DNA of 64,000 nucleotides from positions 62,001 to 126,000 of the forward strand of contig NJIE01000008.1 of NCBI GenBank assembly GCA_002213445.1, written 5' to 3'. The notes below the pieces were generated by a model, which made no database searches, was not told where the DNA came from, and saw nothing but the letters and a program-made list of their open reading frames with translations. The DNA comes from Xenophilus sp. AP218F (GTDB taxonomy: Bacteria > Pseudomonadota > Gammaproteobacteria > Burkholderiales > Chromobacteriaceae). Shown here piece by piece: positions 1-64,000 of the stretch. The position numbers and the translations under genes were made by a program. Position 1 is the first letter of the stretch. Each line of letters opens with the position of its first letter.

Positions 1-130
1 GACCGCCGCGCTGGCCGCCGGCTCCGACTATCTGGTGATCGGCCGGCCGATCACCCGCGCCGCCGAGCCTCTGGCCGCGCTGCGCCAGATCAATCAAGAC
101 ATTTCTCTTTATCAGGCAAAACAATCATGA
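1..130 (+). CDS. pyrF: Orotidine 5'-phosphate decarboxylase, C-terminal end (partial)
   Basis: Only the last 42 residues are in the window, read in frame 2, so the gene begins upstream. PyrF decarboxylates OMP to UMP in de novo pyrimidine synthesis. The visible [12 protein letters not shown] segment is the conserved phosphate-binding end of the OMP decarboxylase TIM barrel. The stop codon overlaps the start of the next gene (ATGA), so the two are probably translationally coupled. Identification rests on this short tail only. Confidence 0.85.
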
Positions 131-1446
131 AAGTCACAGTCATTGGTTCGGGCTATGTTGGTCTGGTGACCGGCACCTGCCTGGCTGAAACCGGGTATCA
201 GGTCTGCTGCCTGGATGTGGATCCGAAGAAAATCGAGATTCTGCAGCAAGGCGGCATCCCGATTTTCGAGCCCGGTCTGGAAGACATGGTGCGTCGCAAC
301 GTGGCCGCCGGCCGCTTGAGCTTCACCACCGACGTGGCCCAGTCGGTCGCCTTCGGCGACATCCAGTTCATCGCCGTCGGCACGCCGCCGGACGAGGACG
401 GCTCGGCCGACCTGCAGTACGTGCTGGCGGCCGCGCGCAATATCGGCCGCCACATGAGCGGCTACAAGGTCATCGTCGACAAGTCCACGGTGCCGGTGGG
501 CACCGCCGACAAGGTGCGCGCCGCCGTGGCCGAAGAACTGGCCGCCCGCGGCGCGGACCTCGAGTACAGCGTGGTGTCCAATCCCGAGTTCCTGAAAGAA
601 GGCGCGGCGATCGAAGACTTCATGCGTCCGGACCGGGTGGTGATCGGCGTGGACGACGAGCGCGCCGCCGAGATGATGCGCCGCTTGTACAAACCCTTCC
701 AGCGCAACCACGAGCGCGTGCTGCTGATGGACGTGCGCTCGGCCGAGCTCACCAAGTACGCCGCCAACGCCATGCTGGCCACCCGCATTTCCTTCATGAA
801 CGAACTGGCCAACCTGGCGGAGACCCTGGGCGCCGACATCGAACAGGTGCGGCTGGGCATGGGCTCCGACCCGCGCATCGGCTACCACTTCCTCTACCCG
901 GGCGTCGGTTACGGCGGCTCCTGCTTCCCCAAGGATGTCAAGGCGCTGGTGAGCACCGGCAAGGAATACGGCCACACCCTGCGCGTGCTGACGGCGGTGG
1001 AAGAAGCCAACGACATCCAGAAGCTGCGGCTGGTGGAAAAAGTGACGGCCCGTTTCGGCGAGGACCTGTCCGGCCGCCGCTTCGCGATGTGGGGCCTGGC
1101 GTTCAAACCGAATACCGACGATATGCGCGAAGCTCCCAGCCGCGTGATCGTGGATGAACTGACCCGTCGCGGCGCGGAAGTCGTCGCCTTCGACCCGGTG
1201 GCCGCGCGCGAAGCGCAGCGGGTAATGGGCGGCAACGCCCGCCTGAGCTTCGGCCAGGACATGATGCAGGTGCTGGACGGCGCGGACGCGCTGCTGATCG
1301 TCACCGAATGGAAAATGTTCCGCGCGCCCAATTTCGATGCCATCAAGGCGGCGCTGAAGTCGCCGTTGATTTTCGACGGCCGCAATATGTACGACCCGGC
1401 CTGGCTGCGCGAGCAAGGCTTCGACTATCTGGCGATCGGTCGTTGA
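127..1446 (+). CDS. ugd: UDP-glucose 6-dehydrogenase
   Basis: A 439-residue cytoplasmic enzyme that oxidises UDP-glucose to UDP-glucuronate with two NAD+, supplying precursors for capsule, exopolysaccharide or lipid A modification. The N-terminal Rossmann motif GSGYVGL is at residues 7-13. The catalytic cysteine lies in GGSCFPKD (Cys266). A second nucleotide-binding domain follows ([14 protein letters not shown]). Length is normal for the family. The ATG overlaps the pyrF stop. hldA follows after 12 bases, so this looks like an envelope-sugar operon. Confidence 0.96.
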
Positions 1447-1458
1447 GGTTTTGAAATC

Positions 1459-2421
1459 ATGAGTTTGATGCAAGAACTGGGGCTGGATGGCTCCAAGCTG
1501 GCGGCCCGACTGGCGGGCGCCCGCGTGTTGGTGGTGGGCGACGTGATGCTGGACCGCTATTGGTTCGGCGACGTCAACCGCATTTCGCCGGAAGCGCCGG
1601 TGCCGGTGGCCAAGATCGGCCGCTGCGAAGAGCGGGCGGGCGGCGCGGCCAACGTGGCGCGCAATATCGCCGGCCTGGGCGGCCAGGCCACCATTCTGTC
1701 GGTGGTGGGCGACGACGAGGCGGCAGACGCCTTGCAGCGTCTGCTGGAGGCCGACGGCATCGCCACCTCGCTCAAGCGCGATCCGCAGATCGCCACCACG
1801 GTGAAACTGCGGGTGGTGGCGCGCCAGCAACAGCTGATCCGGCTGGACTTCGAAGACGCGCCCAGCCACGAAATCCTGGCCGGCAAGCTTGAAGAGTTCG
1901 CCGCCATCGTCGCCGAGCATGACGTGGTGATCCTGTCCGACTACGGCAAGGGCGGCCTCGCCCATGTCTCGAAAATGATCGCGCTCTCGCGCCAGGCGGG
2001 CAAACCGGTGCTGATCGACCCCAAGGGCGACGATTACAGCAAGTACGCCGGCGCCACCCTGCTGACCCCCAACCGCAGCGAATTCCGCCAGGTGGCGGGC
2101 AGCTGGCAGGACGAAGCCGCCCTTGCCGCCAAGGCCCAGGCGCTGCGCCAGTCCCTGAATCTGGACGCTTTGCTGGTGACGCGCAGCGAAGAGGGCATGA
2201 CCCTGTTCCGCGCCGAGGGCGCCTTGCATCAGCCGACCCTGGCGCGCGAGGTGTACGACGTGTCCGGCGCCGGCGACACCGTGATCGGCACGCTGGGCCT
2301 GAGCCTGGCCGCCGGGATGGACTTGCCGCTGGCGATGAGCCTCGCCAACGCCGCGGCCGGCATCGTGGTCGGCAAGCTGGGCACGGCGGTGTGCTCGCAG
2401 GCCGAGTTGCTGGCGCTCTGA
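1459..2421 (+). CDS. hldA: D-glycero-beta-D-manno-heptose-7-phosphate kinase
   Basis: A 320-residue PfkB/ribokinase-family sugar kinase for LPS inner-core heptose synthesis. It phosphorylates heptose 7-phosphate at C1. The family motif SGAGDT, with the catalytic base near Asp273, is present, and the N-terminal GDVMLDRYWFGD matches HldE domain I. The protein stops after the kinase domain. The adenylyltransferase domain fused in enterobacterial HldE is absent, so a separate hldC should lie elsewhere. hldD, the last pathway step, lies about 640 bases downstream. Confidence 0.94.
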   Translation: MSLMQELGLDGSKLAARLAGARVLVVGDVMLDRYWFGDVNRISPEAPVPVAKIGRCEERAGGAANVARNIAGLGGQATILSVVGDDEAADALQRLLEADGIATSLKRDPQIATTVKLRVVARQQQLIRLDFEDAPSHEILAGKLEEFAAIVAEHDVVILSDYGKGGLAHVSKMIALSRQAGKPVLIDPKGDDYSKYAGATLLTPNRSEFRQVAGSWQDEAALAAKAQALRQSLNLDALLVTRSEEGMTLFRAEGALHQPTLAREVYDVSGAGDTVIGTLGLSLAAGMDLPLAMSLANAAAGIVVGKLGTAVCSQAELLAL

Positions 2422-2429
2422 GTACCGGC

Positions 2430-3014
2430 ATGCTGGCCGCGCGGCAGGTGGACGACATTCTCGGCTTCTGGTTCGGCGGCGGCGACGACGAAATGTTGTC
2501 CACGCCGCGGTTGAGCTGGTTCAAGAAGGACGAGACCTTCGACGGCATCATTCGCGAACGCTTCGGCGCGCTGTGGCAGTCTCTGGCCAGCGGCTGGCTG
2601 CCGTTCGCCGCGTCCGACGCGCGCAGCGGCCTCGCCTGGCTGATCGTCGCCGACCAGTTTTCGCGTAATCTGCACCGCGGCTCGGCGCTGGCGTTCAGCT
2701 GCGACGAGCAGGCCCGCCGCGCCTGCCGGCTGATGCTGGAGCGGGGTCTGGACCAGGCGCTGCCGCCCCTGGCGCGGGTGTTCGTCTACCTGCCGCTGGA
2801 GCATAGCGAGAACCTTGACGATCAGGAACGGTCCGTCAGTTTGTTCGCCGCGCTGGCCGGCGAGCCGCAGTGCGCATCGTATCTGGACTACGCTGTGAAG
2901 CACCGGGACGTGATTCGCCGTTTCGGCCGTTTTCCGCATCGCAACGCCGCGCTTGGGCGCGTCGATACCGCAGAAGAGGCGCGGTATCTGAGCGAGCCGG
3001 GCAGCGGTTTCTGA
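2430..3014 (+). CDS. DUF924 family protein
   Basis: A 194-residue protein of the DUF924 family, a helical TPR-like fold of unknown function. Family hallmarks seen are the N-terminal [12 protein letters not shown], the central [22 protein letters not shown] and the late [11 protein letters not shown]. The ATG at 2430 is preferred because it begins just before the conserved domain and after the hldA stop. An earlier in-frame start would overlap hldA. It sits between hldA and hldD, but no role in heptose synthesis is known. Confidence 0.85.
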
Positions 3015-3058
3015 ATTCAACCCATCCACTTGCCATGAAGGCAGGAAGGATCAAAGAC

Positions 3059-4054
3059 ATGACTATCGTAGTGACCGGCGCGGCCGGCTTCATCGGCTCC
3101 AACCTCGTCAAGGCGCTCAACGCGCGCGGCGTCACCGACATCATCGCCGTCGACAACCTGTCCAGCGGCGACAAGTTCCACAATCTGGTCGATTGCGAAA
3201 TCGCCAACTACCTGGACAAACACGAGTTCCTGCACCTGCTGCTGGACGGCGAATTCGAGGGCGAGCTGTCGGCCATCCTGCACCAGGGCGCGTGCTCGGA
3301 TACGATGAACCACGACGGCAAGTACATGATGGACAACAACTATCAGTACACGCTGGCGCTGTTCGACTACTGTCAGCACGAGGAAATCCAGTTCCTGTAT
3401 GCCAGCAGCGCCGCCACCTACGGCAAGGGCACGGTGTTCAAGGAGGCGCGCGAGTACGAAGGCCCGCTCAACGTCTACGGCTATTCCAAATTCCTGTTCG
3501 ACCAGGTGCTGCGTCGGCGGATGAAGGAAGGCCTCAGCGCCCAGGCGGTGGGCTTCCGCTACTTCAACGTCTACGGCCCGCGCGAGCAGCACAAAGGGCG
3601 CATGGCGTCGGTGGCTTTCCATCACTTCCACCAGTATCGGGACAGCGGCAAGGTCAAGCTGTTCGGCGGCTGGGACGGCTGGGGCGACGGCATGCAAAGC
3701 CGCGACTTCGTCTCGGTGGAGGACGTGGCCAAGATCAACATGTACTTCCTGGATCATCCGGAAAAGAGCGGCATCTACAATCTGGGCAGCGGCCGTTCCC
3801 AGCCGTTCAACGACGTGGCGGTGGCCACGGTCAACGCCTGCCGCCGCCATGAAGGCAAGCCGGCGCTGACGCTGGAAGAGATGGTGGCCCAGGGCATCGT
3901 CGAGTACATCGACTTCCCGGACGCGCTGAAGGGCAAGTACCAGAGCTTTACCCAGGCGGACATTTCCAAGCTGCGCGAGGCCGGTTACGCCGAGCCGCTG
4001 TTCACCGTGTCCGAAGGCGTGGATCGTTATGTGGACTGGCTGATGCAGCGCTAA
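3059..4054 (+). CDS. hldD: ADP-L-glycero-D-manno-heptose 6-epimerase
   Basis: A 331-residue extended short-chain dehydrogenase that converts ADP-D-glycero- to ADP-L-glycero-D-manno-heptose, the activated sugar for the LPS inner core. The N-terminal NADP-binding motif is [11 protein letters not shown] and the catalytic tyrosine/lysine pair is in [10 protein letters not shown]. The HldD signature [10 protein letters not shown] is present. The ATG at 3059 follows an AGGAAGGA ribosome site. Upstream in-frame starts would overlap the DUF924 gene. A strong terminator follows. Confidence 0.96.
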
Positions 4055-4070
4055 GCGCGGCGGATGCTTT

Positions 4071-4103
4071 CAAACGGCAGCCTCGGGCTGCCGTTTTGCT
4101 TTG
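4071..4103 (+). terminator. Rho-independent terminator after hldD
   Basis: A perfect hairpin, AAACGGCAGCC / GGCTGCCGTTT with a TCG loop, is followed by a short T-rich tract. It lies 17 bases past the hldD stop and closes the ugd-hldA-hldD group. Confidence 0.85.
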
Positions 4104-4116
4104 GCGCGCGGGCAAG

Positions 4117-4170
4117 GTTATTTTCTTAGAAATAACGATTCCGTATCAGCTGATAGCCAATCGGTATAAT
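4117..4170 (+). promoter_or_regulatory. cysM promoter region with inverted repeat
   Basis: A perfect TATAAT -10 box lies at 4165-4170, 28 bases before the GTG start of cysM. The -35 region is poor, which would fit an activator-dependent promoter. Upstream at 4117-4136 is an exact inverted repeat, GTTATTT-N6-AAATAAC, a possible operator. CysB is the obvious candidate binder for a cysM gene, but its sites are too loose for me to confirm. Confidence 0.5.
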
Positions 4171-4197
4171 GCGCCATCGCTGTTGGAGAATATCGCC

Positions 4198-5088
4198 GTG
4201 TACAAGCATCTTGAAGATTTCGTCGGCCACACCCCGCTGGTGCGGCTCAAGCGCCTCCCCGGCGATCGCGGCAACACGCTGCTGCTCAAGCTGGAGGGCA
4301 ACAATCCCGCAGGCTCGGTCAAGGACCGGCCCGCGCTGTCGATGATCCGCCGCGCCGAGGCGCGCGGCGACATCCGCCCCGGCGACACGCTGATCGAACC
4401 CACCAGCGGCAATACCGGCATCGCGCTGGCGATGGCGGCGGCGATGATGGGCTATCGCATGGTGCTGATCATGCCGGAAAACTCCAGCGCCGAGCGGGTG
4501 CAGGCCATGCGCGCCTACGGCGCGGAGGTGATCCTTACTCCGTCGGCCGGATCGATGCCGGCCGCCATCGATCTGGCCCGCCAGATGCAGGCGGCGGGCG
4601 AAGGCCGCATCCTCGACCAGTTCTCCAATCCGGACAATCCGCAGGCGCATTATGAAACCACCGGCCCGGAAATCTGGGAGCAAACCGGCGGCGGCGTCAC
4701 CCACTTCGTCTCCAGCATGGGCACCACCGGCACCATCATGGGCACCAGCCGTTTCCTGAAGGAAAAGAACCCGGCGATCCGCATCGTCGGCGTGCATCCG
4801 GAGCCGGGCAGCCAGATCGCCGGCATCCGCAAGTGGGAGGAGCCGTACGTGCCCGCCATTTGCGATTTCGCGCGCATCGACGAGATTCAGCACGTCGGCC
4901 AGCGGGAGGCCGAAGACACCGCGCGCTTGCTGGCGCGCAGCGAAGGCATCCTGGCTGGGCCGTCGTCCGGCGGCGCGCTGGCGGTGGCGCTGCGGCTGAA
5001 TGCGCAGCTGTCGGATGCGGTGATCGTGTCGGTGGTCTGCGACCGCGGCGACCGCTACCTGTCCACCGGATTGTTCGATCCGCGCTGA
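4198..5088 (+). CDS. cysM: Cysteine synthase B (O-acetylserine/thiosulfate sulfhydrylase)
   Basis: A 296-residue PLP-dependent beta-replacement enzyme that makes cysteine, or S-sulfocysteine from thiosulfate, from O-acetylserine. The Schiff-base lysine is in NPAGSVKDRP (Lys42), the substrate loop is TSGNTGIALA, and the PLP phosphate site is SSMGTTGTIMG. The GTG start at 4198 has GGAGA eight bases upstream and gives the usual family length. The longer ATG frame runs through the promoter and is rejected. Confidence 0.95.
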   Translation: MYKHLEDFVGHTPLVRLKRLPGDRGNTLLLKLEGNNPAGSVKDRPALSMIRRAEARGDIRPGDTLIEPTSGNTGIALAMAAAMMGYRMVLIMPENSSAERVQAMRAYGAEVILTPSAGSMPAAIDLARQMQAAGEGRILDQFSNPDNPQAHYETTGPEIWEQTGGGVTHFVSSMGTTGTIMGTSRFLKEKNPAIRIVGVHPEPGSQIAGIRKWEEPYVPAICDFARIDEIQHVGQREAEDTARLLARSEGILAGPSSGGALAVALRLNAQLSDAVIVSVVCDRGDRYLSTGLFDPR

Positions 5089-5166
5089 CAGCCTGTTTGC
5101 TTGAAACGGCTTGGGCCGGAGCGAGATATCGATTACCGTGGCATTTCACCCACCAGGAGATCGACC

Positions 5167-5775
5167 ATGCTGCAACTGTATGTGGATTCCCGTTTTCTCA
5201 GCCCTTACGCCATGGCCGCCTTCGTCGCGCTGACGGAAAAGCGGCTGCCGTTCACTTTGCGCGGCTGCGATCTTGCCGCCGGCGAGCAGCTTGATCCGGC
5301 TTATCGCGCCCAATCGTTGACCGCGCGCGTGCCCATGCTGCTTGACGGCGATTTCGCCCTGACCGAATCGTCGGCCATCATCGAATATCTGGAAGAGCGT
5401 TATCCCGACGCGCCCCGCGTCCTGCCCGCCGAGCCAAGGGCGCGCGCCCGCGCTCGCCAGTTGCAGGCCTGGCTGCGCAGCGACCTGTTGCCGCTGCGCG
5501 AAGAGCGCAGCACCGAAGTAGTGTTTCTGCGGCCGCCCAGCCAGCCCTTGAGCGCCGAGGCGCGGGCGGCGGGCGACAAGCTGCTGGCGGTGGCCGCCGC
5601 GGTGCTGCCGGCTGACGGCGGCGATCTGTTCGGCCCCTGGAGCGTGGTGGACGCCGAGCTGGCGCTGATGTTGCGCCGGCTGAGGCACGACGGTTTGCCC
5701 GCGCCGTTGGCGGCCTACGCCGAACGGCAGTGGCAGCGCCCCAGCTTGCAAGCCTGGCGCGCGCGGCAGGGCTAG
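5167..5775 (+). CDS. Glutathione S-transferase, YfcF-like
   Basis: A 202-residue protein with the GST fold. The N-terminal thioredoxin-like half contains the cis-proline turn ARVPMLLDGDFALTESSAIIEYLEERYP, which binds the gamma-glutamyl end of glutathione. The C-terminal half is helical. The opening residues (SRFLSPYAMAAFVAL) resemble E. coli YfcF more than classical GSTs. Start chosen at 5167 for its AGGAG site eight bases upstream. Substrate unknown. Confidence 0.85.
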   Translation: MLQLYVDSRFLSPYAMAAFVALTEKRLPFTLRGCDLAAGEQLDPAYRAQSLTARVPMLLDGDFALTESSAIIEYLEERYPDAPRVLPAEPRARARARQLQAWLRSDLLPLREERSTEVVFLRPPSQPLSAEARAAGDKLLAVAAAVLPADGGDLFGPWSVVDAELALMLRRLRHDGLPAPLAAYAERQWQRPSLQAWRARQG

Positions 5776-5863
5776 CGGCGGCCCGCTTCCCATCCCGCGG
5801 CGTTTTTCTCCCGTTCTCCAAACCGCTTGCTGAAGCGTCGGCATCGGCGTAGACCTGACTGGT

Positions 5864-5891
5864 TTGGCAGTCTCTTGCCGCCGCCTATACT
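5864..5891 (+). promoter_or_regulatory. Sigma-70 promoter for the solute-binding protein pair
   Basis: TTGGCA, 16 bases, then TATACT: five of six matches in each box. It ends 22 bases before the ATG at 5914, with GGGAGG as ribosome site between them. Confidence 0.6.
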
Positions 5892-5913
5892 GAACCGGGA
5901 CGGGAGGAACGAT

Positions 5914-6684
5914 ATGCGCAAGATGTTTGCGACTGTACTTTTGGCCAGTCTGGCCGGAGCATGGCCTGCGCAGGCGGCGCAGCGCGAGCTGCATTTCGTC
6001 ACCCAGCCGTTTCCGCCCTTTATCGAGGAGCGGGCTGACGGGTCGGTCGGCGGTGTGCTGGTGGCCATCCTGCAGGAAGCCTGCCGGCGGCTGGACTGGC
6101 GCTGCGACGTGCAGCTCATGGTCTGGAAGCGCGCCTTGCTGACGATAGAGCAGGGCGGCGCGGACGGCCTGCTGCTGGCCCAGGATGTGCCGGAGCGGCG
6201 CGCGGTGATGGATTTGTCGCTGCCGGTGGTGAACAGCCGTTATGGCCTGTTCGTTCTGAGCGATGCCGGTTTCGGCTATCGCCAGCCCTCGGATCTGGCC
6301 GGGCATGCGGTGGCGGTGTACGGCCCGTCGCTGTCGCAAACCAATTGCGCCAACCTGCTCAAGGGCGTTCCCGACGCCTCGATGCTGGTGGAAAAAGACG
6401 CCGAAACCGTATTGCGCAAGTTGTCGGCCGGGCGTTACGGCCCGCAGGCGCTGGCGTTTTCCAACGAGGATGTGGCGCGCTACTGGATGGCTCAGGACAG
6501 GATCGACAATTTGCGTCTGCTGGCCTCCATTCAGCCCTTGAGCTATCTGTACGGCTTTACCCGCAGCCGCCTGCGCCCGGGCACGGTGGAGGCGTTCAAT
6601 CAGGCGCTGGATTCGATGTGCCGCGACGGCGCCTTGCGTCGACTGAGCGCCCCGTCGGGCGTGCGTTTGAGCAGTTGTCGCTGA
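5914..6684 (+). CDS. Periplasmic solute-binding protein (SBP_bac_3 type), copy 1
   Basis: A 256-residue exported protein with a clear signal peptide (residues 1-21, ending AQAA) and a family-3 amino-acid-type binding domain (FVTQPFPPFIEERADGSVGGVLVAIL). No permease or ATPase is adjacent, so it may feed a distant transporter or act as a sensor. The next gene is a close paralogue, so this is a tandem duplication. Two cysteines near residues 60-67 are shared by both copies and could form a disulfide. The ligand cannot be inferred. Confidence 0.8.
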   Translation: MRKMFATVLLASLAGAWPAQAAQRELHFVTQPFPPFIEERADGSVGGVLVAILQEACRRLDWRCDVQLMVWKRALLTIEQGGADGLLLAQDVPERRAVMDLSLPVVNSRYGLFVLSDAGFGYRQPSDLAGHAVAVYGPSLSQTNCANLLKGVPDASMLVEKDAETVLRKLSAGRYGPQALAFSNEDVARYWMAQDRIDNLRLLASIQPLSYLYGFTRSRLRPGTVEAFNQALDSMCRDGALRRLSAPSGVRLSSCR

Positions 6685-6705
6685 GCCAGGAAGGCGGGAG
6701 GGCGG

Positions 6706-7512
6706 ATGGCGGAACGACTCGGATATTCGATGGCGGCGCGCAAGGGGCGGGTTTTGGCCGGCATTGCGGCCGCGCTGGCTCTGTCGTGCGCCCAGGCGCA
6801 GGCCGCATCGCGCGAACTGGTTTTCGTCAGCCAGGCGTTTCCGCCGTTCATCGAACAAAGCGAGGACGGACGGGTGAGCGGGGCCTTGGTGACCATTTTG
6901 CAAGAGGCCTGCCGCCGGCTCAACTGGCGCTGCTCGATGCAGATGATGGTGTGGAAGCGGGCCTTGCTGATGATAGAGCAGGGCAAGGCCGACGGCATGC
7001 TGCTGGCGCAGGATGCGCCGGAGAGGCGCGCCACGATGGAGCTGTCGCTGCCGGTGCTCTCCAGCCGCTATGGCTTGTATGTCCAGTCGGGCGCGACTTT
7101 CGGCTACCGCAAGGCCGCCGATCTGGCCGGACATGCGATGGCGGTGTACGGCCCCTCGCTGTCGCAAACCAATTGCCAGCGCCTGATCCAGGGCGTGCCG
7201 GGGGTGGCGCTGGAGGTGGAGAAAGACCCTGAGACCGTGTTGCGCAAATTGTCGGCCGGGCGTTACGGCGCACAGGGCGTGGCGTTTTCCAACGAGGACA
7301 TCGCCCGCTACTGGATCGCGCAGGACGGCATCTCCAATCTGAAACGGCTGGCCAGCGTGCAGGCCCTGCGCTATCACTATGGCTTTACCCGCAGCCGCTT
7401 GCAGCCCGGCACGGTGGAGGCTTTCAACCACGCGCTGGAGGCGATGTGCCGCGACGGCACGCTCAAACGCCTGGCGGAACCCAGCGGGGTGCGGCTGGCA
7501 TCCTGCCGCTAA
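6706..7512 (+). CDS. Periplasmic solute-binding protein (SBP_bac_3 type), copy 2
   Basis: A 268-residue paralogue of the gene 21 bases upstream. Long blocks are nearly identical, for example the stretch starting MAVYGPSLSQTNC and the segment AGRYGAQGVAFSNEDIARYWIAQD. The signal peptide is longer (residues 1-30, with a charged start before the hydrophobic core). A shorter start at the internal ATG at 6730 (MAARKGR) is possible. Same fold and unknown ligand as copy 1. Retention of two copies suggests divergence in ligand or expression. Confidence 0.8.
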   Translation: MAERLGYSMAARKGRVLAGIAAALALSCAQAQAASRELVFVSQAFPPFIEQSEDGRVSGALVTILQEACRRLNWRCSMQMMVWKRALLMIEQGKADGMLLAQDAPERRATMELSLPVLSSRYGLYVQSGATFGYRKAADLAGHAMAVYGPSLSQTNCQRLIQGVPGVALEVEKDPETVLRKLSAGRYGAQGVAFSNEDIARYWIAQDGISNLKRLASVQALRYHYGFTRSRLQPGTVEAFNHALEAMCRDGTLKRLAEPSGVRLASCR

Positions 7513-7576
7513 GCCGGCAAAGCGGTTATCATGTCCCGGTTTCGCCTATCGATGGCCACCCGCCAGATCATTCGCC

Positions 7577-8740
7577 ATGTCCCAACACACGTTTTCCCCG
7601 GACGGCAACGTCCACTGCAGCCCCAAGGCCTGGTATCGCCAGGCCAGCGAAAAACCCGGCTTCATCCACGACGCGGCCCAGGCGGCGGCGATAGACGCGC
7701 TGGACGCGCTGTGGCACCAGCTGGTGGATTTCAAGAACAAGCGCAACCGTTTTCTCGGCCGCAGCCTGCGCAGCCCCGAGGTGCCGCGCGGCTTGTATTT
7801 CTGGGGCGGGGTCGGGCGCGGCAAGAGTTTCCTGATGGACGCTTTCTACGCCTGCGTGCCGTATCGCCGCAAGCGCCGCATCCACTTCCACCATTTCATG
7901 GCGGAAACCCACCGCGAACTGCGCAAGCTGGCGGGCGGCAAGGACCCGCTCTTGGCCTACGCCGATCAGATCGCCAAATCCACCCGGCTGCTGTGCTTCG
8001 ACGAATTCCACGTCAGCGACATCGCCGACGCGATGATGCTGGGCCGGCTGCTGGCGGCGCTGTTCGAGCGCGGCGTGGTGCTGGTGACCACCTCCAACTA
8101 CGCGCCGGACGACTTGTACCCCAACGGCCTGCAACGTCAGAACTTCCTGCCGACCATCGAGCTGATCAAGCGCGAGCTGGACGTGCTCAATGTCGACGGC
8201 GGCAACGATTACCGCCTGCGCGAACTGACCCGCGAGCCCTTGTTCATGGTGCCGGCCGACGCGGCCAGCGAGGAGAAGCTGGAGCAGTTTTTCGTTCGCC
8301 TCTCCAGCGGCGCCGAGCTGAAGATGGCCGCCATCGAGGTGCTGGGCCGCGCCATTCCGGTCAAGCGCGTGTCGCCGGGAGTGATCTGGTTTGACTTTCT
8401 GGCGCTGTGCGACGGCCCGCGGGCGCAGACCGACTATCTGGAGATCGCCACCGAATACCATACGGTGCTGGTGTCGGGCATCCCCAGGCTATCGGCCAAG
8501 CAGGCGTCCATCGCCCGCCGCTTTACCTGGCTGGTGGACGTGTTCTACGACAACCGCGTCAAGCTGATCGTCTCGGCGGCGGCCGAGCCGGAGGCCCTGT
8601 ATACCGAAGGCTTGCAGGCCGGCGAGTTTTTCCGCACCGCCAGCCGCCTCGCCGAGATGCAATCCACCAGCTATCTGCGGCTGCCGCACCAGCTGATGGA
8701 GCAAACCCACGACCAGCCGCCGCCGGGGGTGGCGCTGTAA
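7577..8740 (+). CDS. zapE: Cell division ATPase ZapE
   Basis: A 387-residue AFG1-like P-loop ATPase. Walker A is GGVGRGKS (residues 77-84) and the Walker B-like segment is LLCFDEFHVSD. The conserved TTSNYAPDDLYPNGLQR and DFLALCDGPRAQTDYL segments are diagnostic of the ZapE/AFG1 family. E. coli ZapE associates with the Z-ring and affects FtsZ polymers under stress. The ATG at 7577 matches the family N-terminus. Longer in-frame starts overlap the previous gene. It is convergent with mgtC, with only 10 bases between them. Confidence 0.92.
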   Translation: MSQHTFSPDGNVHCSPKAWYRQASEKPGFIHDAAQAAAIDALDALWHQLVDFKNKRNRFLGRSLRSPEVPRGLYFWGGVGRGKSFLMDAFYACVPYRRKRRIHFHHFMAETHRELRKLAGGKDPLLAYADQIAKSTRLLCFDEFHVSDIADAMMLGRLLAALFERGVVLVTTSNYAPDDLYPNGLQRQNFLPTIELIKRELDVLNVDGGNDYRLRELTREPLFMVPADAASEEKLEQFFVRLSSGAELKMAAIEVLGRAIPVKRVSPGVIWFDFLALCDGPRAQTDYLEIATEYHTVLVSGIPRLSAKQASIARRFTWLVDVFYDNRVKLIVSAAAEPEALYTEGLQAGEFFRTASRLAEMQSTSYLRLPHQLMEQTHDQPPPGVAL

Positions 8741-8750
8741 GGCGGGCTCG

Positions 8751-9500
8751 CTAGTTGCGCGCCGGCTGGATGCTCAGCGTTTCGATATGGTCGATGCGCA
8801 TGATGTCGCGCGAGAGGTCCACCACGTTGATAAGCATGCGCCGGTTCTTGGCCGACACCAGAAAGCTCCATTCCGCGCCGTCCTGATCGGCCTTGACCGT
8901 GATGCTGTCTTCCAGCAGCGTCACGCCGAACGGGTCCAGCCCCTCGCGCAGCCGCTCCACCGTCCAGTTGTGTTCGCGCCGGAAACGGATGGTGACGAAC
9001 AGGCTGAAATGGCGGGGCAGGATGTTTTCGACGCGGTTGACCAGCACGATGCACAGCACGCAGGCCAGCGTCAGGCCGATGGCGGCGGCGTAAAAGCCCA
9101 CGCCCAGCAAAATGCCCACCACCGACGACATCCACACCGAGGCGGCCGAGGTCAGGCCGCTGATCGACATGCCCTCCTTCATGATCATGCCCGCGCCCAG
9201 AAAGCCGATGCCGGTCAACACCCCCTGCGCCACCCGCGTCATGTCGCCGTGCACGGTGTCCGGGTTGTGCCCGCCGTACCAGTAGGCCGAATAGCCGATG
9301 ATGCTGATGGCGGCGGCCGACGCCATGCACACCAGGCCATAGGTGCGCATCCCGGCGGCGCGGCCGTTGTACCAGCGCTCGTAGCCCAGCAGGCAGCCAA
9401 GAAACAAGCCGCCCAGCATGTTGGCGATCACCAGCAGGTTGATCTGCCACTTGGAGGCGCTCCAGTACATCGAAATCAGGTCGGATAGGGGTAGGTCCAT
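8751..9500 (-). CDS. MgtC/SapB family inner-membrane protein
   Basis: A 249-residue protein with four or five hydrophobic segments in the first 160 residues and a soluble C-terminal domain. The family core is visible (GCLLGYERWYNGRAAGMRTYGLV and GVLTGIGFLGAGMIMKEG). MgtC proteins inhibit F1Fo ATP synthase and help growth at low magnesium in some pathogens. The C-terminal ACT-like half (RFRREHNWTVERLREGL) is like that of true MgtC. No Mg2+ leader is evident upstream. Function here is inferred from family only. Confidence 0.85.
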   Translation of the reverse strand: MDLPLSDLISMYWSASKWQINLLVIANMLGGLFLGCLLGYERWYNGRAAGMRTYGLVCMASAAAISIIGYSAYWYGGHNPDTVHGDMTRVAQGVLTGIGFLGAGMIMKEGMSISGLTSAASVWMSSVVGILLGVGFYAAAIGLTLACVLCIVLVNRVENILPRHFSLFVTIRFRREHNWTVERLREGLDPFGVTLLEDSITVKADQDGAEWSFLVSAKNRRMLINVVDLSRDIMRIDHIETLSIQPARN

Positions 9501-9607
9501 GGGGCGGCACCGTTGCCGAAGAAGGCGATGCCCCCACCCTAGCGCCGAAGCGGCCGGGCTGGCAAGCCGGTTTGGGCCGCGCGGGCGCGGGAGAGGAAAT
9601 TTGGTTT

Positions 9608-9619
9608 GGCAATTTTCAC
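9608..9619. promoter_or_regulatory. Candidate operator half-site upstream of lafA
   Basis: GGCAATTTTCAC matches GTGAATATTCAC, a palindrome found upstream of lafB, at 9 of 12 positions. It lies about 95 bases before the flagellin start and is one of several related elements in this flagellar region. No convincing sigma-28 or sigma-54 promoter could be assigned in 9501-9713. Confidence 0.3.
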
Positions 9620-9713
9620 ACTGGGACGGGCTTAAGCCGTTCGCCGCGTCTGTCGCCTAGCTTGGGGGACGGCAGCCAATGCCGGATCCAACTAACCTGA
9701 CGGAGCGCATCAC

Positions 9714-10898
9714 ATGCTGAGCCTGCACACCAATATCGCCGCCCTGAACACCAAGGCCAACCTGACCTCGACCCAAAGCGGTCTGTCCACCTCGATGACC
9801 CGCCTGGGCACCGGCCTGCGCATCAACAGCGCCATGGACGACGCCGCCGGCCTGCAGATCGCCACCCGTCTGGACGCGCAAAGCCGCGGCATGACCGTCG
9901 CCATGAAGAACGCCCAGAACGGCATCTCCATGCTGCAAACCGCCGAAGGCGCGCTGGGCGAAGTGACCAACATCCTGCAACGCATGAAGGACTTGGCCAC
10001 CGAAGGCGCCAACGCTACTGCGACCAAGGCCGACAAACAGGCACTGCAAGCCGAGTTCGACGAACTGGGCAAAGAACTGGGCAACATCATGACCAACACC
10101 ACCTTTGGCGGCGAGAAGCTGCTGAAGGGCGGTTCGCTGTCCAAGGAAATGAAGTTCCAGATCGGCGCCGGCGCCCAGGAAAGCATGTCCGTGAATACCA
10201 GCGCCGGCCTGACCGGCCTGTTGGATAAGCTGGACAGCGTGGCTGCCGCCGTCAACGGCCGCACCACGGCCGCCACCGAGGCGATCAAGGGCACCCAGGC
10301 CGCGCATCAGGACTTCCAGGCCAAGCTGGCCAAGTTGGCCTTCGAAAGCGGCAAGGGCACGCCGGTTGCCGGCGATGTGACCGCTGCTGAAACCGCGCTG
10401 AAGGGCGCCGCCGATGCCGTCGTTGCCGCGCGCGGCACGCCTGCTGCTGGTTCTGAGCTGGAACAAGCGACCAACCAGCTGAACGCAGCCATCACGGCGT
10501 ATGGCGCTGCGGCTACTGGCGCGGATCGCAAGGGCCTGCAAGGCGCTCTGGAAGAAAAAATGGGCGCGTTCATGGCGCTGGCCGGCACCGGCGCTGGCGA
10601 CGAAATCACCGGCGATGGCAACGCCGCCGCTTCTATCACCAAGATCAGCGACGCCCTGTCCTCGGTCGGCGACCTGCGCTCCGCCCTGGGCGCCAACGCC
10701 AACCGCCTGAACCACGTGACCAACAACCTGGCCAACATCAACAACAACACCCTGGCCGCCAAGGGTCGCATCATGGATACCGACTTCGCTACCGAAAGCG
10801 CCAGCATGACCTCCAAGCAAATGCTGATGCAGGCCGGCACTTCCATGCTGAAGCAAAGCGCCAGCATGAACAGCCTGGCCATGTCCCTGCTGCAATAA
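9714..10898 (+). CDS. lafA: Lateral-type flagellin
   Basis: A 394-residue flagellin. The D0/D1 N-terminus (about residues 1-165) opens SLHTNIAALNTKANLTSTQ and carries the LGTGLRINSAMDDAAGLQIA motif. The matching C-terminus (about 320-394) has ANRLNHVTNNLANINNNTLAA. The exposed middle, about 170-320, is an alanine-rich, helix-prone stretch rather than a recognised D2/D3 domain. It is monocistronic, with its own terminator. The neighbouring lateral flagellar genes indicate that this is the secondary filament. Confidence 0.93.
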   Translation: MLSLHTNIAALNTKANLTSTQSGLSTSMTRLGTGLRINSAMDDAAGLQIATRLDAQSRGMTVAMKNAQNGISMLQTAEGALGEVTNILQRMKDLATEGANATATKADKQALQAEFDELGKELGNIMTNTTFGGEKLLKGGSLSKEMKFQIGAGAQESMSVNTSAGLTGLLDKLDSVAAAVNGRTTAATEAIKGTQAAHQDFQAKLAKLAFESGKGTPVAGDVTAAETALKGAADAVVAARGTPAAGSELEQATNQLNAAITAYGAAATGADRKGLQGALEEKMGAFMALAGTGAGDEITGDGNAAASITKISDALSSVGDLRSALGANANRLNHVTNNLANINNNTLAAKGRIMDTDFATESASMTSKQMLMQAGTSMLKQSASMNSLAMSLLQ

Positions 10899-10920
10899 GC
10901 GCAAACGCTTCGCACGCATC

Positions 10921-10949
10921 CAGCCAGCGGCTTGCCGCTGGCTTTTTTC
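10921..10949 (+). terminator. Rho-independent terminator after flagellin
   Basis: The stem AGCCAGCGGC / GCCGCTGGCT with a TT loop is followed by TTTTT. It lies 23 bases after the lafA stop. Confidence 0.88.
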
Positions 10950-10973
10950 TTGTCCGCATGAAGGAGCGCCCGC

Positions 10974-11921
10974 ATGGCGGTTTCTCCCGTTTCTCCCGCC
11001 CTGGCGATCGCGCCGCTGCCGGGCGCGGCTTCGCGCTTGCCGCAGCCGGGCGAGGATGTGGCGGCGGTGGCGCGCGGGCCGCGCGCCGACGGCAAGTGGC
11101 TGCTGCAAGGCGAGGGCTGGCAGTGCCTGCTGGACGGCTGGCCCGAGGCCTGGCCGGCCCTGGCGTCGGGCGACGCCTTGCGTTTGCGGGTGTTGAGCTT
11201 GCAGCCGGTCTTGCAGCTTGCCTGGCTGGCGGCGGCCAAGCCGGCCGCGCCCGTCGCGGCGGAAGAAGGGGCGGGTCTGGCGCGCGCCTTGCTGCCGGAG
11301 GCGGCGCTGCAGCCGCGGCTGCAGCCGCGCGAGGCGGCGCCGTCGCAGCTGGCGGAGGCCTGGCATGCCGCCTTGCAGGGGCAGCTGCGCCAGATCCGGC
11401 AACGCTTCCAGCAGCAGGGCGGCCAGGCGGTGTCGGCGCTGCTGTTGCCGCAATGGCAGGCTTTGGCGCAGGCCGACGCGCCGCAGCCGGGCCTGCCCTT
11501 GTGGCTGCCGTTCTGGCTGTGGGGCGGCCCGCGTCTGGCTATGTGGCTGGAGCGGCCTGACGACGACTGGCCGCCGCCGGACGAGACGCTGGCGGATCTG
11601 CTGCTGGAGCTGGAGCTGCCGTTCTGGGGGCGCTTGCGCTTGCGCCTGCGGCGCATGGCGGGCGGGGTGTGGCTGGGGCTGAGCGTTGACGAAGCGCGTT
11701 GCGCGGCCTTGCGCCAGCGCAAGCCGGCGTTGGCCGCTGCGGCGGCGCGAGCGGGCGTCAGGCTGCTGGCCTGCGGCATCGGCCCGCAGCCGCGCTTGCG
11801 CGGCGAGCCGCTGGAGGACGACGTCCTGAAGCTGGACGGCTTGCGTTACCTGCCGCCGCCCAGCCTGTTCGCCGTCGCGGCGGAACTGTTGCTATGCCTG
11901 CGGGAGCCGGACGAAGGTTAA
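10974..11921 (+). CDS. FliK-like protein of unknown role
   Basis: A 315-residue alanine/leucine-rich protein with no signal peptide. The C-terminal third (about residues 215-290) has the alternating pattern of the flagellar hook-length control C-terminal domain: a short strand (WGRLRLRLRR), a second strand (VWLGLSVD), a helix, then a closing strand (GVRLLACGIG). A true fliK (lafE) is present at 27101, so this would be a second FliK-like protein next to flagellin. AAGGAG lies seven bases before the ATG. Domain assignment is by eye. Confidence 0.5.
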   Translation: MAVSPVSPALAIAPLPGAASRLPQPGEDVAAVARGPRADGKWLLQGEGWQCLLDGWPEAWPALASGDALRLRVLSLQPVLQLAWLAAAKPAAPVAAEEGAGLARALLPEAALQPRLQPREAAPSQLAEAWHAALQGQLRQIRQRFQQQGGQAVSALLLPQWQALAQADAPQPGLPLWLPFWLWGGPRLAMWLERPDDDWPPPDETLADLLLELELPFWGRLRLRLRRMAGGVWLGLSVDEARCAALRQRKPALAAAAARAGVRLLACGIGPQPRLRGEPLEDDVLKLDGLRYLPPPSLFAVAAELLLCLREPDEG

Positions 11922-12847
11922 GCCTCGGCGGCGGCGCTGGCTTCCACCGCGCTGGTGACCACGTTCTTGATCTGCAGGGCGAGGATGGAGCCGGGAGTGG
12001 GTTTGCCGACGTAATAGACGCCGTGGGTTTGCAAGGCTTGCTGCAGGGCCTGCTCGTGTTGCTGGGCGTAGCCGGTGAGCACGATGATGGGCGTGTGCGC
12101 GGTGCGGCGGCGGATGGCTTCGATCATCGCCATGCCGTTCTGGTCCCCGCCCAGGACCCAGTCCAGCACGAAGGCGTCGAAGTGCTCGCGCGGCAGGGCT
12201 TCCAGCAATTGCTCCGGCCGCTGGTAGGGCAGGGCGAACAGGCCGTGCTGCACCAGGATGGCGGAGAGCAGATCGGCGTCGGTGTCGTCCAGCACGCCGA
12301 CCAGCAGACGCTTGCTGTTGGCCCTTTTGGGCGGGCGTATGGTCAGGTAGCTGACTTCGAAGCCGCCTTCCAGGTCGTGCAGCGTGCCGGGGTAGACGTG
12401 CCAGCAGTCGCGGATGCGCATCGCCATGAACAGCGGCGCGCAGGAGTCGTCGGCCAGCGATTCGCCCAGCTGCACCCAGCAATGGGCTTCGCCGGACAAG
12501 TCGTTCAGGTGCAGGATGGCCGGGATCAGTTCTGCCTCGCAGGGCAGGTTTTCCTTGCGGGCTTCGTGGTCCACCAGCAAGGAGGCGGCGCTGACGTTGA
12601 AGTACTGCGCCAGCTGCTCCACTTGCTGCAGCTGCCAGGCGCTGCTGCCGTTGAGCTTGCGGTAGGCCTGCGAGGTGCTCAGGCCGAGTATCTGTTCCAG
12701 CAGCGAGGCTTGCTGTTGTTCTGGCCAGCGGAATTGTTCCAGGTGGCGGCGGATGTTGTCGCAGATGATCTGGTTGGCGTCTTTGTGCGTGGTCATGGTG
12801 GGCGGCGTTCGGTGGGTGAACATGGCCTCATCGTAGCACTTTGCCAT
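11918..12847 (-). CDS. BetR-type HTH response regulator
   Basis: About 309 residues. The N-terminal helix-turn-helix resembles the BetR domain (DNIRRHLEQFRWPEQQQASLL and LGLSTSQAYRKLNG). A linker follows, then a C-terminal receiver domain with all key residues: the acidic pair in GVLDDTDAD, phospho-acceptor Asp in FVLDWVLGG, Thr in VLTGYA and Lys in YVGKPT. No histidine kinase is adjacent. The start is uncertain. ATG at 12847 has GGAAA six bases upstream, while ATG at 12823 and 12796 are alternatives. Its stop overlaps the stop of the convergent FliK-like gene. It sits where a flagellar regulator would be expected. Confidence 0.78.
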   Translation of the reverse strand: MAKCYDEAMFTHRTPPTMTTHKDANQIICDNIRRHLEQFRWPEQQQASLLEQILGLSTSQAYRKLNGSSAWQLQQVEQLAQYFNVSAASLLVDHEARKENLPCEAELIPAILHLNDLSGEAHCWVQLGESLADDSCAPLFMAMRIRDCWHVYPGTLHDLEGGFEVSYLTIRPPKRANSKRLLVGVLDDTDADLLSAILVQHGLFALPYQRPEQLLEALPREHFDAFVLDWVLGGDQNGMAMIEAIRRRTAHTPIIVLTGYAQQHEQALQQALQTHGVYYVGKPTPGSILALQIKNVVTSAVEASAAAEA

Positions 12848-12874
12848 TCTTGATTTCCATGTCATCGCAAAAAA

Positions 12875-12932
12875 TGGCACTTATTGCATGAAGTGCGAAT
12901 GCGCATTGGCATTCTCGCAACATGATAATCAT
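12875..12932. promoter_or_regulatory. Cluster of palindromes upstream of the BetR-type regulator
   Basis: Within 60 bases lie GCACTT-N8-AAGTGC (12877-12896), the perfect palindrome AATGCGCATT (12898-12907) and the near-palindrome ATGATAATCAT just after it. CATTCTC occurs twice. This is the spacer between the end of flhA and the BetR gene. Autoregulatory sites are plausible. The hairpin could also end flhA transcription. Confidence 0.4.
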
Positions 12933-12993
12933 GACATTCTCAATCCGAACCAAGCGTCTGCCGGCTTCGGAGCGGGGACTGCGCGCGGCGTGC

Positions 12994-15084
12994 TCAGCCC
13001 AGCGTGCCGGTGAGATTGATTTCGCGGTTTTCCGGAATTTCGTTGTAGGACAACACGTTGAGGCCGGGCGCGAACAGCCGGCCGTAGCGCGCCAGCAGCG
13101 GGCGGATTTGCGGCATCACCAGCAGCACTGGCGGGTAGCCTTGCTGTTTCATCTGGTCGCGGATCACCGGCATATTGGCCTGCAGCTGCTGCAGCACGTT
13201 GGGGTCGATGGGGAAGCTGTCCAGCTGCGGCTTGCCGGTTTGCTGGGCTTGCGACAGCGCCGAGAGCAGCAGGTTTTCCAGCTCGGCCGACAGGTTGAAG
13301 GCGGCCAGGTTGCCGCGCGGGCCGGCGATGGCCTGCACGATCTGGCGCTTGAGCGCGCAGCGCGCCTCGGCGGCCAGCATGATGGCGTCCTTGGTGGAAT
13401 CGCTGGCGTCCACCAGCGCGCTGGCCAGCGGCACGATGTCTTTCAGCGACACGTTGTCGGCCAGCAGCTGGCGATAGACGCGCAATTGCTGCATGGGGTT
13501 GAGCGCGGCAGCCAGCGAGGCGGCCAGCTTGGGGGCCAGCGCGGCCAGCCGCTCGCCTAGCGCGGTGACGTCGTCGTGCTGGAACAGTTCGGCCATGTGG
13601 CCGCGCATGGTCTTGTTCAGATGGGTGGCGATGACGCTGGCGCAATCCACCACCTGATAGCCCAGCCCCAGCGCCTTGCTCTTGTCTTCCGCGGCGATCC
13701 AGGTGACCGGCATGGCGAAGGCCGGGTCCACGCCGGGGATGCCGTCGATCTGGCCGTAGACTTCCGGCGAGGGGATGGCCATTAGCCGGTCGGGGTAGAC
13801 CTCGCCTTCGGCTACGGTGTTGCCGGAGATCTGGATGGCGTATTGCGAGGGCTTCAGCCGCAGATCGTCGCGCAGGCCGACGCGGGGCATCAGGATGCCC
13901 ATGCTTTCGCTCAGGCTCTGGCGCACGCCCTTGACCCGTTTGGCCAGCGGCGCGCCCTGCGTTTTGTCCAGCAGCGTCACCAGCTTGTAGCCCAGCGCCA
14001 CCGACAGGGTGTCGGCGTAGGGCAGGCTGTTCCATTCCAGTTCGATGTCGGCGTCGCCGGCGATGGCGGCCTTGACCGCGCTGTGGTCCAGCGGATTGGG
14101 CTCTACCTTCTGGCGCTCGTGCAAGCGCCAGGCGACGAATCCCAGCAGCAGGGCAAAGCCCAGGAACGGCGCCCACGGCATGCCCGGGATCGCCGCCAGG
14201 ATCAGCATCATGCCGGCCGCGCTCATCAGCACGCTGGGCGAGGCCAGCATCTGGCTGCCCACTTGCTGCTGCATGTCGCCGTCGTCGCTGATGCGGGTGA
14301 CGATGATGGCGGCGGCGGAGGAGAGCAAGAGCGCGGGGATCTGCGCCACCAGGCCGTCGCCTATGGTCATCAGCGCGTACTGGCGGAAGGCGTCGCCGGC
14401 GGAGAGATCGTGCATCAGCGCGCCGATGGCCACGCCGCCGAACAGGTTGATGATCAGGATCAGGATGCCGGCGATGGCGTCGCCGCGCACGAACTTGGAC
14501 GCGCCGTCCATCGCGCCGTAGAAGTCGGCTTCCGTGGCGATGTCGCGGCGGCGTTGCTGCGCCTGTTCCTGGTTGATCAGGCCGGCGTTGAGGTCGGCGT
14601 CGATGGCCATCTGCTTGCCGGGCAGGGCGTCCAGCGTGAAACGCGCCGACACTTCGGAAATGCGTTCCGCGCCCTTGGTCACCACCATGAAGTTGATGAT
14701 CATCAGGATGACGAACACCACCATGCCCACCACGAAGTTGCCGCCTATCACCACGTTGCCGAAGGCTTCGATCACCTTGCCCGCCGCGTGGGTGCCTTCG
14801 TGGCCGTGCAGCAGCACCACGCGGGTGGAGGCGACGTTCAGCGACAGCCTGAGCAGGGTGGTGGCCAGGATGATGGTGGGGAACACCGAGAAGTCCAGCG
14901 GCCGCCTGGCCGACACGCTGACCAGAATGACGATGATGGCCAGCACGATGTTGAAGGTGAACAGCAGGTCCAGCGCCAGGGGCGGCAAGGGCAGCATCAC
15001 CATGGCCAGGATGGCCAGCAGGAACAGCGGGGCGGCAAGCTTGTGGCGGCCGATGTCGGCCAGGAGTCGGGTCATCGAGTTCAT
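12994..15084 (-). CDS. flhA: Flagellar type III export protein FlhA (lateral)
   Basis: A 696-residue inner-membrane export-gate protein. The N-terminal ~330 residues contain about eight membrane segments (PLFLLAILAMVMLPLPPLAL and others) and the FHIPEP-type cytoplasmic loop (VSARFTLDALPGKQMAIDADLNAG). The soluble C-terminal half forms the export-platform ring that docks chaperone-substrate complexes. Full length and intact. It is the last gene of the fliM-N-P-Q-R-flhB-flhA operon and overlaps flhB by 4 bases. Confidence 0.95.
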   Translation of the reverse strand: MNSMTRLLADIGRHKLAAPLFLLAILAMVMLPLPPLALDLLFTFNIVLAIIVILVSVSARRPLDFSVFPTIILATTLLRLSLNVASTRVVLLHGHEGTHAAGKVIEAFGNVVIGGNFVVGMVVFVILMIINFMVVTKGAERISEVSARFTLDALPGKQMAIDADLNAGLINQEQAQQRRRDIATEADFYGAMDGASKFVRGDAIAGILILIINLFGGVAIGALMHDLSAGDAFRQYALMTIGDGLVAQIPALLLSSAAAIIVTRISDDGDMQQQVGSQMLASPSVLMSAAGMMLILAAIPGMPWAPFLGFALLLGFVAWRLHERQKVEPNPLDHSAVKAAIAGDADIELEWNSLPYADTLSVALGYKLVTLLDKTQGAPLAKRVKGVRQSLSESMGILMPRVGLRDDLRLKPSQYAIQISGNTVAEGEVYPDRLMAIPSPEVYGQIDGIPGVDPAFAMPVTWIAAEDKSKALGLGYQVVDCASVIATHLNKTMRGHMAELFQHDDVTALGERLAALAPKLAASLAAALNPMQQLRVYRQLLADNVSLKDIVPLASALVDASDSTKDAIMLAAEARCALKRQIVQAIAGPRGNLAAFNLSAELENLLLSALSQAQQTGKPQLDSFPIDPNVLQQLQANMPVIRDQMKQQGYPPVLLVMPQIRPLLARYGRLFAPGLNVLSYNEIPENREINLTGTLG

Positions 15085-16223
15085 GATGCGGGCTTGGGGT
15101 CGGCCATGTCGCGCGGAATGGGCAGGTCTGCCGGCAGGCTGGGCAGGCTGCGCCGGGTTCCGGCGTTAAAGGCTTTGAGTTGCAGGACATAGGTCAACAC
15201 TTGCGCCACGGCGCGGTACAGCGGCGCGGGAATCTGCTGGTTGACCTGGGTGGTGTGGTAAACCGCGCGCGCCAGGGGCGGCAGCGGCACCACGGTCACG
15301 TCGTGCTCCGCCGCCAGCTTGCGGATGTAGAGCGCCATCTCGTCCACGCCCTTGGCGACGATGAACGGGGCTTCCGCGCGCGCTTCGTCGTACTTGAGCG
15401 CCACCGCGTAATGGCTGGGGTTGACGATGACCACGTCGGCGCCGGGCACGGCCTTGCGCGCGCCGCGCTGCGCCATCTGCTGCTGCAGCTGGCGGATGCG
15501 TTGCTTGACTTCCGGGCGGCCTTCGCTGGTCTTGTGCTCTTCCTTGATGTCCTGCTTGCTCATCTTCTGCTGGCGCAGGAACAGGAATACCTGCAGCGGC
15601 AGGTCCAGCAGCGCGAACAGCAGGAACACGCCGGCCAGTTGCAGCAGGCAGCCGAGCAGCAGGTCCGCGCCGGCGGCAAGGGCCTGCGGCAGCGGCGCGC
15701 TGTGCAAGGCGAAGAAATCGGCCAGCGCCGCGCGGGCCACCAGATACAGCAGCCAGCCCAGGAACAGCGCCTTGGCGATGGACTTGCCGATTTCGGCGGC
15801 TTGCCGGGCGGAGACGACGCGGCTGAAGTGGGCCAGCGGGTTGAAGCGTTCCAGCTTGGGGCTGAGCAGGTTGAGGACGAAGACCCAGCCGCCGGGGAAG
15901 AAGGAAACCAGCAGCATCAGGGCGGGGATCAGGGCCAGCGGCAGCAGCATCTTGACCAGCAACAGCAGGCTGCCGCCGAACAGCTTGGACCAGCTGTTTT
16001 CCAGCGCGCCCGCGCCGGCTAGCGGCGCGAAGGCCAGCGCGAACAGCTGGCGGAAATCATCCAGCCAGCCCGGCGCCAGCCAGAAGGCGAGCTTGAGCGC
16101 CAGGATCAGTCCCAGCGCGGCGGCCAGGTCCTTGGAGCGCGGCACCTGGCCTTGCTCGCGCGCCTTGCGCAGCTTCTGGGGGGTGGCCTGTTCGGTCTTG
16201 TCGCCGTTGCGCTGCTCAGCCAT
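15081..16223 (-). CDS. flhB: Flagellar export switch protein FlhB (lateral)
   Basis: A 380-residue protein with four membrane segments followed by the cytoplasmic autocleavage domain. FlhB switches export from rod/hook to filament substrates. The usual Asn-Pro-Thr-His cleavage motif is replaced by NPSH at residues 268-271, a conservative Thr-to-Ser change that keeps the Asn-Pro bond. The N-terminus (NGDKTEQATPQKLRKAREQGQVPRS) is typical. It overlaps fliR by 8 bases and flhA by 4. Confidence 0.94.
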   Translation of the reverse strand: MAEQRNGDKTEQATPQKLRKAREQGQVPRSKDLAAALGLILALKLAFWLAPGWLDDFRQLFALAFAPLAGAGALENSWSKLFGGSLLLLVKMLLPLALIPALMLLVSFFPGGWVFVLNLLSPKLERFNPLAHFSRVVSARQAAEIGKSIAKALFLGWLLYLVARAALADFFALHSAPLPQALAAGADLLLGCLLQLAGVFLLFALLDLPLQVFLFLRQQKMSKQDIKEEHKTSEGRPEVKQRIRQLQQQMAQRGARKAVPGADVVIVNPSHYAVALKYDEARAEAPFIVAKGVDEMALYIRKLAAEHDVTVVPLPPLARAVYHTTQVNQQIPAPLYRAVAQVLTYVLQLKAFNAGTRRSLPSLPADLPIPRDMADPKPAS

Positions 16224-16995
16224 GCAGCCCCCCCAGCATGCCGTCCAAGAGTCGCAGCAGCTGGCCGTTCAGCGCCTGGTACTGCGTCGGCAGCACCTGC
16301 ATCACCAGGGTGAGGGTGGCGAGGCCGAACAGCGTCACCACTGGAAAGCCCAGCGAGAACAGGTTCAGCGCCGGCGCGACGCGGTTGATCATGCCAAAGC
16401 CCATCTGCACGACGAAGGTGGCCAGCACTGCGGGCAGCGCCAGCAGCACGGCGGCGGATAGCACCCAGCCGACGCTGCCGGCCAGCGCGGCCAGGGCGCC
16501 GCCGGGCACGCCGCCGCCCACCGGCCAGGCGCGGAAGCTCTGCTGCAGGATTTGCAGCAACAGCAGGTGGCCGTCCAGGGCGAAGAAGATCATCGCGGCC
16601 AGCAGGTAAAGCAGGTTGGACACCACGTCGGAGGAGTTGCCGTTGCCGGGGTCGTTCATCACCGCCATCGACAAGCCCATCTGCGAAGACAGCAAAAAGC
16701 CGAGCAGCGACAGGATGGCCATCACCAGCTGGAACGCGAGGCCGAACAGCAGGCCGGCGACCACCTGTTCCAGCGTCGTGGCCACGCCGTGCATGGAGAA
16801 GGGGCTGATCGACGGCAGCGGCGGCAGCGTGGGCAGGCTGGCCACGGCCAGGAGCAGGGCCAGCGCGACGCGGGCGCGCATCGGCACCATGGCCTCGCCG
16901 ATGAAAGGGGCGATGCTGAAGGCGGCCAGCAGGCGGCAAAACGGCCACCAGATCGCCGGAATCAGCTCCAGGTATTGGGCGAACACCCCTTGCAT
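16216..16995 (-). CDS. fliR: Flagellar export protein FliR (lateral)
   Basis: A 259-residue integral membrane component of the export gate, with about six hydrophobic segments. Conserved features include RLLAAFSIAPFIGEAMVPMRARVALALLLA near the start and GLAFQLVMAILSLLGFLLSSQMGLSMA in the middle. FliR joins FliP and FliQ in the core export channel. It lies 6 bases after fliQ and overlaps flhB. Confidence 0.93.
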   Translation of the reverse strand: MQGVFAQYLELIPAIWWPFCRLLAAFSIAPFIGEAMVPMRARVALALLLAVASLPTLPPLPSISPFSMHGVATTLEQVVAGLLFGLAFQLVMAILSLLGFLLSSQMGLSMAVMNDPGNGNSSDVVSNLLYLLAAMIFFALDGHLLLLQILQQSFRAWPVGGGVPGGALAALAGSVGWVLSAAVLLALPAVLATFVVQMGFGMINRVAPALNLFSLGFPVVTLFGLATLTLVMQVLPTQYQALNGQLLRLLDGMLGGLHG

Positions 16996-17001
16996 GCGGC
17001 G

Positions 17002-17274
17002 CTAACCCACCTGGCTTGCGGCGCGGGCGAACATTTCCACGCAGAAATCCATCAGATAGCCGGTGATCCAGTGGCCGGCCAGCGCGATGGTGAGCAGCAC
17101 CACCAGCAGCCGCGGCAGGAAGGACAGCGTCTGTTCGTTGATCTGGGTGGCGGCCTGGACCAGGCTGACGATGACGCCGACGATCAGGCTGGGCAGCACC
17201 AGCAGCACCACCAGGGTGACCACCACGCGCAGGCTGTCGTTGACGATGTCGACGGCGATGTCGGGAGTAAGCAT
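17002..17274 (-). CDS. fliQ: Flagellar export protein FliQ (lateral)
   Basis: A 90-residue protein with two membrane hairpin segments. The family signature SLIVGVIVSLVQAATQINEQ is intact. Four FliQ subunits pack around the FliP5FliR1 core. Its position directly between fliP and fliR is canonical. Confidence 0.94.
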   Translation of the reverse strand: MLTPDIAVDIVNDSLRVVVTLVVLLVLPSLIVGVIVSLVQAATQINEQTLSFLPRLLVVLLTIALAGHWITGYLMDFCVEMFARAASQVG

Positions 17275-17286
17275 GCGGCGGTTCTC

Positions 17287-18033
17287 CTAGAAGGGCTGCA
17301 CCGAGGTGACCAGCGTGTTCACCGTCAGCGACCAGCCGTCCACCAGCACGAACAGCAACAGTTTGAGGGGCAGCGAGATCACCAGCGGCGACAGCATCAT
17401 CATGCCCATGGCCATCAGCACGCTGGACACCACCAGGTCTATCACCAGGAAGGGGATGAACAGCATGCAGCCGATCTGGAACGCGGTTTTCAGTTCGGAC
17501 AGCACGAAGGCCGCCAGCTTGACGGTGAAGGCGTGCTGGCTGGGGTCGGCGACATCGGCCTCGCCGGAGAGCTTGGCCACCTGCGCCAGCGCGGTCTTGC
17601 TGGTTTGCGCCAGCATGAAGCGGCTGATCGGCTCCGCGCCGGTTTCCAGCGCCTGCTGCATGGTGATCTTGTCCTGATCGAAGGGCACCATCGCCTTGTT
17701 CCAGACTTCCAGTCCCACCGGGCGCATCACCAGCATGGTCAGGATCAGCGCCACGCCGGTGATGATGCGGTTGGGCAGGCCCTGCTGCAGGCCCAGCGCC
17801 TGGCGCAACAGCGCCAGCACGATGACGAAGCGGGTGAAGCTGGTCATCATCAGCGCCAGCGCCGGCAGCAGGCTGAGCAGCGTCATCAGGATCAGGATCT
17901 GGGTCTTGACCGTGAAGTCCACCGGCACGCCGCCGGCGTTGGCCGACAGCAGCTTGAGCGAATCGGCGCAGGCCGCGGCGCTCAGCAGCGACAGGCCCGC
18001 CGCCAGCGGCAGGAAAGGGGCGAGGCGTTTCAT
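17287..18033 (-). CDS. fliP: Flagellar export protein FliP (lateral)
   Basis: A 248-residue protein with a cleavable signal peptide (about residues 1-23, ending ACADS) and four further membrane segments, the usual FliP layout. Signature stretches LMTSFTRFVIVLALLRQALG and FIPFLVIDLVVSSVLMAMGM are present. The ATG at 18033 overlaps the fliN stop (TGATG), so coupling is likely. A longer reading frame upstream is a shadow of fliN. Confidence 0.95.
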   Translation of the reverse strand: MKRLAPFLPLAAGLSLLSAAACADSLKLLSANAGGVPVDFTVKTQILILMTLLSLLPALALMMTSFTRFVIVLALLRQALGLQQGLPNRIITGVALILTMLVMRPVGLEVWNKAMVPFDQDKITMQQALETGAEPISRFMLAQTSKTALAQVAKLSGEADVADPSQHAFTVKLAAFVLSELKTAFQIGCMLFIPFLVIDLVVSSVLMAMGMMMLSPLVISLPLKLLLFVLVDGWSLTVNTLVTSVQPF

Positions 18034-18386
18034 CAGGCCAGGCTGTCCAGTTCCAGGTCGTTCAGCTCCACGACGCGCAAGCCGTAGTTTTCGCCGGACA
18101 CCACCACTTCGGCGCGGCCGATGCTGGTGCCGTTGACCTTGATGTCCAGGGGTTCGCCGGCCAGCTTGTCCAGTTCCAGCACCGAGCCTTGTCCGATCTG
18201 GCACAGCTCGGCCAGCGAGATGTCGGCGCCGCCCACTTCCAGGGTCAGCCTGACCGGGATCTTGCGCAGCAGCTGGCCCATGTCGCGAGGCGGGCGCGCG
18301 TCGGCGGCCGGCGCGGGCGTCGCCGCCGGCGCTTCGTCCAGCTGTTCCAGAATGCCGCCCAGGTCGAAGTCGTCGTTCAAATCCAT
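18033..18386 (-). CDS. fliN: Flagellar switch protein FliN (lateral)
   Basis: A 117-residue C-ring protein. The N-terminal ~45 residues are acidic then Ala/Pro-rich. The SpoA domain follows (KIPVRLTLEVGGADISLAEL, then GQGSVLELDKLAGEPLDIKVNG). FliN forms the base of the rotor C-ring with FliM. It overlaps fliP and lies 23 bases after fliM. Confidence 0.94.
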   Translation of the reverse strand: MDLNDDFDLGGILEQLDEAPAATPAPAADARPPRDMGQLLRKIPVRLTLEVGGADISLAELCQIGQGSVLELDKLAGEPLDIKVNGTSIGRAEVVVSGENYGLRVVELNDLELDSLA

Positions 18387-18409
18387 ATGCTTTCCTTATC
18401 GCCCGCGCT

Positions 18410-19252
18410 TCAGGCGCAGTCGTCAAAGCCGGTCAGGCACAGCTTGCCGTGGCTTTCCGCCACGTCGGCGCTGAACAGGCGCGAGTCGCGCACGCACACG
18501 TCGGCGCGCGCTTGCAGTTTCACCGGCAGGATGGCGCCCGGCGTGAGATCCAGAATGTCGCCAAGCGGCAGCTCCTGCTCCAGCAGGCGGGCGCGCAGCC
18601 GCACCTGCAGCCGCTCGGCGAAGGCCTTGCCGTCCGGCTCGGGCAAGCGCTCGCCGCGCGAGCGCTGCGTCGACAGGCTTTGCAGCAGCGCTTCGAAGGC
18701 GTCGCCGCAGAGCAGCAGCCGCAGCTCGCCGCAGGCGATGTCGCCGTCGGCGATGTCCAGCCGTATTTCCCAGGCGGCTTCGGCCGGAGAGGCCGGCGCC
18801 GCCGGCGCGGCATCGTCGTCCAGGCCCGCCAGCTGGCGGATGCAGCGGCGCAGTCGCGGCAGCAGCAGCTCGGCCAGCCGGCGCTCCAGCCGGCGTTCGG
18901 TTTCGGTCGGCGCGGGCAGGGCGTCGGGAACCGCCGGCGCGCTCGCGCCGAAGCGGTAATCGAGAATGCGCAGCAGCAGGCTGCGATCCAGTTGCGCCGA
19001 AAGCCGCCAGTCGCCGAGCGCGTGCCACTGGGCGCGCGCCTGGCCGCGGCCGGCGGCGTCCTGGCGCAGCGTCCGGATGTGGAACGCCGCGCGGTAGCGG
19101 CGGTTCAGCGTCTGGTCGAAGCATTCGGCCAGCTCTTGCCGCAGCGCCTCGGCGAAGCGCGGCAGCAGGTGCAGGGGGCGGCCCAGCGTGCGCAGGTCCA
19201 GGGCCTGCAGGCGGCTGCCGTCCTGCGGGGAGATGAGTCTGGCTTTGGGCAT
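18410..19252 (-). CDS. fliM: Flagellar switch protein FliM (lateral), short N-terminus
   Basis: A 280-residue divergent FliM. The middle domain and C-terminal SpoA domain (LPLGDILDLTPGAILPVKLQA) are recognisable, and gene order supports the call. Typical FliM is about 330 residues and begins with a short CheY-binding peptide (consensus around SQxEIDALL). This protein begins MPKARLISPQDGSRLQALDL, with no such motif. The motor may therefore not be reversed by CheY-P in the usual way. It is first in the minus-strand export/switch operon and divergent from fliE. Confidence 0.85.
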   Translation of the reverse strand: MPKARLISPQDGSRLQALDLRTLGRPLHLLPRFAEALRQELAECFDQTLNRRYRAAFHIRTLRQDAAGRGQARAQWHALGDWRLSAQLDRSLLLRILDYRFGASAPAVPDALPAPTETERRLERRLAELLLPRLRRCIRQLAGLDDDAAPAAPASPAEAAWEIRLDIADGDIACGELRLLLCGDAFEALLQSLSTQRSRGERLPEPDGKAFAERLQVRLRARLLEQELPLGDILDLTPGAILPVKLQARADVCVRDSRLFSADVAESHGKLCLTGFDDCA

Positions 19253-19338
19253 GGTGCGTTCGGATCGGGTGCGAAGCGCCTCGGGCGCTCCGGCTATGGC
19301 TTGGGAGTGTGCATCTTACTGACTGCGCGGCTTGGGTA

Positions 19339-19358
19339 AAGTGTGAAAATTTACACTT
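19339..19358. promoter_or_regulatory. Palindrome in the fliM/fliE divergent promoter region
   Basis: AAGTGTGAAAATTTACACTT is an inverted repeat with 8 of 10 arm positions paired. It contains GTGAAAATTTAC, matching GTGAATATTCAC upstream of lafB at 10 of 12 positions. It lies about 87 bases before fliM and 110 before fliE, well placed to control both operons. It also resembles a Crp-type site with one good half (TGTGA). Confidence 0.55.
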
Positions 19359-19371
19359 GGCTAATAAATCG

Positions 19372-19399
19372 TTGAGTTTAAAATCCGCCATCCTAATTA
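19372..19399 (+). promoter_or_regulatory. Possible sigma-70 promoter for fliE
   Basis: TTGAGT, 16 bases, then TAATTA, about 70 bases before the fliE ATG and just after the palindrome. The match is modest. An AAAAGGA ribosome site lies close to the start codon. Confidence 0.35.
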
Positions 19400-19467
19400 A
19401 ATGGATTGCTGAATCTCTTTAGAAGCAGCTTTCCACCGCGAGAACGACCCTTTTAAAAGGATGTGCA

Positions 19468-19806
19468 ATGGCCTCGAATCTGGGCTTGATGATCCACGCC
19501 GACCGCAGCCAGCTGCTGGGCGATATGTCCAAGCTGGCCGCCGGGGCCGGCGCGGCGCCGGCGCCGCAGGCCGAAACGCCTGCCGATGTCAGTTTCGCCC
19601 AGGCGATGAGCGGCGCGGTGCGCGAGGTGGATCAGCAGAGCCGGCTGGCGTCGGAAAAAATGGCCGAGGTGGACAGCGGCCAGAGCGACGATCTGGTGGG
19701 CGCGATGTTGATGAGCCAGGAGGCCAGCCTGTCGTTCTCCATGCTGATGCAGGTGCGCAACAAAGTGGTCGCGGCGGTTGACGACCTGATCAAGATGCAG
19801 CTGTGA
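19468..19806 (+). CDS. fliE: Flagellar hook-basal body protein FliE (lateral)
   Basis: A 112-residue protein linking the MS ring to the rod. The C-terminal conserved region ASLSFSMLMQVRNKVVAAVDDLIKMQL is typical of FliE. The N-terminal part is Ala-rich. It is first in the plus-strand basal body operon, and its stop overlaps the fliF start by 4 bases. Confidence 0.94.
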   Translation: MASNLGLMIHADRSQLLGDMSKLAAGAGAAPAPQAETPADVSFAQAMSGAVREVDQQSRLASEKMAEVDSGQSDDLVGAMLMSQEASLSFSMLMQVRNKVVAAVDDLIKMQL

Positions 19807-21503
19807 GGCGGTGGGGCGTGGTCAAGACATTACGTGACGGCCTGGCCGTCGTGCGGGAAAAAATGGCGGGCGGCGGCATGTCGCCCAGCCGCGCCTGGCG
19901 CTATCTGCTGCCGCTGATCTTGCTGGCGGTGGCGCTCAGCGTGCTGACCACCTTGTGGCTGTGGCGCGACGACGCCAGCTACAAGCCGGTGTTCGGCGCG
20001 CAGGAAAAGGTGAGCGGCGCGGACATGATGGCGGTGCTGGACGCGGAGAAAGTGCCGTATCGCGTGCACCCGCAAACCGGCCAGGTGCTGGTGCCGGAAG
20101 GCGAGCTGGGCCGGGTGCGCATGCAGCTGGCGGCCAAGGGCGTGGTGGCGCAGCTGCCGGCGGGGCTTGAGCTGCTGGACAAGAACGATCCCCTGGGCGT
20201 GAGCCAGTTCGTGCAGGACGTGCGCTTCCGCCGCGGGCTGGAGGGCGAACTGGCGCAGAGCATCCAGGCGCTGGAGCCGGTGAAGGCGGCGCGCGTGCAT
20301 CTGTCGCTGCCGCGCAGCACCTCCTTCGTCAGCGCCGGCAACGACAAGGGCTCGGCTTCCGTCGTTGTCACCCTCAAGCCCGGCCAGACGCTCGGCAACG
20401 AGCAAGTGGCCGCCGTGGTCAAGCTGGTGGCCGGCAGCGTCTCCACCCTCAATCCGGCGCAGGTGACGCTGGTGGACCAGGCCGGCAATCTCTTGTCGTC
20501 GCGGGTGGACCTCTCCGAAGGCGCGTACGCCGGCAACGAGAGCGACGCCGCCCGCCGCTTCCGCGAAGAAGCGCTGCAAAACGCGCGCGACTTGCTGACG
20601 CCGGCGCTGGGCGCGGACAACTTCAAGGTCAGCGTCACCGCCGAGGTGGACAACGATCGCGTCGAGGAAACCCGCGAACAGTATGGCGAAGCGCCCAAGG
20701 TCACCAACGAGGCCTCGCGCGAGGAAACCAGCACCGAGCGCATGGCGCTGGGCGTGCCCGGTTCGCTCAGCAACCGGCCGGTGAATACCGACGCGTCCGC
20801 GCCCGCCGGCGAGAAGGCCGGCAACAGCAAGAACGCCGTCACCCGCCAGTACGCCTACGACCGCAACATCACCAACGTCAAGAAGGCGCGCGGCACGCTG
20901 CGCCGCCTGAGCGTGGCGGTGGCGCTCAACCAGAACGCCGCGCCCACCCGTCGCGGCTGGCAGCCGGCGGAAATCGCCAATATCGACAAGCTGCTGCGCA
21001 ACGGCCTCGGCATCAATGCCCAGCGCGGCGACGTGCTGGCGGTGTCCACGCTGAGCTTCGCGCCGGCGGCGGAGGCCGAACCGATCTGGATGCAGCCGGA
21101 CGCCTGGTACGAGAGCGCGCGCTGGCTGGCCTGGGGGCTGGGCCTGTTGCTCGCCTATCTGCTGCTGGCCCGTCCGCTGCTCAAGCTGCTGCGCCAGCTG
21201 GCCGACCACAAGCTGCGCGAGTATCGCCAGCCCGAGGCGCTGACCTTGCAACCGGACCCGCTGCTGGACCCGCGCCCGGCGCGCGCGCCGGCCATCCAGC
21301 CGGCCGCCGCGGCCATGGCCTTGGCCGCCGCTTCGCCCGCCGACAGCCCGGTGGTGCCGCTGCTGGAAAACTATGATTTGCCGCCGGCCGGTTCGTCGGT
21401 GGATGTGCTGGTAGACCACCTGAAGGGGTTGGCCGCCAAGGAGCCCGAACGCGTGGCTGAAGTCGTCAAGCAATGGGTGCAGAACAATGGACGCAAATCT
21501 TAA
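19803..21503 (+). CDS. fliF: Flagellar MS-ring protein FliF (lateral)
   Basis: A 566-residue inner-membrane protein forming the MS ring. Membrane segments lie near residues 36-52 (YLLPLILLAVALSVLTTLWLW) and 439-457. The periplasmic ring-building domains contain LDKNDPLGVSQFVQDVRFRR and EGELAQSIQALEPVKAARVHLS. The C-terminal tail, about 515-566, is the FliG-binding region. The GTG start overlaps the fliE stop. An internal GTG a few codons later is also possible. It overlaps fliG by 17 bases. Confidence 0.95.
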   Translation: MRRWGVVKTLRDGLAVVREKMAGGGMSPSRAWRYLLPLILLAVALSVLTTLWLWRDDASYKPVFGAQEKVSGADMMAVLDAEKVPYRVHPQTGQVLVPEGELGRVRMQLAAKGVVAQLPAGLELLDKNDPLGVSQFVQDVRFRRGLEGELAQSIQALEPVKAARVHLSLPRSTSFVSAGNDKGSASVVVTLKPGQTLGNEQVAAVVKLVAGSVSTLNPAQVTLVDQAGNLLSSRVDLSEGAYAGNESDAARRFREEALQNARDLLTPALGADNFKVSVTAEVDNDRVEETREQYGEAPKVTNEASREETSTERMALGVPGSLSNRPVNTDASAPAGEKAGNSKNAVTRQYAYDRNITNVKKARGTLRRLSVAVALNQNAAPTRRGWQPAEIANIDKLLRNGLGINAQRGDVLAVSTLSFAPAAEAEPIWMQPDAWYESARWLAWGLGLLLAYLLLARPLLKLLRQLADHKLREYRQPEALTLQPDPLLDPRPARAPAIQPAAAAMALAAASPADSPVVPLLENYDLPPAGSSVDVLVDHLKGLAAKEPERVAEVVKQWVQNNGRKS

Positions 21504-22548
21504 CGCCGGGACGGCCGAAGCGCCGTCCCATACCCCGCCGCCGGCCGTCGCGCCAAGCGGCCAGATGAGCACCATAGAACAGGCCGCCGTGCTGCTGTTG
21601 TGCATGGGCGAGGAGCCCGCCGCCGCGGTGTTGCGCTGCCTCAGCCGGGAAGAGCTGCTGCAGGTGACGCAGGCCATGTCCGGCATGAGCGGCATCAAGG
21701 TGGACGCGGTCAAGACCACCATCCAGAAATTCTTCGACGAATACCGAGAGCAGAGCGGGGTGCACGGCGCCAGCCGCAGCTTCCTCAAGCGCTCGCTGGA
21801 GCTGGCGCTGGGCGGCGACATCGCCGGCAGCGTGCTGGACACCATTTACGGCGACGCCATCCGTCCCAAGATGGCGCGCCTGCAGTGGGTGTCGCCGCAA
21901 TGGCTGGCCGAGCGCATCGCCGGCGAACACGTGCGGATGCAGGCGGTGTTTCTCGCCTTCCTGCCGCCGGCGCTGGCCGGCCAGGTGGTGGAAGCCTTGC
22001 CGGCGGAAAGCCGCGACGGCGTGCTGGTCAGCATCGCCCGCCTCAAGGACGTGGACCGCGAACTGCTGATCGAGCTGGAAGAGCTGGTCAACCGCTGTCT
22101 GGAGAGCCTGCACACCCAGAGCACCGCGGTGGAAGGCATGCAGCTGACCGCCGACATCATCAACCGCCTGCCGGGCGACCGGGCGCGGATGATCGAGCTG
22201 CTGCGCGCGCACGATCCGGAAATCGTCGACGAGATCGAGGTGCGGATGTACGACTTCTTCGTGCTGTCGCGCCAGACCGAAACGGTGCTCACCCGCATTT
22301 GCGAGGACATTCCGCTGGAGCAGTGGGCCATCGCCCTCAAGGGCGCGGAGCCGGCGGTGCGCGACGCCATCATCCAGACCATGCCGCGCCGCCAGGCGCA
22401 GAACTTCGAGGGCATGATGCGCCGCTCCGGGCCGGTGCCCAAGAGCCGGGTGGAAGAAGTGCGCCGCGAAATCATGGCGCAGGTCAAGCAGCTGGCCGAC
22501 GCCGGCGACATCGACTTGCAGCTGTTCCCTGAGGAAGTGGTGGAGTGA
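21487..22548 (+). CDS. fliG: Flagellar rotor protein FliG (lateral)
   Basis: A 353-residue C-ring protein that contacts the stator. The N-terminal domain begins after a Pro/Ala-rich leader of about 25 residues (IEQAAVLLLCMGEEPAAAVL). The C-terminal torque helix region (LEQWAIALKGAEPAVRDAII) keeps the charged residues needed for MotA contact. Full length. The stop overlaps the fliH GTG. Confidence 0.95.
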   Translation: MDANLNAGTAEAPSHTPPPAVAPSGQMSTIEQAAVLLLCMGEEPAAAVLRCLSREELLQVTQAMSGMSGIKVDAVKTTIQKFFDEYREQSGVHGASRSFLKRSLELALGGDIAGSVLDTIYGDAIRPKMARLQWVSPQWLAERIAGEHVRMQAVFLAFLPPALAGQVVEALPAESRDGVLVSIARLKDVDRELLIELEELVNRCLESLHTQSTAVEGMQLTADIINRLPGDRARMIELLRAHDPEIVDEIEVRMYDFFVLSRQTETVLTRICEDIPLEQWAIALKGAEPAVRDAIIQTMPRRQAQNFEGMMRRSGPVPKSRVEEVRREIMAQVKQLADAGDIDLQLFPEEVVE

Positions 22549-23234
22549 AGCACTGGCGACCCTTCCGTTTTCCGCCGTTGATGGCGACGCAGCTGGCGCA
22601 GGCCGAAGGCGCGGCTCCCGGCGAGATTCAGGCCTCGGCCGCCGACGGCTTTCGCCAGGGCATGGACGCCGGCTACCGCGAAGGTTTTGACAGCGGCGAG
22701 GCGGCCGGCCGCGATGCCGGCTATCAGGCCGGCTTCGAACAGGGGCGAGCCGAGGGCGCGGCCGCCGCGCGCCGCGAGCAGGCGCAGCGTTTCGACGGGC
22801 TGGCCGCGCCGCTGGACGCCGCCGTCGCCGCCCTGGCCGCCTTGTGCCGGGACTATCAGGCCGCGCAGCGCGACGAGGTGGTCGATCTGGTCGCCAAGGT
22901 GGCGCGCCAGGTGATCCGCTGCGAACTGGCCTTGAAGCCGGTGCAGATACTGGACCTGGTGGAGGAGACGCTGGCGGCGCTGCCGCAGGGCGCGCACAGC
23001 CAGGGCGAGGTGGAAATCACCCTCAATGCCGAGGAATGCCAGCGCATCCGCGAGCTGGCGCCCGAGCGCGCCGAGCGTTGGCGCCTGGTGGCAGACGCCG
23101 CCCTGGCGCCGGGCGAGTGCCGCATCCGCGGCGCGGAATTCGAGGCCGACGCCGGTTGCCGGCAGCGGCTGGACAATTGCATCGCTAGCGTGCGCGAGCA
23201 GTTGCAGGCCGAGCCGGCCGTCGAGGAGGCGTAA
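22545..23234 (+). CDS. fliH: Flagellar export regulator FliH (lateral)
   Basis: A 229-residue FliH/YscL-type protein that binds and restrains the FliI ATPase. The first part carries glycine-repeat helices (FRQGMDAGYREGFDSGEAAG and similar) characteristic of FliH. The C-terminal half follows (VDLVAKVARQVIRCELALKP). Start is GTG at 22545, overlapping the fliG stop. Confidence 0.92.
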   Translation: MKHWRPFRFPPLMATQLAQAEGAAPGEIQASAADGFRQGMDAGYREGFDSGEAAGRDAGYQAGFEQGRAEGAAAARREQAQRFDGLAAPLDAAVAALAALCRDYQAAQRDEVVDLVAKVARQVIRCELALKPVQILDLVEETLAALPQGAHSQGEVEITLNAEECQRIRELAPERAERWRLVADAALAPGECRIRGAEFEADAGCRQRLDNCIASVREQLQAEPAVEEA

Positions 23235-23237
23235 GCG

Positions 23238-24551
23238 ATGCTGCGCCAGGCGCTTAGCCAGCTGGAGCTGCCGCCGCAGCCGGTGGCCACCGTCAGCGGC
23301 CGGCTGGTGGGGGCGTCCGGCCTGTTGCTGGAGAGCGTAGGCTGTCCGCTGGAAACCGGCCAGCGCTGCCTGATCGAAACCACGGCCGGCGACTGGCTGC
23401 AGGCGCAGGTGGTGGGCTTTCGCCGCGAAGTTTCCTTCCTGATGCCGTTCAAGAAGCCGGTCGGCCTCGCCACCGGCGCGCGGGTGCTGCCCGCGCCGGA
23501 CAGCAGCGGCCTGATGATAGGCGACAGCTGGCTGGGCCGCATCGTCAACGGCCTGGGCGAGCCGCTGGACGACAAGGGCCGCCTGGGCGGCGACCTGCCG
23601 CTGCCGGCCCATCCGCCGCAAATCAATCCCCTGAAGAAAAAGCCGGTTGACGCGCCGCTGGACGTGGGCGTGCGCGCCATCAACAGCGTGCTGACCATAG
23701 GCCGCGGCCAGCGCGTCGGCCTGTTCGCCGGCTCCGGGGTCGGCAAGAGCGTGCTCTTGGGCATGATCACCCGCCACACCGAGGCCGAGGTGGTGGTGGT
23801 GGGGCTGATCGGCGAGCGCGGCCGCGAAGTACGCGAGTTCGTCGAGCATTCGCTGGGCGCGGCTGGCCTGGCCAAGGCGGTGCTGGTGGTGGCGCCGGCG
23901 GATGAATCGCCGCTGATGCGGCTCAAGGCCACCGAGCTGACCCATACCATCGCCGCCCATTTTCGCGACCAGGGCCGCAACGTGCTGCTGCTGGTCGATT
24001 CCCTGACCCGTTACGCCATGGCGCAGCGCGAGGTGGCGCTGGCGCTGGGCGAGCCGCCGGCGACGCGCGGCTACCCGCCGTCGGTGTTCGGCCTGTTGCC
24101 GGGCCTGGCGGAAACCGCCGGCAACGGCGAAGGCGGGACGGGCAGCATGAGCGCCATCTATACGGTGCTGGCCGAGGGCGACGATCAGCAAGACCCGGTG
24201 GTGGACACCGCGCGCGCCATCCTGGACGGCCATATCGTGCTCTCGCGCGAACTGGCCGAGCGCGGCCACTACCCGGCCATCGACATCGCCCGCTCGGTAA
24301 GCCGCTGCATGAGCCAGCTGGTGGACGAGGGCCACGGCCGGGCGGCGCGCGATCTGCGCGCCTGCTGGTCGCGCTACCAGGAGGTGCGGGCGCTGATCCC
24401 GCTGGGCGGCTACGTGGCCGGCGCCGACCCGCAAACCGACCGCGCGCTGCGGCTCCTGCCTGCCATCGAGGCGCTGCTGTGCCAGGGCGCGAACGAGGCG
24501 GCGTCGTTCGCCGCCACCCGTCAGCATCTATTGGAGCTTAGCCAGTCATGA
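23238..24551 (+). CDS. fliI: Flagellum-specific ATPase FliI (lateral)
   Basis: A 437-residue F1-beta-like ATPase that drives or primes flagellar protein export. Walker A GSGVGKS is at residues 165-171, the RxxD-free type III ATPase loop is GLIGERGREVREFVEHSLG, and Walker B is VLLLVDSLTRYAMAQRE. Intact. Starts 3 bases after fliH and overlaps fliJ by 4. Confidence 0.96.
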   Translation: MLRQALSQLELPPQPVATVSGRLVGASGLLLESVGCPLETGQRCLIETTAGDWLQAQVVGFRREVSFLMPFKKPVGLATGARVLPAPDSSGLMIGDSWLGRIVNGLGEPLDDKGRLGGDLPLPAHPPQINPLKKKPVDAPLDVGVRAINSVLTIGRGQRVGLFAGSGVGKSVLLGMITRHTEAEVVVVGLIGERGREVREFVEHSLGAAGLAKAVLVVAPADESPLMRLKATELTHTIAAHFRDQGRNVLLLVDSLTRYAMAQREVALALGEPPATRGYPPSVFGLLPGLAETAGNGEGGTGSMSAIYTVLAEGDDQQDPVVDTARAILDGHIVLSRELAERGHYPAIDIARSVSRCMSQLVDEGHGRAARDLRACWSRYQEVRALIPLGGYVAGADPQTDRALRLLPAIEALLCQGANEAASFAATRQHLLELSQS

Positions 24552-24988
24552 GCGCGGATCAGATCAAGCGCCTGGGCCTGCTGGTGCAATTGCGCGAGCG
24601 AGACAAGGACAAGCTGGAGGCGGAGCTGGCCAAGAAGCGCCGCCTGCAGGAGCGTTACCAGCGCAATATCGAGCGGCTGGACGCCTTGTGCGCGGCCAGC
24701 GGCGCCAGCGGCGGCGCGGGCCACCCGGCGCTGGCGCTCAATCGCGCCGGCTACAAGGGCCATTTGCAGCAGCTGCTGCATGGCCAGCGGCAGGATCTCA
24801 AGCTGGCTGAGGCCGACGCGGCGGTCTGCCAGCGCGCCTTGCTGGCCGCCGACCTGCGCCGCGAGCAGGTGGCGCTGGCGCGCGCCGAGGCGCAGGAGGA
24901 ATGGCGGCGCGCCGAGGGGCGACGCGAGCAGAAGCTGAACGATGAGCTGGCCGGGCAAGCCTGGCTGCGCGGCAGGGTGCTGGCGTGA
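24548..24988 (+). CDS. fliJ: Flagellar export chaperone FliJ (lateral)
   Basis: A 146-residue protein, almost entirely charged coiled coil, as expected for FliJ, which projects into the FliI hexamer. Identity rests mainly on position after fliI, length and coiled-coil character, because FliJ diverges fast. ATGA overlap with fliI. Confidence 0.85.
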   Translation: MSADQIKRLGLLVQLRERDKDKLEAELAKKRRLQERYQRNIERLDALCAASGASGGAGHPALALNRAGYKGHLQQLLHGQRQDLKLAEADAAVCQRALLAADLRREQVALARAEAQEEWRRAEGRREQKLNDELAGQAWLRGRVLA

Positions 24989-24996
24989 ATATTCAC
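24985..24996. promoter_or_regulatory. Perfect palindrome GTGAATATTCAC upstream of lafB
   Basis: A perfect 12-base palindrome that overlaps the fliJ stop codon and lies about 78 bases before the cap gene. The GTGA-N4-TCAC layout resembles a Crp/Fnr-family half-site pair with short spacing. Related elements occur upstream of lafA, fliM/fliE and flgP. Confidence 0.5.
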
Positions 24997-25073
24997 ATCT
25001 CTAAATATTTGTGGTGAATTCGTCGCCCTCTTTAGGTAGAACCCTTACGAATTGCGCAGCAAAGGACGCTTGA

Positions 25074-26420
25074 ATGCCGATCGACTTCAACAAGGTGCCG
25101 CCCGATATGTGGGCGCAGAATCTGGCCTCGGCCCGTTTTCAGGGCTCGCAAACGCAGATCGACGCTCAGAACAAGAGCAGCAAGGCGCGCAACGACGCGC
25201 TGGGCCAGCTGCAGAAGACGCTGCAGGACTTCCGCGGCAGCCTGACCAGTCTGACCGGCAAGAAAAGCCCGGTTGCGATGAACGCCAGCGCGCTGCCGGA
25301 GGGCGTGGTCGTCGCCAGCGCCAAGGGCAATGCCCAGTCCGGCAGCTACAGCCTGTTCGTCGAGCGCGTCGCCGCTTCGCACCAGCTGGCTCTGGGCGAC
25401 ATGGACGGCGTCGCGGCGCAGGCCGGCGACCAGTTTTCGATCAAGTTGAAGAACGGCGACAAGTTCGACGTCAAGCTCGACGGCGCGGACAGCGACAAGG
25501 ACGGCAAGTTGTCCGCCACCGAGCTGGCGCTGGCCATCAACCGGGCCAGCGGCAACGGCGGCAAGGTGAGCGCCATGGTGCTCAACAGCGGCGGCAAGAG
25601 CCAGGTGGTGTTGTCCGCCGGCAAGACCGGCAAGGACAACGCGCTGGAGCTGGACCTGTCGGCGCTCGACAAGAACGACGCGCTGAAGGCCGCGCTTGGC
25701 GCGCAGACCACCCTGAGCGAAGGCCGGGACGCGCTGGTCTGGCTGGGCGAGAAGGGCAAGGGCGTCAAGATCGAGCAGGGCTCCAACACGCTGGACAACA
25801 TCGAAGGCGTCAGCCTGACGCTGAACAAGGCGATGAAGGACGGCGACGCGCCGCTGCAGCTCGCCGTCAGCCGCAATGAAGCGGAAACCAACGCCAACGT
25901 GCAGTCCTTCATCGACGGCTACAACAAGCTGCTGAGCACGGTGGGCAGCCTGACCTCGGCCGGCAAGGATGGCAAGAACCCCGCGCCCTTCACCGGCGAC
26001 TCCAGCATCAGCGGGCTGCGTTCGCAGGTCAACAGCCTGCTGCGCTCGTCGTACCAGGGCGTCACCCTGACGCAGCTGGGCGTCAGCGCCAGCCGCGACG
26101 GCACCCTGACTCTGGACAGCAAGAAGCTGAACGAAACCCTGAAAAACCAGCCGGACGCGCTGGACCGCTATTTCAACGGCAGCGACAAGAACGGCGCGCT
26201 CAAGGCGGTGAGCGATTATCTGGATCGCTGGACCAACGCCAGCAGCGGCCTGATCAAGCAGCGCAAGGATAGCGAAGAGCGCCTGTCGAAGGATCTGGAC
26301 CGCCGCCAGGCCAATATCCAGAAACAGTTTGAAGACACCTATCAGCGTTATCTGGCGCAGTTCACCAAGCTGCAGGCGATGCAGGACCAGATGAGCCAGA
26401 CCATGTCCATGCTGATGTGA
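25074..26420 (+). CDS. lafB: Flagellar filament cap protein (FliD/HAP2)
   Basis: A 448-residue cap protein placed at the filament tip, where it folds incoming flagellin. The N-terminal FliD domain (about residues 10-110) and C-terminal FliD domain (about 225-430, including NVQSFIDGYNKLLSTVGSLT) are both present. The centre holds a Ca2+-like DGADSDKDGKLSATELALAI stretch resembling an EF-hand loop. It starts the lafB-U series, which follows the order known from lateral flagella of Vibrio and Aeromonas. Confidence 0.9.
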   Translation: MPIDFNKVPPDMWAQNLASARFQGSQTQIDAQNKSSKARNDALGQLQKTLQDFRGSLTSLTGKKSPVAMNASALPEGVVVASAKGNAQSGSYSLFVERVAASHQLALGDMDGVAAQAGDQFSIKLKNGDKFDVKLDGADSDKDGKLSATELALAINRASGNGGKVSAMVLNSGGKSQVVLSAGKTGKDNALELDLSALDKNDALKAALGAQTTLSEGRDALVWLGEKGKGVKIEQGSNTLDNIEGVSLTLNKAMKDGDAPLQLAVSRNEAETNANVQSFIDGYNKLLSTVGSLTSAGKDGKNPAPFTGDSSISGLRSQVNSLLRSSYQGVTLTQLGVSASRDGTLTLDSKKLNETLKNQPDALDRYFNGSDKNGALKAVSDYLDRWTNASSGLIKQRKDSEERLSKDLDRRQANIQKQFEDTYQRYLAQFTKLQAMQDQMSQTMSMLM

Positions 26421-26440
26421 AATCGTTAACGGAAACCGGA

Positions 26441-26830
26441 ATGGAATACGACGCTTACCACAGTTATCACGCGGTCAATCTGCAATCGCAGACCCACGCG
26501 GCCTCGCAGGTAGACCTGGTGCTGGTGCTGTTCGACGGCCTGCTGGAGGAGATCGCGCGCGCGCGCGGCCACCTGCAGCATCAGCGCTTCGAACAAAAGG
26601 GCGAGAGCATCAACAAGTGCATCAACATCCTCAATGGCCTGTCCAGCGCGCTGGACTTCGACGCCGGCGGCGAGGTGGTGACCAATCTGGCGCGTTTGTA
26701 CGACTACTGCGCCTATCGCCTCTATCACGCCAGCGTGGAGCTGGACGTGGCGGCGCTGGACGAAGCCGACGCCCTGCTGCAGCAGCTGAAGGGCGGCTGG
26801 CTGGGCGTGCGGGATCAGCATGCCGCCTAA
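26441..26830 (+). CDS. lafC: Flagellin export chaperone (FliS-like)
   Basis: A 129-residue helical protein of the FliS family. The N-terminus is typical (YHAVNLQSQTHAASQVDLVLVLFDGLLEEI), and KGESINKCINILNGLSSALD matches the flagellin-binding helices. The ATG at 26441 is preferred because the family begins at about this point. A GTG at 26417 that overlaps the lafB stop would add eight residues. It overlaps the next gene by 11 bases. Confidence 0.9.
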   Translation: MEYDAYHSYHAVNLQSQTHAASQVDLVLVLFDGLLEEIARARGHLQHQRFEQKGESINKCINILNGLSSALDFDAGGEVVTNLARLYDYCAYRLYHASVELDVAALDEADALLQQLKGGWLGVRDQHAA

Positions 26831-27104
26831 GGCCGAAGCCTGGCGCGACGCCTTGCGTCAGGCCGCCCGACGGCGCGACTGGGAGGCGTTGTCGCTGCTG
26901 GATGGCCAGTTGCAGCGGCAGCTGGCCACCGGGGCCTGGCAGCCGGCGGACGAAGCGCGGCGCATGCTGGCCGAGACGTACCGCGAGCTCATGGCCTTGC
27001 GCCAGGCGGAGGCCAATTTGCTGCAGCAAAGGCTGCACGCTCTGGATCAACAGCGCGAGGCGCAGCTCGCCTACGCGCAAGTCAGCGATTGGAATGACGC
27101 ATGA
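26820..27104 (+). CDS. lafD: FliT-like chaperone
   Basis: A 94-residue charged helical protein in the place where lateral clusters encode LafD, a FliT-like chaperone for the cap protein. Sequence alone is weak evidence, as small helical chaperones diverge quickly. The call relies on size, predicted helices and position between lafC and lafE. Confidence 0.65.
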   Translation: MPPKAEAWRDALRQAARRRDWEALSLLDGQLQRQLATGAWQPADEARRMLAETYRELMALRQAEANLLQQRLHALDQQREAQLAYAQVSDWNDA

Positions 27105-28084
27105 CACGAATCTCCCCCCCTGCCCAGGCAGGGGTTTCGCCATTGCCGGACGACGCCGTCCTGTCGGCGCCCGCGCCCGCGGCGGAGCCGGGGCTGGACG
27201 CCATGCCGGCTGATTTCGCCGCCGTCTTGCAGCAGGCCGGCGTGGCCGAGCCCGCGCCGGCCCCCGCCGTCGCGGTCGACAAGGCCGGCGGCGAGGCGAA
27301 AGCGACCGACGAAGGCGTTGACGAGCAGGCGGCCGCGCAGCCGCAGCCGGCCGCGGCGCCGCTGGCCTTGCCGGCCATGGCCATGCTGCAACCCGAAGCG
27401 GCGGCGCGCTGGAGCCAGCCGCAGCCCGCGGCGAGCGCTGCCGGCGGCCAAGCGCAGGCTACGGTGGAAGCGCTGGCCGCCGCGGCGCAACCCGAGGCCC
27501 TGCTTGCGCAGGCGCAGCCCAAACCCGGGACGACGCCGGCCGCGGCGGCCCCTGCGTGGGTGGAGCCTGTCGCCGTCGGCGACGACCTCAAGCCCTTGCC
27601 TGCGCCGGCTTTGCCGCATGCGCTGGCGGCGCAGCCCGAACGCCTGGCCCCGGAGGGCGGCGAGATCCGTCTGCCGGCCGCGGAGCCGGCGCGCTGGGGC
27701 GAGCAGTTGCGCGCGGCCCTGGGCGAGCGCCTGCAGCTGCATAGCAGCCAGGGCATGGATCGGGCGCTGATCCGTCTGGACCCGCCGGCGCTCGGCACGC
27801 TGGAAATCTCTATCCGCCACCAGGCCGGCGCGCTGGCGGTGCAGCTCACCGCTTCCAACGGCGAAGTGCTGCGCCAGTTGCAGCACATCGGCGACGCGCT
27901 GCGCCACGATTTGTCCAGCCGCCACTATCAGCAGGTGGCGGTGGATATCCGCGAGGGCGCGCCAGGCGGCTTCTCCCAGGGCCGCCAGGGCCGCCATGAC
28001 GGCCAGCCGCAGCGCGAGCCGGGCAGGGCGCTGGCCGACGCGGCCTGGGACGGCAACGCCGTCTTCGGTCTGGAACAGGCCTGA
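27101..28084 (+). CDS. lafE: Flagellar hook-length control protein (FliK-like)
   Basis: A 327-residue protein. The first ~200 residues are Ala/Pro/Gln-rich and disordered, as in FliK rulers. The C-terminal substrate-switch domain (about 205-300) reads SSQGMDRALIRLDPPALGTL and then GALAVQLTASNGEVLRQLQ. It is exported, measures the hook and triggers FlhB switching. ATGA overlap with lafD. Confidence 0.9.
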   Translation: MTRISPPAQAGVSPLPDDAVLSAPAPAAEPGLDAMPADFAAVLQQAGVAEPAPAPAVAVDKAGGEAKATDEGVDEQAAAQPQPAAAPLALPAMAMLQPEAAARWSQPQPAASAAGGQAQATVEALAAAAQPEALLAQAQPKPGTTPAAAAPAWVEPVAVGDDLKPLPAPALPHALAAQPERLAPEGGEIRLPAAEPARWGEQLRAALGERLQLHSSQGMDRALIRLDPPALGTLEISIRHQAGALAVQLTASNGEVLRQLQHIGDALRHDLSSRHYQQVAVDIREGAPGGFSQGRQGRHDGQPQREPGRALADAAWDGNAVFGLEQA

Positions 28085-28109
28085 ATCCGGAATCATCGAA
28101 TAGGCACTC

Positions 28110-28547
28110 ATGAACAAGAAAACGATTCTGATCGCCCTCGTCGTGGCGCTGCTGGTGGGCGGCGCGGGCGGCGGCGGCTGGTGGTATTACCAGCAGCGGG
28201 AAGACGCCGCGCCGCCGCAGCCTGAAGCGGTGGAGTACCGCTTCGTCAGCCTGGACAAGACCATCGTGATGCTGCGCAGCGAGGCGGGCGGCGAGCCGAG
28301 CTACATGGCGGTGGACCTGGTGTTCCGCAGCACGCTGGAAGACGAGCGCAAGGTCAAGGACCAGCTGCCCATGCTCAAGAGCGTGGCGGTGCGTGTCCTG
28401 TCGCAACTGTCGCGCGAGCGCGCCGGCAAGCTCGGCATCGAAGCCTATCAGCAGCTGCTGAGCCAGGCTTACGCCGCCGCTTACCGCCGCGAGGGCCAGC
28501 CCAGCCCCTTCCGCGAGGTGATGATCAGCAAGTTGATCATCGAATAA
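28110..28547 (+). CDS. lafF: FliL-like stator-associated protein
   Basis: A 145-residue protein with one N-terminal membrane anchor (residues 5-25) and a periplasmic domain ending VREVMISKLIIE-like, the usual FliL end. FliL forms rings around the MotAB stator. In lateral gene order it precedes the sigma factor. Confidence 0.88.
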   Translation: MNKKTILIALVVALLVGGAGGGGWWYYQQREDAAPPQPEAVEYRFVSLDKTIVMLRSEAGGEPSYMAVDLVFRSTLEDERKVKDQLPMLKSVAVRVLSQLSRERAGKLGIEAYQQLLSQAYAAAYRREGQPSPFREVMISKLIIE

Positions 28548-28549
28548 AC

Positions 28550-29245
28550 ATGTACGCCGAATCCTACGCTTCCCATTCCTTGAGCGGCGCGGACGACGAG
28601 GCGCGCCAGCTGCGGCGCTACGCGCCGCTGGTCAAGCGGGTGGCGCGCCAGCTCGCCAGCCAGGCCGGCTGCGTCTTCGACCGGGAGGACATGGAGCAGA
28701 TCGGGCTGATGGCGCTGCTCGACTGCCTGCGTCGCTACGGCGAGCCGGACGAGGGCTTCGGCGGCTTCGCCATGCTGCGCATCCGGGGCGCGATTCTGGA
28801 CGAGCTGCGGCGGCTGGACTGGCGGCCGCGCGGCTTGCGCCAGGATAGCCACCGGCTGCGCGACGGCGCGCGCCGGCTGCGTCGCGAGCTGGGGCGGGAA
28901 CCGAGCGAGGCCGAGCTGATGCAGGCGCTGGGCCTGGACGAGGCGGCGTACCGGGAAATCGCCCAGGCGGAAAACGCCGAGGCGATGGCCAGTTTCGACG
29001 AGTTGTTGAGCGCCGGCCTGGAACTGGGCCAGTGCGAGGGGCCGGAGGCGGGCATCGCGCTGCGCGACGAGTTGGCGCAGGCGCTGGGCGCGCTCAATCC
29101 GCGCGAGCAGCAGGTGATCCAGTTGTATTACGAGTTTGAGCTGAGCCTGAAGGAAATCGCGGCGGTGCTGGAAGTGAGCGAAGCCCGGATCTGTCAGATC
29201 AACAAGAGCGCATTGAAGAAGATGCAGGCCAGCCTGACGGCCTGA
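28550..29245 (+). CDS. lafS: Flagellar sigma factor sigma-28 (FliA-like)
   Basis: A 231-residue sigma-28. Region 2 is seen in VKRVARQLASQAGCVFDREDMEQIGLMALLD, region 3 near residues 100-130 and region 4 in LNPREQQVIQLYYEFELSLKEIAAVLEVS. It should direct late flagellar genes. Its likely antagonist FlgM is encoded 2.9 kb downstream. Start lies 2 bases after lafF. Confidence 0.93.
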   Translation: MYAESYASHSLSGADDEARQLRRYAPLVKRVARQLASQAGCVFDREDMEQIGLMALLDCLRRYGEPDEGFGGFAMLRIRGAILDELRRLDWRPRGLRQDSHRLRDGARRLRRELGREPSEAELMQALGLDEAAYREIAQAENAEAMASFDELLSAGLELGQCEGPEAGIALRDELAQALGALNPREQQVIQLYYEFELSLKEIAAVLEVSEARICQINKSALKKMQASLTA

Positions 29246-29257
29246 CGAGGAACGGTT

Positions 29258-30124
29258 ATGCAGCAATTATTCGGCATTTTGATAGTACTGGTTTGCGTGT
29301 TCGGCGGCTTCATGCTGCACGGCGGCATCATGTCCGTGATCTGGCAGCCGGTGGAGCTTCTGATCATCTGCGGCGCGGCGGTCGGAGCCATCGTCCTTGG
29401 CAACCCCAAGCACGTGCTGACGGAGATGATGGGCCAGATCCGGCGCGTGGGACGGCGCAAGAAATACGACGCCGAATTCCAGCGCCAGCTGCTGCTGTTG
29501 ATGTACGAGCTGCTGATCACCGCCAGCCAGGGCCTCAAGGCGCTGGACCAGCACGTGGAAGCGCCGCGGCAGAGCACGCTGTTCAACCGCTACCCGCTGG
29601 TGCTGGAGGAACCCAAGCTGCTGGCCTTCATCGTCGACAATTTCCGCTTGATGGCGATGGGCAAGATCAACGCCCACGAGTTGGAAGGCGTGCTGGATCA
29701 GGAAATCGAAGCCATTCACGAAGAGCTCAACCAGCCTTCCAAATCCTTGCACAAGATCGCGGAGGCGATGCCGGGCTTCGGCATCCTGGCGGCGGTGCTG
29801 GGCATCGTGATGGCGATGAACAGCGTCAGCCAGGGCGCGACGGCGGGCGAGATCAGCGAGAAGGTCGCGGCGGCGATGGTGGGCACCTTCATCGGCATTT
29901 TCTTCTGTTACGGCGTGCTGGACCCGCTCTCCAACATGATGCACCAGCTGGTCAAGCAGGAGCTGTCCAATTTCGAATCGGTGAAGGTGGTGCTGACCAC
30001 CCACGCTTCCGGCAAGCCGCCGCTGCTGGCCATCGACGCCGGCCGCCGCCTGGTGCAGCTCAATACCAAGCCGAGCTTCGCCCAGCTGGAAAACTGGATC
30101 AACACCCTGGAAGGCGTGGCTTGA
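29258..30124 (+). CDS. lafT: Flagellar stator protein MotA-like
   Basis: A 288-residue membrane protein with four membrane segments. Signature parts are MPGFGILAAVLGIVMAMNSV and a large cytoplasmic loop with charged residues for FliG contact (KKYDAEFQRQLLLLMYELL). It is closer to proton-type MotA/LafT than to sodium-type PomA by overall length and loop, though ion choice is not proven by sequence. Confidence 0.94.
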   Translation: MQQLFGILIVLVCVFGGFMLHGGIMSVIWQPVELLIICGAAVGAIVLGNPKHVLTEMMGQIRRVGRRKKYDAEFQRQLLLLMYELLITASQGLKALDQHVEAPRQSTLFNRYPLVLEEPKLLAFIVDNFRLMAMGKINAHELEGVLDQEIEAIHEELNQPSKSLHKIAEAMPGFGILAAVLGIVMAMNSVSQGATAGEISEKVAAAMVGTFIGIFFCYGVLDPLSNMMHQLVKQELSNFESVKVVLTTHASGKPPLLAIDAGRRLVQLNTKPSFAQLENWINTLEGVA

Positions 30125-30128
30125 GACC

Positions 30129-31079
30129 ATGGCGTTGAACAACAAGCGCGAACACGAAGCGGCGGTCATCAAGAAAGTCTCCCGGCGCAGCGACGGGGAA
30201 GGGCACGGCGGCGCGTGGAAAGTGGCGTTCGCCGACTTCGTGCTGGCCCTGATGTGCCTGTTCCTGGTGCTGTGGGTGCTGGCGGCGCGCGATCAGGAAA
30301 ACCTGCAGCAGCTGTTGTCGGCCAGCGGCGGCAGCCCCCTGCAGGAGGCCGGCAACGGCAAGGCGATAGAGCGCATGGGCACGCCGCGCGGCAGCCTGAT
30401 CCCGCGCGAGCCGGTGCCTGGACAGGAGACGCGGGCGCGCGATAGCAGCCGGCCGTCCAGCATCGAAAGCGACAACCCGCGCCGCAGCCTGGATAGCCAG
30501 GCCGACTTGCAAAAGCTGGCCAACGTGCTGGCTGAAATGAGCGAGAAGGCCGGCTTGTCCAGCAACTTGCAGACCGTGATCACGCCTTACGGCCTGCGCG
30601 TGACGCTGCACGACACCGACAACCAGGGGATGTTCGAGCGCGGCAGCGCCATCGTCGATCCGCGCTTCAAGTCCTTGCTGCGGCAGATGGGCGGCATGCT
30701 CGGCCGCATCGACAACCGTTTGCTGCTGGTGGGGCATACCGACGCCGCGCAGTACCAGAGCCCGGCGGCGGGCTTCGCCGCCATGTCCAACTGGAGTTTG
30801 TCCAGCAACCGGGCGATGGCGGCGCGCATGCACCTGATGCAAGGCGGTCTGGCGGCGGATAGCGTGTTGCAGGTGGTGGGCATGGCCGATCGCGCGCCGC
30901 TGGACGCGCAGCGTCCGCTGGCGGCGATCAACCGCCGCATCGAGTTGCTGATTCTGACCAGCGGCCAGGCGCAGGCGGTCGTGGCGATGTACGGCGCGGC
31001 TCCGGATCAGACCGGCGTCTTGCCCGGAACCGGGAGCGCCTTGCCGAACCGGGAGGTTCTGGAGCAATTGCGTAAATAA
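30129..31079 (+). CDS. lafU: Flagellar stator protein MotB-like
   Basis: A 316-residue protein. A single membrane helix follows the cytoplasmic N-terminus. It carries the ion-binding aspartate Asp36 in VAFADFVLALMCLFLVLWVL. The C-terminal OmpA-like peptidoglycan-binding domain (about 160-280) includes LLLVGHTDAAQ and NRRIELLILT. It pairs with lafT, 4 bases upstream. Confidence 0.93.
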   Translation: MALNNKREHEAAVIKKVSRRSDGEGHGGAWKVAFADFVLALMCLFLVLWVLAARDQENLQQLLSASGGSPLQEAGNGKAIERMGTPRGSLIPREPVPGQETRARDSSRPSSIESDNPRRSLDSQADLQKLANVLAEMSEKAGLSSNLQTVITPYGLRVTLHDTDNQGMFERGSAIVDPRFKSLLRQMGGMLGRIDNRLLLVGHTDAAQYQSPAAGFAAMSNWSLSSNRAMAARMHLMQGGLAADSVLQVVGMADRAPLDAQRPLAAINRRIELLILTSGQAQAVVAMYGAAPDQTGVLPGTGSALPNREVLEQLRK

Positions 31080-31183
31080 TCACATTGAAACAATAAAATT
31101 CACATCCAATGCAAATTAATTAATTCTAATGTTGCTAAATTGTTTTTGTTCTGTGTTTTCATGTAAAAAATCAAGTTAATTTG

Positions 31184-31244
31184 TTTACATTATGACTGAT
31201 ATTGATAAGAATACCCTTCTTCATCGAGGGTAACTCATGAAGAA
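31184..31244 (+). promoter_or_regulatory. Promoter and leader with overlapping hairpins and a three-codon ORF
   Basis: A candidate promoter, TTTACA-N16-TAAGAA (31184-31211), is followed by two overlapping inverted repeats. One is TACCCT (31212-31217) with AGGGTA (31227-31232). The other is TTCTTCAT (31217-31224) with ATGAAGAA (31237-31244). They share bases, so both cannot form fully at once. A good AGGG ribosome site precedes ATG-AAG-AAA-TAA at 31237. The arrangement looks like a leader controlling the Crp/Fnr gene. Confidence 0.4.
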
Positions 31245-31319
31245 ATAATTAATAATGTTGACAGCATGCCTGCATGTATTGCGCTCGGCAGGGGTAGGAC
31301 TGTCAGGGACACGTATGTG

Positions 31320-32006
31320 ATGAATCAAGAACGAGTAAGCACCTTTCTGCAAGACACGCCGTTATTTGGACATTTGGACACGGAGAAACTCAATCTGGCC
31401 CTGGAGCGCGCCGAGGCCAAGAGACTGATCAAAGGAGAAGTTCTGTACACCGACCAGTCGGCATCGGAGTCGGTTTACTTGCTGCTGGCGGGCAGCGTGC
31501 AGTTGTTTGTATCGGATGGCGGCGCCAAGCGCTACGTGCTGCAAACCTTGGTGGCCGGCGATCTGCTGGGCATGGATTCCTATATAGACGCCGGGATGCG
31601 CGGCAACAGCTGCATCGCGGACGAGGATACCCTGTTGCTGGAGTTTCATCGGGCCGATCTGGCCGGTTTGTTCGATAGCGCCGATGGTTTGCCGCGTTGC
31701 GAAAAAGTGCGCAGCAAGATCATGTGCTATCTGGTGTCCCTGCTTCGTCGTGTGACGACGCTGGCGCGCAACCTGGCCTTGCTGGACGTGTACGGCCGCG
31801 TTCGCATCCTGATCAACCAGATGCTGATCGAACAGGATGGCGTGATGATCCTGCGCAAGCAGCTGACGCAGCAGGAAATCGCCGATCAGATCGGCTCCTC
31901 GCGCGAAATGGTGGCGCGGATTCTCAAGGAGCTGGTCTACGGCCGCTACATTTGCATGGATAACCGCCGGATCGTGGTGCTCAAGCCGCTGCCGGAGAAT
32001 TTCTAA
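31320..32006 (+). CDS. Crp/Fnr family transcriptional regulator
   Basis: A 228-residue protein. The N-terminal cyclic-nucleotide-binding-like beta barrel covers about residues 12-120, and the C-terminal helix-turn-helix includes LTQQEIADQIGSSREMVARILKELV. No Fnr-type N-terminal cysteine cluster is visible, so it is not a classical oxygen sensor. The residues expected for cAMP binding are not obvious either. ATG at 31320 is preferred for the AGGGAC upstream. Its place inside the flagellar block suggests it controls these genes, possibly through the GTGA-N4-TCAC elements nearby. Confidence 0.88.
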   Translation: MNQERVSTFLQDTPLFGHLDTEKLNLALERAEAKRLIKGEVLYTDQSASESVYLLLAGSVQLFVSDGGAKRYVLQTLVAGDLLGMDSYIDAGMRGNSCIADEDTLLLEFHRADLAGLFDSADGLPRCEKVRSKIMCYLVSLLRRVTTLARNLALLDVYGRVRILINQMLIEQDGVMILRKQLTQQEIADQIGSSREMVARILKELVYGRYICMDNRRIVVLKPLPENF

Positions 32007-32127
32007 ACCGGCGTCATTGTTTCAAGTTGCAACATCAGGGGCTGCGCGGCATTGCGACGGCCCCTTAAGCTTTTCAGGCCTGGGGTCGCCTGTTAGGGGT
32101 GTCCCCGACTTTGTCCGAGTAAGAATC

Positions 32128-32394
32128 ATGCAAATCACTCCCCGTTCCCTTCTTGCCCGCGAGCTGAGCGCCAGCGGAAAAGCGCAATCCAAAGCCGAAG
32201 CTTTGCCGCAGCCGGCCGCTGCCGCGGCGGGCGACGGGGCCTTGGCTTCCGCCGCGGCCGGTTTGCAGGCGCTGCCTGAGGTCGATTTGTCGCGGGTGGC
32301 GGAGGTGAAGCAGGCCTTGGCGCGCGGCGAGGTGCAATTCGACGCGCAGCGCCTGGCCGACCTGGTGGCGCGCTATCACGGAGGCCGGGAGTGA
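32128..32394 (+). CDS. flgM: Anti-sigma-28 factor FlgM
   Basis: An 88-residue FlgM. The family C-terminus is clear (DLSRVAEVKQALARGEVQFDAQRLADLVARY). FlgM binds sigma-28 until hook completion, when it is exported. ATG at 32128 fits the family length. It overlaps flgN (GTGA). It presumably holds LafS. Confidence 0.9.
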   Translation: MQITPRSLLARELSASGKAQSKAEALPQPAAAAAGDGALASAAAGLQALPEVDLSRVAEVKQALARGEVQFDAQRLADLVARYHGGRE

Positions 32395-32819
32395 GTCGCC
32401 AGGCATTGTTCGAACAGTTGCTGCAAACCGTGCAGCGCGATCTGCGCGACTACCCGAAGATGGAAGCCTGTCTGGAGGCGCAATTCGCCGCGGCGCTGGC
32501 GCATGATGCGGAGGGCATGCGTCGCTGCGCCGACCAGCTTGGCGCTTTGTGCGCGGCGCTGGAGGAGAGTCGTCGCGAGCGGCGACGGCTGGCCGCCGCC
32601 GTCTTGCTGCGCGAGCATGATCTGTCGATGACGGCCTTGTTCGCCTTGCTGCCGGCCGCGGCGCGCGAGGCTTGCGAGCGGCGCTGGCGGCAGCTGCTGG
32701 CGCATGTCGAGCGTTGTCGCGATCTGAATCTGCGCAACGGCGGGCTGCTGCGGCAGCAGCAGCAAGTGCTGGCGCGCGTGCTGGAAGGAGGGGCGGGCGA
32801 TGTTTACCATGCGCAGTGA
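32391..32819 (+). CDS. flgN: Flagellar chaperone FlgN-like
   Basis: A 142-residue helical protein in the FlgN position, directly after flgM. FlgN escorts the hook-filament junction proteins FlgK and FlgL. GTG start overlaps the flgM stop. No flgK or flgL is in this window, so its clients are encoded elsewhere. Confidence 0.82.
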   Translation: MSRQALFEQLLQTVQRDLRDYPKMEACLEAQFAAALAHDAEGMRRCADQLGALCAALEESRRERRRLAAAVLLREHDLSMTALFALLPAAAREACERRWRQLLAHVERCRDLNLRNGGLLRQQQQVLARVLEGGAGDVYHAQ

Positions 32820-33510
32820 GGGTACTCAGGCCGCGGCCTGGCAGGGCGATTGGCGGGAAGTGGCCCTGCCGCTGGCGGGAGAACCGGGCGACTTTGCCGG
32901 GCAGCTCTCCCAGGTGCGGGCCGAGGTGGAGCGTTTCATCGCCGAGGGCGCGGATGCGCCGACGTCTTCGCTGGGCGGCGTATCGCCGGAGGCGGGCTGG
33001 TTGCGGCAGCGGCTGGGCGCGCTTGAGCCCTTGGCGCCGGACTGGTCCGAATCCAGGTGCGATTTCGTGCGGCAATTGCTGCCTCACGCGCAGGCTGCCG
33101 CGCGCCAGTTGGGCGTCGCTCCGGATATTTTGCTGGCCCACGCGGCGCTGGAATCCGGCTGGGGCAAGCGCCCGCTGACGCGCGCGGACGGCAGCGACAC
33201 CTTCAATTTCTTCGGCCTCAAGGCTGGAGCGGGTTGGCGCGGCGAGGTCAATCTGGCGGAAACCAGCGAGTATGTGGCCGGGCGCAAGGTGTCGCGGCGC
33301 GAAGCGTTTCGCGCCTATCCCGATCCGGGCGCGGCGTTTGCCGACTACGCGGCGATGCTGGCCGGCAACCCGCGCTATCGGGCCGCGCTGGGCGTGGGGG
33401 CGGATGCCGAGGCGTTTGCCGGCGCGCTGGCGAGGGGAGGCTACGCGACCGATCCGGCGTATGCCGGCAAGCTGGCGGGGCTGGTGCGGGAGATGCGAGC
33501 CGGCGGCTGA
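32800..33510 (+). CDS. FlgJ-like glucosaminidase without rod domain
   Basis: A 236-residue protein. The C-terminal part (about residues 85-235) is the glucosaminidase/muramidase domain of FlgJ: LLPHAQAAARQLGVAPDILL with the catalytic Glu in AALESGWGKRP, then FFGLKAGAGW and AYPDPGAAFADYAAMLAGNPRY. Classical FlgJ has an N-terminal rod-cap domain of about 150 residues. Here only about 85 unrelated residues precede the enzyme. No signal peptide is visible. It probably opens peptidoglycan for rod growth. It overlaps flgN by 20 bases. Confidence 0.82.
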   Translation: MFTMRSEGTQAAAWQGDWREVALPLAGEPGDFAGQLSQVRAEVERFIAEGADAPTSSLGGVSPEAGWLRQRLGALEPLAPDWSESRCDFVRQLLPHAQAAARQLGVAPDILLAHAALESGWGKRPLTRADGSDTFNFFGLKAGAGWRGEVNLAETSEYVAGRKVSRREAFRAYPDPGAAFADYAAMLAGNPRYRAALGVGADAEAFAGALARGGYATDPAYAGKLAGLVREMRAGG

Positions 33511-33539
33511 GAGCCGGGCGGTTTCGGTTTGTATGAGGA

Positions 33540-33565
33540 ATGCGCGCCGCGGCGCGCATTTTTCC
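33540..33565 (+). terminator. Terminator after the FlgJ-like gene
   Basis: The perfect 20-base palindrome ATGCGCGCCGCGGCGCGCAT is followed by TTTTCCCC. It ends the flgM-flgN-flgJ-like unit. Confidence 0.8.
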
Positions 33566-33590
33566 CCATTCGGGGCGGGCCAATGAAAAT

Positions 33591-33619
33591 GAAAAAGCCG
33601 GAATCCATCGGATTCCGGC
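33591..33619 (-). terminator. Terminator of the Ala-Glu-Ala tRNA operon
   Basis: On the minus strand the stem GCCGGAATCC / GGATTCCGGC with a GAT loop is followed by TTTTTC. It lies just past the last tRNA. Confidence 0.85.
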
Positions 33620-33626
33620 TTTTGTC

Positions 33627-33702
<76 letters not shown>

Positions 33703-33708
33703 AGATGC

Positions 33709-33784
33709 TGGCGTCCCCACGGGGATTCGAACCCCGGTTGCCGCCGTGAAAGGGCAGTGTCCTAGGCCTCTAGACGATAGGGAC
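33709..33784 (-). tRNA. tRNA-Glu (TTC)
   Basis: 76 bases with an encoded CCA. On the minus strand it starts GTCCCTATCGTCTAGAGGCC and has anticodon TTC in CCTTTCACGG. The T-arm is GGGGTTCGAATCCCC. It is the middle gene of the Ala-Glu-Ala tRNA operon. Confidence 0.97.
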
Positions 33785-33791
33785 TAAATTG

Positions 33792-33867
<76 letters not shown>

Positions 33868-34193
33868 ACGGGCTGTCTTTTCGCTTTCGCGTCGACCGTT
33901 CGGTCTCGACAGGAGGCGAACTATACTGGCCCTGTTTTCTTCGCGCAAGAGGTTTTTTGAAAAATATTTAAGAAAATTGCCAGTAAATTCACGTCTTCCA
34001 TTTAAAACAAAGGCTTATGTCGCGGGGTTTTTTGGCTAGAATCCGTAAGGAGGAAAGGTTCGCGCGCGGCGGGCGTCGGCGGCCCGAAGCGTAAATGTGA
34101 ATTTGCTCAAGTTTGTTTGAAAACAGCCGATGTTGTGTTGACGTTCCCCGCGAATGCTTCATACCATTCGATCAATATTCATTGGTGCCCGTT
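33868..34193. other. Intergenic region between the tRNA operon and flgP
   Basis: 326 bases, AT-rich in the middle. It holds the tRNA operon promoter at 33920-33948 and a weak plus-strand promoter candidate (TTATGT-N16-TAGAAT, 34015-34042). Two elements resemble the flagellar GTGAATATTCAC motif: GTAAATTCAC near 33983 and GTGAATTTGCTC at 34097-34108. No gene is seen. Confidence 0.6.
33920..33948 (-). promoter_or_regulatory. Promoter of the tRNA Ala-Glu-Ala operon
   Basis: On the minus strand, TTGCGC, 17 bases, TATAGT. Correctly placed upstream of tRNA-Ala copy 2. Confidence 0.75.
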
Positions 34194-34856
34194 ATGAAAA
34201 CACTTCGCCGCTTCGCCGGTCTCGCCCCCCTGGGTTTGCTGCTTGCCCTTTCCGCCTGCGCGTCCGCGCCGGGCGCAGCCGTCGCGCCCGCCGCGCACCA
34301 GGCAGAGGGCGGCGCGGCCATGGCGCAGACCGGCGTAGGCTACGTCGGGCCGGGCGTTGAGACGGGCGACGAGCCTGCGGCCAAGCCCGCGGTCAAGGAG
34401 GCCAGCCCGTTCCAGCCGGTGGTGATCCGGGTGGTGGGCAATGGCGCGGCGCCGTACACCAATAGCCTGACCCCGTCGCAACGCAAGCTGCTGGCGATGC
34501 GCGCGGCGCGTCTGGACGCCTTTCGCGCCATCGCCGAACAGGTGCAGGGCATGAAGCTTGTGGGCAATAGCGCGGTGTCCAATATGATCGCCAACAGCGA
34601 CAGTTTCCGCACCTACGTGGACGCTTACTTGCGCGGCGTCACCATCGTGTCCACGACGATGAAGCCGGACGGCACCAGCGAAGCCGTGGCGGAAATCACG
34701 CTGGATCAACAGTTCTATCAGCAATTCAAGAACACGCTGCAGAAAACCGGCAGCGTGGCCAAGGCCGCCCAGGAAACCGGCGTGGTCGGCGTGCAGTGCG
34801 GCGAAGGCAATTGCAACAACGCTCGCTACGGCAGCAACTTTTACGTGAATCAATAA
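34194..34856 (+). CDS. flgP: FlgP-like outer-membrane lipoprotein (LPP20 family)
   Basis: A 220-residue lipoprotein. The signal ends in the lipobox LSAC near residue 21. A low-complexity Ala-rich linker is followed by the LPP20 domain (about 95-180: RKLLAMRAARLDAFRAIAEQV and VRTYVDAYLRGVTIVS-like). In Vibrio and Campylobacter FlgP forms a ring or disk around the motor. The next gene is FlgT-like, which supports the call. ATG at 34194 begins directly at the signal peptide. Confidence 0.8.
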   Translation: MKTLRRFAGLAPLGLLLALSACASAPGAAVAPAAHQAEGGAAMAQTGVGYVGPGVETGDEPAAKPAVKEASPFQPVVIRVVGNGAAPYTNSLTPSQRKLLAMRAARLDAFRAIAEQVQGMKLVGNSAVSNMIANSDSFRTYVDAYLRGVTIVSTTMKPDGTSEAVAEITLDQQFYQQFKNTLQKTGSVAKAAQETGVVGVQCGEGNCNNARYGSNFYVNQ

Positions 34857-34863
34857 GTCCGGC

Positions 34864-36153
34864 ATGAACGCTTACCCCAGCTTGCTCAAATCGCTTGCCG
34901 CCCTGTGGGCGGCATTTGTTTTGTCGGCACCGGCCATGGCCGAGATGCTGACCGCGGAGGGCGTGGCCCCGCTGGACAACGGCACCGCCGCGGCGCGGGA
35001 GATGGCGATACGCGACGCCTTGAAGCTGATCGCGATCCGGCAAGGAGCGACGGTCGAGTCGGCGCAGGTGCTGGAGAACGGGCGCAGCAGCGAATCGGGC
35101 ACGTTGCGGGCGGAGGGCAGCGCGCAAGGGCAAGTCAAGGTGCTCAGCGAGTTTGTCGACGGCAAGCTCTACCGCGTCAAGCTGCAGCTGGATACCGCCC
35201 AGCCTGCCGCGGGGCGTTCGTCGCAGGCTGATCCCAATTGCGGCATGCCGCCGGGGCGCGCGCTGCGGCGCAAGCTGGTGACGACGTATTTCGATGTGGC
35301 CCGCCCGGCCGAGGCGTCCGACATGCCGGCGCTGGCCACCGATCTGCCCACCGAGCTTGCGCGCCGATTGCAGCGCAACAGCATGCTTGCCGTGCGCGAC
35401 GCCAACGCCATCTCGGTGCTGGCCGACGCCCGCGTCAGCGAGCCGGCCGCCGGCGGCGAGATCGCCAGCGAGCTTGGGCAGCGCGAAGACGTGCAATTCG
35501 TGGTGGCGGGGCGGGTGTTGTCCACCTCGGTCACCGGCAAGGGCGTGCGCGGTTCTTATTTCGAATCCAACAATACCAGCCAGCAGGGCGCGTTCTATAA
35601 CGGGCCGTTCTCCGGCATGTTCGGCGTCGGCGTCAAATACGTGCCGATCGAGCGCCAGTTCGATATGGAAGTCTGGATTTACGACGGGCTGACCGGCGCC
35701 CTGCTGGCCACTCGCCGGGTGGGCGACGTGGTCAAGGGGCAGGTGGCGGCGGGCGCCACGCCGCAGCCGTTCGCCACCGCAGCCTTCTGGCAGACCGATT
35801 ACGGCAAGATGATAGACCGCCTGATGGACAGCGCCGCGCGGCAGATCGGCGAAGTGGTGGCCTGCATTCCGTTCTCGGCGCGGGTGGTCAAGGTGGAGGG
35901 CGGCCGGCGCGTGTACCTGAACGCCGGCTTGCTGGATGGCCTGGCGGTGGGAGACAAGCTGCTGCTGTATCGCCGCGTGTCCGCGCAGCGGGTGCGCGAC
36001 CTGATTTCGGGGCGCGAGCTGGGCGTGCCGGAAGCCCTGAACGGCGACGTCACCATCACCCAGGTGCAACCCAATTTCGCCATCGGCCAGGTCACGGCTG
36101 GTTCGCAGCCGGTGTCGGAAGGGGATTATGCACGTTTCCTGCCGCGACGCTGA
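34864..36153 (+). CDS. flgT: FlgT-like flagellar H-ring protein
   Basis: A 429-residue exported protein with a signal peptide (residues 1-26, ending AMAE). It then follows the FlgT plan: an N-terminal SHS2-like domain (GTAAAREMAIRDALKLIAIR), a middle TolB-N-like domain (about 130-290) and a C-terminal beta-barrel (about 330-429). In Vibrio FlgT builds the H ring around the LP ring. The 7-base spacing from flgP indicates an operon. No flgO lies nearby. Confidence 0.8.
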   Translation: MNAYPSLLKSLAALWAAFVLSAPAMAEMLTAEGVAPLDNGTAAAREMAIRDALKLIAIRQGATVESAQVLENGRSSESGTLRAEGSAQGQVKVLSEFVDGKLYRVKLQLDTAQPAAGRSSQADPNCGMPPGRALRRKLVTTYFDVARPAEASDMPALATDLPTELARRLQRNSMLAVRDANAISVLADARVSEPAAGGEIASELGQREDVQFVVAGRVLSTSVTGKGVRGSYFESNNTSQQGAFYNGPFSGMFGVGVKYVPIERQFDMEVWIYDGLTGALLATRRVGDVVKGQVAAGATPQPFATAAFWQTDYGKMIDRLMDSAARQIGEVVACIPFSARVVKVEGGRRVYLNAGLLDGLAVGDKLLLYRRVSAQRVRDLISGRELGVPEALNGDVTITQVQPNFAIGQVTAGSQPVSEGDYARFLPRR

Positions 36154-36157
36154 CTTG

Positions 36158-36187
36158 TTTACATATCTGTATTGATAACTATTATCA
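36158..36187 (+). promoter_or_regulatory. Promoter overlapped by a Fur box, iron transporter
   Basis: TTTACA (36158-36163), 16 bases, TATTAT (36180-36185). The sequence TTGATAACTATTATCA (36172-36187) matches the Fur consensus GATAATGATAATCATTATC well and covers the -10 box. Fe-Fur should block transcription when iron is sufficient. Confidence 0.75.
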
Positions 36188-36255
36188 CGGGTGTTACATT
36201 CCTCCGCTGCACCGAGCTGAATGCTTGATTCAACTTACAAACAGGGGAATACACC

Positions 36256-37248
36256 TTGAAACAGCAGCTGATGTTCGCCGCCGTCCTGGCGGCTTTTGCC
36301 GGCCAGGCCATGGCCGAAGACGTAGTGGTTTACAGCGCTCGCGCCGAGCAGCTGGTCAAGCCGATTATCGAAGCCTACAAGAAGGAAACCGGCGTCAACG
36401 TCAAGCTGGTGTCCGACAAGGAAGGCCCGCTGATGGAACGTCTGCGCGCCGAAGGCCGCAACTCCCCGGCCGATCTCCTGCTGACCGTGGATGCCGGCAA
36501 TCTGTGGCAAGCGGCGAACAGTGGCCTGCTCAAGCCGGTGAAGTCGCCGCTGCTGGACGCCAACATTCCGTCCTACCTGCGCGATCCCAAGAACGAGTGG
36601 TATGGCCTGTCCATCCGCGCGCGCACCATCTTCTACAACACCCAGAAAGTGAAGCCGGGCCAGCTGTCCAGCTACGCCGATCTGGCCGATCCGAAGTGGA
36701 AGGGCAAGCTCTGCCTGCGCACCTCCAAGAAGGTGTACAACCAGTCGCTGGTGGCGATGATGCTGGCTGAAATGGGCCCGGTCAAAACCGAGAAAGTGGT
36801 CAAGGGCTGGGTGAGCAACCTGGCGACCAGCGAGTTTCCGGACGACACCAAAATGCTGGAGGCGATCGCCGCCGGCCAGTGCGAGGTGGGCATCGCCAAC
36901 ACCTACTATTACGGCCGCCTGATGGAAAAGTCGCCCAAGCTGCCGATCGGCATCTTCTGGGCTGACCAGGCCGGCAAGGGCACCCACGTCAACGTGTCCG
37001 GCGCGGGCGTGGTCAAGTACGCCAAGAACGAAAAGGGCGCGGTCAAGTTCCTGGAGTGGCTGTCCTCCGAGAAGGCGCAGAACATGTTCGCCGACGTGAA
37101 CATGGAATTCCCGGTCAATCCCAAGGTGAAGCCGGATGCGCGCGTCGCCGCCTGGGGCGATTTCAAGCACAACTACATCAACGTTTCCAACGCCGGCCAG
37201 CGTCAGGCCGAAGCGGTGAAACTGATGGATCGCGTTGGTTACAAGTAA
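36256..37248 (+). CDS. fbpA: Ferric iron ABC transporter, periplasmic binding protein
   Basis: A 330-residue protein of the FbpA/AfuA family. The signal peptide covers residues 1-20 (ending AMA). Mature iron-site features include [14 protein letters not shown] and the paired tyrosines in [12 protein letters not shown]. It starts with TTG at 36256 behind AGGGGAA, a start that limits translation. A Fur-boxed promoter lies upstream, and permease and ATPase follow. Substrate (Fe3+ rather than another cation) is inferred from family and Fur box. Confidence 0.92.
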
Positions 37249-37275
37249 GACCGAAGCGACAAGCCAGACCCGACA

Positions 37276-37306
37276 GCCTGCCGGCGTGTTTCACGCCGGC
37301 AGGCTT
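37276..37306 (+). terminator. Hairpin between binding protein and permease genes
   Basis: A perfect 14-bp stem, AGCCTGCCGGCGTG / CACGCCGGCAGGCT with a TTT loop, is followed by TTGTCC. The tail is weak, so it may be a partial terminator or mRNA stabiliser that raises binding-protein output relative to the membrane parts. Confidence 0.65.
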
Positions 37307-37342
37307 TGTCCATTGGTTTTTCCCATTGATCGAAGCAAGTTC

Positions 37343-38947
37343 ATGTTCCATTCGTTTTCTTTCTGGCGCGGACTGGCTCTGGCCATCAGCCTGATCACCG
37401 TCGCGCCGCTGCTGGTCATCCTGCTTGGCGTGCTCTCGCCGGATGTCGAGGTGTGGCGGCATCTGCTGGACTACACCCTGCCGCAACTGCTGCTCAATAC
37501 CCTGTACCTGCTGCTGGGCGTCGGCGGCGGCGTCTTGCTGCTGGGCGTGCCGCTGGCGTGGCTGACCGCGGTGCACGATTTCCCGGGGCGGCGCTTTTTC
37601 TCGTGGGCGCTGATGCTGCCGCTGGCGATGCCGGCCTACGTGATGGCGTTCTCGCAGCTTGGCTTGTTCGACTTCACCGGCCCCTTGCAAAGCTGGCTGC
37701 GCGAGGCTTACGGCAGCTCATCCTGGGTGCCCAACATCCGCTCCACGCCGGGCGTGGTGATGGTGATGTCGCTTGCCTTCTACCCCTACGTGTACCTGCT
37801 GGCCCGCAACGCCTTCTCCAGCATGGGGCGGCGAGCGCTGGAGGCGGGGCAGTCGCTGGGCCTGTCGCCGTGGCAAGGTTTTTGCCGGGTGGTGCTGCCC
37901 ATGGCGCGGCCCTGGCTGATGGGCGGCATGACGCTGGCGCTGATGGAGACGCTGGCCGACTTCGGCACGGTGGCCATCTTCAATTTCGATGCCTTCACCT
38001 CCGCCATCTACAAGGCCTGGTTCAGCCTGTTTTCGCTGCCGGCCGCCAAGCAGCTGGCCTCCCTGCTGATCGTGCTGGTGTTCGGCCTGCTGTGGCTGGA
38101 ACAACGCGCCCGCGGGCAGCGAGCCTACGGCCAGGCAGGCCGCGCCGCGCCGCTGCCCAGGATGCCGCTGCGCGGGGCGCGGGGGGGGCTGGCCTGCCTG
38201 GCCTGCGCGCTGGTGTTGCTCATGGCCTTTGCCTTGCCGTTCGGACAGATACTGTGGTGGGCATGGCAGCATGCGGCCAGCGATCTGGACGCCGATTTCA
38301 TCGAGCTGATCGTCAACTCGCTGCTGTTGTCGCTGGCGGCTGCCCTGTTGCTGGCGACGGTGGCGCTGCTGCTGGCTTACGCCCGTCGCCGCGATGAGCG
38401 CGCCGCGCCGCTGGCCCGGCTGGCGACGCTCGGCTACGCCGTGCCCGGCACGGTGCTGGCCGTCGGGGTGTTCGTGCCGGTGGCGGCCCTAGACAATCTG
38501 CTGCTGGACTGGCTGGGCGATAGTTTGCCGGAAGGCACCACCGCCATTTTCAAGGGCACTTTGCTGGTGCTGTTCCTGGCCTACATCGCCCGCTTTCTGG
38601 CGGTAGCCCACTCGGCGGTGGATGCGGCCATGCATCGCATCAGCCGCAGCCAGGAAGAAGCGGCGCGCAACCTGGGCGAGAGCGGCTGGCGCTTGTTGCG
38701 CCGGCTGTATCTGCCCTTGCTGCGCGGCGGTTTGTTCACCGCCATGCTGATGGTGTTCGTCGACGTGATGAAGGAAATGCCGATCACGCTGATGACCCGG
38801 CCCTTTGGCTGGGACACCCTGGCGGTGCGTATTTTCAATCTCACCACCGAAGGCGAATGGGAGCGCGCGGCCTTGCCGGCGGTCGCCATCGTGGTGGCCG
38901 GCCTGCTGCCGGTGCTGGTGTTGGCGCGACAGAAAGAAACGGTTTGA
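37343..38947 (+). CDS. fbpB: Ferric iron ABC transporter, permease
   Basis: A 534-residue fused permease with about twelve membrane segments and two copies of the ABC permease loop. One is EAGQSLGLSPWQGFCRVVLP near residue 170. The other is EEAARNLGESGWRLLRRLYLP near 440. The double-length single-polypeptide layout is typical of FbpB. ATG at 37343 begins at the first membrane region. The earlier in-frame start reads through the hairpin and is rejected. Confidence 0.92.
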   Translation: MFHSFSFWRGLALAISLITVAPLLVILLGVLSPDVEVWRHLLDYTLPQLLLNTLYLLLGVGGGVLLLGVPLAWLTAVHDFPGRRFFSWALMLPLAMPAYVMAFSQLGLFDFTGPLQSWLREAYGSSSWVPNIRSTPGVVMVMSLAFYPYVYLLARNAFSSMGRRALEAGQSLGLSPWQGFCRVVLPMARPWLMGGMTLALMETLADFGTVAIFNFDAFTSAIYKAWFSLFSLPAAKQLASLLIVLVFGLLWLEQRARGQRAYGQAGRAAPLPRMPLRGARGGLACLACALVLLMAFALPFGQILWWAWQHAASDLDADFIELIVNSLLLSLAAALLLATVALLLAYARRRDERAAPLARLATLGYAVPGTVLAVGVFVPVAALDNLLLDWLGDSLPEGTTAIFKGTLLVLFLAYIARFLAVAHSAVDAAMHRISRSQEEAARNLGESGWRLLRRLYLPLLRGGLFTAMLMVFVDVMKEMPITLMTRPFGWDTLAVRIFNLTTEGEWERAALPAVAIVVAGLLPVLVLARQKETV

Positions 38948-38949
38948 GC

Positions 38950-40002
38950 ATGAGCATGTTGCTGAAGTTTGATCAGGTGCATCAGGGTTACGGCCGTCAG
39001 GCCGTATTGCAGGGCATGAGCTTTGGCCTGGAGCGGGGCGAGATCGCCTGCCTGCTGGGCAGCTCCGGTTGCGGCAAGACCACGGCCTTGCGCTGCATCG
39101 CCGGCTTTGAAGCCATCAGCGGCGGCGAAATCCGCCTGGATGGCGAAGTATTGAGCGGCATCCGTCGCCACAAACCGGCGCACCAGCGCCGCATCGGCAT
39201 GGTGTTTCAGGATTACGCGCTGTTTCCGCATCTGGACGTGGCGGGCAACGTCGCTTTCGGTCTTCGGGATTTGTCCGCCGCGGATCGCAAGCGGCGGGTC
39301 GTCGAGGTGCTGGAGCTGGTGGGCTTGTCGGAATGGGTCGAACGTTTTCCGCATCAGCTCTCCGGCGGGCAGCAGCAGCGGGTGGCGCTGGCGCGGGCTC
39401 TGGCGCCGCGCCCCAGCCTGCTGTTGCTGGATGAGCCGTTTTCCAATCTGGACGTGGCTTTGCGCGAACGCCTGTCGCGCGAGGTGCGCGACATTCTCAA
39501 AAGCCAGGGCACGACCGCGGTGATGGTGACGCACGACCAGAACGAAGCCTTCGCCATCGCCGACCGGGTGGGCGTGATGCAGGGCGGCCGCCTGTTGCAG
39601 TGGGATACGCCGTATCGCCTCTACCACGAGCCGGCCACGCGCTTTGTCGCCGATTTTATCGGCCAGGGCGCTTTCGCGCGCGGTAAGGTCGTCAGCCCGC
39701 GCTGCGTGGCGCTGGAGATCGGCGAGTTTTGCGGCATCGTTCCGCTGCAGTTCGAGGTGGGCGACGAGGTGGATGTGCTGCTGCGGCCGGACGACGTGGT
39801 GCACGACGACGCCAGCCCGGTGCAGGCCGAGGTGTTGGCCAAGGTATTCCGCGGGGCGGAATTCCATTACACGCTGGGCTTGCCTTCCGGCCAGCGCCTG
39901 CTGGCGCAAGTGGCCAGCCATCACGACCACGCAGTGGGCGAATCCATCGGCATTCGCCTGGAGCTGGAACATCTGCTGGCTTTCGCGCCCGAATCCGCCT
40001 GA
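38950..40002 (+). CDS. fbpC: Ferric iron ABC transporter, ATPase
   Basis: A 350-residue ABC ATPase. Walker A GSSGCGKTT, Q-loop VFQDYALFPH, signature LSGGQQQR, Walker B LLLLDEPFSNLD and switch His in VTHDQNEA are all intact. A C-terminal TOBE-like regulatory domain occupies about residues 245-350. It starts 2 bases after the permease stop. Confidence 0.93.
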   Translation: MSMLLKFDQVHQGYGRQAVLQGMSFGLERGEIACLLGSSGCGKTTALRCIAGFEAISGGEIRLDGEVLSGIRRHKPAHQRRIGMVFQDYALFPHLDVAGNVAFGLRDLSAADRKRRVVEVLELVGLSEWVERFPHQLSGGQQQRVALARALAPRPSLLLLDEPFSNLDVALRERLSREVRDILKSQGTTAVMVTHDQNEAFAIADRVGVMQGGRLLQWDTPYRLYHEPATRFVADFIGQGAFARGKVVSPRCVALEIGEFCGIVPLQFEVGDEVDVLLRPDDVVHDDASPVQAEVLAKVFRGAEFHYTLGLPSGQRLLAQVASHHDHAVGESIGIRLELEHLLAFAPESA

Positions 40003-40023
40003 CCGGGCGGGACGCTCAGGCGC

Positions 40024-40491
40024 TTACGCCGGCGGCTGGCATACGTCCACCCACTGCCCGGCGGTGAGGCTGCGCAGCCGATCGGGAGCGATGCGCACCG
40101 CGCTGTGCGCCGCTCCGGCGGCGGGCAGCACCTCGTCGAAAGCCTGGATCGAGACGTCAAGATAGACCGGCAGGACGCGGGCTAGGCCGAAGGGGCAGAC
40201 GCCGCCCACCGGGTGGCCGGTAATGGCTTCCACTTCTTCCGGCGGCAGCATTTTGCCCTTGCCGAAGGCGTCCTTGAACTTGCGGTTGTCGATGCGGGCG
40301 TCGCCGCGCGCCACCAGCATCACCTCGCGGCCATCGTTCAGGCGAAAAGCCAGGGTCTTGGCGATGCGGCCGGCCTCGACGCCGTGGGCGGCGGCGGCCT
40401 CCGGCACCGTGGCGGTGCTGACCGGCGATTCGATGACGGCGATATCCGGGGCGTGGGCGGACAGGAACTGGCGGACGGACTCCAGGCTCAT
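40024..40491 (-). CDS. YbaK/EbsC family aminoacyl-tRNA deacylase
   Basis: A 155-residue single-domain editing protein of the YbaK/ProX type. It hydrolyses mischarged tRNA, most often Cys-tRNA(Pro) or Ala-tRNA(Pro). The family lysine and glycine motifs are seen in RIAKTLAFRLNDG, DNRKFKDAFGKGKML and GHPVGGVCPFGL. Start at 40491 fits the family. A longer frame adds 25 non-conserved residues. Confidence 0.88.
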   Translation of the reverse strand: MSLESVRQFLSAHAPDIAVIESPVSTATVPEAAAAHGVEAGRIAKTLAFRLNDGREVMLVARGDARIDNRKFKDAFGKGKMLPPEEVEAITGHPVGGVCPFGLARVLPVYLDVSIQAFDEVLPAAGAAHSAVRIAPDRLRSLTAGQWVDVCQPPA

Positions 40492-40592
40492 GGCGTGACT
40501 CGCTGCAGGGTAGGGACGTCCATTATTTCTCAGGCCGGACCGAACTGGAAAGCGGCGCGTCGCCATGACGCCGGCCGGTTCGCGTCGTCCGC

Positions 40593-41717
40593 CTACTGGC
40601 GGGCGATCTCCGACAGCTTCTCCGCGATGTTCTGCGAGGTGGCGGCCTGCTGCTCGGCGGCGTTGGCGATTTCCACCACGAAGTCGCGCATATTGTTGAT
40701 CTCGTGGACGATGCGCCCCAGCGCTTCTTCCGCGCGCTGGAAGTCGCCCTCGGTGCTTTCCACCTGTTTGCGTCCCTGTTCTATCGCCACCACGTTCTGC
40801 TGCACCTCGTCCTGGATGTCGCGAATCATGCTTCCGATTTCCTGGGTGGCCTTGGCGGTGCGTTCGGCCAGCTTGCGCACTTCGTCGGCCACCACGGCGA
40901 AGCCGCGGCCCATCTCGCCGGCGCGCGCCGCTTCTATGGCGGCGTTGAGCGCCAGGAGGTTGGTCTGGTCGGCGATGTCCTTGATCACGCCGACGATCTG
41001 GCCGATGGTTTCAGACCGCTTGCCAAGCGACAGCAGATTGTCGGCGGTGTCGCGAACCATGCTGCCGACAGCCTTCATGCTTTGGCTGGTTTCGCTGACG
41101 ATGCCCGCGCCCTTGCGTGTTTCGGCCAGCATCAGCTCGGAGGATTCCGAGGCGGCCGCGGTCTGCACCGCTACATTCTCGATGGTGGCGCTCATCGCCT
41201 GCATATTGTCTGATACTTCGTCGACTCGCGCTTCCAGAAACTCCCGGCGCCGGTCGTTTTCTTCCCTGAGCTTGCGCGCCTGCTCTTCGGCGGAAATGTC
41301 CTTGAAGCTGGCCATGTAGCACAGCAGCTTGTTGTCGTCGTACTTGCTCCAGATGGGAAACACCTTGGTCATGAAGGTGACGTTGCCGACCGGGATGGTG
41401 GCGGCGTGAAAAGGCATTTTCTTGCGGGCCAGATCCGCCAGTATCTGGCGGTTGTGTTCAGGATTGCGGTGGAACTGATGAATGCTGCGGTGAAGGGCGT
41501 GATTGACGTCTACGCCGGGTCGAAAGCGCTGGTTGAGCTCGCCGCTATGCTGCTGCAGGATCGCGCGGGCGGTCTGGTTCATGTGGAAGATGACGTTTTC
41601 ATGCGAGGTGTCGCAGAGCATGATCAGATTGTCGCTGTTGTCCAGCACGCATTGCAGCTGGTGCACGGTTTGTTCCAGTTCGTTGCTTTCTTGGTTTTTC
41701 TTGAACCAGCCTTTCAT
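40593..41717 (-). CDS. Soluble PAS-containing methyl-accepting chemotaxis protein
   Basis: A 374-residue receptor with no membrane segment or signal peptide, so cytoplasmic. An N-terminal PAS-like domain (about residues 20-135) is followed by a short coiled coil and the signalling domain. The kinase-binding hairpin tip ([30 protein letters not shown]) is perfect. AGGAGG lies upstream of the ATG at 41717. It probably senses an internal redox or energy cue. No obvious heme or FAD residues could be assigned. Confidence 0.9.
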
Positions 41718-41852
41718 GCGAGCCTCCTTGAGCGGTATGGGCGAGTTGCGGCTATCTTTCGGCTTGCGCGCCGCTTCCAGTATATGCACTTGTTTTGCAG
41801 TGGCGATGGCGAATTGAGCAGGGGCTTGAGTTTTTGTGTTGCTTGTAACTCA

Positions 41853-41894
41853 ATGTTTACAATACCATTGTAATTTTATTTAATGTGTAAACAT
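41853..41894. repeat. Inverted repeat ATGTTTACA / TGTAAACAT
   Basis: A perfect 9-base inverted repeat separated by 24 AT-rich bases. It lies between the divergent chemoreceptor and lipoprotein genes. It could be a paired operator. TGTTTACAT also occurs in the promoters at 31181 and 36156, where it forms the -35 element. Confidence 0.5.
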
Positions 41895-41995
41895 ATCGGT
41901 ATGCCGAGAGATGGCCGGCGTCTCTATAATCGGCATATCTGGCCGCCACGATCTTGTCTGGCGGCGTTTTTCTGACTCAACTCTCCGTGCTCATC

Positions 41996-42334
41996 ATGAA
42001 TTCCAAGATTTTCTCTTGCCTTGTCGTTTGCGCCGTCGCGCTGCTGGCGGGCTGCACTTCGTTCAAGGCCACCATTCTGCCGCAGCAAAACCATACTTAT
42101 AGCGCGATAGCCATGGCCTCCAGCCAGAAGGCGGCGCTGGAGGACGCGGTAGGCAAGGCGACCGAGGTGTGCAAGGAACAGAAAAAGCAATTGGTGATTC
42201 TCAATCGGGAAGAAGAGTCCAAGTCCGATGGCGACAGCACGGCCACCCAGATGACCAAGATGGTGGTTGGCACGCTCTTCAGCATCCGGAACGATGAAGA
42301 TCATAAAATCACCTTGCTGTTCCGTTGCGAGTGA
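41996..42334 (+). CDS. Small lipoprotein of unknown function (112 residues)
   Basis: The signal peptide ends in the lipobox LLAGC (Cys20). The mature part has the pattern MASSQKAALEDAVGKATEVCKEQKKQLVIL, resembling small stress- or envelope-linked lipoproteins that carry an Ala-rich helix and two cysteines. I do not recognise the family. It lies 7 bases before a second lipoprotein, and together they probably form an operon. Confidence 0.7.
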   Translation: MNSKIFSCLVVCAVALLAGCTSFKATILPQQNHTYSAIAMASSQKAALEDAVGKATEVCKEQKKQLVILNREEESKSDGDSTATQMTKMVVGTLFSIRNDEDHKITLLFRCE

Positions 42335-42341
42335 GGCTGCG

Positions 42342-42662
42342 ATGCGTTGTCTGGTAGCGGTTTTGGCGGCCTTGGGCATGACGGCCTGCAGCACCGGTGG
42401 CGCGTTTGCGCCTGCCGCGCAGGCCAGCGTCGCGGTGGTTGGCGACGGCTTCCTGGTGAATGTTTCCGGCAGCAGTCCGCAGGCGGTGATGCGCCTGGCG
42501 GGCAAGAAAGCCAATAGCGCGTGCCTGCAGCAGGGCAAGAAGGTTGGCGATATGCGGCGCGTCGGTGCCAGCGATCAGCCGGATGAGGCGTTGGCGCTGG
42601 AGCCGCGTCTGGAGGGCGAGCTCTACACGCTGAGAGCGCGTTTCCGTTGCGTGGATTATTAA
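42342..42662 (+). CDS. Small lipoprotein of unknown function (106 residues)
   Basis: The lipobox is MTAC (residues 13-16). The mature domain has conserved-looking cysteines (SACLQQGKK and RFRCVDY) and a similar overall plan to the upstream lipoprotein: both end in a strand with a final Cys (LLFRCE in one, RFRCVDY in the other). They may be distant paralogues. Function unknown. Confidence 0.68.
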   Translation: MRCLVAVLAALGMTACSTGGAFAPAAQASVAVVGDGFLVNVSGSSPQAVMRLAGKKANSACLQQGKKVGDMRRVGASDQPDEALALEPRLEGELYTLRARFRCVDY

Positions 42663-42744
42663 CAGCCCAGGGGTCGATTTGAGCGTCGACGCGCGGCGTG
42701 ACGCCGCCCGCGTCTTGCGCCCTGCGGGGAGAGTGGGAGCTGGC

Positions 42745-43056
42745 ATGCATTATCAGCGCATCGATCCGGCGCGGGAGACGCTGGCGGCGACGCCGGGTTG
42801 GCTGTTGCTGGAATTCGGCGTGGACTGCTGCCCGCACTGCCGCGCCGGGATGGTCTTGAGCGCCGGCTTGTTGCCGCATCATCCGGCCATTCGCCATCTG
42901 GCGGTAGAGGATGGCAAGGGCAGGCGGCTGGGGCGCGCGTTCGGCGTGAAGCTGTGGCCTGCCTTCATCTTGCTGCGCGACGGCGAGGAGGTGGGGCGCG
43001 TGCTGAGACCGACCGGTGTCGACGAGCTGGAAGCTTTGCTGAACCAGGCGGAGTGA
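42745..43056 (+). CDS. Thioredoxin-like protein with CPHC motif
   Basis: A 103-residue single thioredoxin-fold domain. The active-site motif is CPHC, the DsbA-type dipeptide, in EFGVDCCPHCRAG, preceded by another Cys. The cis-proline is in VKLWPAFILLRDGEEVGR. No signal peptide is visible, so it is probably cytoplasmic, unusual for a CPHC motif. ATG at 42745 has GGGAG upstream. Confidence 0.82.
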   Translation: MHYQRIDPARETLAATPGWLLLEFGVDCCPHCRAGMVLSAGLLPHHPAIRHLAVEDGKGRRLGRAFGVKLWPAFILLRDGEEVGRVLRPTGVDELEALLNQAE

Positions 43057-43194
43057 GAATCGGCTTTACGCCGCTTTTGCGGCGCAGGGCTTCGGTTTTA
43101 GCTGTTTTTTAAGCCGTTTTGGATATCTTGCCTGTCCGGCTCCGATCCACGCAAATGGGTTGCCTGGGCGGTTGCCGACGCACTGGAGATATCC

Positions 43195-43575
43195 ATGTTT
43201 GAAATGGGCAAAGTCTACACCCGCGAGGAAATTCACGCCGCAGTGGGCGGCAACAAGCATTCCTATCTGCCTCGCAAGAAGGGCAAGGTGGTCGCCGCCT
43301 GCCTGCGTCCGGACCTGAATCCCGATGCCCCCAACGTCATCCTTTGCAACGCCTGCCCGCCCGAGCGCGCCGCCGGCGAGCAGCTCGCCGGACAAGGCGG
43401 GACGATTCCGGTGTTTGTGAAGGAGTCGACCAGCAGCTGGAAGTATCAGGGCCTGTTCCGCGTGGTTGGCACGGATACCCACCCTGACGTCTGCGCGCCC
43501 TTCGCGGCCAATAGCGCCTGGACCAGGGGCCAGATCAAGCGCGTGATCCGTCTGGAAAAACAGATCAAGTTCTGA
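43195..43575 (+). CDS. Hypothetical protein (126 residues)
   Basis: Not recognised. The sequence is well coded, soluble and basic. It opens MFEMGKVYTREEIHAAVGGNKHS, contains the central NVILCNACPPERAAGEQLA and ends with a lysine-rich helix. The run IPVFVKESTSSWKYQGLFRVV resembles the beta-barrel core of PUA/SRA-like modified-base readers, but this is only an impression. Its own intergenic region precedes it, and a hairpin follows. Confidence 0.6.
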   Translation: MFEMGKVYTREEIHAAVGGNKHSYLPRKKGKVVAACLRPDLNPDAPNVILCNACPPERAAGEQLAGQGGTIPVFVKESTSSWKYQGLFRVVGTDTHPDVCAPFAANSAWTRGQIKRVIRLEKQIKF

Positions 43576-43606
43576 AGGCAGCGGAACTGGATCCCATCGT
43601 TGGCAA

Positions 43607-43631
43607 GGCCGGCGTTCCAATGACGCCGGCC
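43607..43631. terminator. Hairpin between convergent genes
   Basis: GGCCGGCGT / ACGCCGGCC with a 7-base loop, between the 126-residue gene and the chitinase. T tracts are weak on both sides, so it could serve either direction. Confidence 0.55.
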
Positions 43632-43640
43632 TCTGTTGTA

Positions 43641-44966
43641 TCACTTCAGCTTGACGCCCCAGTTGTCCTCGACGCAGCGCTGGTAGTTGCCGGATTGCAG
43701 CGCGCTGTACGGCGTCTGGTAGCCGACCAGCTGGCACTGGTAGTCATTGCCCCATTTCCAGTCCTTTTCCCAGTAGATGTTGTAGGAGGCCGAGCTAGCG
43801 TTGCTGAAGCGCTGCATGGCGGCGCAGGACAGCTGTTCGCTGCCGTAGTCCCAGCCCAGATCGTGGGCGAACTGCTTGTAGTAGTCGATGCGGTTTTGCG
43901 CCGCTTGCCGCTCCGTGCCGCCGCCGCACTCCGCGTTGATGATCATGATGGTGGTGGCGAAGTTGTTGCCGGCGCCGGCAGCCTTGTCGGCCGCGTTTGG
44001 CACCCAGGTGCCGTCCAGCACATGCAGCATGGAGGGTTTGGGCGGTTGGGGGTAGACAAAGAAGAAGGCGGCGGAGGCCAGGTTGAGCCAGGTATTGGCC
44101 ACCAGGCTGGGGTTTTGCAGCAGGATGGATTGGTCGCCGTTGAACATGGCTTGCGAGAACGGCCCGTAGTTGTAGTTGTAGGACAGTTGTTTGGCGCCGC
44201 GGCCGAAGTACTTCTTCCAGCTGCCGTCGGCGTTCTTGCCGCAGGTCCAGACCTTGTTGAACACCGGGTCGTCGCACTCGATGTTGTAGCCGCAGCCCGC
44301 GCCGCTTTCGCTGCAGCCCATTTCGGTCAGATACTTCAGCCCCTGGCGCCATTCCGGCACGGTGTCGTTGCGGTTGTGATCGCCGGTTTCCTGGGCGAAG
44401 TGGGCGAACATGGTGGCCAGGCTGTGGCGGCAGATGGCGTCGGCGTCGCGGCCGTCGGCGTAGTCGTCGCAGAGGGCGGGGAACTTGGCGATGGCCTGCA
44501 GGAAGCGCGCGTAGCTGTAGCTGGCGTCGCGGCGAACGAAATAGTAATCCCACTTCGCTGCCGGCAGCAGCCGCTCGACGCGGCGGACATTGATCGGGTT
44601 GGCCGCGCGTCCCGGGCTGATTTGCTCCACCTGTTCGTTGGGCAGGGTGCGGATCGAGGCTTTGACGCGGCGGAAGAAATCGTTGTTGGTGAGTTCGGCT
44701 TCGCGCTGCAGCGCTTGTTGCAAGGTGGGAATGGCGGGCGCGTCGGCCGGGGCGGCGCTGCGCGGGGCGATGGCGCCGACGTGGGCGATCCAGCTGCCTC
44801 TGGGGTTGGCGCCCGGCTTCTCGCCGCGGCTGGGCCATTTGGCTTGCCAGCTTTGCCCTTGCCACTGCACGATTTGCCCTTTGGCGTAACTGCTTTGCGG
44901 GTTCCAGGATGCGGCCAGCGCGGAGCCGGCCAGCGCCATGCAGCCCAGGAAAACGGCGAATTTCAT
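43641..44966 (-). CDS. Secreted family 19 chitinase
   Basis: A 441-residue exported enzyme. The signal peptide covers residues 1-18 (ending ALA). A carbohydrate-binding module 5/12 follows (about 20-65: WNPQSSYAKGQIVQWQGQSWQAKW), then a linker and the GH19 catalytic domain. The general-acid glutamate is in FAHFAQETGDHN, and the family signature YFGRGAKQLSYNYNYGPFS is intact. It hydrolyses chitin. Monocistronic. Confidence 0.93.
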   Translation of the reverse strand: MKFAVFLGCMALAGSALAASWNPQSSYAKGQIVQWQGQSWQAKWPSRGEKPGANPRGSWIAHVGAIAPRSAAPADAPAIPTLQQALQREAELTNNDFFRRVKASIRTLPNEQVEQISPGRAANPINVRRVERLLPAAKWDYYFVRRDASYSYARFLQAIAKFPALCDDYADGRDADAICRHSLATMFAHFAQETGDHNRNDTVPEWRQGLKYLTEMGCSESGAGCGYNIECDDPVFNKVWTCGKNADGSWKKYFGRGAKQLSYNYNYGPFSQAMFNGDQSILLQNPSLVANTWLNLASAAFFFVYPQPPKPSMLHVLDGTWVPNAADKAAGAGNNFATTIMIINAECGGGTERQAAQNRIDYYKQFAHDLGWDYGSEQLSCAAMQRFSNASSASYNIYWEKDWKWGNDYQCQLVGYQTPYSALQSGNYQRCVEDNWGVKLK

Positions 44967-45135
44967 AGCGGTCCTTTCAAGGGGCGCCGGAAGCGGCGCG
45001 AAATACCACTATGAATCCAATTTTCATCATGTCAAATGCAAGTGCCGGAGATTTCGGCTTTGCGAAAGGCAACTGTTCTTTATCCCGGGCCGTGAGATGC
45101 CGGGGATAAGACAGTCAATAGGTACGGAAGTGGTT

Positions 45136-45321
45136 TTAACCGCGGGTGGCGCTGATCCAGGCTTCGCCGGAGTAGTCGGCGCAGGCGAGTCCGAGGGCGG
45201 ACTGGAAGGTGACTTTGAAGCGTTGGCCGATCTGCTTGATGGCGATGACTTCAAAAAGAATGGTGCCCTTGCGGTTTTGTTCGGTGATGCAGTCACCCGG
45301 TTTCAATTCATTGACTTTCAT
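45136..45321 (-). CDS. Small protein of unknown function downstream of infA (61 residues)
   Basis: A short soluble protein, MKVNELKPGDCITE and onward, with alternating strands like an SH3/KOW-type small barrel. AGGA lies six bases before its ATG. It follows infA by 42 bases on the same strand, so is likely cotranscribed. The opening resembles the first strands of elongation factor P-like proteins, but it is too short to name. Confidence 0.6.
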   Translation of the reverse strand: MKVNELKPGDCITEQNRKGTILFEVIAIKQIGQRFKVTFQSALGLACADYSGEAWISATRG

Positions 45322-45363
45322 GTATGGTCCTGTGCAAGGCCGCTTGGGCGGCCATGCACGCGC

Positions 45364-45630
45364 TTAACGGCGCTTGTGCTGCGGCGGACGGCTGCCGCCG
45401 CCAGGTTGCGCCGTCGGATGACGGAAATTGATGCGGCCCTTGGTGAGATCATAGGGCGACATCTCTACGGTGACGCGATCGCCTACCAGTACGCGGATAC
45501 GGTGCATTTTCATTTTTCCCGAGCCGTAGGCCAGGATTTCCACGTTGTTGTCCAGTTTTACGCGAAAGCGCGACTCCGGCAGCATTTCAACAACAACACC
45601 TTCCAGTTCGATCATGTCTTCTTTGGACAT
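45364..45630 (-). CDS. infA: Translation initiation factor IF-1 (additional, extended copy)
   Basis: An 88-residue S1-fold protein. The N-terminal 70 residues match IF-1 ([55 protein letters not shown]). An extra basic tail of about 18 residues follows, ending PQHKRR. Betaproteobacteria often carry a second infA outside the ribosomal-protein operon, and this looks like that copy. No ribosomal genes are nearby. Start at 45630 fits IF-1. The longer frame adds unrelated residues. Confidence 0.88.
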
Positions 45631-45950
45631 TACGATTCCTTTCTCAATACGGGTAGACCAATGGCCAGCGCGACTGTCATGCAAGGACAGCCACAGGCGA
45701 TGGCGACGGTGCTTCTAATCGGTAACCAAGCAGGGAGGGGTTGGCAACTCTGGCAACCCTCGGGCAAGGCAGATCACACGGCAACAAGTGAAACGCCGAG
45801 TGTTCAGAAATTGAGGCAGCCGGCATTATACCGCTAAATCACTGATTTGTCAGCAAAATGCGAAGGCTTGCCGCAGACGCGCGAAAACAGGGCGCATCCG
45901 CCGGGATTTTCCAAAAAAATCAGCGAGATGGCGCGCGCGCTGTCATCGCC
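45631..45950. other. Intergenic region: long infA leader
   Basis: 320 bases between infA and the next minus-strand gene. A strong promoter lies at 45825-45853, giving an untranslated leader of about 185 bases. Within it on the minus strand is GGGTTG-N10-CAACCC near 45738-45759. No gene is seen. Confidence 0.6.
45825..45853 (-). promoter_or_regulatory. Sigma-70 promoter for infA
   Basis: On the minus strand, CTGACA, 17 bases, TATAAT: five and six of six matches. It would start RNA near 45818, far upstream of the infA ATG. Confidence 0.8.
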
Positions 45951-48900
45951 TCAGTGAGGGTAGGGGATGGGGACGCCGCCGATGCGCAGCAGGTTGGCGA
46001 AGGCTTCGGGCGGCATCGGCCTGGCGTACAGATAGCCCTGGCCGTACTGGCAGCCGGCGTCGATCAGGAAGCGGCGCTGCGCGTCGTTCTCGATGCCTTC
46101 CGCCACCAGTTGCAGCTTCAGGGCGCTGGCCAGCGAGATGATGGCCTGGGTGATGGCGGAGTCGTTTTCGTTGAAGGGCAGGCCGCGGATGAAGGATTGG
46201 TCGATTTTCAGCGTCTGGATCGGCAGCTGCTTCAGATAGGACAGAGAGGAGTAGCCGGTGCCGAAATCGTCTATGGAGAGGGAGACGCCCAGTTCGCGCA
46301 GGCTGTTGAGCACGCGCAGGCTGTCTTCCGGGTTGTGCATGATGAAGTTTTCCGTCACCTCCAGATCGATGTGTTCTGGCGAGACGCGATAGTCGGCCAG
46401 CGCGCGGCTTAGCGTCTGGTGGATGGGCGCGCGGTGGATTTGCGGCCCGGCGATGTTGATGCTGATGACGCCGGGGACGAGGCCGGCGTCCAGCCAGCCG
46501 CGAATCAGCTGGCAGGCGCGCTCTATGATCCAGCTGCCGATGGGGATGATCTGGCCGGTTTCTTCCGCCAGCGGGATGAAGGTTTCCGGACCGATCAGTC
46601 CCAGCGTCGGGTGCTGCCATCGCAGCAGCGCCTCCGCGCCCACCAGCTTGCCGTTGTCCAGCTGGTATTTGGGCTGGAACGCCAGATACAGCTCCTTGCG
46701 CTCCAGCGCCATGCGCAATTCCTGCTCCATATGAACCCGCAGCATGGCGCGGCGGGTCAGCTCTTCGGTGTAGAAGCGGAAGCAGCCCTTGCCCTCCGAC
46801 TTGGCCTGGTACATGGCGGTGTCGGCGTTGCGCAGCAGGGTTTCGGCGTCCAGGCCGTCGCGAGGGTACAGGCAGATGCCTATGCTGCAGCTGATGGTCA
46901 TGTCCAGCCCCTCCAGATGGAAGGGTTGGGCGCATACGCCGGCGATCTTGCTGGCGATGTCTATCACCGGGTAATCGGCTTTCTGGTTTTCCAGCAGCAC
47001 CAGAAACTCGTCGCCGCCCACCCGGGAGACGGTGTCGTTGGCGCGCATGCAGGTTTTGAGGCGCTCGGCCACCTCGATCAGCAGCTTGTCGCCGACGCTG
47101 TGGCCGCGGGTGTCGTTGACCTGCTTGAAGTTGTCCAGGTCGATGAACATGATCGCCACCCGCAGTTGTTCGCGCTTGGCGGTCTGGATGGCATGGCCGA
47201 GCCGCGACAGGAACAGCAGCCGGTTGGGCAGGCCGGTGAGCGAGTCGTAATGCGCCAGGTGTTCCATGTCGCTGGCCGATTGCTTGATCTGGCTGATGTC
47301 GGAAAACACGCCGACGTAGTTGGTGACTTTGCCGGCGTCGCTGCGCACGGTGGTGATGGTCAGCCACTCCGGGAAGACGCTGCCGTCCTTGCGCCGGTCC
47401 CAGACCTCGCCTTGCCAGTGATTGTGTTCGCGGATGCCGTGCCACATCTGGCGGTAAAACGATTTGTCGTGTTTGCCGGAGTGCAGGATGCGCGGCGTTT
47501 TGCCCAGGATTTCGGCGCGCTCGTAGCCGGTGATCTGGGTGAAGGCGCGGTTGACGTCCAGGATGCGCAAGGCGCTGTCGGTGATGATGACGCCTTCGAT
47601 GGTGTTCTCGTAAACCACGGCTGACTGGCGCAGCCGCGATTCGATCTGCTTGCTTTCGGTGATGTCCTGCACGGTGCCGGCCATGCGGCTGACGCGCTCG
47701 CCGGCGTCGCATTCCAGGATGGCCTGCACCCGGATGATGCGCTCGCAGCCGTCGGGCCGGAGGATGCGGTGTTCCACCGAGAACGGCGCGCCTTTCTTCA
47801 GCGCGCGCTTGAGCGTGGCGCGCAGCGGCCTGATGTCGTCCGGATGCACGCGCGCCAGCTTGCGCGGGTAGTCCGGCTGGGCCTGATGCGGGGCGAGCCC
47901 GAGGATGGCGTAGGTTTGATCGGACCAGAACAGCGTGTCGTTGAGCACATCCCATTCCCAGTTGCCGATGTGGGCGATGCGCTGCGCCTCCAGCAGGCGC
48001 CGGCGGCTGTCTTGCAGCTCGCGGGTGCGGTGGTGGCGTTCGATGGCGCTGGCAAGCAGGTCGGCCACCGATTGCAGCATCCGGCTTTCCATCCAGAGCC
48101 AATGGCGCGCGTCCTGCGAGGCGGCGATGACGAGGATGCCGCGCAGCTCCTGTTGCTGCCGCAGCGGCGCCACCATCAGCGCCCGCAGGGGAGCGACGCC
48201 GAGCAGGCGCGGAAGCTCGTCGCGCTGCGGCAGCGGCGTCAGGTCGCTGATCGCGAAAGCGCCGTTGCGGTTGAGGCGCTCTTCCAGCCAGCCCAGGTCT
48301 TCGCGCGGGGTGAGCCGGTCTGGCGGCGGGCCGGCTTGCTGATGCCAGCCGCTGCCGTAGCAGAAGTGGTTGCCGCTATGGCTGGGCTGCAGCAGGAAGC
48401 TGTGGTCGGCGCCGAGGAAGCGGCCGACGCGCTCCAGAATGGCCGGCAGATGCTCCCAGAGGGCGTCCACCTCGTTGGTCAGTTCGGTGGAGAGCGTGGA
48501 GAGCAGCGACAGGATGTCGAGATGGCGCTTGAGCATGCGCTCGGCTTCCCGCCGGTCGCTGACGTCGTGCAGCACGCCCATGGTGTAGCTGGCGTCGCCC
48601 AGATGAATGGAGCTGCAGTGCAGATCGGCGAAAAAGGCGCGGCCGTCGCGGCGCAGCAGGGCGATGCCCGAAGCGGTGCTGGCCCGCCCGCCCGGCGGCA
48701 GGCGCAGGCATTGCGGCAAGCGCTGTTCGCCGGCGTCGGCTTCCAGATCGCCGAGATTGATGCCGGCCAGCTCGGCCGGGCTGTAGCCCAGCATCTCGCA
48801 CAGCGCGCGGTTGGCGAAAACCAGCTTGAGGCTGTCGCTGTCGGCCAGCAGGATCCCGTCGCCGCTGGCTTCTACGATGGTGCGAAAGCGCTCTTCGGAG

Positions 48901-50420
48901 GCGCGCAGCGCGGTTTCGCTTTGCTTGCGCGCGGAAATGTCGCGGCAACTGGCGAAGCATTGGCCATCCGGCAGGCGCACGGCGTTCATTTCCACCATCA
49001 CCGGGTGGCCGTCGCGGTGCTTCAACGCCATGTCCTGGCGCAGGCGTCCGTTATGCTTGAGTTGCTGGAACGCGCCCAGCTGCGCTTCCAGCTCATGCTC
49101 CATGCACAGCGCGGAGAGGTGCATTCGTTCCAGCGTCGCCTTGTCGTAGCCGGTCATCGCGCAAGCGGCCGGGTTGACGTATAGATAACCGCCCTGGGCG
49201 TCGACGATGAAAACGGCGTCGTCGGCGTTTTCCGTCGCCAGCTCGAAGCGCTGGTGCGCCAGCTGCGCTTGCTGGATGTCCAGCCGCTTGCGCAGCGAGT
49301 CGCCTATCATGCGCTTCAGTTGCAGGAAGAGCTGATGTTCGGCGGTGGTGAAGGGGCGGTCGGGGCCGCGGTCGGGCGGCAGCGTGTGGTAGATGAGCTC
49401 CAGATGGCCGATCGGCCGTCCTTGCAGCAACAGCGGCGCGTGCAATTGCCAGGGGCTCGCTTCGTTGAAGCCCGGGCTGTGATAGGTGCGTTCCTGGTAG
49501 CGGATGCGCGCGGCGGCATGGCGCGGGTGCCGCAAGCAGCCGGGCAGGAGCTGCGCGACGCGGGCCAGAGCGACCGGCAGGTCGGCTTCTTCGTGCAGTT
49601 GCCGCATGGTGTGAAACTGGTTGCTCAGCTCCCGGTAATGCTGGTCTTTTTCCGCCAGCGCCTGGCGCAGCGCCTGTTCGTGGCGCTTGTCCTCGTCGAT
49701 GTCGACGCAATAGCGCAAATGCCCGCCGGCGGCCGATTCCGGCATGGGAATGGCCACTTCCCGCAGCCAGCGGTAGTTCCCTTCTTGCGCTTTGAGGCGA
49801 TAGTCGTGCCGAAAGCCCGCGCCGCTTTGCCGCGACCGCGCCAGAGCGGCTTCGCGCCCGGCCTGATCGTCCGGATGGATGTCGCGCTGCCAGTCGCCGG
49901 CGGCGGCGCGGCGGCGAGAGTCGCGCCGCAGCTGCTGCCAGCGCGGGCTGAAGGCGGCGGGCAGCTTGGGCGAAAACTGAATCCAGAGCAGATTGGGCAG
50001 ATTGACGCACAGCGCGCGCAGCCGGTCGCGGCTGGTGTGCAGGGCTTGTTGCCAAAGCGGGGGCGCGGGGGCGGCCTGCGCGAAGAGGTGGGCGGCGGCC
50101 CAGGCCAGCAGCTGGTTCAGGCCTTCGCTGATGTCGCGCGCGCTGTCCGGGTCGGAGGCGGGCGGAAGCGCCGCCGGAATGGAGGAGGCGGCGCGCAGGT
50201 GCGGCAGCTGGCTGCCTTGCCGGCGCAGCTGTTCCTCTTCTTCAAGGTGCTGCCGCAGGCGCGAGTACGCCTCGCTCAGCTGGCGGGCCAATTGCGGCAG
50301 CGGCGCGCCGGCGCTGTAAGCGTCTTCCAGTTGCTCGATCAGTTCGAGCAGCTGGCGATGATGCTGGTCTATCCTGGCATGGCCGGTGTTGTTGGCGTCG
50401 TTCCATTGGGCAATGGACAT
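45951..50420 (-). CDS. Multidomain c-di-GMP protein: hemerythrin-like, PAS, GAF, GGDEF, EAL
   Basis: A 1489-residue cytoplasmic protein. Order seen: hemerythrin-like helices (1-90), PAS (~130-250), GAF-like (~290-400), two PAS (~405-650), GAF (~660-830), two PAS (~835-1080), GGDEF (~1085-1250) and EAL (~1260-1480). The cyclase motif GGDEF is intact at 1135-1139, with an RxxD inhibition site (RAND) five residues upstream. The phosphodiesterase motifs EAL (1263), EVTEN, DDFGTGYSS and AEGIEN are intact. It may both make and break c-di-GMP. The hemerythrin ligand set is incomplete. ATG at 50420 follows AAGGGG. Confidence 0.9.
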   Translation of the reverse strand: MSIAQWNDANNTGHARIDQHHRQLLELIEQLEDAYSAGAPLPQLARQLSEAYSRLRQHLEEEEQLRRQGSQLPHLRAASSIPAALPPASDPDSARDISEGLNQLLAWAAAHLFAQAAPAPPLWQQALHTSRDRLRALCVNLPNLLWIQFSPKLPAAFSPRWQQLRRDSRRRAAAGDWQRDIHPDDQAGREAALARSRQSGAGFRHDYRLKAQEGNYRWLREVAIPMPESAAGGHLRYCVDIDEDKRHEQALRQALAEKDQHYRELSNQFHTMRQLHEEADLPVALARVAQLLPGCLRHPRHAAARIRYQERTYHSPGFNEASPWQLHAPLLLQGRPIGHLELIYHTLPPDRGPDRPFTTAEHQLFLQLKRMIGDSLRKRLDIQQAQLAHQRFELATENADDAVFIVDAQGGYLYVNPAACAMTGYDKATLERMHLSALCMEHELEAQLGAFQQLKHNGRLRQDMALKHRDGHPVMVEMNAVRLPDGQCFASCRDISARKQSETALRASEERFRTIVEASGDGILLADSDSLKLVFANRALCEMLGYSPAELAGINLGDLEADAGEQRLPQCLRLPPGGRASTASGIALLRRDGRAFFADLHCSSIHLGDASYTMGVLHDVSDRREAERMLKRHLDILSLLSTLSTELTNEVDALWEHLPAILERVGRFLGADHSFLLQPSHSGNHFCYGSGWHQQAGPPPDRLTPREDLGWLEERLNRNGAFAISDLTPLPQRDELPRLLGVAPLRALMVAPLRQQQELRGILVIAASQDARHWLWMESRMLQSVADLLASAIERHHRTRELQDSRRRLLEAQRIAHIGNWEWDVLNDTLFWSDQTYAILGLAPHQAQPDYPRKLARVHPDDIRPLRATLKRALKKGAPFSVEHRILRPDGCERIIRVQAILECDAGERVSRMAGTVQDITESKQIESRLRQSAVVYENTIEGVIITDSALRILDVNRAFTQITGYERAEILGKTPRILHSGKHDKSFYRQMWHGIREHNHWQGEVWDRRKDGSVFPEWLTITTVRSDAGKVTNYVGVFSDISQIKQSASDMEHLAHYDSLTGLPNRLLFLSRLGHAIQTAKREQLRVAIMFIDLDNFKQVNDTRGHSVGDKLLIEVAERLKTCMRANDTVSRVGGDEFLVLLENQKADYPVIDIASKIAGVCAQPFHLEGLDMTISCSIGICLYPRDGLDAETLLRNADTAMYQAKSEGKGCFRFYTEELTRRAMLRVHMEQELRMALERKELYLAFQPKYQLDNGKLVGAEALLRWQHPTLGLIGPETFIPLAEETGQIIPIGSWIIERACQLIRGWLDAGLVPGVISINIAGPQIHRAPIHQTLSRALADYRVSPEHIDLEVTENFIMHNPEDSLRVLNSLRELGVSLSIDDFGTGYSSLSYLKQLPIQTLKIDQSFIRGLPFNENDSAITQAIISLASALKLQLVAEGIENDAQRRFLIDAGCQYGQGYLYARPMPPEAFANLLRIGGVPIPYPH

Positions 50421-50568
50421 CGCGGCCCCTTGTTGCGGTCTACGGCAAGACGGCGGTTGTTGCAATTCACGGGCGTTTTTGGTTTCGCGTCAAGGCCGGC
50501 GCGCGCGGCGACGTCCCCTTCTAATTGTTAGGCGGGCTTGACCTAAAGGCCAAGCCCATTTCCGGTTT

Positions 50569-52008
50569 TCACGGGCGATGGGCGGCCAGTTGTCCGGCCA
50601 GGATGCCGACGCGGACCAGCGCGGCCAGGTAGCGTTCGTCCAGCGGATAGCAGCAGGACAGGCGCAAGGCGTTGCGGTAACGGCCGCTGGGCGAGCTGAG
50701 CGGGCCGGGAATGATGCTGATTTTCTCCGCGATGGCGGCGTGAAACAGCGCCACGCTGTCGATTTCTTCCGGCAATTCCACCCAGATCAGAAAACCGCCG
50801 GCGGGCGAGGTGGCGCGCGTGCCGGGCGGAAAGTGGCGGGCGATCAGGCCGCGCACTTTTTCCACGTGGGCGGCATAGCGGCGCTTGAGCGAGCGCAGGT
50901 GGTGATCGTAGCCGCCGGACTCCAGGAACGCGCCTATGGTTTCGGACAGCACCGCCGGTTCGGCGACCGAAGAGGCGAACTTCAGCTTGCGCAGCGCCGG
51001 CTCGAAGCGCCCGCCCTCCATCCAGCCGATGCGGAAATCCGGCGCCAGCGTCTTGGTGTAGCTGGCGCAGACGATGACCCAGCCGTCGCTGTCGAAGGCT
51101 TTGACCGCCGGCGACAGCGTATCGCTGAACTGCAGTTCGGCGTAGAGCGCGTCCTCGATCAGCGGCACCTGGTAGTGATTGACCAGCCGGGCCAGCCGCT
51201 TTTTGGCTTCCAGCGGCATGCAGCAGCCCAGCGGATTGTGGACGTTGGGCATGGCCATCAGCGCCTTGATGCGTTTTTCGCCAAGCAGCAGCTCGACGGC
51301 GTCCACCGACAGGCCGGTTTGCGGGTCGGTCGGAATTTCAATGGTTTTGAGGCCGAGGCTGGCCATCATCGGCAGCAGGTTGAAATACGTGGGGGATTCC
51401 AGGCCGACGGTGTCGCCAGGCTGGGTGACGGCGCGCAGGGCCAGTTGCAGCGCCTCCATGCAGCCGTGGGTGAGGATGATGTTGTCCGGCTGCAGCGTCA
51501 TGCCCAGGTCCAGGCCGCGGCGCGCGATCTGGGTGCGCAAGCGCTCCGATCCGGGCGGCAGCGCGTAATTGTTGAGCATGCCGGGCTGGCGACGCAGGAT
51601 TTGACCCATCAGCCGGGTGAGCTTGCCGCCGGGATAGAAGTCGCCGCCGCGCGGGCAGGCCAGCGCCAGGTCGATGAAGTCGGGCTGTTGCTGCGCGTCC
51701 AGCACCACGCCGATCAAATCCAGCACTTGGTGTTCGGTGTCTTTGGCCGGCCCGCTTTGCGTGGAGGCGGGGCGGGCCGGCGGCGGCAGGCGGGCGCGCA
51801 CGTAATAACCGGACTGCGGGCGGGCTTCGATCAGGCCGCGATCCTCCAGCACCCGGTAGGCGCTGACGACGGTGTTGAGGCTGATCTGACGGCTTTGCGC
51901 GGTGCGGCGCACCGAGGGCAGGCGCGCGCCGGGCGGCAAGGTGCCGCGGCGGATGGCCAGCGACAGGTCGTCGGCCAGTTTCTGATAGAGGGTGTGGCTG
52001 CTATCCAT
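50569..52008 (-). CDS. MocR-type transcriptional regulator (GntR HTH plus aminotransferase domain)
   Basis: A 479-residue fusion. The N-terminal winged helix (about 1-75) has GTLPPGARLPSVRRTAQSRQ. The C-terminal fold type I aminotransferase domain has a PLP lysine in CASYTKTLAPDFRIGW. MocR regulators sense PLP or amino compounds and usually control an adjacent gene. Here the divergent gene is a LysE exporter, the likely target. The stop is followed by a GC-rich gap before the large c-di-GMP gene. Confidence 0.92.
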   Translation of the reverse strand: MDSSHTLYQKLADDLSLAIRRGTLPPGARLPSVRRTAQSRQISLNTVVSAYRVLEDRGLIEARPQSGYYVRARLPPPARPASTQSGPAKDTEHQVLDLIGVVLDAQQQPDFIDLALACPRGGDFYPGGKLTRLMGQILRRQPGMLNNYALPPGSERLRTQIARRGLDLGMTLQPDNIILTHGCMEALQLALRAVTQPGDTVGLESPTYFNLLPMMASLGLKTIEIPTDPQTGLSVDAVELLLGEKRIKALMAMPNVHNPLGCCMPLEAKKRLARLVNHYQVPLIEDALYAELQFSDTLSPAVKAFDSDGWVIVCASYTKTLAPDFRIGWMEGGRFEPALRKLKFASSVAEPAVLSETIGAFLESGGYDHHLRSLKRRYAAHVEKVRGLIARHFPPGTRATSPAGGFLIWVELPEEIDSVALFHAAIAEKISIIPGPLSSPSGRYRNALRLSCCYPLDERYLAALVRVGILAGQLAAHRP

Positions 52009-52197
52009 GATGCTGCGGTCTGCGGGATGGGCACAGCGCCAATCATAAAGCAGGGTGACAGTAGCTGGAAAGTCTGTTCTGTAACCATTTCAATATCGAA
52101 TTTCTGATTCTGTATCCATCGGCCGCTTGGGCCTAGCATGAACTGACCGGATCGCCGCTGGACGGCGAGTGTTCAATGCTTGATGGAGGTGAGGCGC

Positions 52198-52863
52198 ATG
52201 CCTGAGTTCGCCCTGTTGTCTTATGTGGTGTTGATGTCGATCACGCCTGGTCCCAATAACCTGATGCTGGCCAGTTCCGGCGTCAATTTCGGCTTTCGCC
52301 GCTCGTTGCCGCACATGCTGGGCATCAGCCTGGGGTGCGCCGTGCAGGTGTTCATCGTCGCCTTGCTGCTGGCTTCCGCGCTCGATTGGGTGCAGATTCT
52401 GCGCATGCCGCTGGCGGCGGCGGGATGTTTGTACCTGTTCTACCTGTCCTGGCGCATCGCCCAGGCGGGGCGGCTGCAAACGCGCGAGGCGGCCGGGCCG
52501 CTGGGTTTTGCCGGCGCGGCGGCGTTTCAGTGGTTGAATCCCAAAGCCTGGGTGATGGTGGTGAACGCCTCCATCCTGTTCATGCCCGCTTCGTCGGAGG
52601 GAAGGTTGCTGGCGGCGGCGCTGCTGGCGCTGGTGTTCGCTGCGCTCAATCTGCCATGCATCAGCGTTTGGGCCTGGGCGGGGCAGCGCTTGCAGCGCTG
52701 GCTGGAAGGCGATGCCGCGCGGCGGCGCTTCAACTTGACCATGGGCTGGCTGATGGCGGCGACGGCTTGCTGGCTGCTGCTGGATGAGCTGCGGCCGCTT
52801 TGGGGCGCATGGGCGAACTGGCCGGAACTGGCCGAGCGGGTGTCGGTGATGGGCATGAAGTGA
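52198..52863 (+). CDS. LysE family amino acid exporter
   Basis: A 221-residue inner-membrane protein with about six membrane segments. The LysE/RhtB hallmark is near the start (MSITPGPNNLMLASSGVNFG), and FQWLNPKAWVMVVNA is in the middle. It exports amino acids or related metabolites by exchange with protons. GGAGG lies upstream of the ATG at 52198. It is divergent from the MocR gene, which probably regulates it. Confidence 0.9.
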   Translation: MPEFALLSYVVLMSITPGPNNLMLASSGVNFGFRRSLPHMLGISLGCAVQVFIVALLLASALDWVQILRMPLAAAGCLYLFYLSWRIAQAGRLQTREAAGPLGFAGAAAFQWLNPKAWVMVVNASILFMPASSEGRLLAAALLALVFAALNLPCISVWAWAGQRLQRWLEGDAARRRFNLTMGWLMAATACWLLLDELRPLWGAWANWPELAERVSVMGMK

Positions 52864-52867
52864 AAAC

Positions 52868-52895
52868 AAAAAAACCGGCGAGAGGCCGGTTTTTT
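52868..52895. terminator. Bidirectional terminator, LysE gene and tRNA-Ala copy 3
   Basis: AAAAAACCGGC-GAGAG-GCCGGTTTTTT style hairpin with A and T tracts on both sides. It lies 5 bases after the exporter stop and 14 bases from the tRNA 3' end, so it serves both strands. Confidence 0.88.
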
Positions 52896-52908
52896 CATCA
52901 AGCTGATC

Positions 52909-52984
<76 letters not shown>

Positions 52985-53033
52985 ACGATTGTCGCTTCGC
53001 TGTTTCAGACCTTGCGGTCTTGGCAGGAGCGGG

Positions 53034-53062
53034 AATATACCCGGCTCGCTTTGCCGGCGCAA
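53034..53062 (-). promoter_or_regulatory. Promoter of tRNA-Ala copy 3
   Basis: On the minus strand, TTGCGC, 17 bases, TATATT. Same -35 box and spacing as the promoter of the three-tRNA operon. Confidence 0.72.
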
Positions 53063-53193
53063 GAGGGATGGTAAAAATAACCAGATGTCGAGATGGGCGG
53101 ACAGGGCGGATGGCGCGCTTTATATTCAATTAATGAATAACAATAAAAAATAATATTACTTATCGTTCTAACTTGTCGTTGTTAAGGTGTCTC

Positions 53194-53240
53194 CATCTCC
53201 GGCCGTTCTGGCCGGGAAATCTGCGATCAGGATGGAGATG
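53194..53240 (+). promoter_or_regulatory. Leader hairpins that could mask the ribosome site
   Basis: CATCTCC (53194-53200) can pair with GGAGATG (53234-53240), which contains the ribosome site of the next gene. An alternative inner hairpin CCGGCC-N5-GGCCGG (53199-53215) shares two bases with the first arm. A switch between open and closed ribosome site is possible. Confidence 0.4.
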
Positions 53241-53245
53241 CAATC

Positions 53246-54010
53246 ATGAAGACACTGCGATTCCCGCTGCTGCTGGGTTTGTCTTTGGCCGCCGTTGCGG
53301 CGCACGCCGACGATCTGGCCGATATCCGCAAGGCGGGCGTGCTGAAAATCGGCACCGAGGGCACTTATGCGCCGTTTACCTATCACAATGCCGCCGGCGA
53401 GCTGGCGGGCTTCGACGTGGAGATCGGCCAGGCGATCGCCAAGCGGCTGGGCGTCAAGCCGCAGTTCGTCGAAGGCAAGTGGGATGGCCTGATCGCAGGC
53501 CTGGACGTCAAGCGCTACGACGTGGTGATCAACCAGGTGGCGATCACCGACGCGCGCAAGGCCAAGTACGACTTTTCCGAGCCTTACATCGTGTCCCAGT
53601 CGGTGCTGATCGTGCGCGGCGACAATCGCGACATCAAGCGCTTCGAAGACATCAAGGGCCGCAAGTCGGCCAATACCCTGACCAGCAACTTCGGCAAGCT
53701 GGCGCAGCGTTACGGCGCGGAAGTGGTGCCGACGCAGGGCTTCAACGAATCGGTGGCCTTGCTGGAGTCCGGCCGGGTGGAAACCACCATCAACGACCGG
53801 CTGTCGTTTCTCGATTTCAAAAAGAAACAGCCGGGAAGCGCTTTGAAAGTGGCGGCGACCGCGCCTGACGGCGAAGCCTCCGGCGTGCTGCTACGCAAAG
53901 GCAACCCGGAATTGAAGGCGGCGGTGGACAGGGCGCTGGCCGCCATCAAGGCGGATGGCACCTATCGCAAGATTTCGCAGAAGTATTTCGGCGTGGACGT
54001 GTCGCGCTGA
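53246..54010 (+). CDS. Amino acid ABC transporter, periplasmic binding protein (cystine-like)
   Basis: A 254-residue family-3 binding protein. The signal peptide spans residues 1-21 (ending AHA). The mature domain opens DIRKAGVLKIGTEGTYAPFTYHN and has the ligand-site stretch GKWDGLIAGLDVKRYDVVIN. The overall sequence and the permease/ATPase partners resemble the FliY/TcyJ cystine systems. Substrate is inferred from this resemblance. First gene of a three-gene operon. Confidence 0.88.
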   Translation: MKTLRFPLLLGLSLAAVAAHADDLADIRKAGVLKIGTEGTYAPFTYHNAAGELAGFDVEIGQAIAKRLGVKPQFVEGKWDGLIAGLDVKRYDVVINQVAITDARKAKYDFSEPYIVSQSVLIVRGDNRDIKRFEDIKGRKSANTLTSNFGKLAQRYGAEVVPTQGFNESVALLESGRVETTINDRLSFLDFKKKQPGSALKVAATAPDGEASGVLLRKGNPELKAAVDRALAAIKADGTYRKISQKYFGVDVSR

Positions 54011-54025
54011 GGCTGAGGAGCATTC

Positions 54026-54706
54026 ATGCCTTCGTGGTTGCAGTTGATGGCGGAGTCGCTGCCTTCGCTTCTTTACGCCGGACTGGCGTTCACCGTGCCG
54101 CTGACCTTGCTGTCGTTCGCCGGCGGCCTGGCGCTGGGCCTGGCGGTGGCGCTGATCCGCCTGTTCGGGCCGCGGCCGCTGGTGTGGCTGGCGCGCGGCT
54201 ATTCCTGGCTGGTGCGCGGCACGCCGCTCCTGGTGCAGCTGTTCGTGATCTTTTACGGCCTGCCGCGCATCGGCATCGTGTTCGACCCGTTTCCGGCGGC
54301 GCTGCTCGGTTTTTCGCTCAGCGTCGGCGCGTATACCTCGGAAGTGATACGCGCGGCGATTGCCTCGGTTCCCAGAGCGCAGTGGGAGGCGGCTTATTCG
54401 CTGGGCATGAGCTGGTCGCAGGCGATGCGCCGCGCCATCCTGCCGCAGGCGAGCCGGGTGGCGGTGCCGCCCCTGGCCAACTCCTTCATTTCCTTGGTGA
54501 AGGATACCTCGCTGGCGGCGGTGCTGACCGTGCCTGAGATGTTCCAGGCGGCGCAGCGCATCGCGGCCACCACCTACGAGCCGCTGTTGCTGTATCTGGA
54601 GGCGGCCCTTCTCTATCTGTTGTTGAGCACGGCGCTGACCTGGTTGCAGGAGCGTCTGGAAAAACGTTTTGACCGCCATGTGGCGCCGGTGGGAGCGGCG
54701 GCATGA
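54026..54706 (+). CDS. Amino acid ABC transporter, permease
   Basis: A 226-residue HisM/YecS-type permease with about five membrane segments. The conserved EAA loop is present (WEAAYSLGMSWSQAMRRAILPQA). ATG at 54026 has GAGGAG upstream. It overlaps the ATPase gene by 4 bases. Confidence 0.92.
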   Translation: MPSWLQLMAESLPSLLYAGLAFTVPLTLLSFAGGLALGLAVALIRLFGPRPLVWLARGYSWLVRGTPLLVQLFVIFYGLPRIGIVFDPFPAALLGFSLSVGAYTSEVIRAAIASVPRAQWEAAYSLGMSWSQAMRRAILPQASRVAVPPLANSFISLVKDTSLAAVLTVPEMFQAAQRIAATTYEPLLLYLEAALLYLLLSTALTWLQERLEKRFDRHVAPVGAAA

Positions 54707-55470
54707 TCAAGCTGAAAAATATCGTCAAGTCTTTCGATGGCCATGCGGTGCTGGAGGACGTCAGCCTGGAATTGGCCGAAGGCGGCGTCACCGCGCTGAT
54801 CGGCCCGTCCGGCAGCGGCAAGAGCACGCTGTTGCGCTGTGTCAACCTGCTGGAAACGCCGGATGCCGGCAGCCTGGAACTGGCGGGCGATGTCTTGAGC
54901 TTCGCGCCGGGCCGCAAGCTGTCGCGCGAGGCCGCGCTGCGCATGCGGCGGGCGACCGGCATGGTGTTTCAAAGCTTCCAGCTGTTTCCGCATCAGACGG
55001 CGCTGCAGAACGTGATGGAGGGTTTGCTGACCGTGCAGCGCTGGCCGCGCCGGCAGGCGGAGGCGCGGGCACGCGAATTGCTGGACAAGGTGGGCATGGC
55101 GCACAAGGCCGACGCCTGGCCGTCCACCTTGTCCGGCGGCCAGCAGCAACGGGTGGCGATCGCCCGCGCCCTGGCTCCGTCGCCGCGCTTGTTGCTGTGC
55201 GACGAGCCGACCTCGGCGCTGGATCCGGAGCTGGCCGCCGAGGTGGTGGCGGTGCTGCGCAGGCTGGCGGAAGAGGGCGTCGCCATGCTGATGGCGACGC
55301 ACGATCTGCGCCTGGCGGCCAGCGTGGCCCGCGATGTGGTGTTTCTGGAGCATGGCCGCATCGTCGAGGCCGGCGCGGCGTCGCAGATCTTCGGCGCGCC
55401 GCGCATGCCGCGGACGGCGGAGTACGTTTCAACCTTGACCGCCGGAGCGAGGGATCTGGTGCAGATCTGA
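54703..55470 (+). CDS. Amino acid ABC transporter, ATPase
   Basis: A 255-residue ATPase of the polar amino acid uptake class. Walker A GPSGSGKST, Q-loop VFQSFQLFPHQT, signature LSGGQQQR and Walker B LLLCDEPTSALD are intact. The sequence resembles YecC/TcyN cystine ATPases. Completes the operon started at 53246. Confidence 0.93.
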   Translation: MIKLKNIVKSFDGHAVLEDVSLELAEGGVTALIGPSGSGKSTLLRCVNLLETPDAGSLELAGDVLSFAPGRKLSREAALRMRRATGMVFQSFQLFPHQTALQNVMEGLLTVQRWPRRQAEARARELLDKVGMAHKADAWPSTLSGGQQQRVAIARALAPSPRLLLCDEPTSALDPELAAEVVAVLRRLAEEGVAMLMATHDLRLAASVARDVVFLEHGRIVEAGAASQIFGAPRMPRTAEYVSTLTAGARDLVQI

Positions 55471-55512
55471 CCGCAAGGGGCCGCCTTGGGCGGCTTACTG
55501 GCGGAGGAATGC

Positions 55513-55540
55513 AAAAAAGCCTGCTTGCGCAGGCTTTTTT
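55513..55540. terminator. Bidirectional terminator, ABC operon and tRNA-Ala copy 4
   Basis: A perfect palindrome, AAAAAAGCCTGC-TTGC-GCAGGCTTTTTT. It ends both the plus-strand transporter operon and the minus-strand tRNA. Confidence 0.92.
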
Positions 55541-55558
55541 ATCGGTGAAGCAGTCGAG

Positions 55559-55634
<76 letters not shown>

Positions 55635-55666
55635 GGTTGGACTTCGCTGCGTTCACAGTGCTGCGC

Positions 55667-55695
55667 AGTATATGGGAAGCACTTTGGCTTGTAAA
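55667..55695 (-). promoter_or_regulatory. Promoter of tRNA-Ala copy 4
   Basis: On the minus strand, TTTACA, 17 bases, TATACT. The -35 box differs from those of the other tRNA promoters. Confidence 0.7.
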
Positions 55696-55775
55696 TACCC
55701 TGTGGCGAATTTTCTTGAAAATCTTTCAGGGCGGGGGAAATGCCGCGCCGGCGGCTGTTGCTTGTCGGGCTCGGT

Positions 55776-55781
55776 TATAAT
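55776..55781 (+). promoter_or_regulatory. -10 box for the hpnCDE operon
   Basis: A perfect TATAAT lies 29 bases before hpnC. No good -35 box is seen at the expected distance. Confidence 0.45.
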
Positions 55782-55809
55782 TGCCGGCTGCTTGGGACGA
55801 GGGGGTGGC

Positions 55810-56622
55810 ATGTCGGTTGATCATTACGAGAACTTCCCGGTCGGGTCGGCGCTGCTGCCGCGCCGCATGCGGCGCGGCGTACACGCCATCTACCATTTCG
55901 CCCGTCATGCCGACGATGTCGCCGACGAGGGCGAGCGCAGCGATGCCGAACGGCTGGCCGAGCTGGACCGACTGGAGGCCGAGCTGGACCGCATCGCCGT
56001 CGGCGACGCGCCCCAGACGCCGTTGATGCGGCGGCTGGCGGATGCCATCGCCGAGCACCGGCTGCCGCTGCAGCCGTTCCGCGACCTGCTGTCGGCTTTC
56101 CGGCAGGATGTCGAGAAGAAGCGCTACGCCGACTTCGCCGAGCTGGTGGACTATTGCCGGCGCTCGGCCAATCCGGTGGGGCGGTTGATGCTGGCGCTGT
56201 ACGGCGAGAGCGACGCGCGCAGCCTGGCGCAGTCGGACGGCATCTGCACCGCCTTGCAGTTGATCAACTTCCTGCAGGATGTGGCGGTGGACTGGGGCAA
56301 GGGCCGCGTTTACCTGCCGCAGGACGCCCTGGCGCGCTACCGGGTGGCCGAGAGCCAGATCGCCGCCGGCGATTGCGGCGGCTTGTGGCGGCCGATGATG
56401 CTGGAGCAGATCGAGAAAGCCCGTAAGATGCTGCAGGCCGGCGCGCCGCTGGGGCGCGTCGTCAAGGGCCGCTTCGGTCTGGAGTTGCGCCTGATCATCC
56501 TGGGCGGCGAGCGCATTCTGCAGAAACTGCACGCCAGCGGCGGCGACGTGTTTCGCCAGCGGCCGGTGCTGGGGTGGCGCGACTGGCTGTATATGTTCTG
56601 GCGCGCGCTGCGCGCCAAGTGA
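55810..56622 (+). CDS. hpnC: Hydroxysqualene synthase HpnC
   Basis: A 270-residue trans-isoprenyl diphosphate synthase. Aspartate-rich motifs HADDVADEGER and LINFLQDVAVDWGKGRVYLP are present. In known hpnCDE systems HpnD makes presqualene diphosphate, HpnC converts it to hydroxysqualene and HpnE reduces this to squalene. ATG at 55810 is preferred. Upstream in-frame codons run through the promoter. First gene of the operon. Confidence 0.9.
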   Translation: MSVDHYENFPVGSALLPRRMRRGVHAIYHFARHADDVADEGERSDAERLAELDRLEAELDRIAVGDAPQTPLMRRLADAIAEHRLPLQPFRDLLSAFRQDVEKKRYADFAELVDYCRRSANPVGRLMLALYGESDARSLAQSDGICTALQLINFLQDVAVDWGKGRVYLPQDALARYRVAESQIAAGDCGGLWRPMMLEQIEKARKMLQAGAPLGRVVKGRFGLELRLIILGGERILQKLHASGGDVFRQRPVLGWRDWLYMFWRALRAK

Positions 56623-56672
56623 GAAGAGCGCGCGGCCAGGCCGCGCCCGCAACAAGAAGACAGGAGAGGCGC

Positions 56673-57518
56673 GTGACGCCCGATCAGTATTGCGAAGACA
56701 AGGCCGCCGCCAGCGGCTCCAGTTTTTATTACAGCTTCCGCTTCCTGCCGGAGGAGCGTCGCCGCGCCATCACCGCGCTGTACGCCTTCTGCCGCGAAGT
56801 GGACGACGCCGTCGACGAATGCCATGACCTGGGCGTGGCCCAGGCCAAGCTCGCCTGGTGGCGCAGCGAGGTGGCCAAACTGTATCAGGGCCAGCCCGAG
56901 CACCCGGTGACGCTGGCGCTGAAGCCGCACGTCGCCGCTTTTCAGCTGCCCCAGACGCAGCTGGAGGAGATCATAGACGGCATGGAGATGGATCTTTCCA
57001 TGGTCCGTTACCAGCGTTTCCAGGACCTGCTGCTCTACTGTCACCGCGTGGCCGGCGTGGTCGGCCAGCTGGCGGCGCAGATCTTCGGCTACCAGGATCG
57101 CCGCACCCTCAAGTACGCCCACGAGCTGGGCATCGCCTTTCAGCTGACCAACATCATCCGCGACGTGGGCGAAGACGCCCGCCGAGACCGCATCTATCTG
57201 CCGATGGAGGAGCTGCAGCGTTTCAACTGCCCAGCGATGGATATCCTGCACTATCAGGAAAGCGAGCCGTTCAAGGCCTTGATGGCCTTCCAGATCGAGC
57301 GCGCCGAACAGCATTACCGCCAGGCTTGGGACTTGCTGCCGGCAGTCGATCGCAAGGCGCAGCGGCCCGGCCTTTTGATGGCGGCGATCTACCGCGCCAC
57401 GCTGGAAGAGATCAAGCAGGACGGCGCGGGCAAGGTGCTCAACCAGCGCTTGTCGCTGGGAACCGGGCGCAAGCTGTGGCTGGCGTGGAAAACCTGGACC
57501 TTCGGCTACAAGGCGTGA
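56673..57518 (+). CDS. hpnD: Presqualene diphosphate synthase HpnD
   Basis: A 281-residue enzyme joining two farnesyl diphosphates. Motifs are YAFCREVDDAVDE and NIIRDVGEDARRDRIYLP, the two Mg2+-binding aspartate motifs of squalene/phytoene synthases. Start is GTG at 56673 behind AGGAGAG. The longer ATG frame overlaps hpnC and is rejected. The stop overlaps the hpnE start. Confidence 0.93.
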   Translation: MTPDQYCEDKAAASGSSFYYSFRFLPEERRRAITALYAFCREVDDAVDECHDLGVAQAKLAWWRSEVAKLYQGQPEHPVTLALKPHVAAFQLPQTQLEEIIDGMEMDLSMVRYQRFQDLLLYCHRVAGVVGQLAAQIFGYQDRRTLKYAHELGIAFQLTNIIRDVGEDARRDRIYLPMEELQRFNCPAMDILHYQESEPFKALMAFQIERAEQHYRQAWDLLPAVDRKAQRPGLLMAAIYRATLEEIKQDGAGKVLNQRLSLGTGRKLWLAWKTWTFGYKA

Positions 57519-58792
57519 GGCCGCGCGTCGCCGTGATCGGCGCGGGCTGGGCCGGCCTTGCCGCGGCGCTGGAGCTGGCCGAGCGCGCCGATGTCTGCCT
57601 GTTCGAAGCCGGCCGCGCGCCGGGCGGGCGGGCGCGACGGCTGGGGCATGGCGACAGCCGGCTTGACAATGGTCAGCACATCCTGATCGGCGCTTATGCA
57701 GAATGCCTGCGCCTGATGCGCAAAGCGGGCGCGGATCCGGAGCGCCTGCTGCTGCGCCAGCCGATGCAGTGGCGGCGCGAAGGCGGACTGAGCATGCGCT
57801 GCCCGGCCTTGCCTGCGCCGCTGCATTTGCTGTTCGGCCTGCTGGCTGCGCGCGGCTTGTCCTGGCGGGCCAAATGGCAGCTGGCGCGCGCGCTGCAACA
57901 TCTCAAGCGCGCCGGCTATCGCCTGGCGGAAGATTGCAGCGTGGACGCCTGGCTGGAGGCGCAGCGCCAGGGCGAGGAGGCGTGGCGGGAATTCTGGCGG
58001 CCGCTGGTGTTGTCGGCACTGAATACGCCGACCGCCAACGCCTCGATGCGGGTGCTGGCCGCCGTGCTGCGCGACAGTCTGGGCGCGGAGCGCGCCGCCA
58101 GCGATCTGCTGTTGCCGCGCGTCGATCTGTCGGCGTTGTTTCCGGAGCCGGCCTGCGACTGGCTCGGCCGGCGGGGGGCGACGCTGCGCTTCGGCCGGCG
58201 TGTGGAAACGCTGGCCTCGCGCGATGGGCGCGCCTGGGTGGACGGGGAGGCGTTCGACGCCGCGATTCTGGCGACGGCGCCGTATCACGCGGTGGCGTTG
58301 CTGGACGACGCGGCGTTGCGAAAACAGGCCGCCGGCTACCGCTACTGGCCGATCTGCACCGTGTATCTGCAATACGCCAAGCCTCTGGCGCTGCCGGCCG
58401 CGATGTGCGCCGTGAGCGGCGGCGCGGCCGACTGGCTGTTCGACCGCGGCGCGCTGACCGGCGAAACCGGCTTGCTGGCCGCGGTGCTGAGCGCGCCCGC
58501 TCCTGAGCGCTTGGCCGATGTCGATGCGCTGGCGGCGCGGGTGGCGGCAGACGTCGCCCGGCTGCGGCCGGACTTGCCGCCGCCGCTCAGCCGGCGCGCG
58601 ATCGTGGAAAGGCGGGCGACTTTCGCCAGCGAGCAGGGCTTGGCGCGACCAACGGCCAAGACCTCGTTACAATGCGTATATTTGGCCGGGGACTGGGTGT
58701 GTCCGGATTACCCGGCCACGCTGGAAGGGGCGGTGCGCAGCGGCGTGAGCGCTGCGGCCGCGGTGATGCAGGATTTGCGGATAGAACAATGA
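57515..58792 (+). CDS. hpnE: Squalene-forming FAD-dependent oxidoreductase HpnE
   Basis: A 425-residue amine-oxidase-fold flavoprotein. The N-terminal dinucleotide motif is GAGWAGLAAALE. The C-terminal FAD motif is LAGDWVCPDYPATLEGAVRSG. It reduces hydroxysqualene to squalene. Start is GTG at 57515, overlapping the hpnD stop. No squalene-hopene cyclase or later hpn gene lies in the window, so the end product cannot be read from here. Confidence 0.92.
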   Translation: MRPRVAVIGAGWAGLAAALELAERADVCLFEAGRAPGGRARRLGHGDSRLDNGQHILIGAYAECLRLMRKAGADPERLLLRQPMQWRREGGLSMRCPALPAPLHLLFGLLAARGLSWRAKWQLARALQHLKRAGYRLAEDCSVDAWLEAQRQGEEAWREFWRPLVLSALNTPTANASMRVLAAVLRDSLGAERAASDLLLPRVDLSALFPEPACDWLGRRGATLRFGRRVETLASRDGRAWVDGEAFDAAILATAPYHAVALLDDAALRKQAAGYRYWPICTVYLQYAKPLALPAAMCAVSGGAADWLFDRGALTGETGLLAAVLSAPAPERLADVDALAARVAADVARLRPDLPPPLSRRAIVERRATFASEQGLARPTAKTSLQCVYLAGDWVCPDYPATLEGAVRSGVSAAAAVMQDLRIEQ

Positions 58793-59550
58793 CGATGAAA
58801 ACAGAATTCGCCAAGGATGCCTTGGCTGGCCGCGTGATTTTGGTGACCGGCGCGACGCAGGGCGTGGGCCGCGAAACGGCGCTGACCTACGCCGCCCACG
58901 GCGCGACGGTAGTGCTGCTGGCGCGCAGCGTGAAGGGCCTGGAAAAAGTGTACGACGAGGTGCTGGCGCTGGGCGCGCCGGAGCCGGCCGCCATTCCGCT
59001 CGACCTGCTCACCGCCGCGGAGAACGAATTCAACAATCTGGCGATGACGATACACCGCGAGTTCGGCCGCCTGGACGGCATCGTCCATTGCGCCTCGCAC
59101 TTTTACGCCCTGTCGCCGCTGGCGAACCAGACGGTGGAAGAGTGGATGAACCAGTATCGCATCAACACCGTGGCGCCGATGGCGCTGACCCGCGCCTGCC
59201 TGCCGCTCTTGAAGGACGCGCCGGACGCCTCGGTGCTGTTCGTCGGCGAAACCCACGGCCTGCACCCCGCGCCGTTCTGGGGCGGCTTCGGCGCCTCCAA
59301 CGCCGGCCTGCAGTATCTGACCGCGGTGGCTGCCGACGAGTGGGACGCTTATCCCGATTTGCGCCTCAACTTGCTGGTGCCCGGCCCGATCAATTCGCCG
59401 CAGCGCAACCGCACCCATCCGGGCGAGGACAAGCGCGAACGCGGCGATCTGGCCGACCTGATGCCGCACTTCCTGTACTGGATGGCATCGGACAGCAAGG
59501 GCCGCAGCGGCGAGGTGATTGAACTGGACCTGCGCCGGCCCTTGGCCTAA
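58789..59550 (+). CDS. SDR family protein lacking the catalytic triad (YciK-like)
   Basis: A 253-residue Rossmann-fold protein. The cofactor motif TGATQGVGRETAL is intact, and overall it resembles YciK-type short-chain dehydrogenases. The active site is altered. Where YxxxK is expected it reads GGFGASNAG (Tyr to Phe, Lys to Asn), and the usual catalytic Ser position is in LFVGETHG. It may bind NAD(P) without classical catalysis. ATGA overlap with hpnE puts it in the same operon. Confidence 0.85.
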   Translation: MTMKTEFAKDALAGRVILVTGATQGVGRETALTYAAHGATVVLLARSVKGLEKVYDEVLALGAPEPAAIPLDLLTAAENEFNNLAMTIHREFGRLDGIVHCASHFYALSPLANQTVEEWMNQYRINTVAPMALTRACLPLLKDAPDASVLFVGETHGLHPAPFWGGFGASNAGLQYLTAVAADEWDAYPDLRLNLLVPGPINSPQRNRTHPGEDKRERGDLADLMPHFLYWMASDSKGRSGEVIELDLRRPLA

Positions 59551-59570
59551 GCATAAAAAAAGGGGGTAGC

Positions 59571-60128
59571 ATGAGAACGCTCGCATTGCTGTTGGCGGCC
59601 CTGGCCTTGACCGGTTGCAACTGGATAGGCAGCGTCACCGGATTGACCCGCGACGCCCACAAGGCGATAGGCGCGGCCTGTCGCCAGACCGGCCGCTCGC
59701 TGGAGGAGTGCTATCTGCGCAACCCCGACGCCGACAAGGCCGCCATCTACGCCGGTTGGCGCGAGATGCACGAGTACATGGCCAAGAACAAGCTGGAAAC
59801 GCTGGAGCCGCCGGCCGAAGACGCCGCGGCCAGCGCGCCGATGCCCGTCGCGCCGGCCAAGAGCAAGCCGGCCAGCAGCCTTGACGGCGGGGCTTCGGCC
59901 GCGGTCGGCAAGAGCAGCGCCAACCAGCCTGCGCCGCTTAGCAGCGAAGAGGCCGACAAGGCCGCCAAGACCGACCCGCAAGTGGCGGCGGTGATGGCGG
60001 CCATCCGCAACAACAAGGACGCGCCGGGGGCGGCGCATGGCGGCGCGCCCGGCGAATCGGACCAGAAGCGGCTGCTCAACATCATCAATCAGCTCAACAA
60101 GCAGGACGGCAAGCATCCGCCAAGCTGA
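59571..60128 (+). CDS. Lipoprotein of unknown function (185 residues)
   Basis: The signal peptide ends in the lipobox LTGC (Cys16). A conserved-looking helical part (DAHKAIGAACRQTGRSLEECY) is followed by a long Ala/Pro/Ser-rich linker and a charged tail. GGGGG precedes the ATG. I do not recognise the family. It follows the SDR gene by 20 bases. Confidence 0.72.
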   Translation: MRTLALLLAALALTGCNWIGSVTGLTRDAHKAIGAACRQTGRSLEECYLRNPDADKAAIYAGWREMHEYMAKNKLETLEPPAEDAAASAPMPVAPAKSKPASSLDGGASAAVGKSSANQPAPLSSEEADKAAKTDPQVAAVMAAIRNNKDAPGAAHGGAPGESDQKRLLNIINQLNKQDGKHPPS

Positions 60129-60194
60129 GTCGCGCCGCGCTTGCCTTCCCGTCCTCCGCAACGCCCCACCGTTTGACTCCCACCCGATATCCCG

Positions 60195-61556
60195 ATGGCC
60201 AAAACCAAAACCGTATTTAGCTGTACCGAATGTGGCGGACAAACGCCCAAATGGCAGGGCCAGTGCCCGCATTGCAATGCCTGGAACACCCTGACCGAAG
60301 CGGTGGCGACGCCCGCCGCCGCCGGCCCGCGCTTTCAATCCTGGGCCGCCAACGTCACCAAGGTGCAAAAGCTGTCCGAGGTGCAAACCGAGGAAACCCC
60401 GCGCGACCCTTCCGGCATCGACGAGCTGGACCGGGTGCTGGGCGGCGGCATCGTGCGCGGCGCGGTGGTGCTGATCGGCGGCGACCCCGGCATCGGCAAA
60501 TCCACGCTGCTGCTGCAGGCGCTCTCCCAGATCGGCCGGACGCGCAAGGTGCTGTACGTGTCCGGCGAGGAGTCGGCGCAGCAGATCGCGCTGCGCGCCT
60601 CCCGGCTGGCTCTGGATACCAGCAGCGTCAACCTGCTGGCGGAAATCTGCATCGAGAACATCCTGGCCACGCTCAAGCACGACTTGCCCGAGGTGGTGGT
60701 GATCGACTCGATCCAGACGCTGTACACCGAGCAGGTGACTTCGGCGCCGGGTTCGGTATCGCAGGTGCGCGAGTGCGCCGCGCAGCTAACGCGCATGGCC
60801 AAGCAAAGCGGCATCACCGTGCTGCTGGTGGGCCATGTCACCAAGGAAGGCTCGCTGGCGGGCCCGCGCGTGCTGGAGCACATGGTGGACACCGTGCTGT
60901 ACTTCGAGGGCGATTCGCACTCCAGCTACCGGATGATACGGGCGATCAAGAACCGTTTCGGCGCGGTCAACGAGCTGGGCGTATTCGCCATGACCGACCG
61001 CGGCCTGAAAGGCGTCTCCAACCCTTCCGCCATTTTCCTGTCGTCCTACCGCGACGACGTGGCCGGCTCCTGCGTGCTGGTCACGCAAGAAGGAACGCGG
61101 CCGTTGCTGGTGGAAATCCAGGCGTTGGTGGACGATTGCCACGGCTTCCAGCCCAAGCGCCTGACCGTGGGCCTGGAGCAGAACCGGCTGGCGATGCTGC
61201 TGGCGGTGCTGCACCGCCACGGCGGCGTCGCCTGCTTCGACCAGGACGTGTTTCTCAACGCGGTGGGCGGGGTGAAGATCAACGAGCCGGCGGCCGACCT
61301 CGCCATCATCCTGGCCATGGTTTCGTCGCTGCGCAACAAGCCTTTGCCGGAAAAGCTGGTGGTGTTCGGCGAAGTGGGGCTGGCCGGAGAGGTGCGGCCG
61401 GTGACGCGCGGCCAGGAGCGGCTGAAGGAAGCGGCCAAACTGGGTTTCACCCGCGCCATCGTGCCGTCCGCCAACAAGCCGCGCCAGGAAATCGAAGGCC
61501 TCAAGGTGCTGGCGGTGGACAGGCTGGAGCAGGCGGTGGACTTCTGCAGGGAGTAG
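60195..61556 (+). CDS. radA: DNA repair protein RadA
   Basis: A 453-residue RecA-like branch-migration ATPase. The N-terminal four-cysteine zinc finger is CTECGGQTPKWQGQCPHC. Walker A is GGDPGIGKST, the RadA-specific KNRFGAVNELGVFAM is present, and a Lon-like C-terminal domain (about 290-453) ends the protein. Full length. It starts 67 bases after the lipoprotein gene and precedes an ECF sigma gene by 6 bases. Confidence 0.96.
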   Translation: MAKTKTVFSCTECGGQTPKWQGQCPHCNAWNTLTEAVATPAAAGPRFQSWAANVTKVQKLSEVQTEETPRDPSGIDELDRVLGGGIVRGAVVLIGGDPGIGKSTLLLQALSQIGRTRKVLYVSGEESAQQIALRASRLALDTSSVNLLAEICIENILATLKHDLPEVVVIDSIQTLYTEQVTSAPGSVSQVRECAAQLTRMAKQSGITVLLVGHVTKEGSLAGPRVLEHMVDTVLYFEGDSHSSYRMIRAIKNRFGAVNELGVFAMTDRGLKGVSNPSAIFLSSYRDDVAGSCVLVTQEGTRPLLVEIQALVDDCHGFQPKRLTVGLEQNRLAMLLAVLHRHGGVACFDQDVFLNAVGGVKINEPAADLAIILAMVSSLRNKPLPEKLVVFGEVGLAGEVRPVTRGQERLKEAAKLGFTRAIVPSANKPRQEIEGLKVLAVDRLEQAVDFCRE

Positions 61557-61562
61557 CGCGAC

Positions 61563-62123
61563 ATGATCAACGCCGAGCTGATCGAGCGGGAACGTCCTTA
61601 CCTGATGCGCTACGCGCTGGCCCAGCTGCGCGAGCGCGACGCGGCGGAGGAGGCGGTGCAGGAAACCCTGTTGGCCGCGCTGGAGTCGCAGCACAGCTTC
61701 TCCGGCAAGTCCAGCCTGCGCACCTGGCTGACTTCCATCCTGCGTTTCAAACTGATCGACGGCATTCGCCGCAAGGGCAAGGAGAGGTTGTTCGAATCGC
61801 TGGAGGACGAAGCCGACGACGGCGACTTCGACGGCTTGTTCAGCCAGGACGGCCACTGGCGCGAGCCGGTCAGGGCCTGGAGCGGCCCGGAATCGGAACT
61901 GATCTCGCAGCAGTTCTGGCAGGTGTTCGAAGAGTGCTCCAGGGTGATGCCGCGCCGCACCGCCATGGCCTTCGCCATGCGCGAGGTGATGGGGATGGAG
62001 ATCGCCGAGATCTGTAACAATCTGGACATCACGGCGACTCACTGTTCGGTGCTGTTGTATCGGGCGCGGATGAGCCTGCGCGAATGTTTTTCCATACGCT
62101 GGAGCCGGGGAGGCGAGCCATGA
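61563..62123 (+). CDS. ECF-type RNA polymerase sigma factor
   Basis: A 186-residue group IV sigma factor. Region 2 (LMRYALAQLRERDAAEEAVQETLLAAL and SLRTWLTSILRFKLIDGIRR) and region 4 (MPRRTAMAFAMREVMGMEIAEICNNLDI) are present. AGGGAG lies upstream of the ATG. The next gene, overlapping by 4 bases, encodes a small zinc-finger protein, the usual anti-sigma partner. Confidence 0.9.
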   Translation: MINAELIERERPYLMRYALAQLRERDAAEEAVQETLLAALESQHSFSGKSSLRTWLTSILRFKLIDGIRRKGKERLFESLEDEADDGDFDGLFSQDGHWREPVRAWSGPESELISQQFWQVFEECSRVMPRRTAMAFAMREVMGMEIAEICNNLDITATHCSVLLYRARMSLRECFSIRWSRGGEP

Positions 62124-62299
62124 AGTTGAGTTGTCGCGAAGCCAGCCGGCTGATTTCAGCCGGGATGGATCGACCGCTGAGCGCCGCCGAGCATATCAAG
62201 CTCCGCATGCATCTGCTCTTGTGCGGCAACTGCCGTGAGTTTTCGCATCAGTTGACCACGCTGCGGCAGGCGGCGCGCAAGGCGGGGCGCGGCGAGTAA
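62120..62299 (+). CDS. Zinc-finger (HC2-type) anti-sigma-like protein
   Basis: A 59-residue protein with the ZAS-like pattern: a first Cys in KLSCREASRLISAGMDR, then HIKLRMHLLLCGNCREF (HxxxCxxC type). It has no membrane segment, so it is a soluble, minimal form. It overlaps the sigma factor gene (ATGA) and very likely regulates it. Confidence 0.82.
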   Translation: MKLSCREASRLISAGMDRPLSAAEHIKLRMHLLLCGNCREFSHQLTTLRQAARKAGRGE

Positions 62300-62420
62300 G
62301 CGCCGCAGGCGCTCGCTTTGGAGCGAGAGGCGGATCACCCAGCCGGCGCAAGCCGGCTTTTGTTTGACCTCTTGCCGGCCGCTCGGCGTATTCTGTGGTT
62401 TTGACCCCGGGGGAGCGACG

Positions 62421-63314
62421 ATGAACGCCAGCGAGCAATTGCAAAGCCTGATCCGCCAGCATGACGAGCAACCCGATGCCTGCGCCGACGCCCTGCGCGG
62501 CCTCCTCGCCGCGCAAACCCTGCCGGCGGAGGACCTGCCTGGCGCGGGCTGGCTGGTCAACCATCTGATCGGGGAACAGCAGGGACGCTGGGCCGAGGCG
62601 TGGGCGCTGTTGCGGCCGCTGTCGCAGGCGTCCGATCATCCCCGGCTGTTGCGCAACGCCGCTGTCGCGGCCGCGCTGGCCGGGGAGGCGGTGGCCGCCT
62701 GGGCGCTGGAGCGGCGAGTGGCCGGGGCTCAGAGTGCGCCGCTGGCGCCGACGCGGCAGGCCCTGCGCCTGGCCGCGTTGCAGCATCTGCTGCCGGCCTT
62801 GTCCGCCCGCGCCGGCGCCGAGGCCTTGCAAGGTTTGCTGGAAGAGTTCGTCGACGAAGCCTGCGCCATGGACGCGGTGGCCGCGGCCAGCCTGAACAAC
62901 GCGGTGTCGACGCTCTTGGAGCGCGATGGGCTGGATCCGGCCGACCCGGTTTGCGCCCAGGCGCTGACCGCCGGCGCGGAGTTGGCGCGCCGCTTGTGGC
63001 GGCGGGCCGGCAATTGGGTCAACGACGAGCGCGCCTGCTATCTGCAGGCCCTGGTGGCCAACCGGCTGGGCGACGCCGCCGCGGCGCGGCGGGCGGCCGA
63101 GGAAGGGCTGGCCTTGATCGCGGCCAACGGGCAAGAAGAGGTGGACCAGGCTTTCCTGCTGCTAGAGGCGGCGCGAGCCTGGCTGGCGCTGGGACAGCGG
63201 GAGGCCGGGCGGCAGGCGTGCCGGCAAGCGCGCTCTTTGGCGGCTTCGTTCGAAGACGCGGGTTTGTGGCAGTGGTTCGACGACAAGGCGCGGGGGCTGC
63301 CCGCTGCGGATTAG
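62421..63314 (+). CDS. TPR-like hypothetical protein (297 residues)
   Basis: An Ala/Leu-rich all-helical protein with degenerate tetratricopeptide-like repeats (for example ACYLQALVANRLGDAAAARRAAEEGLAL and then WLALGQREAGRQACRQARSL). No signal peptide. GGGGGAG precedes the ATG at 62421. Function unknown, probably a protein-binding scaffold. Confidence 0.7.
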   Translation: MNASEQLQSLIRQHDEQPDACADALRGLLAAQTLPAEDLPGAGWLVNHLIGEQQGRWAEAWALLRPLSQASDHPRLLRNAAVAAALAGEAVAAWALERRVAGAQSAPLAPTRQALRLAALQHLLPALSARAGAEALQGLLEEFVDEACAMDAVAAASLNNAVSTLLERDGLDPADPVCAQALTAGAELARRLWRRAGNWVNDERACYLQALVANRLGDAAAARRAAEEGLALIAANGQEEVDQAFLLLEAARAWLALGQREAGRQACRQARSLAASFEDAGLWQWFDDKARGLPAAD

Positions 63315-63322
63315 CGCAAGGC

Positions 63323-63514
63323 TCAGGCTGTGGCGGCCGCGCCGGCCTCGGCGCGGGCGTGCCAGGCTTTGTCGAAGAAATAGTGGACCACGGTGTTGAC
63401 CAGCGGCTCGACAAAGGTCACCGCGCCGCTGACCGCGAGGTCGCCGGTCAGGGCGTAAGTGACGCCGAAGGCGGTGAGAATGTGCACCAGCCCGAAGACA
63501 GCGCTTTTGGCCAT
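63323..63514 (-). CDS. DUF2061 small membrane protein
   Basis: A 63-residue protein with two membrane segments. The DUF2061 pattern is HILTAFGVTYALTGDLAVSGAVTFVEPLVNTVVHYFFDKAW. Function unknown. Start at 63514 is preferred because the frame upstream reads through a Fur-like box. It is convergent with the TPR-like gene, 8 bases apart. Confidence 0.8.
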   Translation of the reverse strand: MAKSAVFGLVHILTAFGVTYALTGDLAVSGAVTFVEPLVNTVVHYFFDKAWHARAEAGAAATA

Positions 63515-63888
63515 GACTTGCTCCGAAATCAAATAAAAATGATTATCATTTATATTTAATTCACCAAAGGCTGTCCAGTTGTTTTTGCCAATGCCGTTGA
63601 TAGCGAGCATGAGGCCTTCCGGGCTTGCCGGCATTGCGGCCGGCCGACGCGCATGGCGCGATAGCCGCATTCGCCCCGGGATGTCAGCGCTTCGCGCTCG
63701 CTATCGGATGCGGGAGAAAAGCCGGCGCGCCCTCGGCGCGAGCAGGCCAAGGCGGAGTTGATAACGACCAATTTATAAGAATTGGTTTTTATAGTATTAA
63801 CTTTATATTCACAATTCAACGCGAAAATGGCGCTGGCTTGGCCACCCGGGCCATGCCTCATGGTCTAAACACTCCGCGGAGATTCATC
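63515..63888. other. Intergenic region before the last lipoprotein gene
   Basis: 374 bases. It contains a Fur-like box next to the DUF2061 start. An inverted repeat ACCAATT-TATAAG-AATTGGT followed by TTTTTAT (63767-63791) looks like a terminator. AT-rich sequence follows. No convincing gene is present. Confidence 0.6.
63537..63553 (-). promoter_or_regulatory. Fur-like box upstream of DUF2061 gene
   Basis: AAATGATTATCATTTAT contains AATGAT-T-ATCATT, a near-perfect match to the Fur hexamer arrangement. It lies about 25-40 bases before the DUF2061 ATG, a repressor position. Confidence 0.65.
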
Positions 63889-64000
63889 GTGAATAAACAG
63901 CACCCGGCAGCCCAGGCGGCATCGCTTACGGCTATTGCTGCAGCCTGTCTGCTTACTGGTTGTGGCGGCGGCTCGGCTGCGACCCATCCCCCAGCCAACC
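63889..64000 (+). CDS. Lipoprotein, N-terminal fragment (runs off the window)
   Basis: A GTG at 63889 behind GGAG opens a frame of 37 codons to the window end. It encodes a signal peptide with the lipobox LLTGC and a Gly-rich stretch just after the cysteine. The rest of the gene is outside the window, so its function cannot be stated. Confidence 0.65.
   Translation, partial: MNKQHPAAQAASLTAIAAACLLTGCGGGSAATHPPAN

What the first reader, a model, noticed from the sequence alone, without database searches (positions are those of the whole stretch)
9714..33510. Secondary flagellar cluster in lateral gene order but without LafK
The order fliM-N-P-Q-R-flhB-flhA divergent from fliE-F-G-H-I-J, then cap, FliS, FliT-like, FliK, FliL, sigma-28, MotA, MotB, reproduces the lateral systems of Vibrio and Aeromonas. 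In those systems LafK, a sigma-54 activator, lies between the two arms. Here only a 215-base promoter region lies there. No sigma-54 activator is found anywhere in the block. A BetR-REC protein and a Crp/Fnr protein are the only regulators present, so the control logic is probably different.
Basis: partly seen in the sequence, partly recalled or inferred. Interest (0 to 1): 0.7.

Follow-up and report, generated by a model that had tools for sequence, protein, structure and literature searches.

The report
Lateral flagella under a Crp-type switch
This bacterium has a second, lateral-type set of flagellar genes that lacks the usual master switch (LafK); a Crp-family regulator encoded beside the genes, with a matching DNA site placed between the two main operons, appears to have taken its place.

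Summary
A lateral-type (Flag-2-like) cluster lies at 9714-33510 in a Chromobacterium genome that also carries a primary flagellar set. The fliM2 and fliE2 arms are separated by 215 bases without LafK. Six full sigma-54 activators exist elsewhere; none has a FleQ domain, and the nearest to E. coli LafK (42%) sits beside the primary fliE. Absence of LafK is the rule in this clade: 0 of 107 loci (window included) show a sigma-54 activator, whereas the E. coli Flag-2 control does. Eight lateral promoter regions lack the sigma-54 sites that four primary ones show; FlhC was found in 0 of 61 family genomes.

In place of LafK there is a conserved palindrome, GTGA-W4-TCAC, centred 30 nt from both divergent -10 boxes in the window; many relatives carry one per promoter, 22 bp apart. 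It recurs at fliD2, at fliC2 (also where fliC2 lies elsewhere) and at a primary flagellin. It was present in 19 of 19 examined clusters with the linked Crp/Fnr gene (31266-32006) and in 0 of 3 family clusters without. That protein has Crp's recognition helix. BetR-REC is confined to Chromobacterium in this family. Binding is inferred, not shown; the spacer is 2 bp shorter than Crp's.

The parts
9608..9619 (+). degenerate operator upstream of fliC2 (GGCAATTTTCAC, 2 mismatches to GTGAANNTTCAC); several relatives have GTGATTTTTCAC here
   Evidence: relatives
9632..9657 (+). sigma-28-like promoter of fliC2 (TTAAG ... GTCGCC)
   Evidence: read from sequence; box names by analogy, not tested
9714..10898 (+). 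fliC2, lateral-type flagellin
   Evidence: Pfam Flagellin_N/C
10974..11921 (+). 315-aa Ala/Pro-rich protein, no Pfam or NCBIfam hit; 35-40% homologues in the same place in Pseudogulbenkiania, Vogesella, Craterilacuibacter
11918..12880 (-). BetR-REC response regulator, after flhA2 on the same strand
   Evidence: Pfam BetR 1e-48, Response_reg 1e-11; distribution
12994..15084 (-). flhA2
   Evidence: 61.6% to E. coli Flag-2 FlhA
15081..16223 (-). flhB2
   Evidence: 44% to E. coli Flag-2 FlhB
16216..16995 (-). fliR2
   Evidence: 40% to E. coli Flag-2
17002..17274 (-). fliQ2
   Evidence: 55% to E. coli Flag-2
17287..18033 (-). fliP2 (start placed by homology; the open frame runs to 18426)
   Evidence: Pfam FliP 7e-71; 60.5% to E. 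coli Flag-2
18033..18386 (-). fliN2
   Evidence: 49% to E. coli Flag-2
18410..19252 (-). fliM2
   Evidence: Pfam FliMN_C; 24% to E. coli Flag-2 FliM
19253..19467 (.). 215-base divergent promoter region in the place of lafK
19313..19318 (-). -10-like box TAAGAT of fliM2
   Evidence: conserved in relatives
19343..19354 (.). operator palindrome GTGAAAATTTAC, centre 30 nt from both -10 boxes
19379..19384 (+). -10-like box TAAAAT of fliE2
   Evidence: conserved in relatives
19468..19806 (+). fliE2
   Evidence: 43% to E. coli Flag-2
19803..21503 (+). fliF2
   Evidence: 40% to E. coli Flag-2; no significant match to own primary FliF
21487..22548 (+). fliG2
   Evidence: 47% to E. coli Flag-2, 29% to own primary FliG
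22545..23234 (+). fliH2
   Evidence: 37% to E. coli Flag-2
23238..24551 (+). fliI2
   Evidence: 67% to E. coli Flag-2, 51% to own primary FliI
24548..24988 (+). fliJ2
   Evidence: 32% to E. coli Flag-2
24985..24996 (.). operator palindrome GTGAATATTCAC (perfect) ahead of fliD2, overlapping the end of fliJ2
25021..25027 (+). conserved CGTCGCC, sigma-28-like -10 of fliD2; GTCGC begins 31 nt from the palindrome centre
25074..26420 (+). fliD2 (cap)
   Evidence: Pfam FliD_C/FliD_N
26417..26830 (+). fliS2
   Evidence: Pfam FliS
26820..27104 (+). FliT-like ORF (position only, no Pfam hit)
27101..28084 (+). fliK2
   Evidence: Pfam Flg_hook
28110..28547 (+). fliL2
   Evidence: Pfam FliL
28550..29245 (+). 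fliA2, sigma-28 of the FliA/WhiG type; best NCBIfam model PRK12427 (256 bits, below its cut-off 339), over the cut-offs of FliA_WhiG and PRK06986 FliA
29258..30124 (+). motA2
   Evidence: Pfam MotA_N, MotA_ExbB
30129..31079 (+). motB2
   Evidence: Pfam MotB_plug, OmpA
31266..32006 (+). Crp/Fnr-family regulator, proposed activator replacing LafK (likely start 31317 GTG or 31320 ATG)
   Evidence: Pfam cNMP_binding, HTH_Crp_2, Crp; conservation
32017..32394 (+). flgM2, anti-sigma-28
   Evidence: Pfam FlgM
32391..32819 (+). flgN2
   Evidence: Pfam FlgN
32800..33510 (+). glucosaminidase (FlgJ-like lytic half)
   Evidence: Pfam Glucosaminidase

Best explanation
This is a complete lateral-type (Flag-2/Laf-like) flagellar system whose sigma-54 master activator LafK is absent. 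Its early operons are instead driven by divergent promoters with -10 boxes but no sigma-54 sites. They are most likely activated by the linked Crp/Fnr-family protein (31266-32006) bound to a GTGA-W4-TCAC palindrome. The palindrome centre lies about 42 nt upstream of the presumed start sites, the class II activator position. In this genome one palindrome serves both arms; in many relatives two palindromes 22 bp apart each serve one arm. The same protein would act at fliD2 (the operon that carries the lateral sigma-28) and at flagellin promoters, including one primary flagellin, so one regulator could switch between filaments. SHOWN by computation: cluster identity, absence of LafK, lack of sigma-54 sites, the palindrome, its fixed spacing, its regulon-like distribution, its co-occurrence with the crp-like gene, and the Crp-type recognition helix. 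INFERRED: that this protein binds the palindrome, that it activates rather than represses, the start sites, and any ligand.
For: (1) No LafK: 0 of 107 FliF2-clade loci show a sigma-54 activator over 80 bits; the E. coli Flag-2 control does. (2) sigma-54 consensus: 4 of 11 primary regions (flgB, flgG, flgJ, fliK) score 18-19 of 20 (P<=0.001); 8 of 8 lateral regions score at most 14 (P>=0.30). (3) FlhC in 0 of 61 family genomes. (4) The palindrome in the fliM2-fliE2 gap has 0-1 mismatch in 19 of 19 crp+ clusters, against 0 of 3 crp- family clusters and 0 of 5 clusters outside the family (22 of the family's 33 FliF2 matches were fetched). (5) The fliM-side centre is 29-30 nt from the -10 box in 16 of 19; the fliE-side centre is 30-31 nt in 11 of 19, the other 8 keeping only a half-site at fliE. 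(6) All 43 perfect GTGAANNTTCAC sites in 111 sequences (some genomes twice; 21 of 21 without the named loci) lie in the fliM2-fliE2 or fliJ2-fliD2 gap. (7) At fliD2, 17 of 19 clusters have the site with at most 1 mismatch, and in 17 of those 17 GTCGC begins 31-33 nt from its centre. (8) GTGATTTTTCAC or GTGATTATTCAC stands 11-12 nt before [TC]TTAA ahead of fliC2 in five genomes where fliC2 is not beside the cluster. (9) Genomes with both gene and cluster have 4.14 GTGAWWWWTCAC sites on average (29), those with neither 1.37 (27), Mann-Whitney P=3e-10. (10) The crp-like gene co-occurs with FliF2: 29 both, 3 FliF2 only, 2 crp only, 27 neither. (11) SREMVAR is the same in 30 of 30 homologues extracted and aligns with SRETVGR of E. 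coli CRP.
Against: No binding or expression data. The half-sites are 4 bp apart, not the 6 of Crp and Fnr sites (recalled), so the protein would need a different dimer geometry, or another protein binds. Co-occurrence is partly phylogenetic and was not corrected for descent. Two genomes keep the gene without the cluster (G074, G156). Three have FliF2 without the gene (G806, G811, and incomplete G800). The window's fliM/fliE site has one mismatch and its fliC2 site two. No palindrome within 2 mismatches was found ahead of the crp gene in the window, nor within 3 at flgA2/flgB2. Three clusters place the fliM-side site at 41-42 nt. L103 and L111 lack a good fliD2 site and L296 a fliC2 site. Of the five exact GTGAWWWWTCAC sites in this genome only two are flagellar. 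The spacing at flagellin genes (11-12 nt before TTTAA, 10 nt before TAAAG) differs from that at fliM/E/D. The -10 boxes are read by eye.
Confidence: 0.66

Rival explanations
1. The primary system's sigma-54 activator (FlrC-like, contig C3) has taken over from LafK, as FlaK is proposed to do in Plesiomonas shigelloides.
For: Best own-genome match to E. coli LafK is that protein (264 bits, 42%); precedent proposed in Plesiomonas (PMC11242183, passages).
Against: No sigma-54 promoter at eight lateral promoter regions while four primary ones score 18-19 of 20; the match is over the AAA domain that all six full activators share with LafK (39-48% identity). An indirect effect through another regulator is not excluded.
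Confidence: 0.08
2. BetR-REC is the true master regulator and binds the palindrome; Crp/Fnr is accessory.
For: BetR-REC follows flhA2 on the same strand; 18 of 18 Chromobacterium genomes with FliF2 have it and G074, which lacks FliF2, lacks it. A BetR-REC plus hybrid kinase pair sits exactly in the LafK slot in six loci of Pseudorhodoferax, Acidovorax and Variovorax.
Against: No BetR-REC at E<=1e-20 in 43 of 61 family genomes, including 8 clusters outside Chromobacterium that carry the palindrome.
Confidence: 0.1
3. A global regulator present with or without the lateral cluster binds the palindrome.
For: The site also precedes a primary flagellin in four Chromobacterium genomes and an HD-domain gene in one; the 4-bp spacer does not fit canonical Crp.
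Confidence: 0.14

Closest known systems
E. coli Flag-2 / Vibrio and Aeromonas lateral (Laf) flagellar systems
   Same: Same divergent arms and gene order; 13 of 13 proteins compared match E. coli Flag-2, and in the 7 cases where the own primary counterpart also matches, Flag-2 scores higher (primary FlhA, FlhB and FliQ were not compared); own sigma-28, own MotA/MotB.
   Different: No LafK in the slot; no sigma-54 promoters seen; palindrome plus linked Crp-family gene instead; lateral flg operon on another contig (C30) in this genome. Vibrio and Aeromonas were not compared by sequence.
Plesiomonas shigelloides lateral flagella
   Same: LafK missing from the lateral cluster (PMC11242183, passages).
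   Different: There a polar sigma-54 activator (FlaK) is proposed to act instead; here no sigma-54 sites are seen.
Burkholderia dolosa putative lateral flagella (lafA)
   Same: Betaproteobacterial lateral system; the paper lists C. violaceum among organisms with LafA homologues and notes a CheY-like response regulator beside lafA (PMC5773237, passages and section 17).
   Different: The word lafK does not occur in its main text, and the passages I saw propose shared polar regulators rather than a dedicated one; I did not examine that genome.
Pseudomonas fluorescens F113 second flagellum
   Same: Second flagellar system outside the host's usual FleQ control (PMC5031763, passages).
   Different: Run by FlhDC, with Vfr, a Crp homologue, acting on flhDC; FlhC was found in 0 of 61 genomes of this family.
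E. coli CRP class II activation
   Same: Recognition helix SRExVxR, GTGA half-sites, site centre about 42 nt upstream of the presumed start (class II geometry recalled).
   Different: 4-bp instead of 6-bp spacer; the three cAMP contact residues E72, R82, S83 (recalled) are not all present together in any homologue of the alignment.

Membership tests
Lateral / Flag-2 flagellar system | Divergent flhA-flhB-fliR-Q-P-N-M and fliE-F-G-H-I-J arms | tested here: met
Lateral / Flag-2 flagellar system | Core proteins closer to Flag-2 than to the host's primary set | tested here: met
   FliI 67 vs 51%, FliP 61 vs 50%, FliG 47 vs 29%; FliF 40% vs no significant match; primary FlhA, FlhB, FliQ not compared
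Lateral / Flag-2 flagellar system | Own cap, FliS, FliK, FliL, sigma-28, MotA, MotB in series | tested here: met
Lateral / Flag-2 flagellar system | LafK between the arms | tested here: not met
   so it is a LafK-less variant, not a canonical member
Lateral / Flag-2 flagellar system | Second flg rod/hook operon | tested here: met
   contig C30
sigma-54-dependent flagellar regulon | -24/-12 promoters ahead of early operons | tested here: not met
   with four primary operons as positive control
FlhDC-controlled flagellar regulon | FlhC present | tested here: not met
   0 of 61 genomes, E. coli control positive
Crp/Fnr family regulator | cNMP-binding-like domain plus Crp-type HTH | tested here: met
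   PDB relatives
cAMP-responsive CRP (equivalog) | NCBIfam PRK11753 cut-off and E72/R82/S83 pocket | tested here: not met
   62.9 bits against cut-off 266; pocket residues not complete in any of 30 homologues by my reading of the alignment (residue numbers recalled)
Canonical Crp operator | TGTGA-N6-TCACA | tested here: not met
   the conserved sites are GTGA-N4-TCAC; N6 consensus recalled; I did not scan for N6 sites
LafK-replacing activator | Binds the shared promoter and is required for lateral transcription | not testable with these tools
   needs binding and expression data

The most novel reading that the evidence does not exclude
In Chromobacteriaceae a dedicated Crp-family protein that reads a shortened GTGA-N4-TCAC operator has replaced the sigma-54 activator LafK as master regulator of lateral flagella and also touches a primary flagellin promoter. 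The fliM-fliE slot is a recurrent site of regulator exchange: LafK in E. coli Flag-2, BetR-REC plus hybrid kinase in Pseudorhodoferax, Acidovorax and Variovorax, a FixJ-like regulator in Jeongeupia, and bare operators with a downstream Crp-like gene here.
Probability: 0.5. Interest if true: 0.74.

Novelty: new variant of a known kind. Interest (0 to 1): 0.62.

Why it matters
Lateral flagella are textbook sigma-54/LafK systems. If the inference holds, a whole organelle programme was rewired from a sigma-54 enhancer-type activator to a sigma-70 class II activator with a single palindrome shared by two divergent operons, while the structural genes stayed put. That gives a small, testable case of master-regulator replacement, and it names a candidate for what controls the lateral flagella of Chromobacterium, whose existence is reported (PMC10847564, passage) but for whose regulator I saw nothing in the listings (one search showed 20 of 95 papers).

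Tried and rejected
FlrC takeover, BetR-REC as the operator-binding protein, FlhDC and FleQ/FlrA were each considered and are disfavoured. I looked for autoregulation of the crp-like gene: no palindrome within 2 mismatches in the window's motB-crp gap; 2-mismatch sites in 3 of 14 relatives. I looked for the palindrome at flgA2/flgB2 in this genome and three relatives: none within 3 mismatches; a different conserved element (GTAATTATTAC, then in two of the three TATCGCC) is there in the three relatives. The one-mismatch site at L028:13480 near flgK2 lies inside flgJ2 and was not pursued. Rex-like (GTGAA-N4-TTCAC) and Crp (N6) operators were considered from memory and do not fit the 4-bp spacer. 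A structure model of the Crp-like protein was requested but was never finished. Two working notes were wrong: one called G794 Jeongeupia (the Jeongeupia locus is L150; G794 is an unnamed genus), and one gave 102 loci for (107).

Full report
WHAT IS THERE. The window is contig C20:62001-126000 of a 3.98-Mb genome. Between 9714 and 33510 lies a full flagellar set. The minus-strand arm is fliM-N-P-Q-R-flhB-flhA followed by a BetR-REC response regulator. The plus-strand arm is fliE-F-G-H-I-J, fliD, fliS, a FliT-like ORF, fliK, fliL, a FliA-type sigma, motA, motB, a Crp/Fnr-family gene, flgM, flgN and a glucosaminidase. Flagellin and an unassigned 315-aa protein lie outside the left arm. The gap between fliM and fliE is 215 bases with no gene called.

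IT IS A SECOND SYSTEM OF LATERAL TYPE. A primary fli set with an adjacent REC-sigma-54 activator is on C3 and there are two flg operons, on C27 and C30. Thirteen of 13 window proteins match E. coli Flag-2; of the primary counterparts compared, seven match too, all with lower scores (FliI 67 vs 51%, FliP 61 vs 50%, FliG 47 vs 29%), and FliF matches Flag-2 at 40% but not the own primary FliF. The best NCBIfam model of the sigma is PRK12427, below its own cut-off.

LAFK IS REALLY ABSENT, AND NOT ONLY HERE. The genome has six full sigma-54 activators: NtrC, the FlrC-like one beside fliE1, two other REC types, a GAF type and a PAS type; none has a FleQ domain. Two further REC proteins with a partial domain give 76 and 71 bits to LafK. 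The best match of E. coli LafK is the FlrC-like one (264 bits, 42%), the other five 180-209 bits. FliF2 relatives at E<=1e-75 were found in 32 of 61 family genomes, at E<=1e-180 in 7 of 399 order genomes and 2 of 369 class genomes, own genome included in each, and 80 named loci (the best 80 of 284) came from a scan of genome contigs. Of 107 loci (window, L096-L121, L127-L206; some short, some the same genome twice) none shows a sigma-54 activator over 80 bits, while the E. coli Flag-2 control does; two of four more distant FliF loci (L123, L124) do as well. Loss of LafK alone is therefore not special to this genome, and Plesiomonas is a published case (PMC11242183, passages).

THE SLOT HAS BEEN FILLED IN DIFFERENT WAYS. 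Six loci of Pseudorhodoferax, Acidovorax and Variovorax have a BetR-REC protein and a hybrid histidine kinase between fliM and fliE; the former is 26% identical to the window's BetR-REC (L156) and both were confirmed by Pfam in that locus. Jeongeupia naejangsanensis has a FixJ-like regulator there. In Chromobacterium a kinase related to that hybrid kinase stands next to BetR-REC at the other end of the arm in 9 of 10 named loci (L130 shows none) and in L241, but not in this window, where the 315-aa gene is the neighbour. Whether a kinase lies elsewhere in this genome was not tested.

SIGMA-54 AND FLHDC ARE NOT USED, AS FAR AS SEQUENCE SHOWS. With one consensus scan and mononucleotide shuffles, four primary regions (flgB, flgG, flgJ, fliK) score 18-19 of 20, reached in at most 1 of 1000 shuffles; seven other primary regions scored 11-15. 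The eight lateral regions score 11-14, reached in 30% or more of shuffles. FlhC was found in 0 of 61 family genomes, with E. coli ringing as control.

AN OPERATOR WITH FIXED GEOMETRY. The gap holds GTGAAAATTTAC at 19343-19354. Its centre is 30 nt from the -10-like box of fliM2 (TAAGAT) and 30 nt from that of fliE2 (TAAAAT). I fetched 22 of the family's 33 FliF2 loci (window included); 19 have the linked Crp-like gene and 3 (L106, L114, L115) do not. In 15 of the 18 crp+ relatives the two boxes are 21-23 bp further apart than in the window (in three, 11 or 34 bp), and there is room for two sites, one per promoter: two sites with at most one mismatch in 9 of 18, one site plus a half-site in 8 (Chromobacterium L096-L103), one site in L112. 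Over the 19, the fliM-side spacing is 29-30 in 16 and 41-42 in 3; the fliE-side spacing is 30-31 in 11. The best site has 0-1 mismatch in 19 of 19 (shuffle P 0.010 or less), and is absent (2-4 mismatches, P 0.16 or more) in the 3 family clusters without the gene and in 5 clusters outside the family. All 43 perfect GTGAANNTTCAC sites in 111 sequences fall in the fliM2-fliE2 or fliJ2-fliD2 gap; 22 of the 43 are in named loci that partly repeat the same genomes. At fliD2 the window has a perfect site; 17 of 19 clusters have it with at most one mismatch, and in 17 of those 17 a GTCGC box begins 31-33 nt from its centre; L103 and L111 have no such site. At fliC2, GTGATTTTTCAC was seen in 4 of 5 relatives examined, L296 lacking it, and the window has a degenerate copy. 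The same kind of site stands 11-12 nt before [TC]TTAA ahead of fliC2 in five genomes where fliC2 is not beside the cluster: in G781 about 83 kb away on one contig, in G769 and G774 on another contig with one of the two in mid-contig, in G772 and G773 on another contig, which an assembly break could explain. A site exactly 10 nt before a TAAAGTT...GCCGAT-type promoter of a primary flagellin gene was seen in this genome and three others; these four were found because of the site, and the primary flagellin promoters of the other nine genomes were not examined.

WHOLE-GENOME CONTROLS. GTGAANNTTCAC occurs 1-6 times in each of 13 genomes, 40 in all, against 18 for the reversed control pattern. GTGAWWWWTCAC averages 4.14 in 29 genomes with both cluster and gene and 1.37 in 27 with neither (P 3e-10). 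The five discordant genomes have 1 (G800), 2 (G806), 2 (G811), 2 (G074) and 0 (G156). In 12 genomes that lack cluster, gene or both, GTGAAWWTTCAC occurs in 5, once each. Other sites do exist and are not explained: inside a BamA-like gene (my reading) in two genomes, ahead of an HD-domain gene in G785, near a pilin-like gene in G074, and in this genome inside a TetR-like gene, in a stretch with no called gene, and 93 bp ahead of a 728-aa ORF.

WHICH PROTEIN. The Crp/Fnr gene follows motB2 and precedes flgN2 and flgJ (with flgM2 where called) in Chromobacterium, Pseudogulbenkiania, Vogesella, Craterilacuibacter and the unnamed genus of G794 at 41-68% identity; in the four genomes looked at outside Chromobacterium the lateral flg operon follows, in G794 after some insertion-like genes. 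By genome, 29 of 61 have both FliF2 and this gene, 3 FliF2 only, 2 the gene only, 27 neither (Fisher P 9e-12, not corrected for descent). In G156 the gene stands where a Vogesella relative has the start of the lateral cluster, which looks like a deletion scar. The recognition helix SREMVAR is the same in all 30 homologues extracted (of 31 matches) and matches SRETVGR of E. coli CRP; that these residues read GTGA is recalled knowledge. The cAMP pocket residues are not complete in any of them by my reading, so the ligand is unknown. BetR-REC is in 18 of 61 genomes, all Chromobacterium, and cannot be the general binder.

MECHANISM, WITH STATUS. Inferred chain: Crp-like dimer on the palindrome, class II activation of fliM2-flhA2-betR and fliE2-J2, then fliD2-fliA2-motAB; FliA2 with FlgM2 then drives flagellin. 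Shown: anatomy, spacing, distribution. Not shown: binding, activation, start sites, operon limits, signal. The main misfit is the 4-bp spacer. The class II position assumes -10 boxes that I read by eye and that are conserved.

LITERATURE. Lateral flagella in C. violaceum are mentioned (PMC10847564, passage) and a betaproteobacterial LafA family is described for B. dolosa and named for C. violaceum (PMC5773237, passages and section 17). Flag-2 with lafK in cluster 1 is described for Enterobacterales (PMC6993521, passages). The listings of searches showed no title or abstract start that names a Crp-family or BetR regulator of lateral flagella in these bacteria; others were capped (20 of 56, 20 of 95, 10 of 24), and subscription papers are not held.

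Noticed in passing
L156, L167, L169, L192, L195, L202 (fliM2-fliE2 gap of about 2.6 kb): A BetR-REC regulator and a convergent hybrid histidine kinase occupy the LafK slot in lateral clusters of Pseudorhodoferax, Acidovorax and Variovorax.
   Followed up: partly
L150 (Jeongeupia naejangsanensis), fliM2-fliE2 gap: A FixJ-like REC-LuxR regulator occupies the LafK slot.
   Followed up: partly
L106 (G773:C31): One Chromobacterium genome carries a second, divergent lateral-type cluster (FliF 53%), so perhaps three flagellar systems; no linked crp-like gene and no palindrome in its gap.
   Followed up: partly
L028:6964-7088; L237, L238, L239 flgA2-flgB2 gaps: A different conserved element (GTAATTATTAC in the three relatives, degenerate in the window's genome) lies at the lateral flg operon, suggesting another regulator there.
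   Followed up: no
window 10974-11921 and L028:15890-16927: Two Ala/Pro-rich proteins with no flagellar family hit, one after flagellin and one after flgL2; positions recall LafW-type hook-associated proteins (recalled).
   Followed up: no
L234 (G794): Six lateral-type flagellin genes within about 8 kb near the cluster.
   Followed up: no
L286 (G074:C73) and L287 (G156:C1): The crp-like gene persists without the lateral cluster, in G074 near chemotaxis-like genes (my reading) and in G156 at what looks like a deletion scar.
   Followed up: partly
L228:5497 (G785): The palindrome lies 20 bp upstream of an HD-domain (HD_5) protein gene.
   Followed up: no
window 34113-36153: LPP20-type lipoprotein and FlgT genes follow the lateral block.
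   Followed up: no
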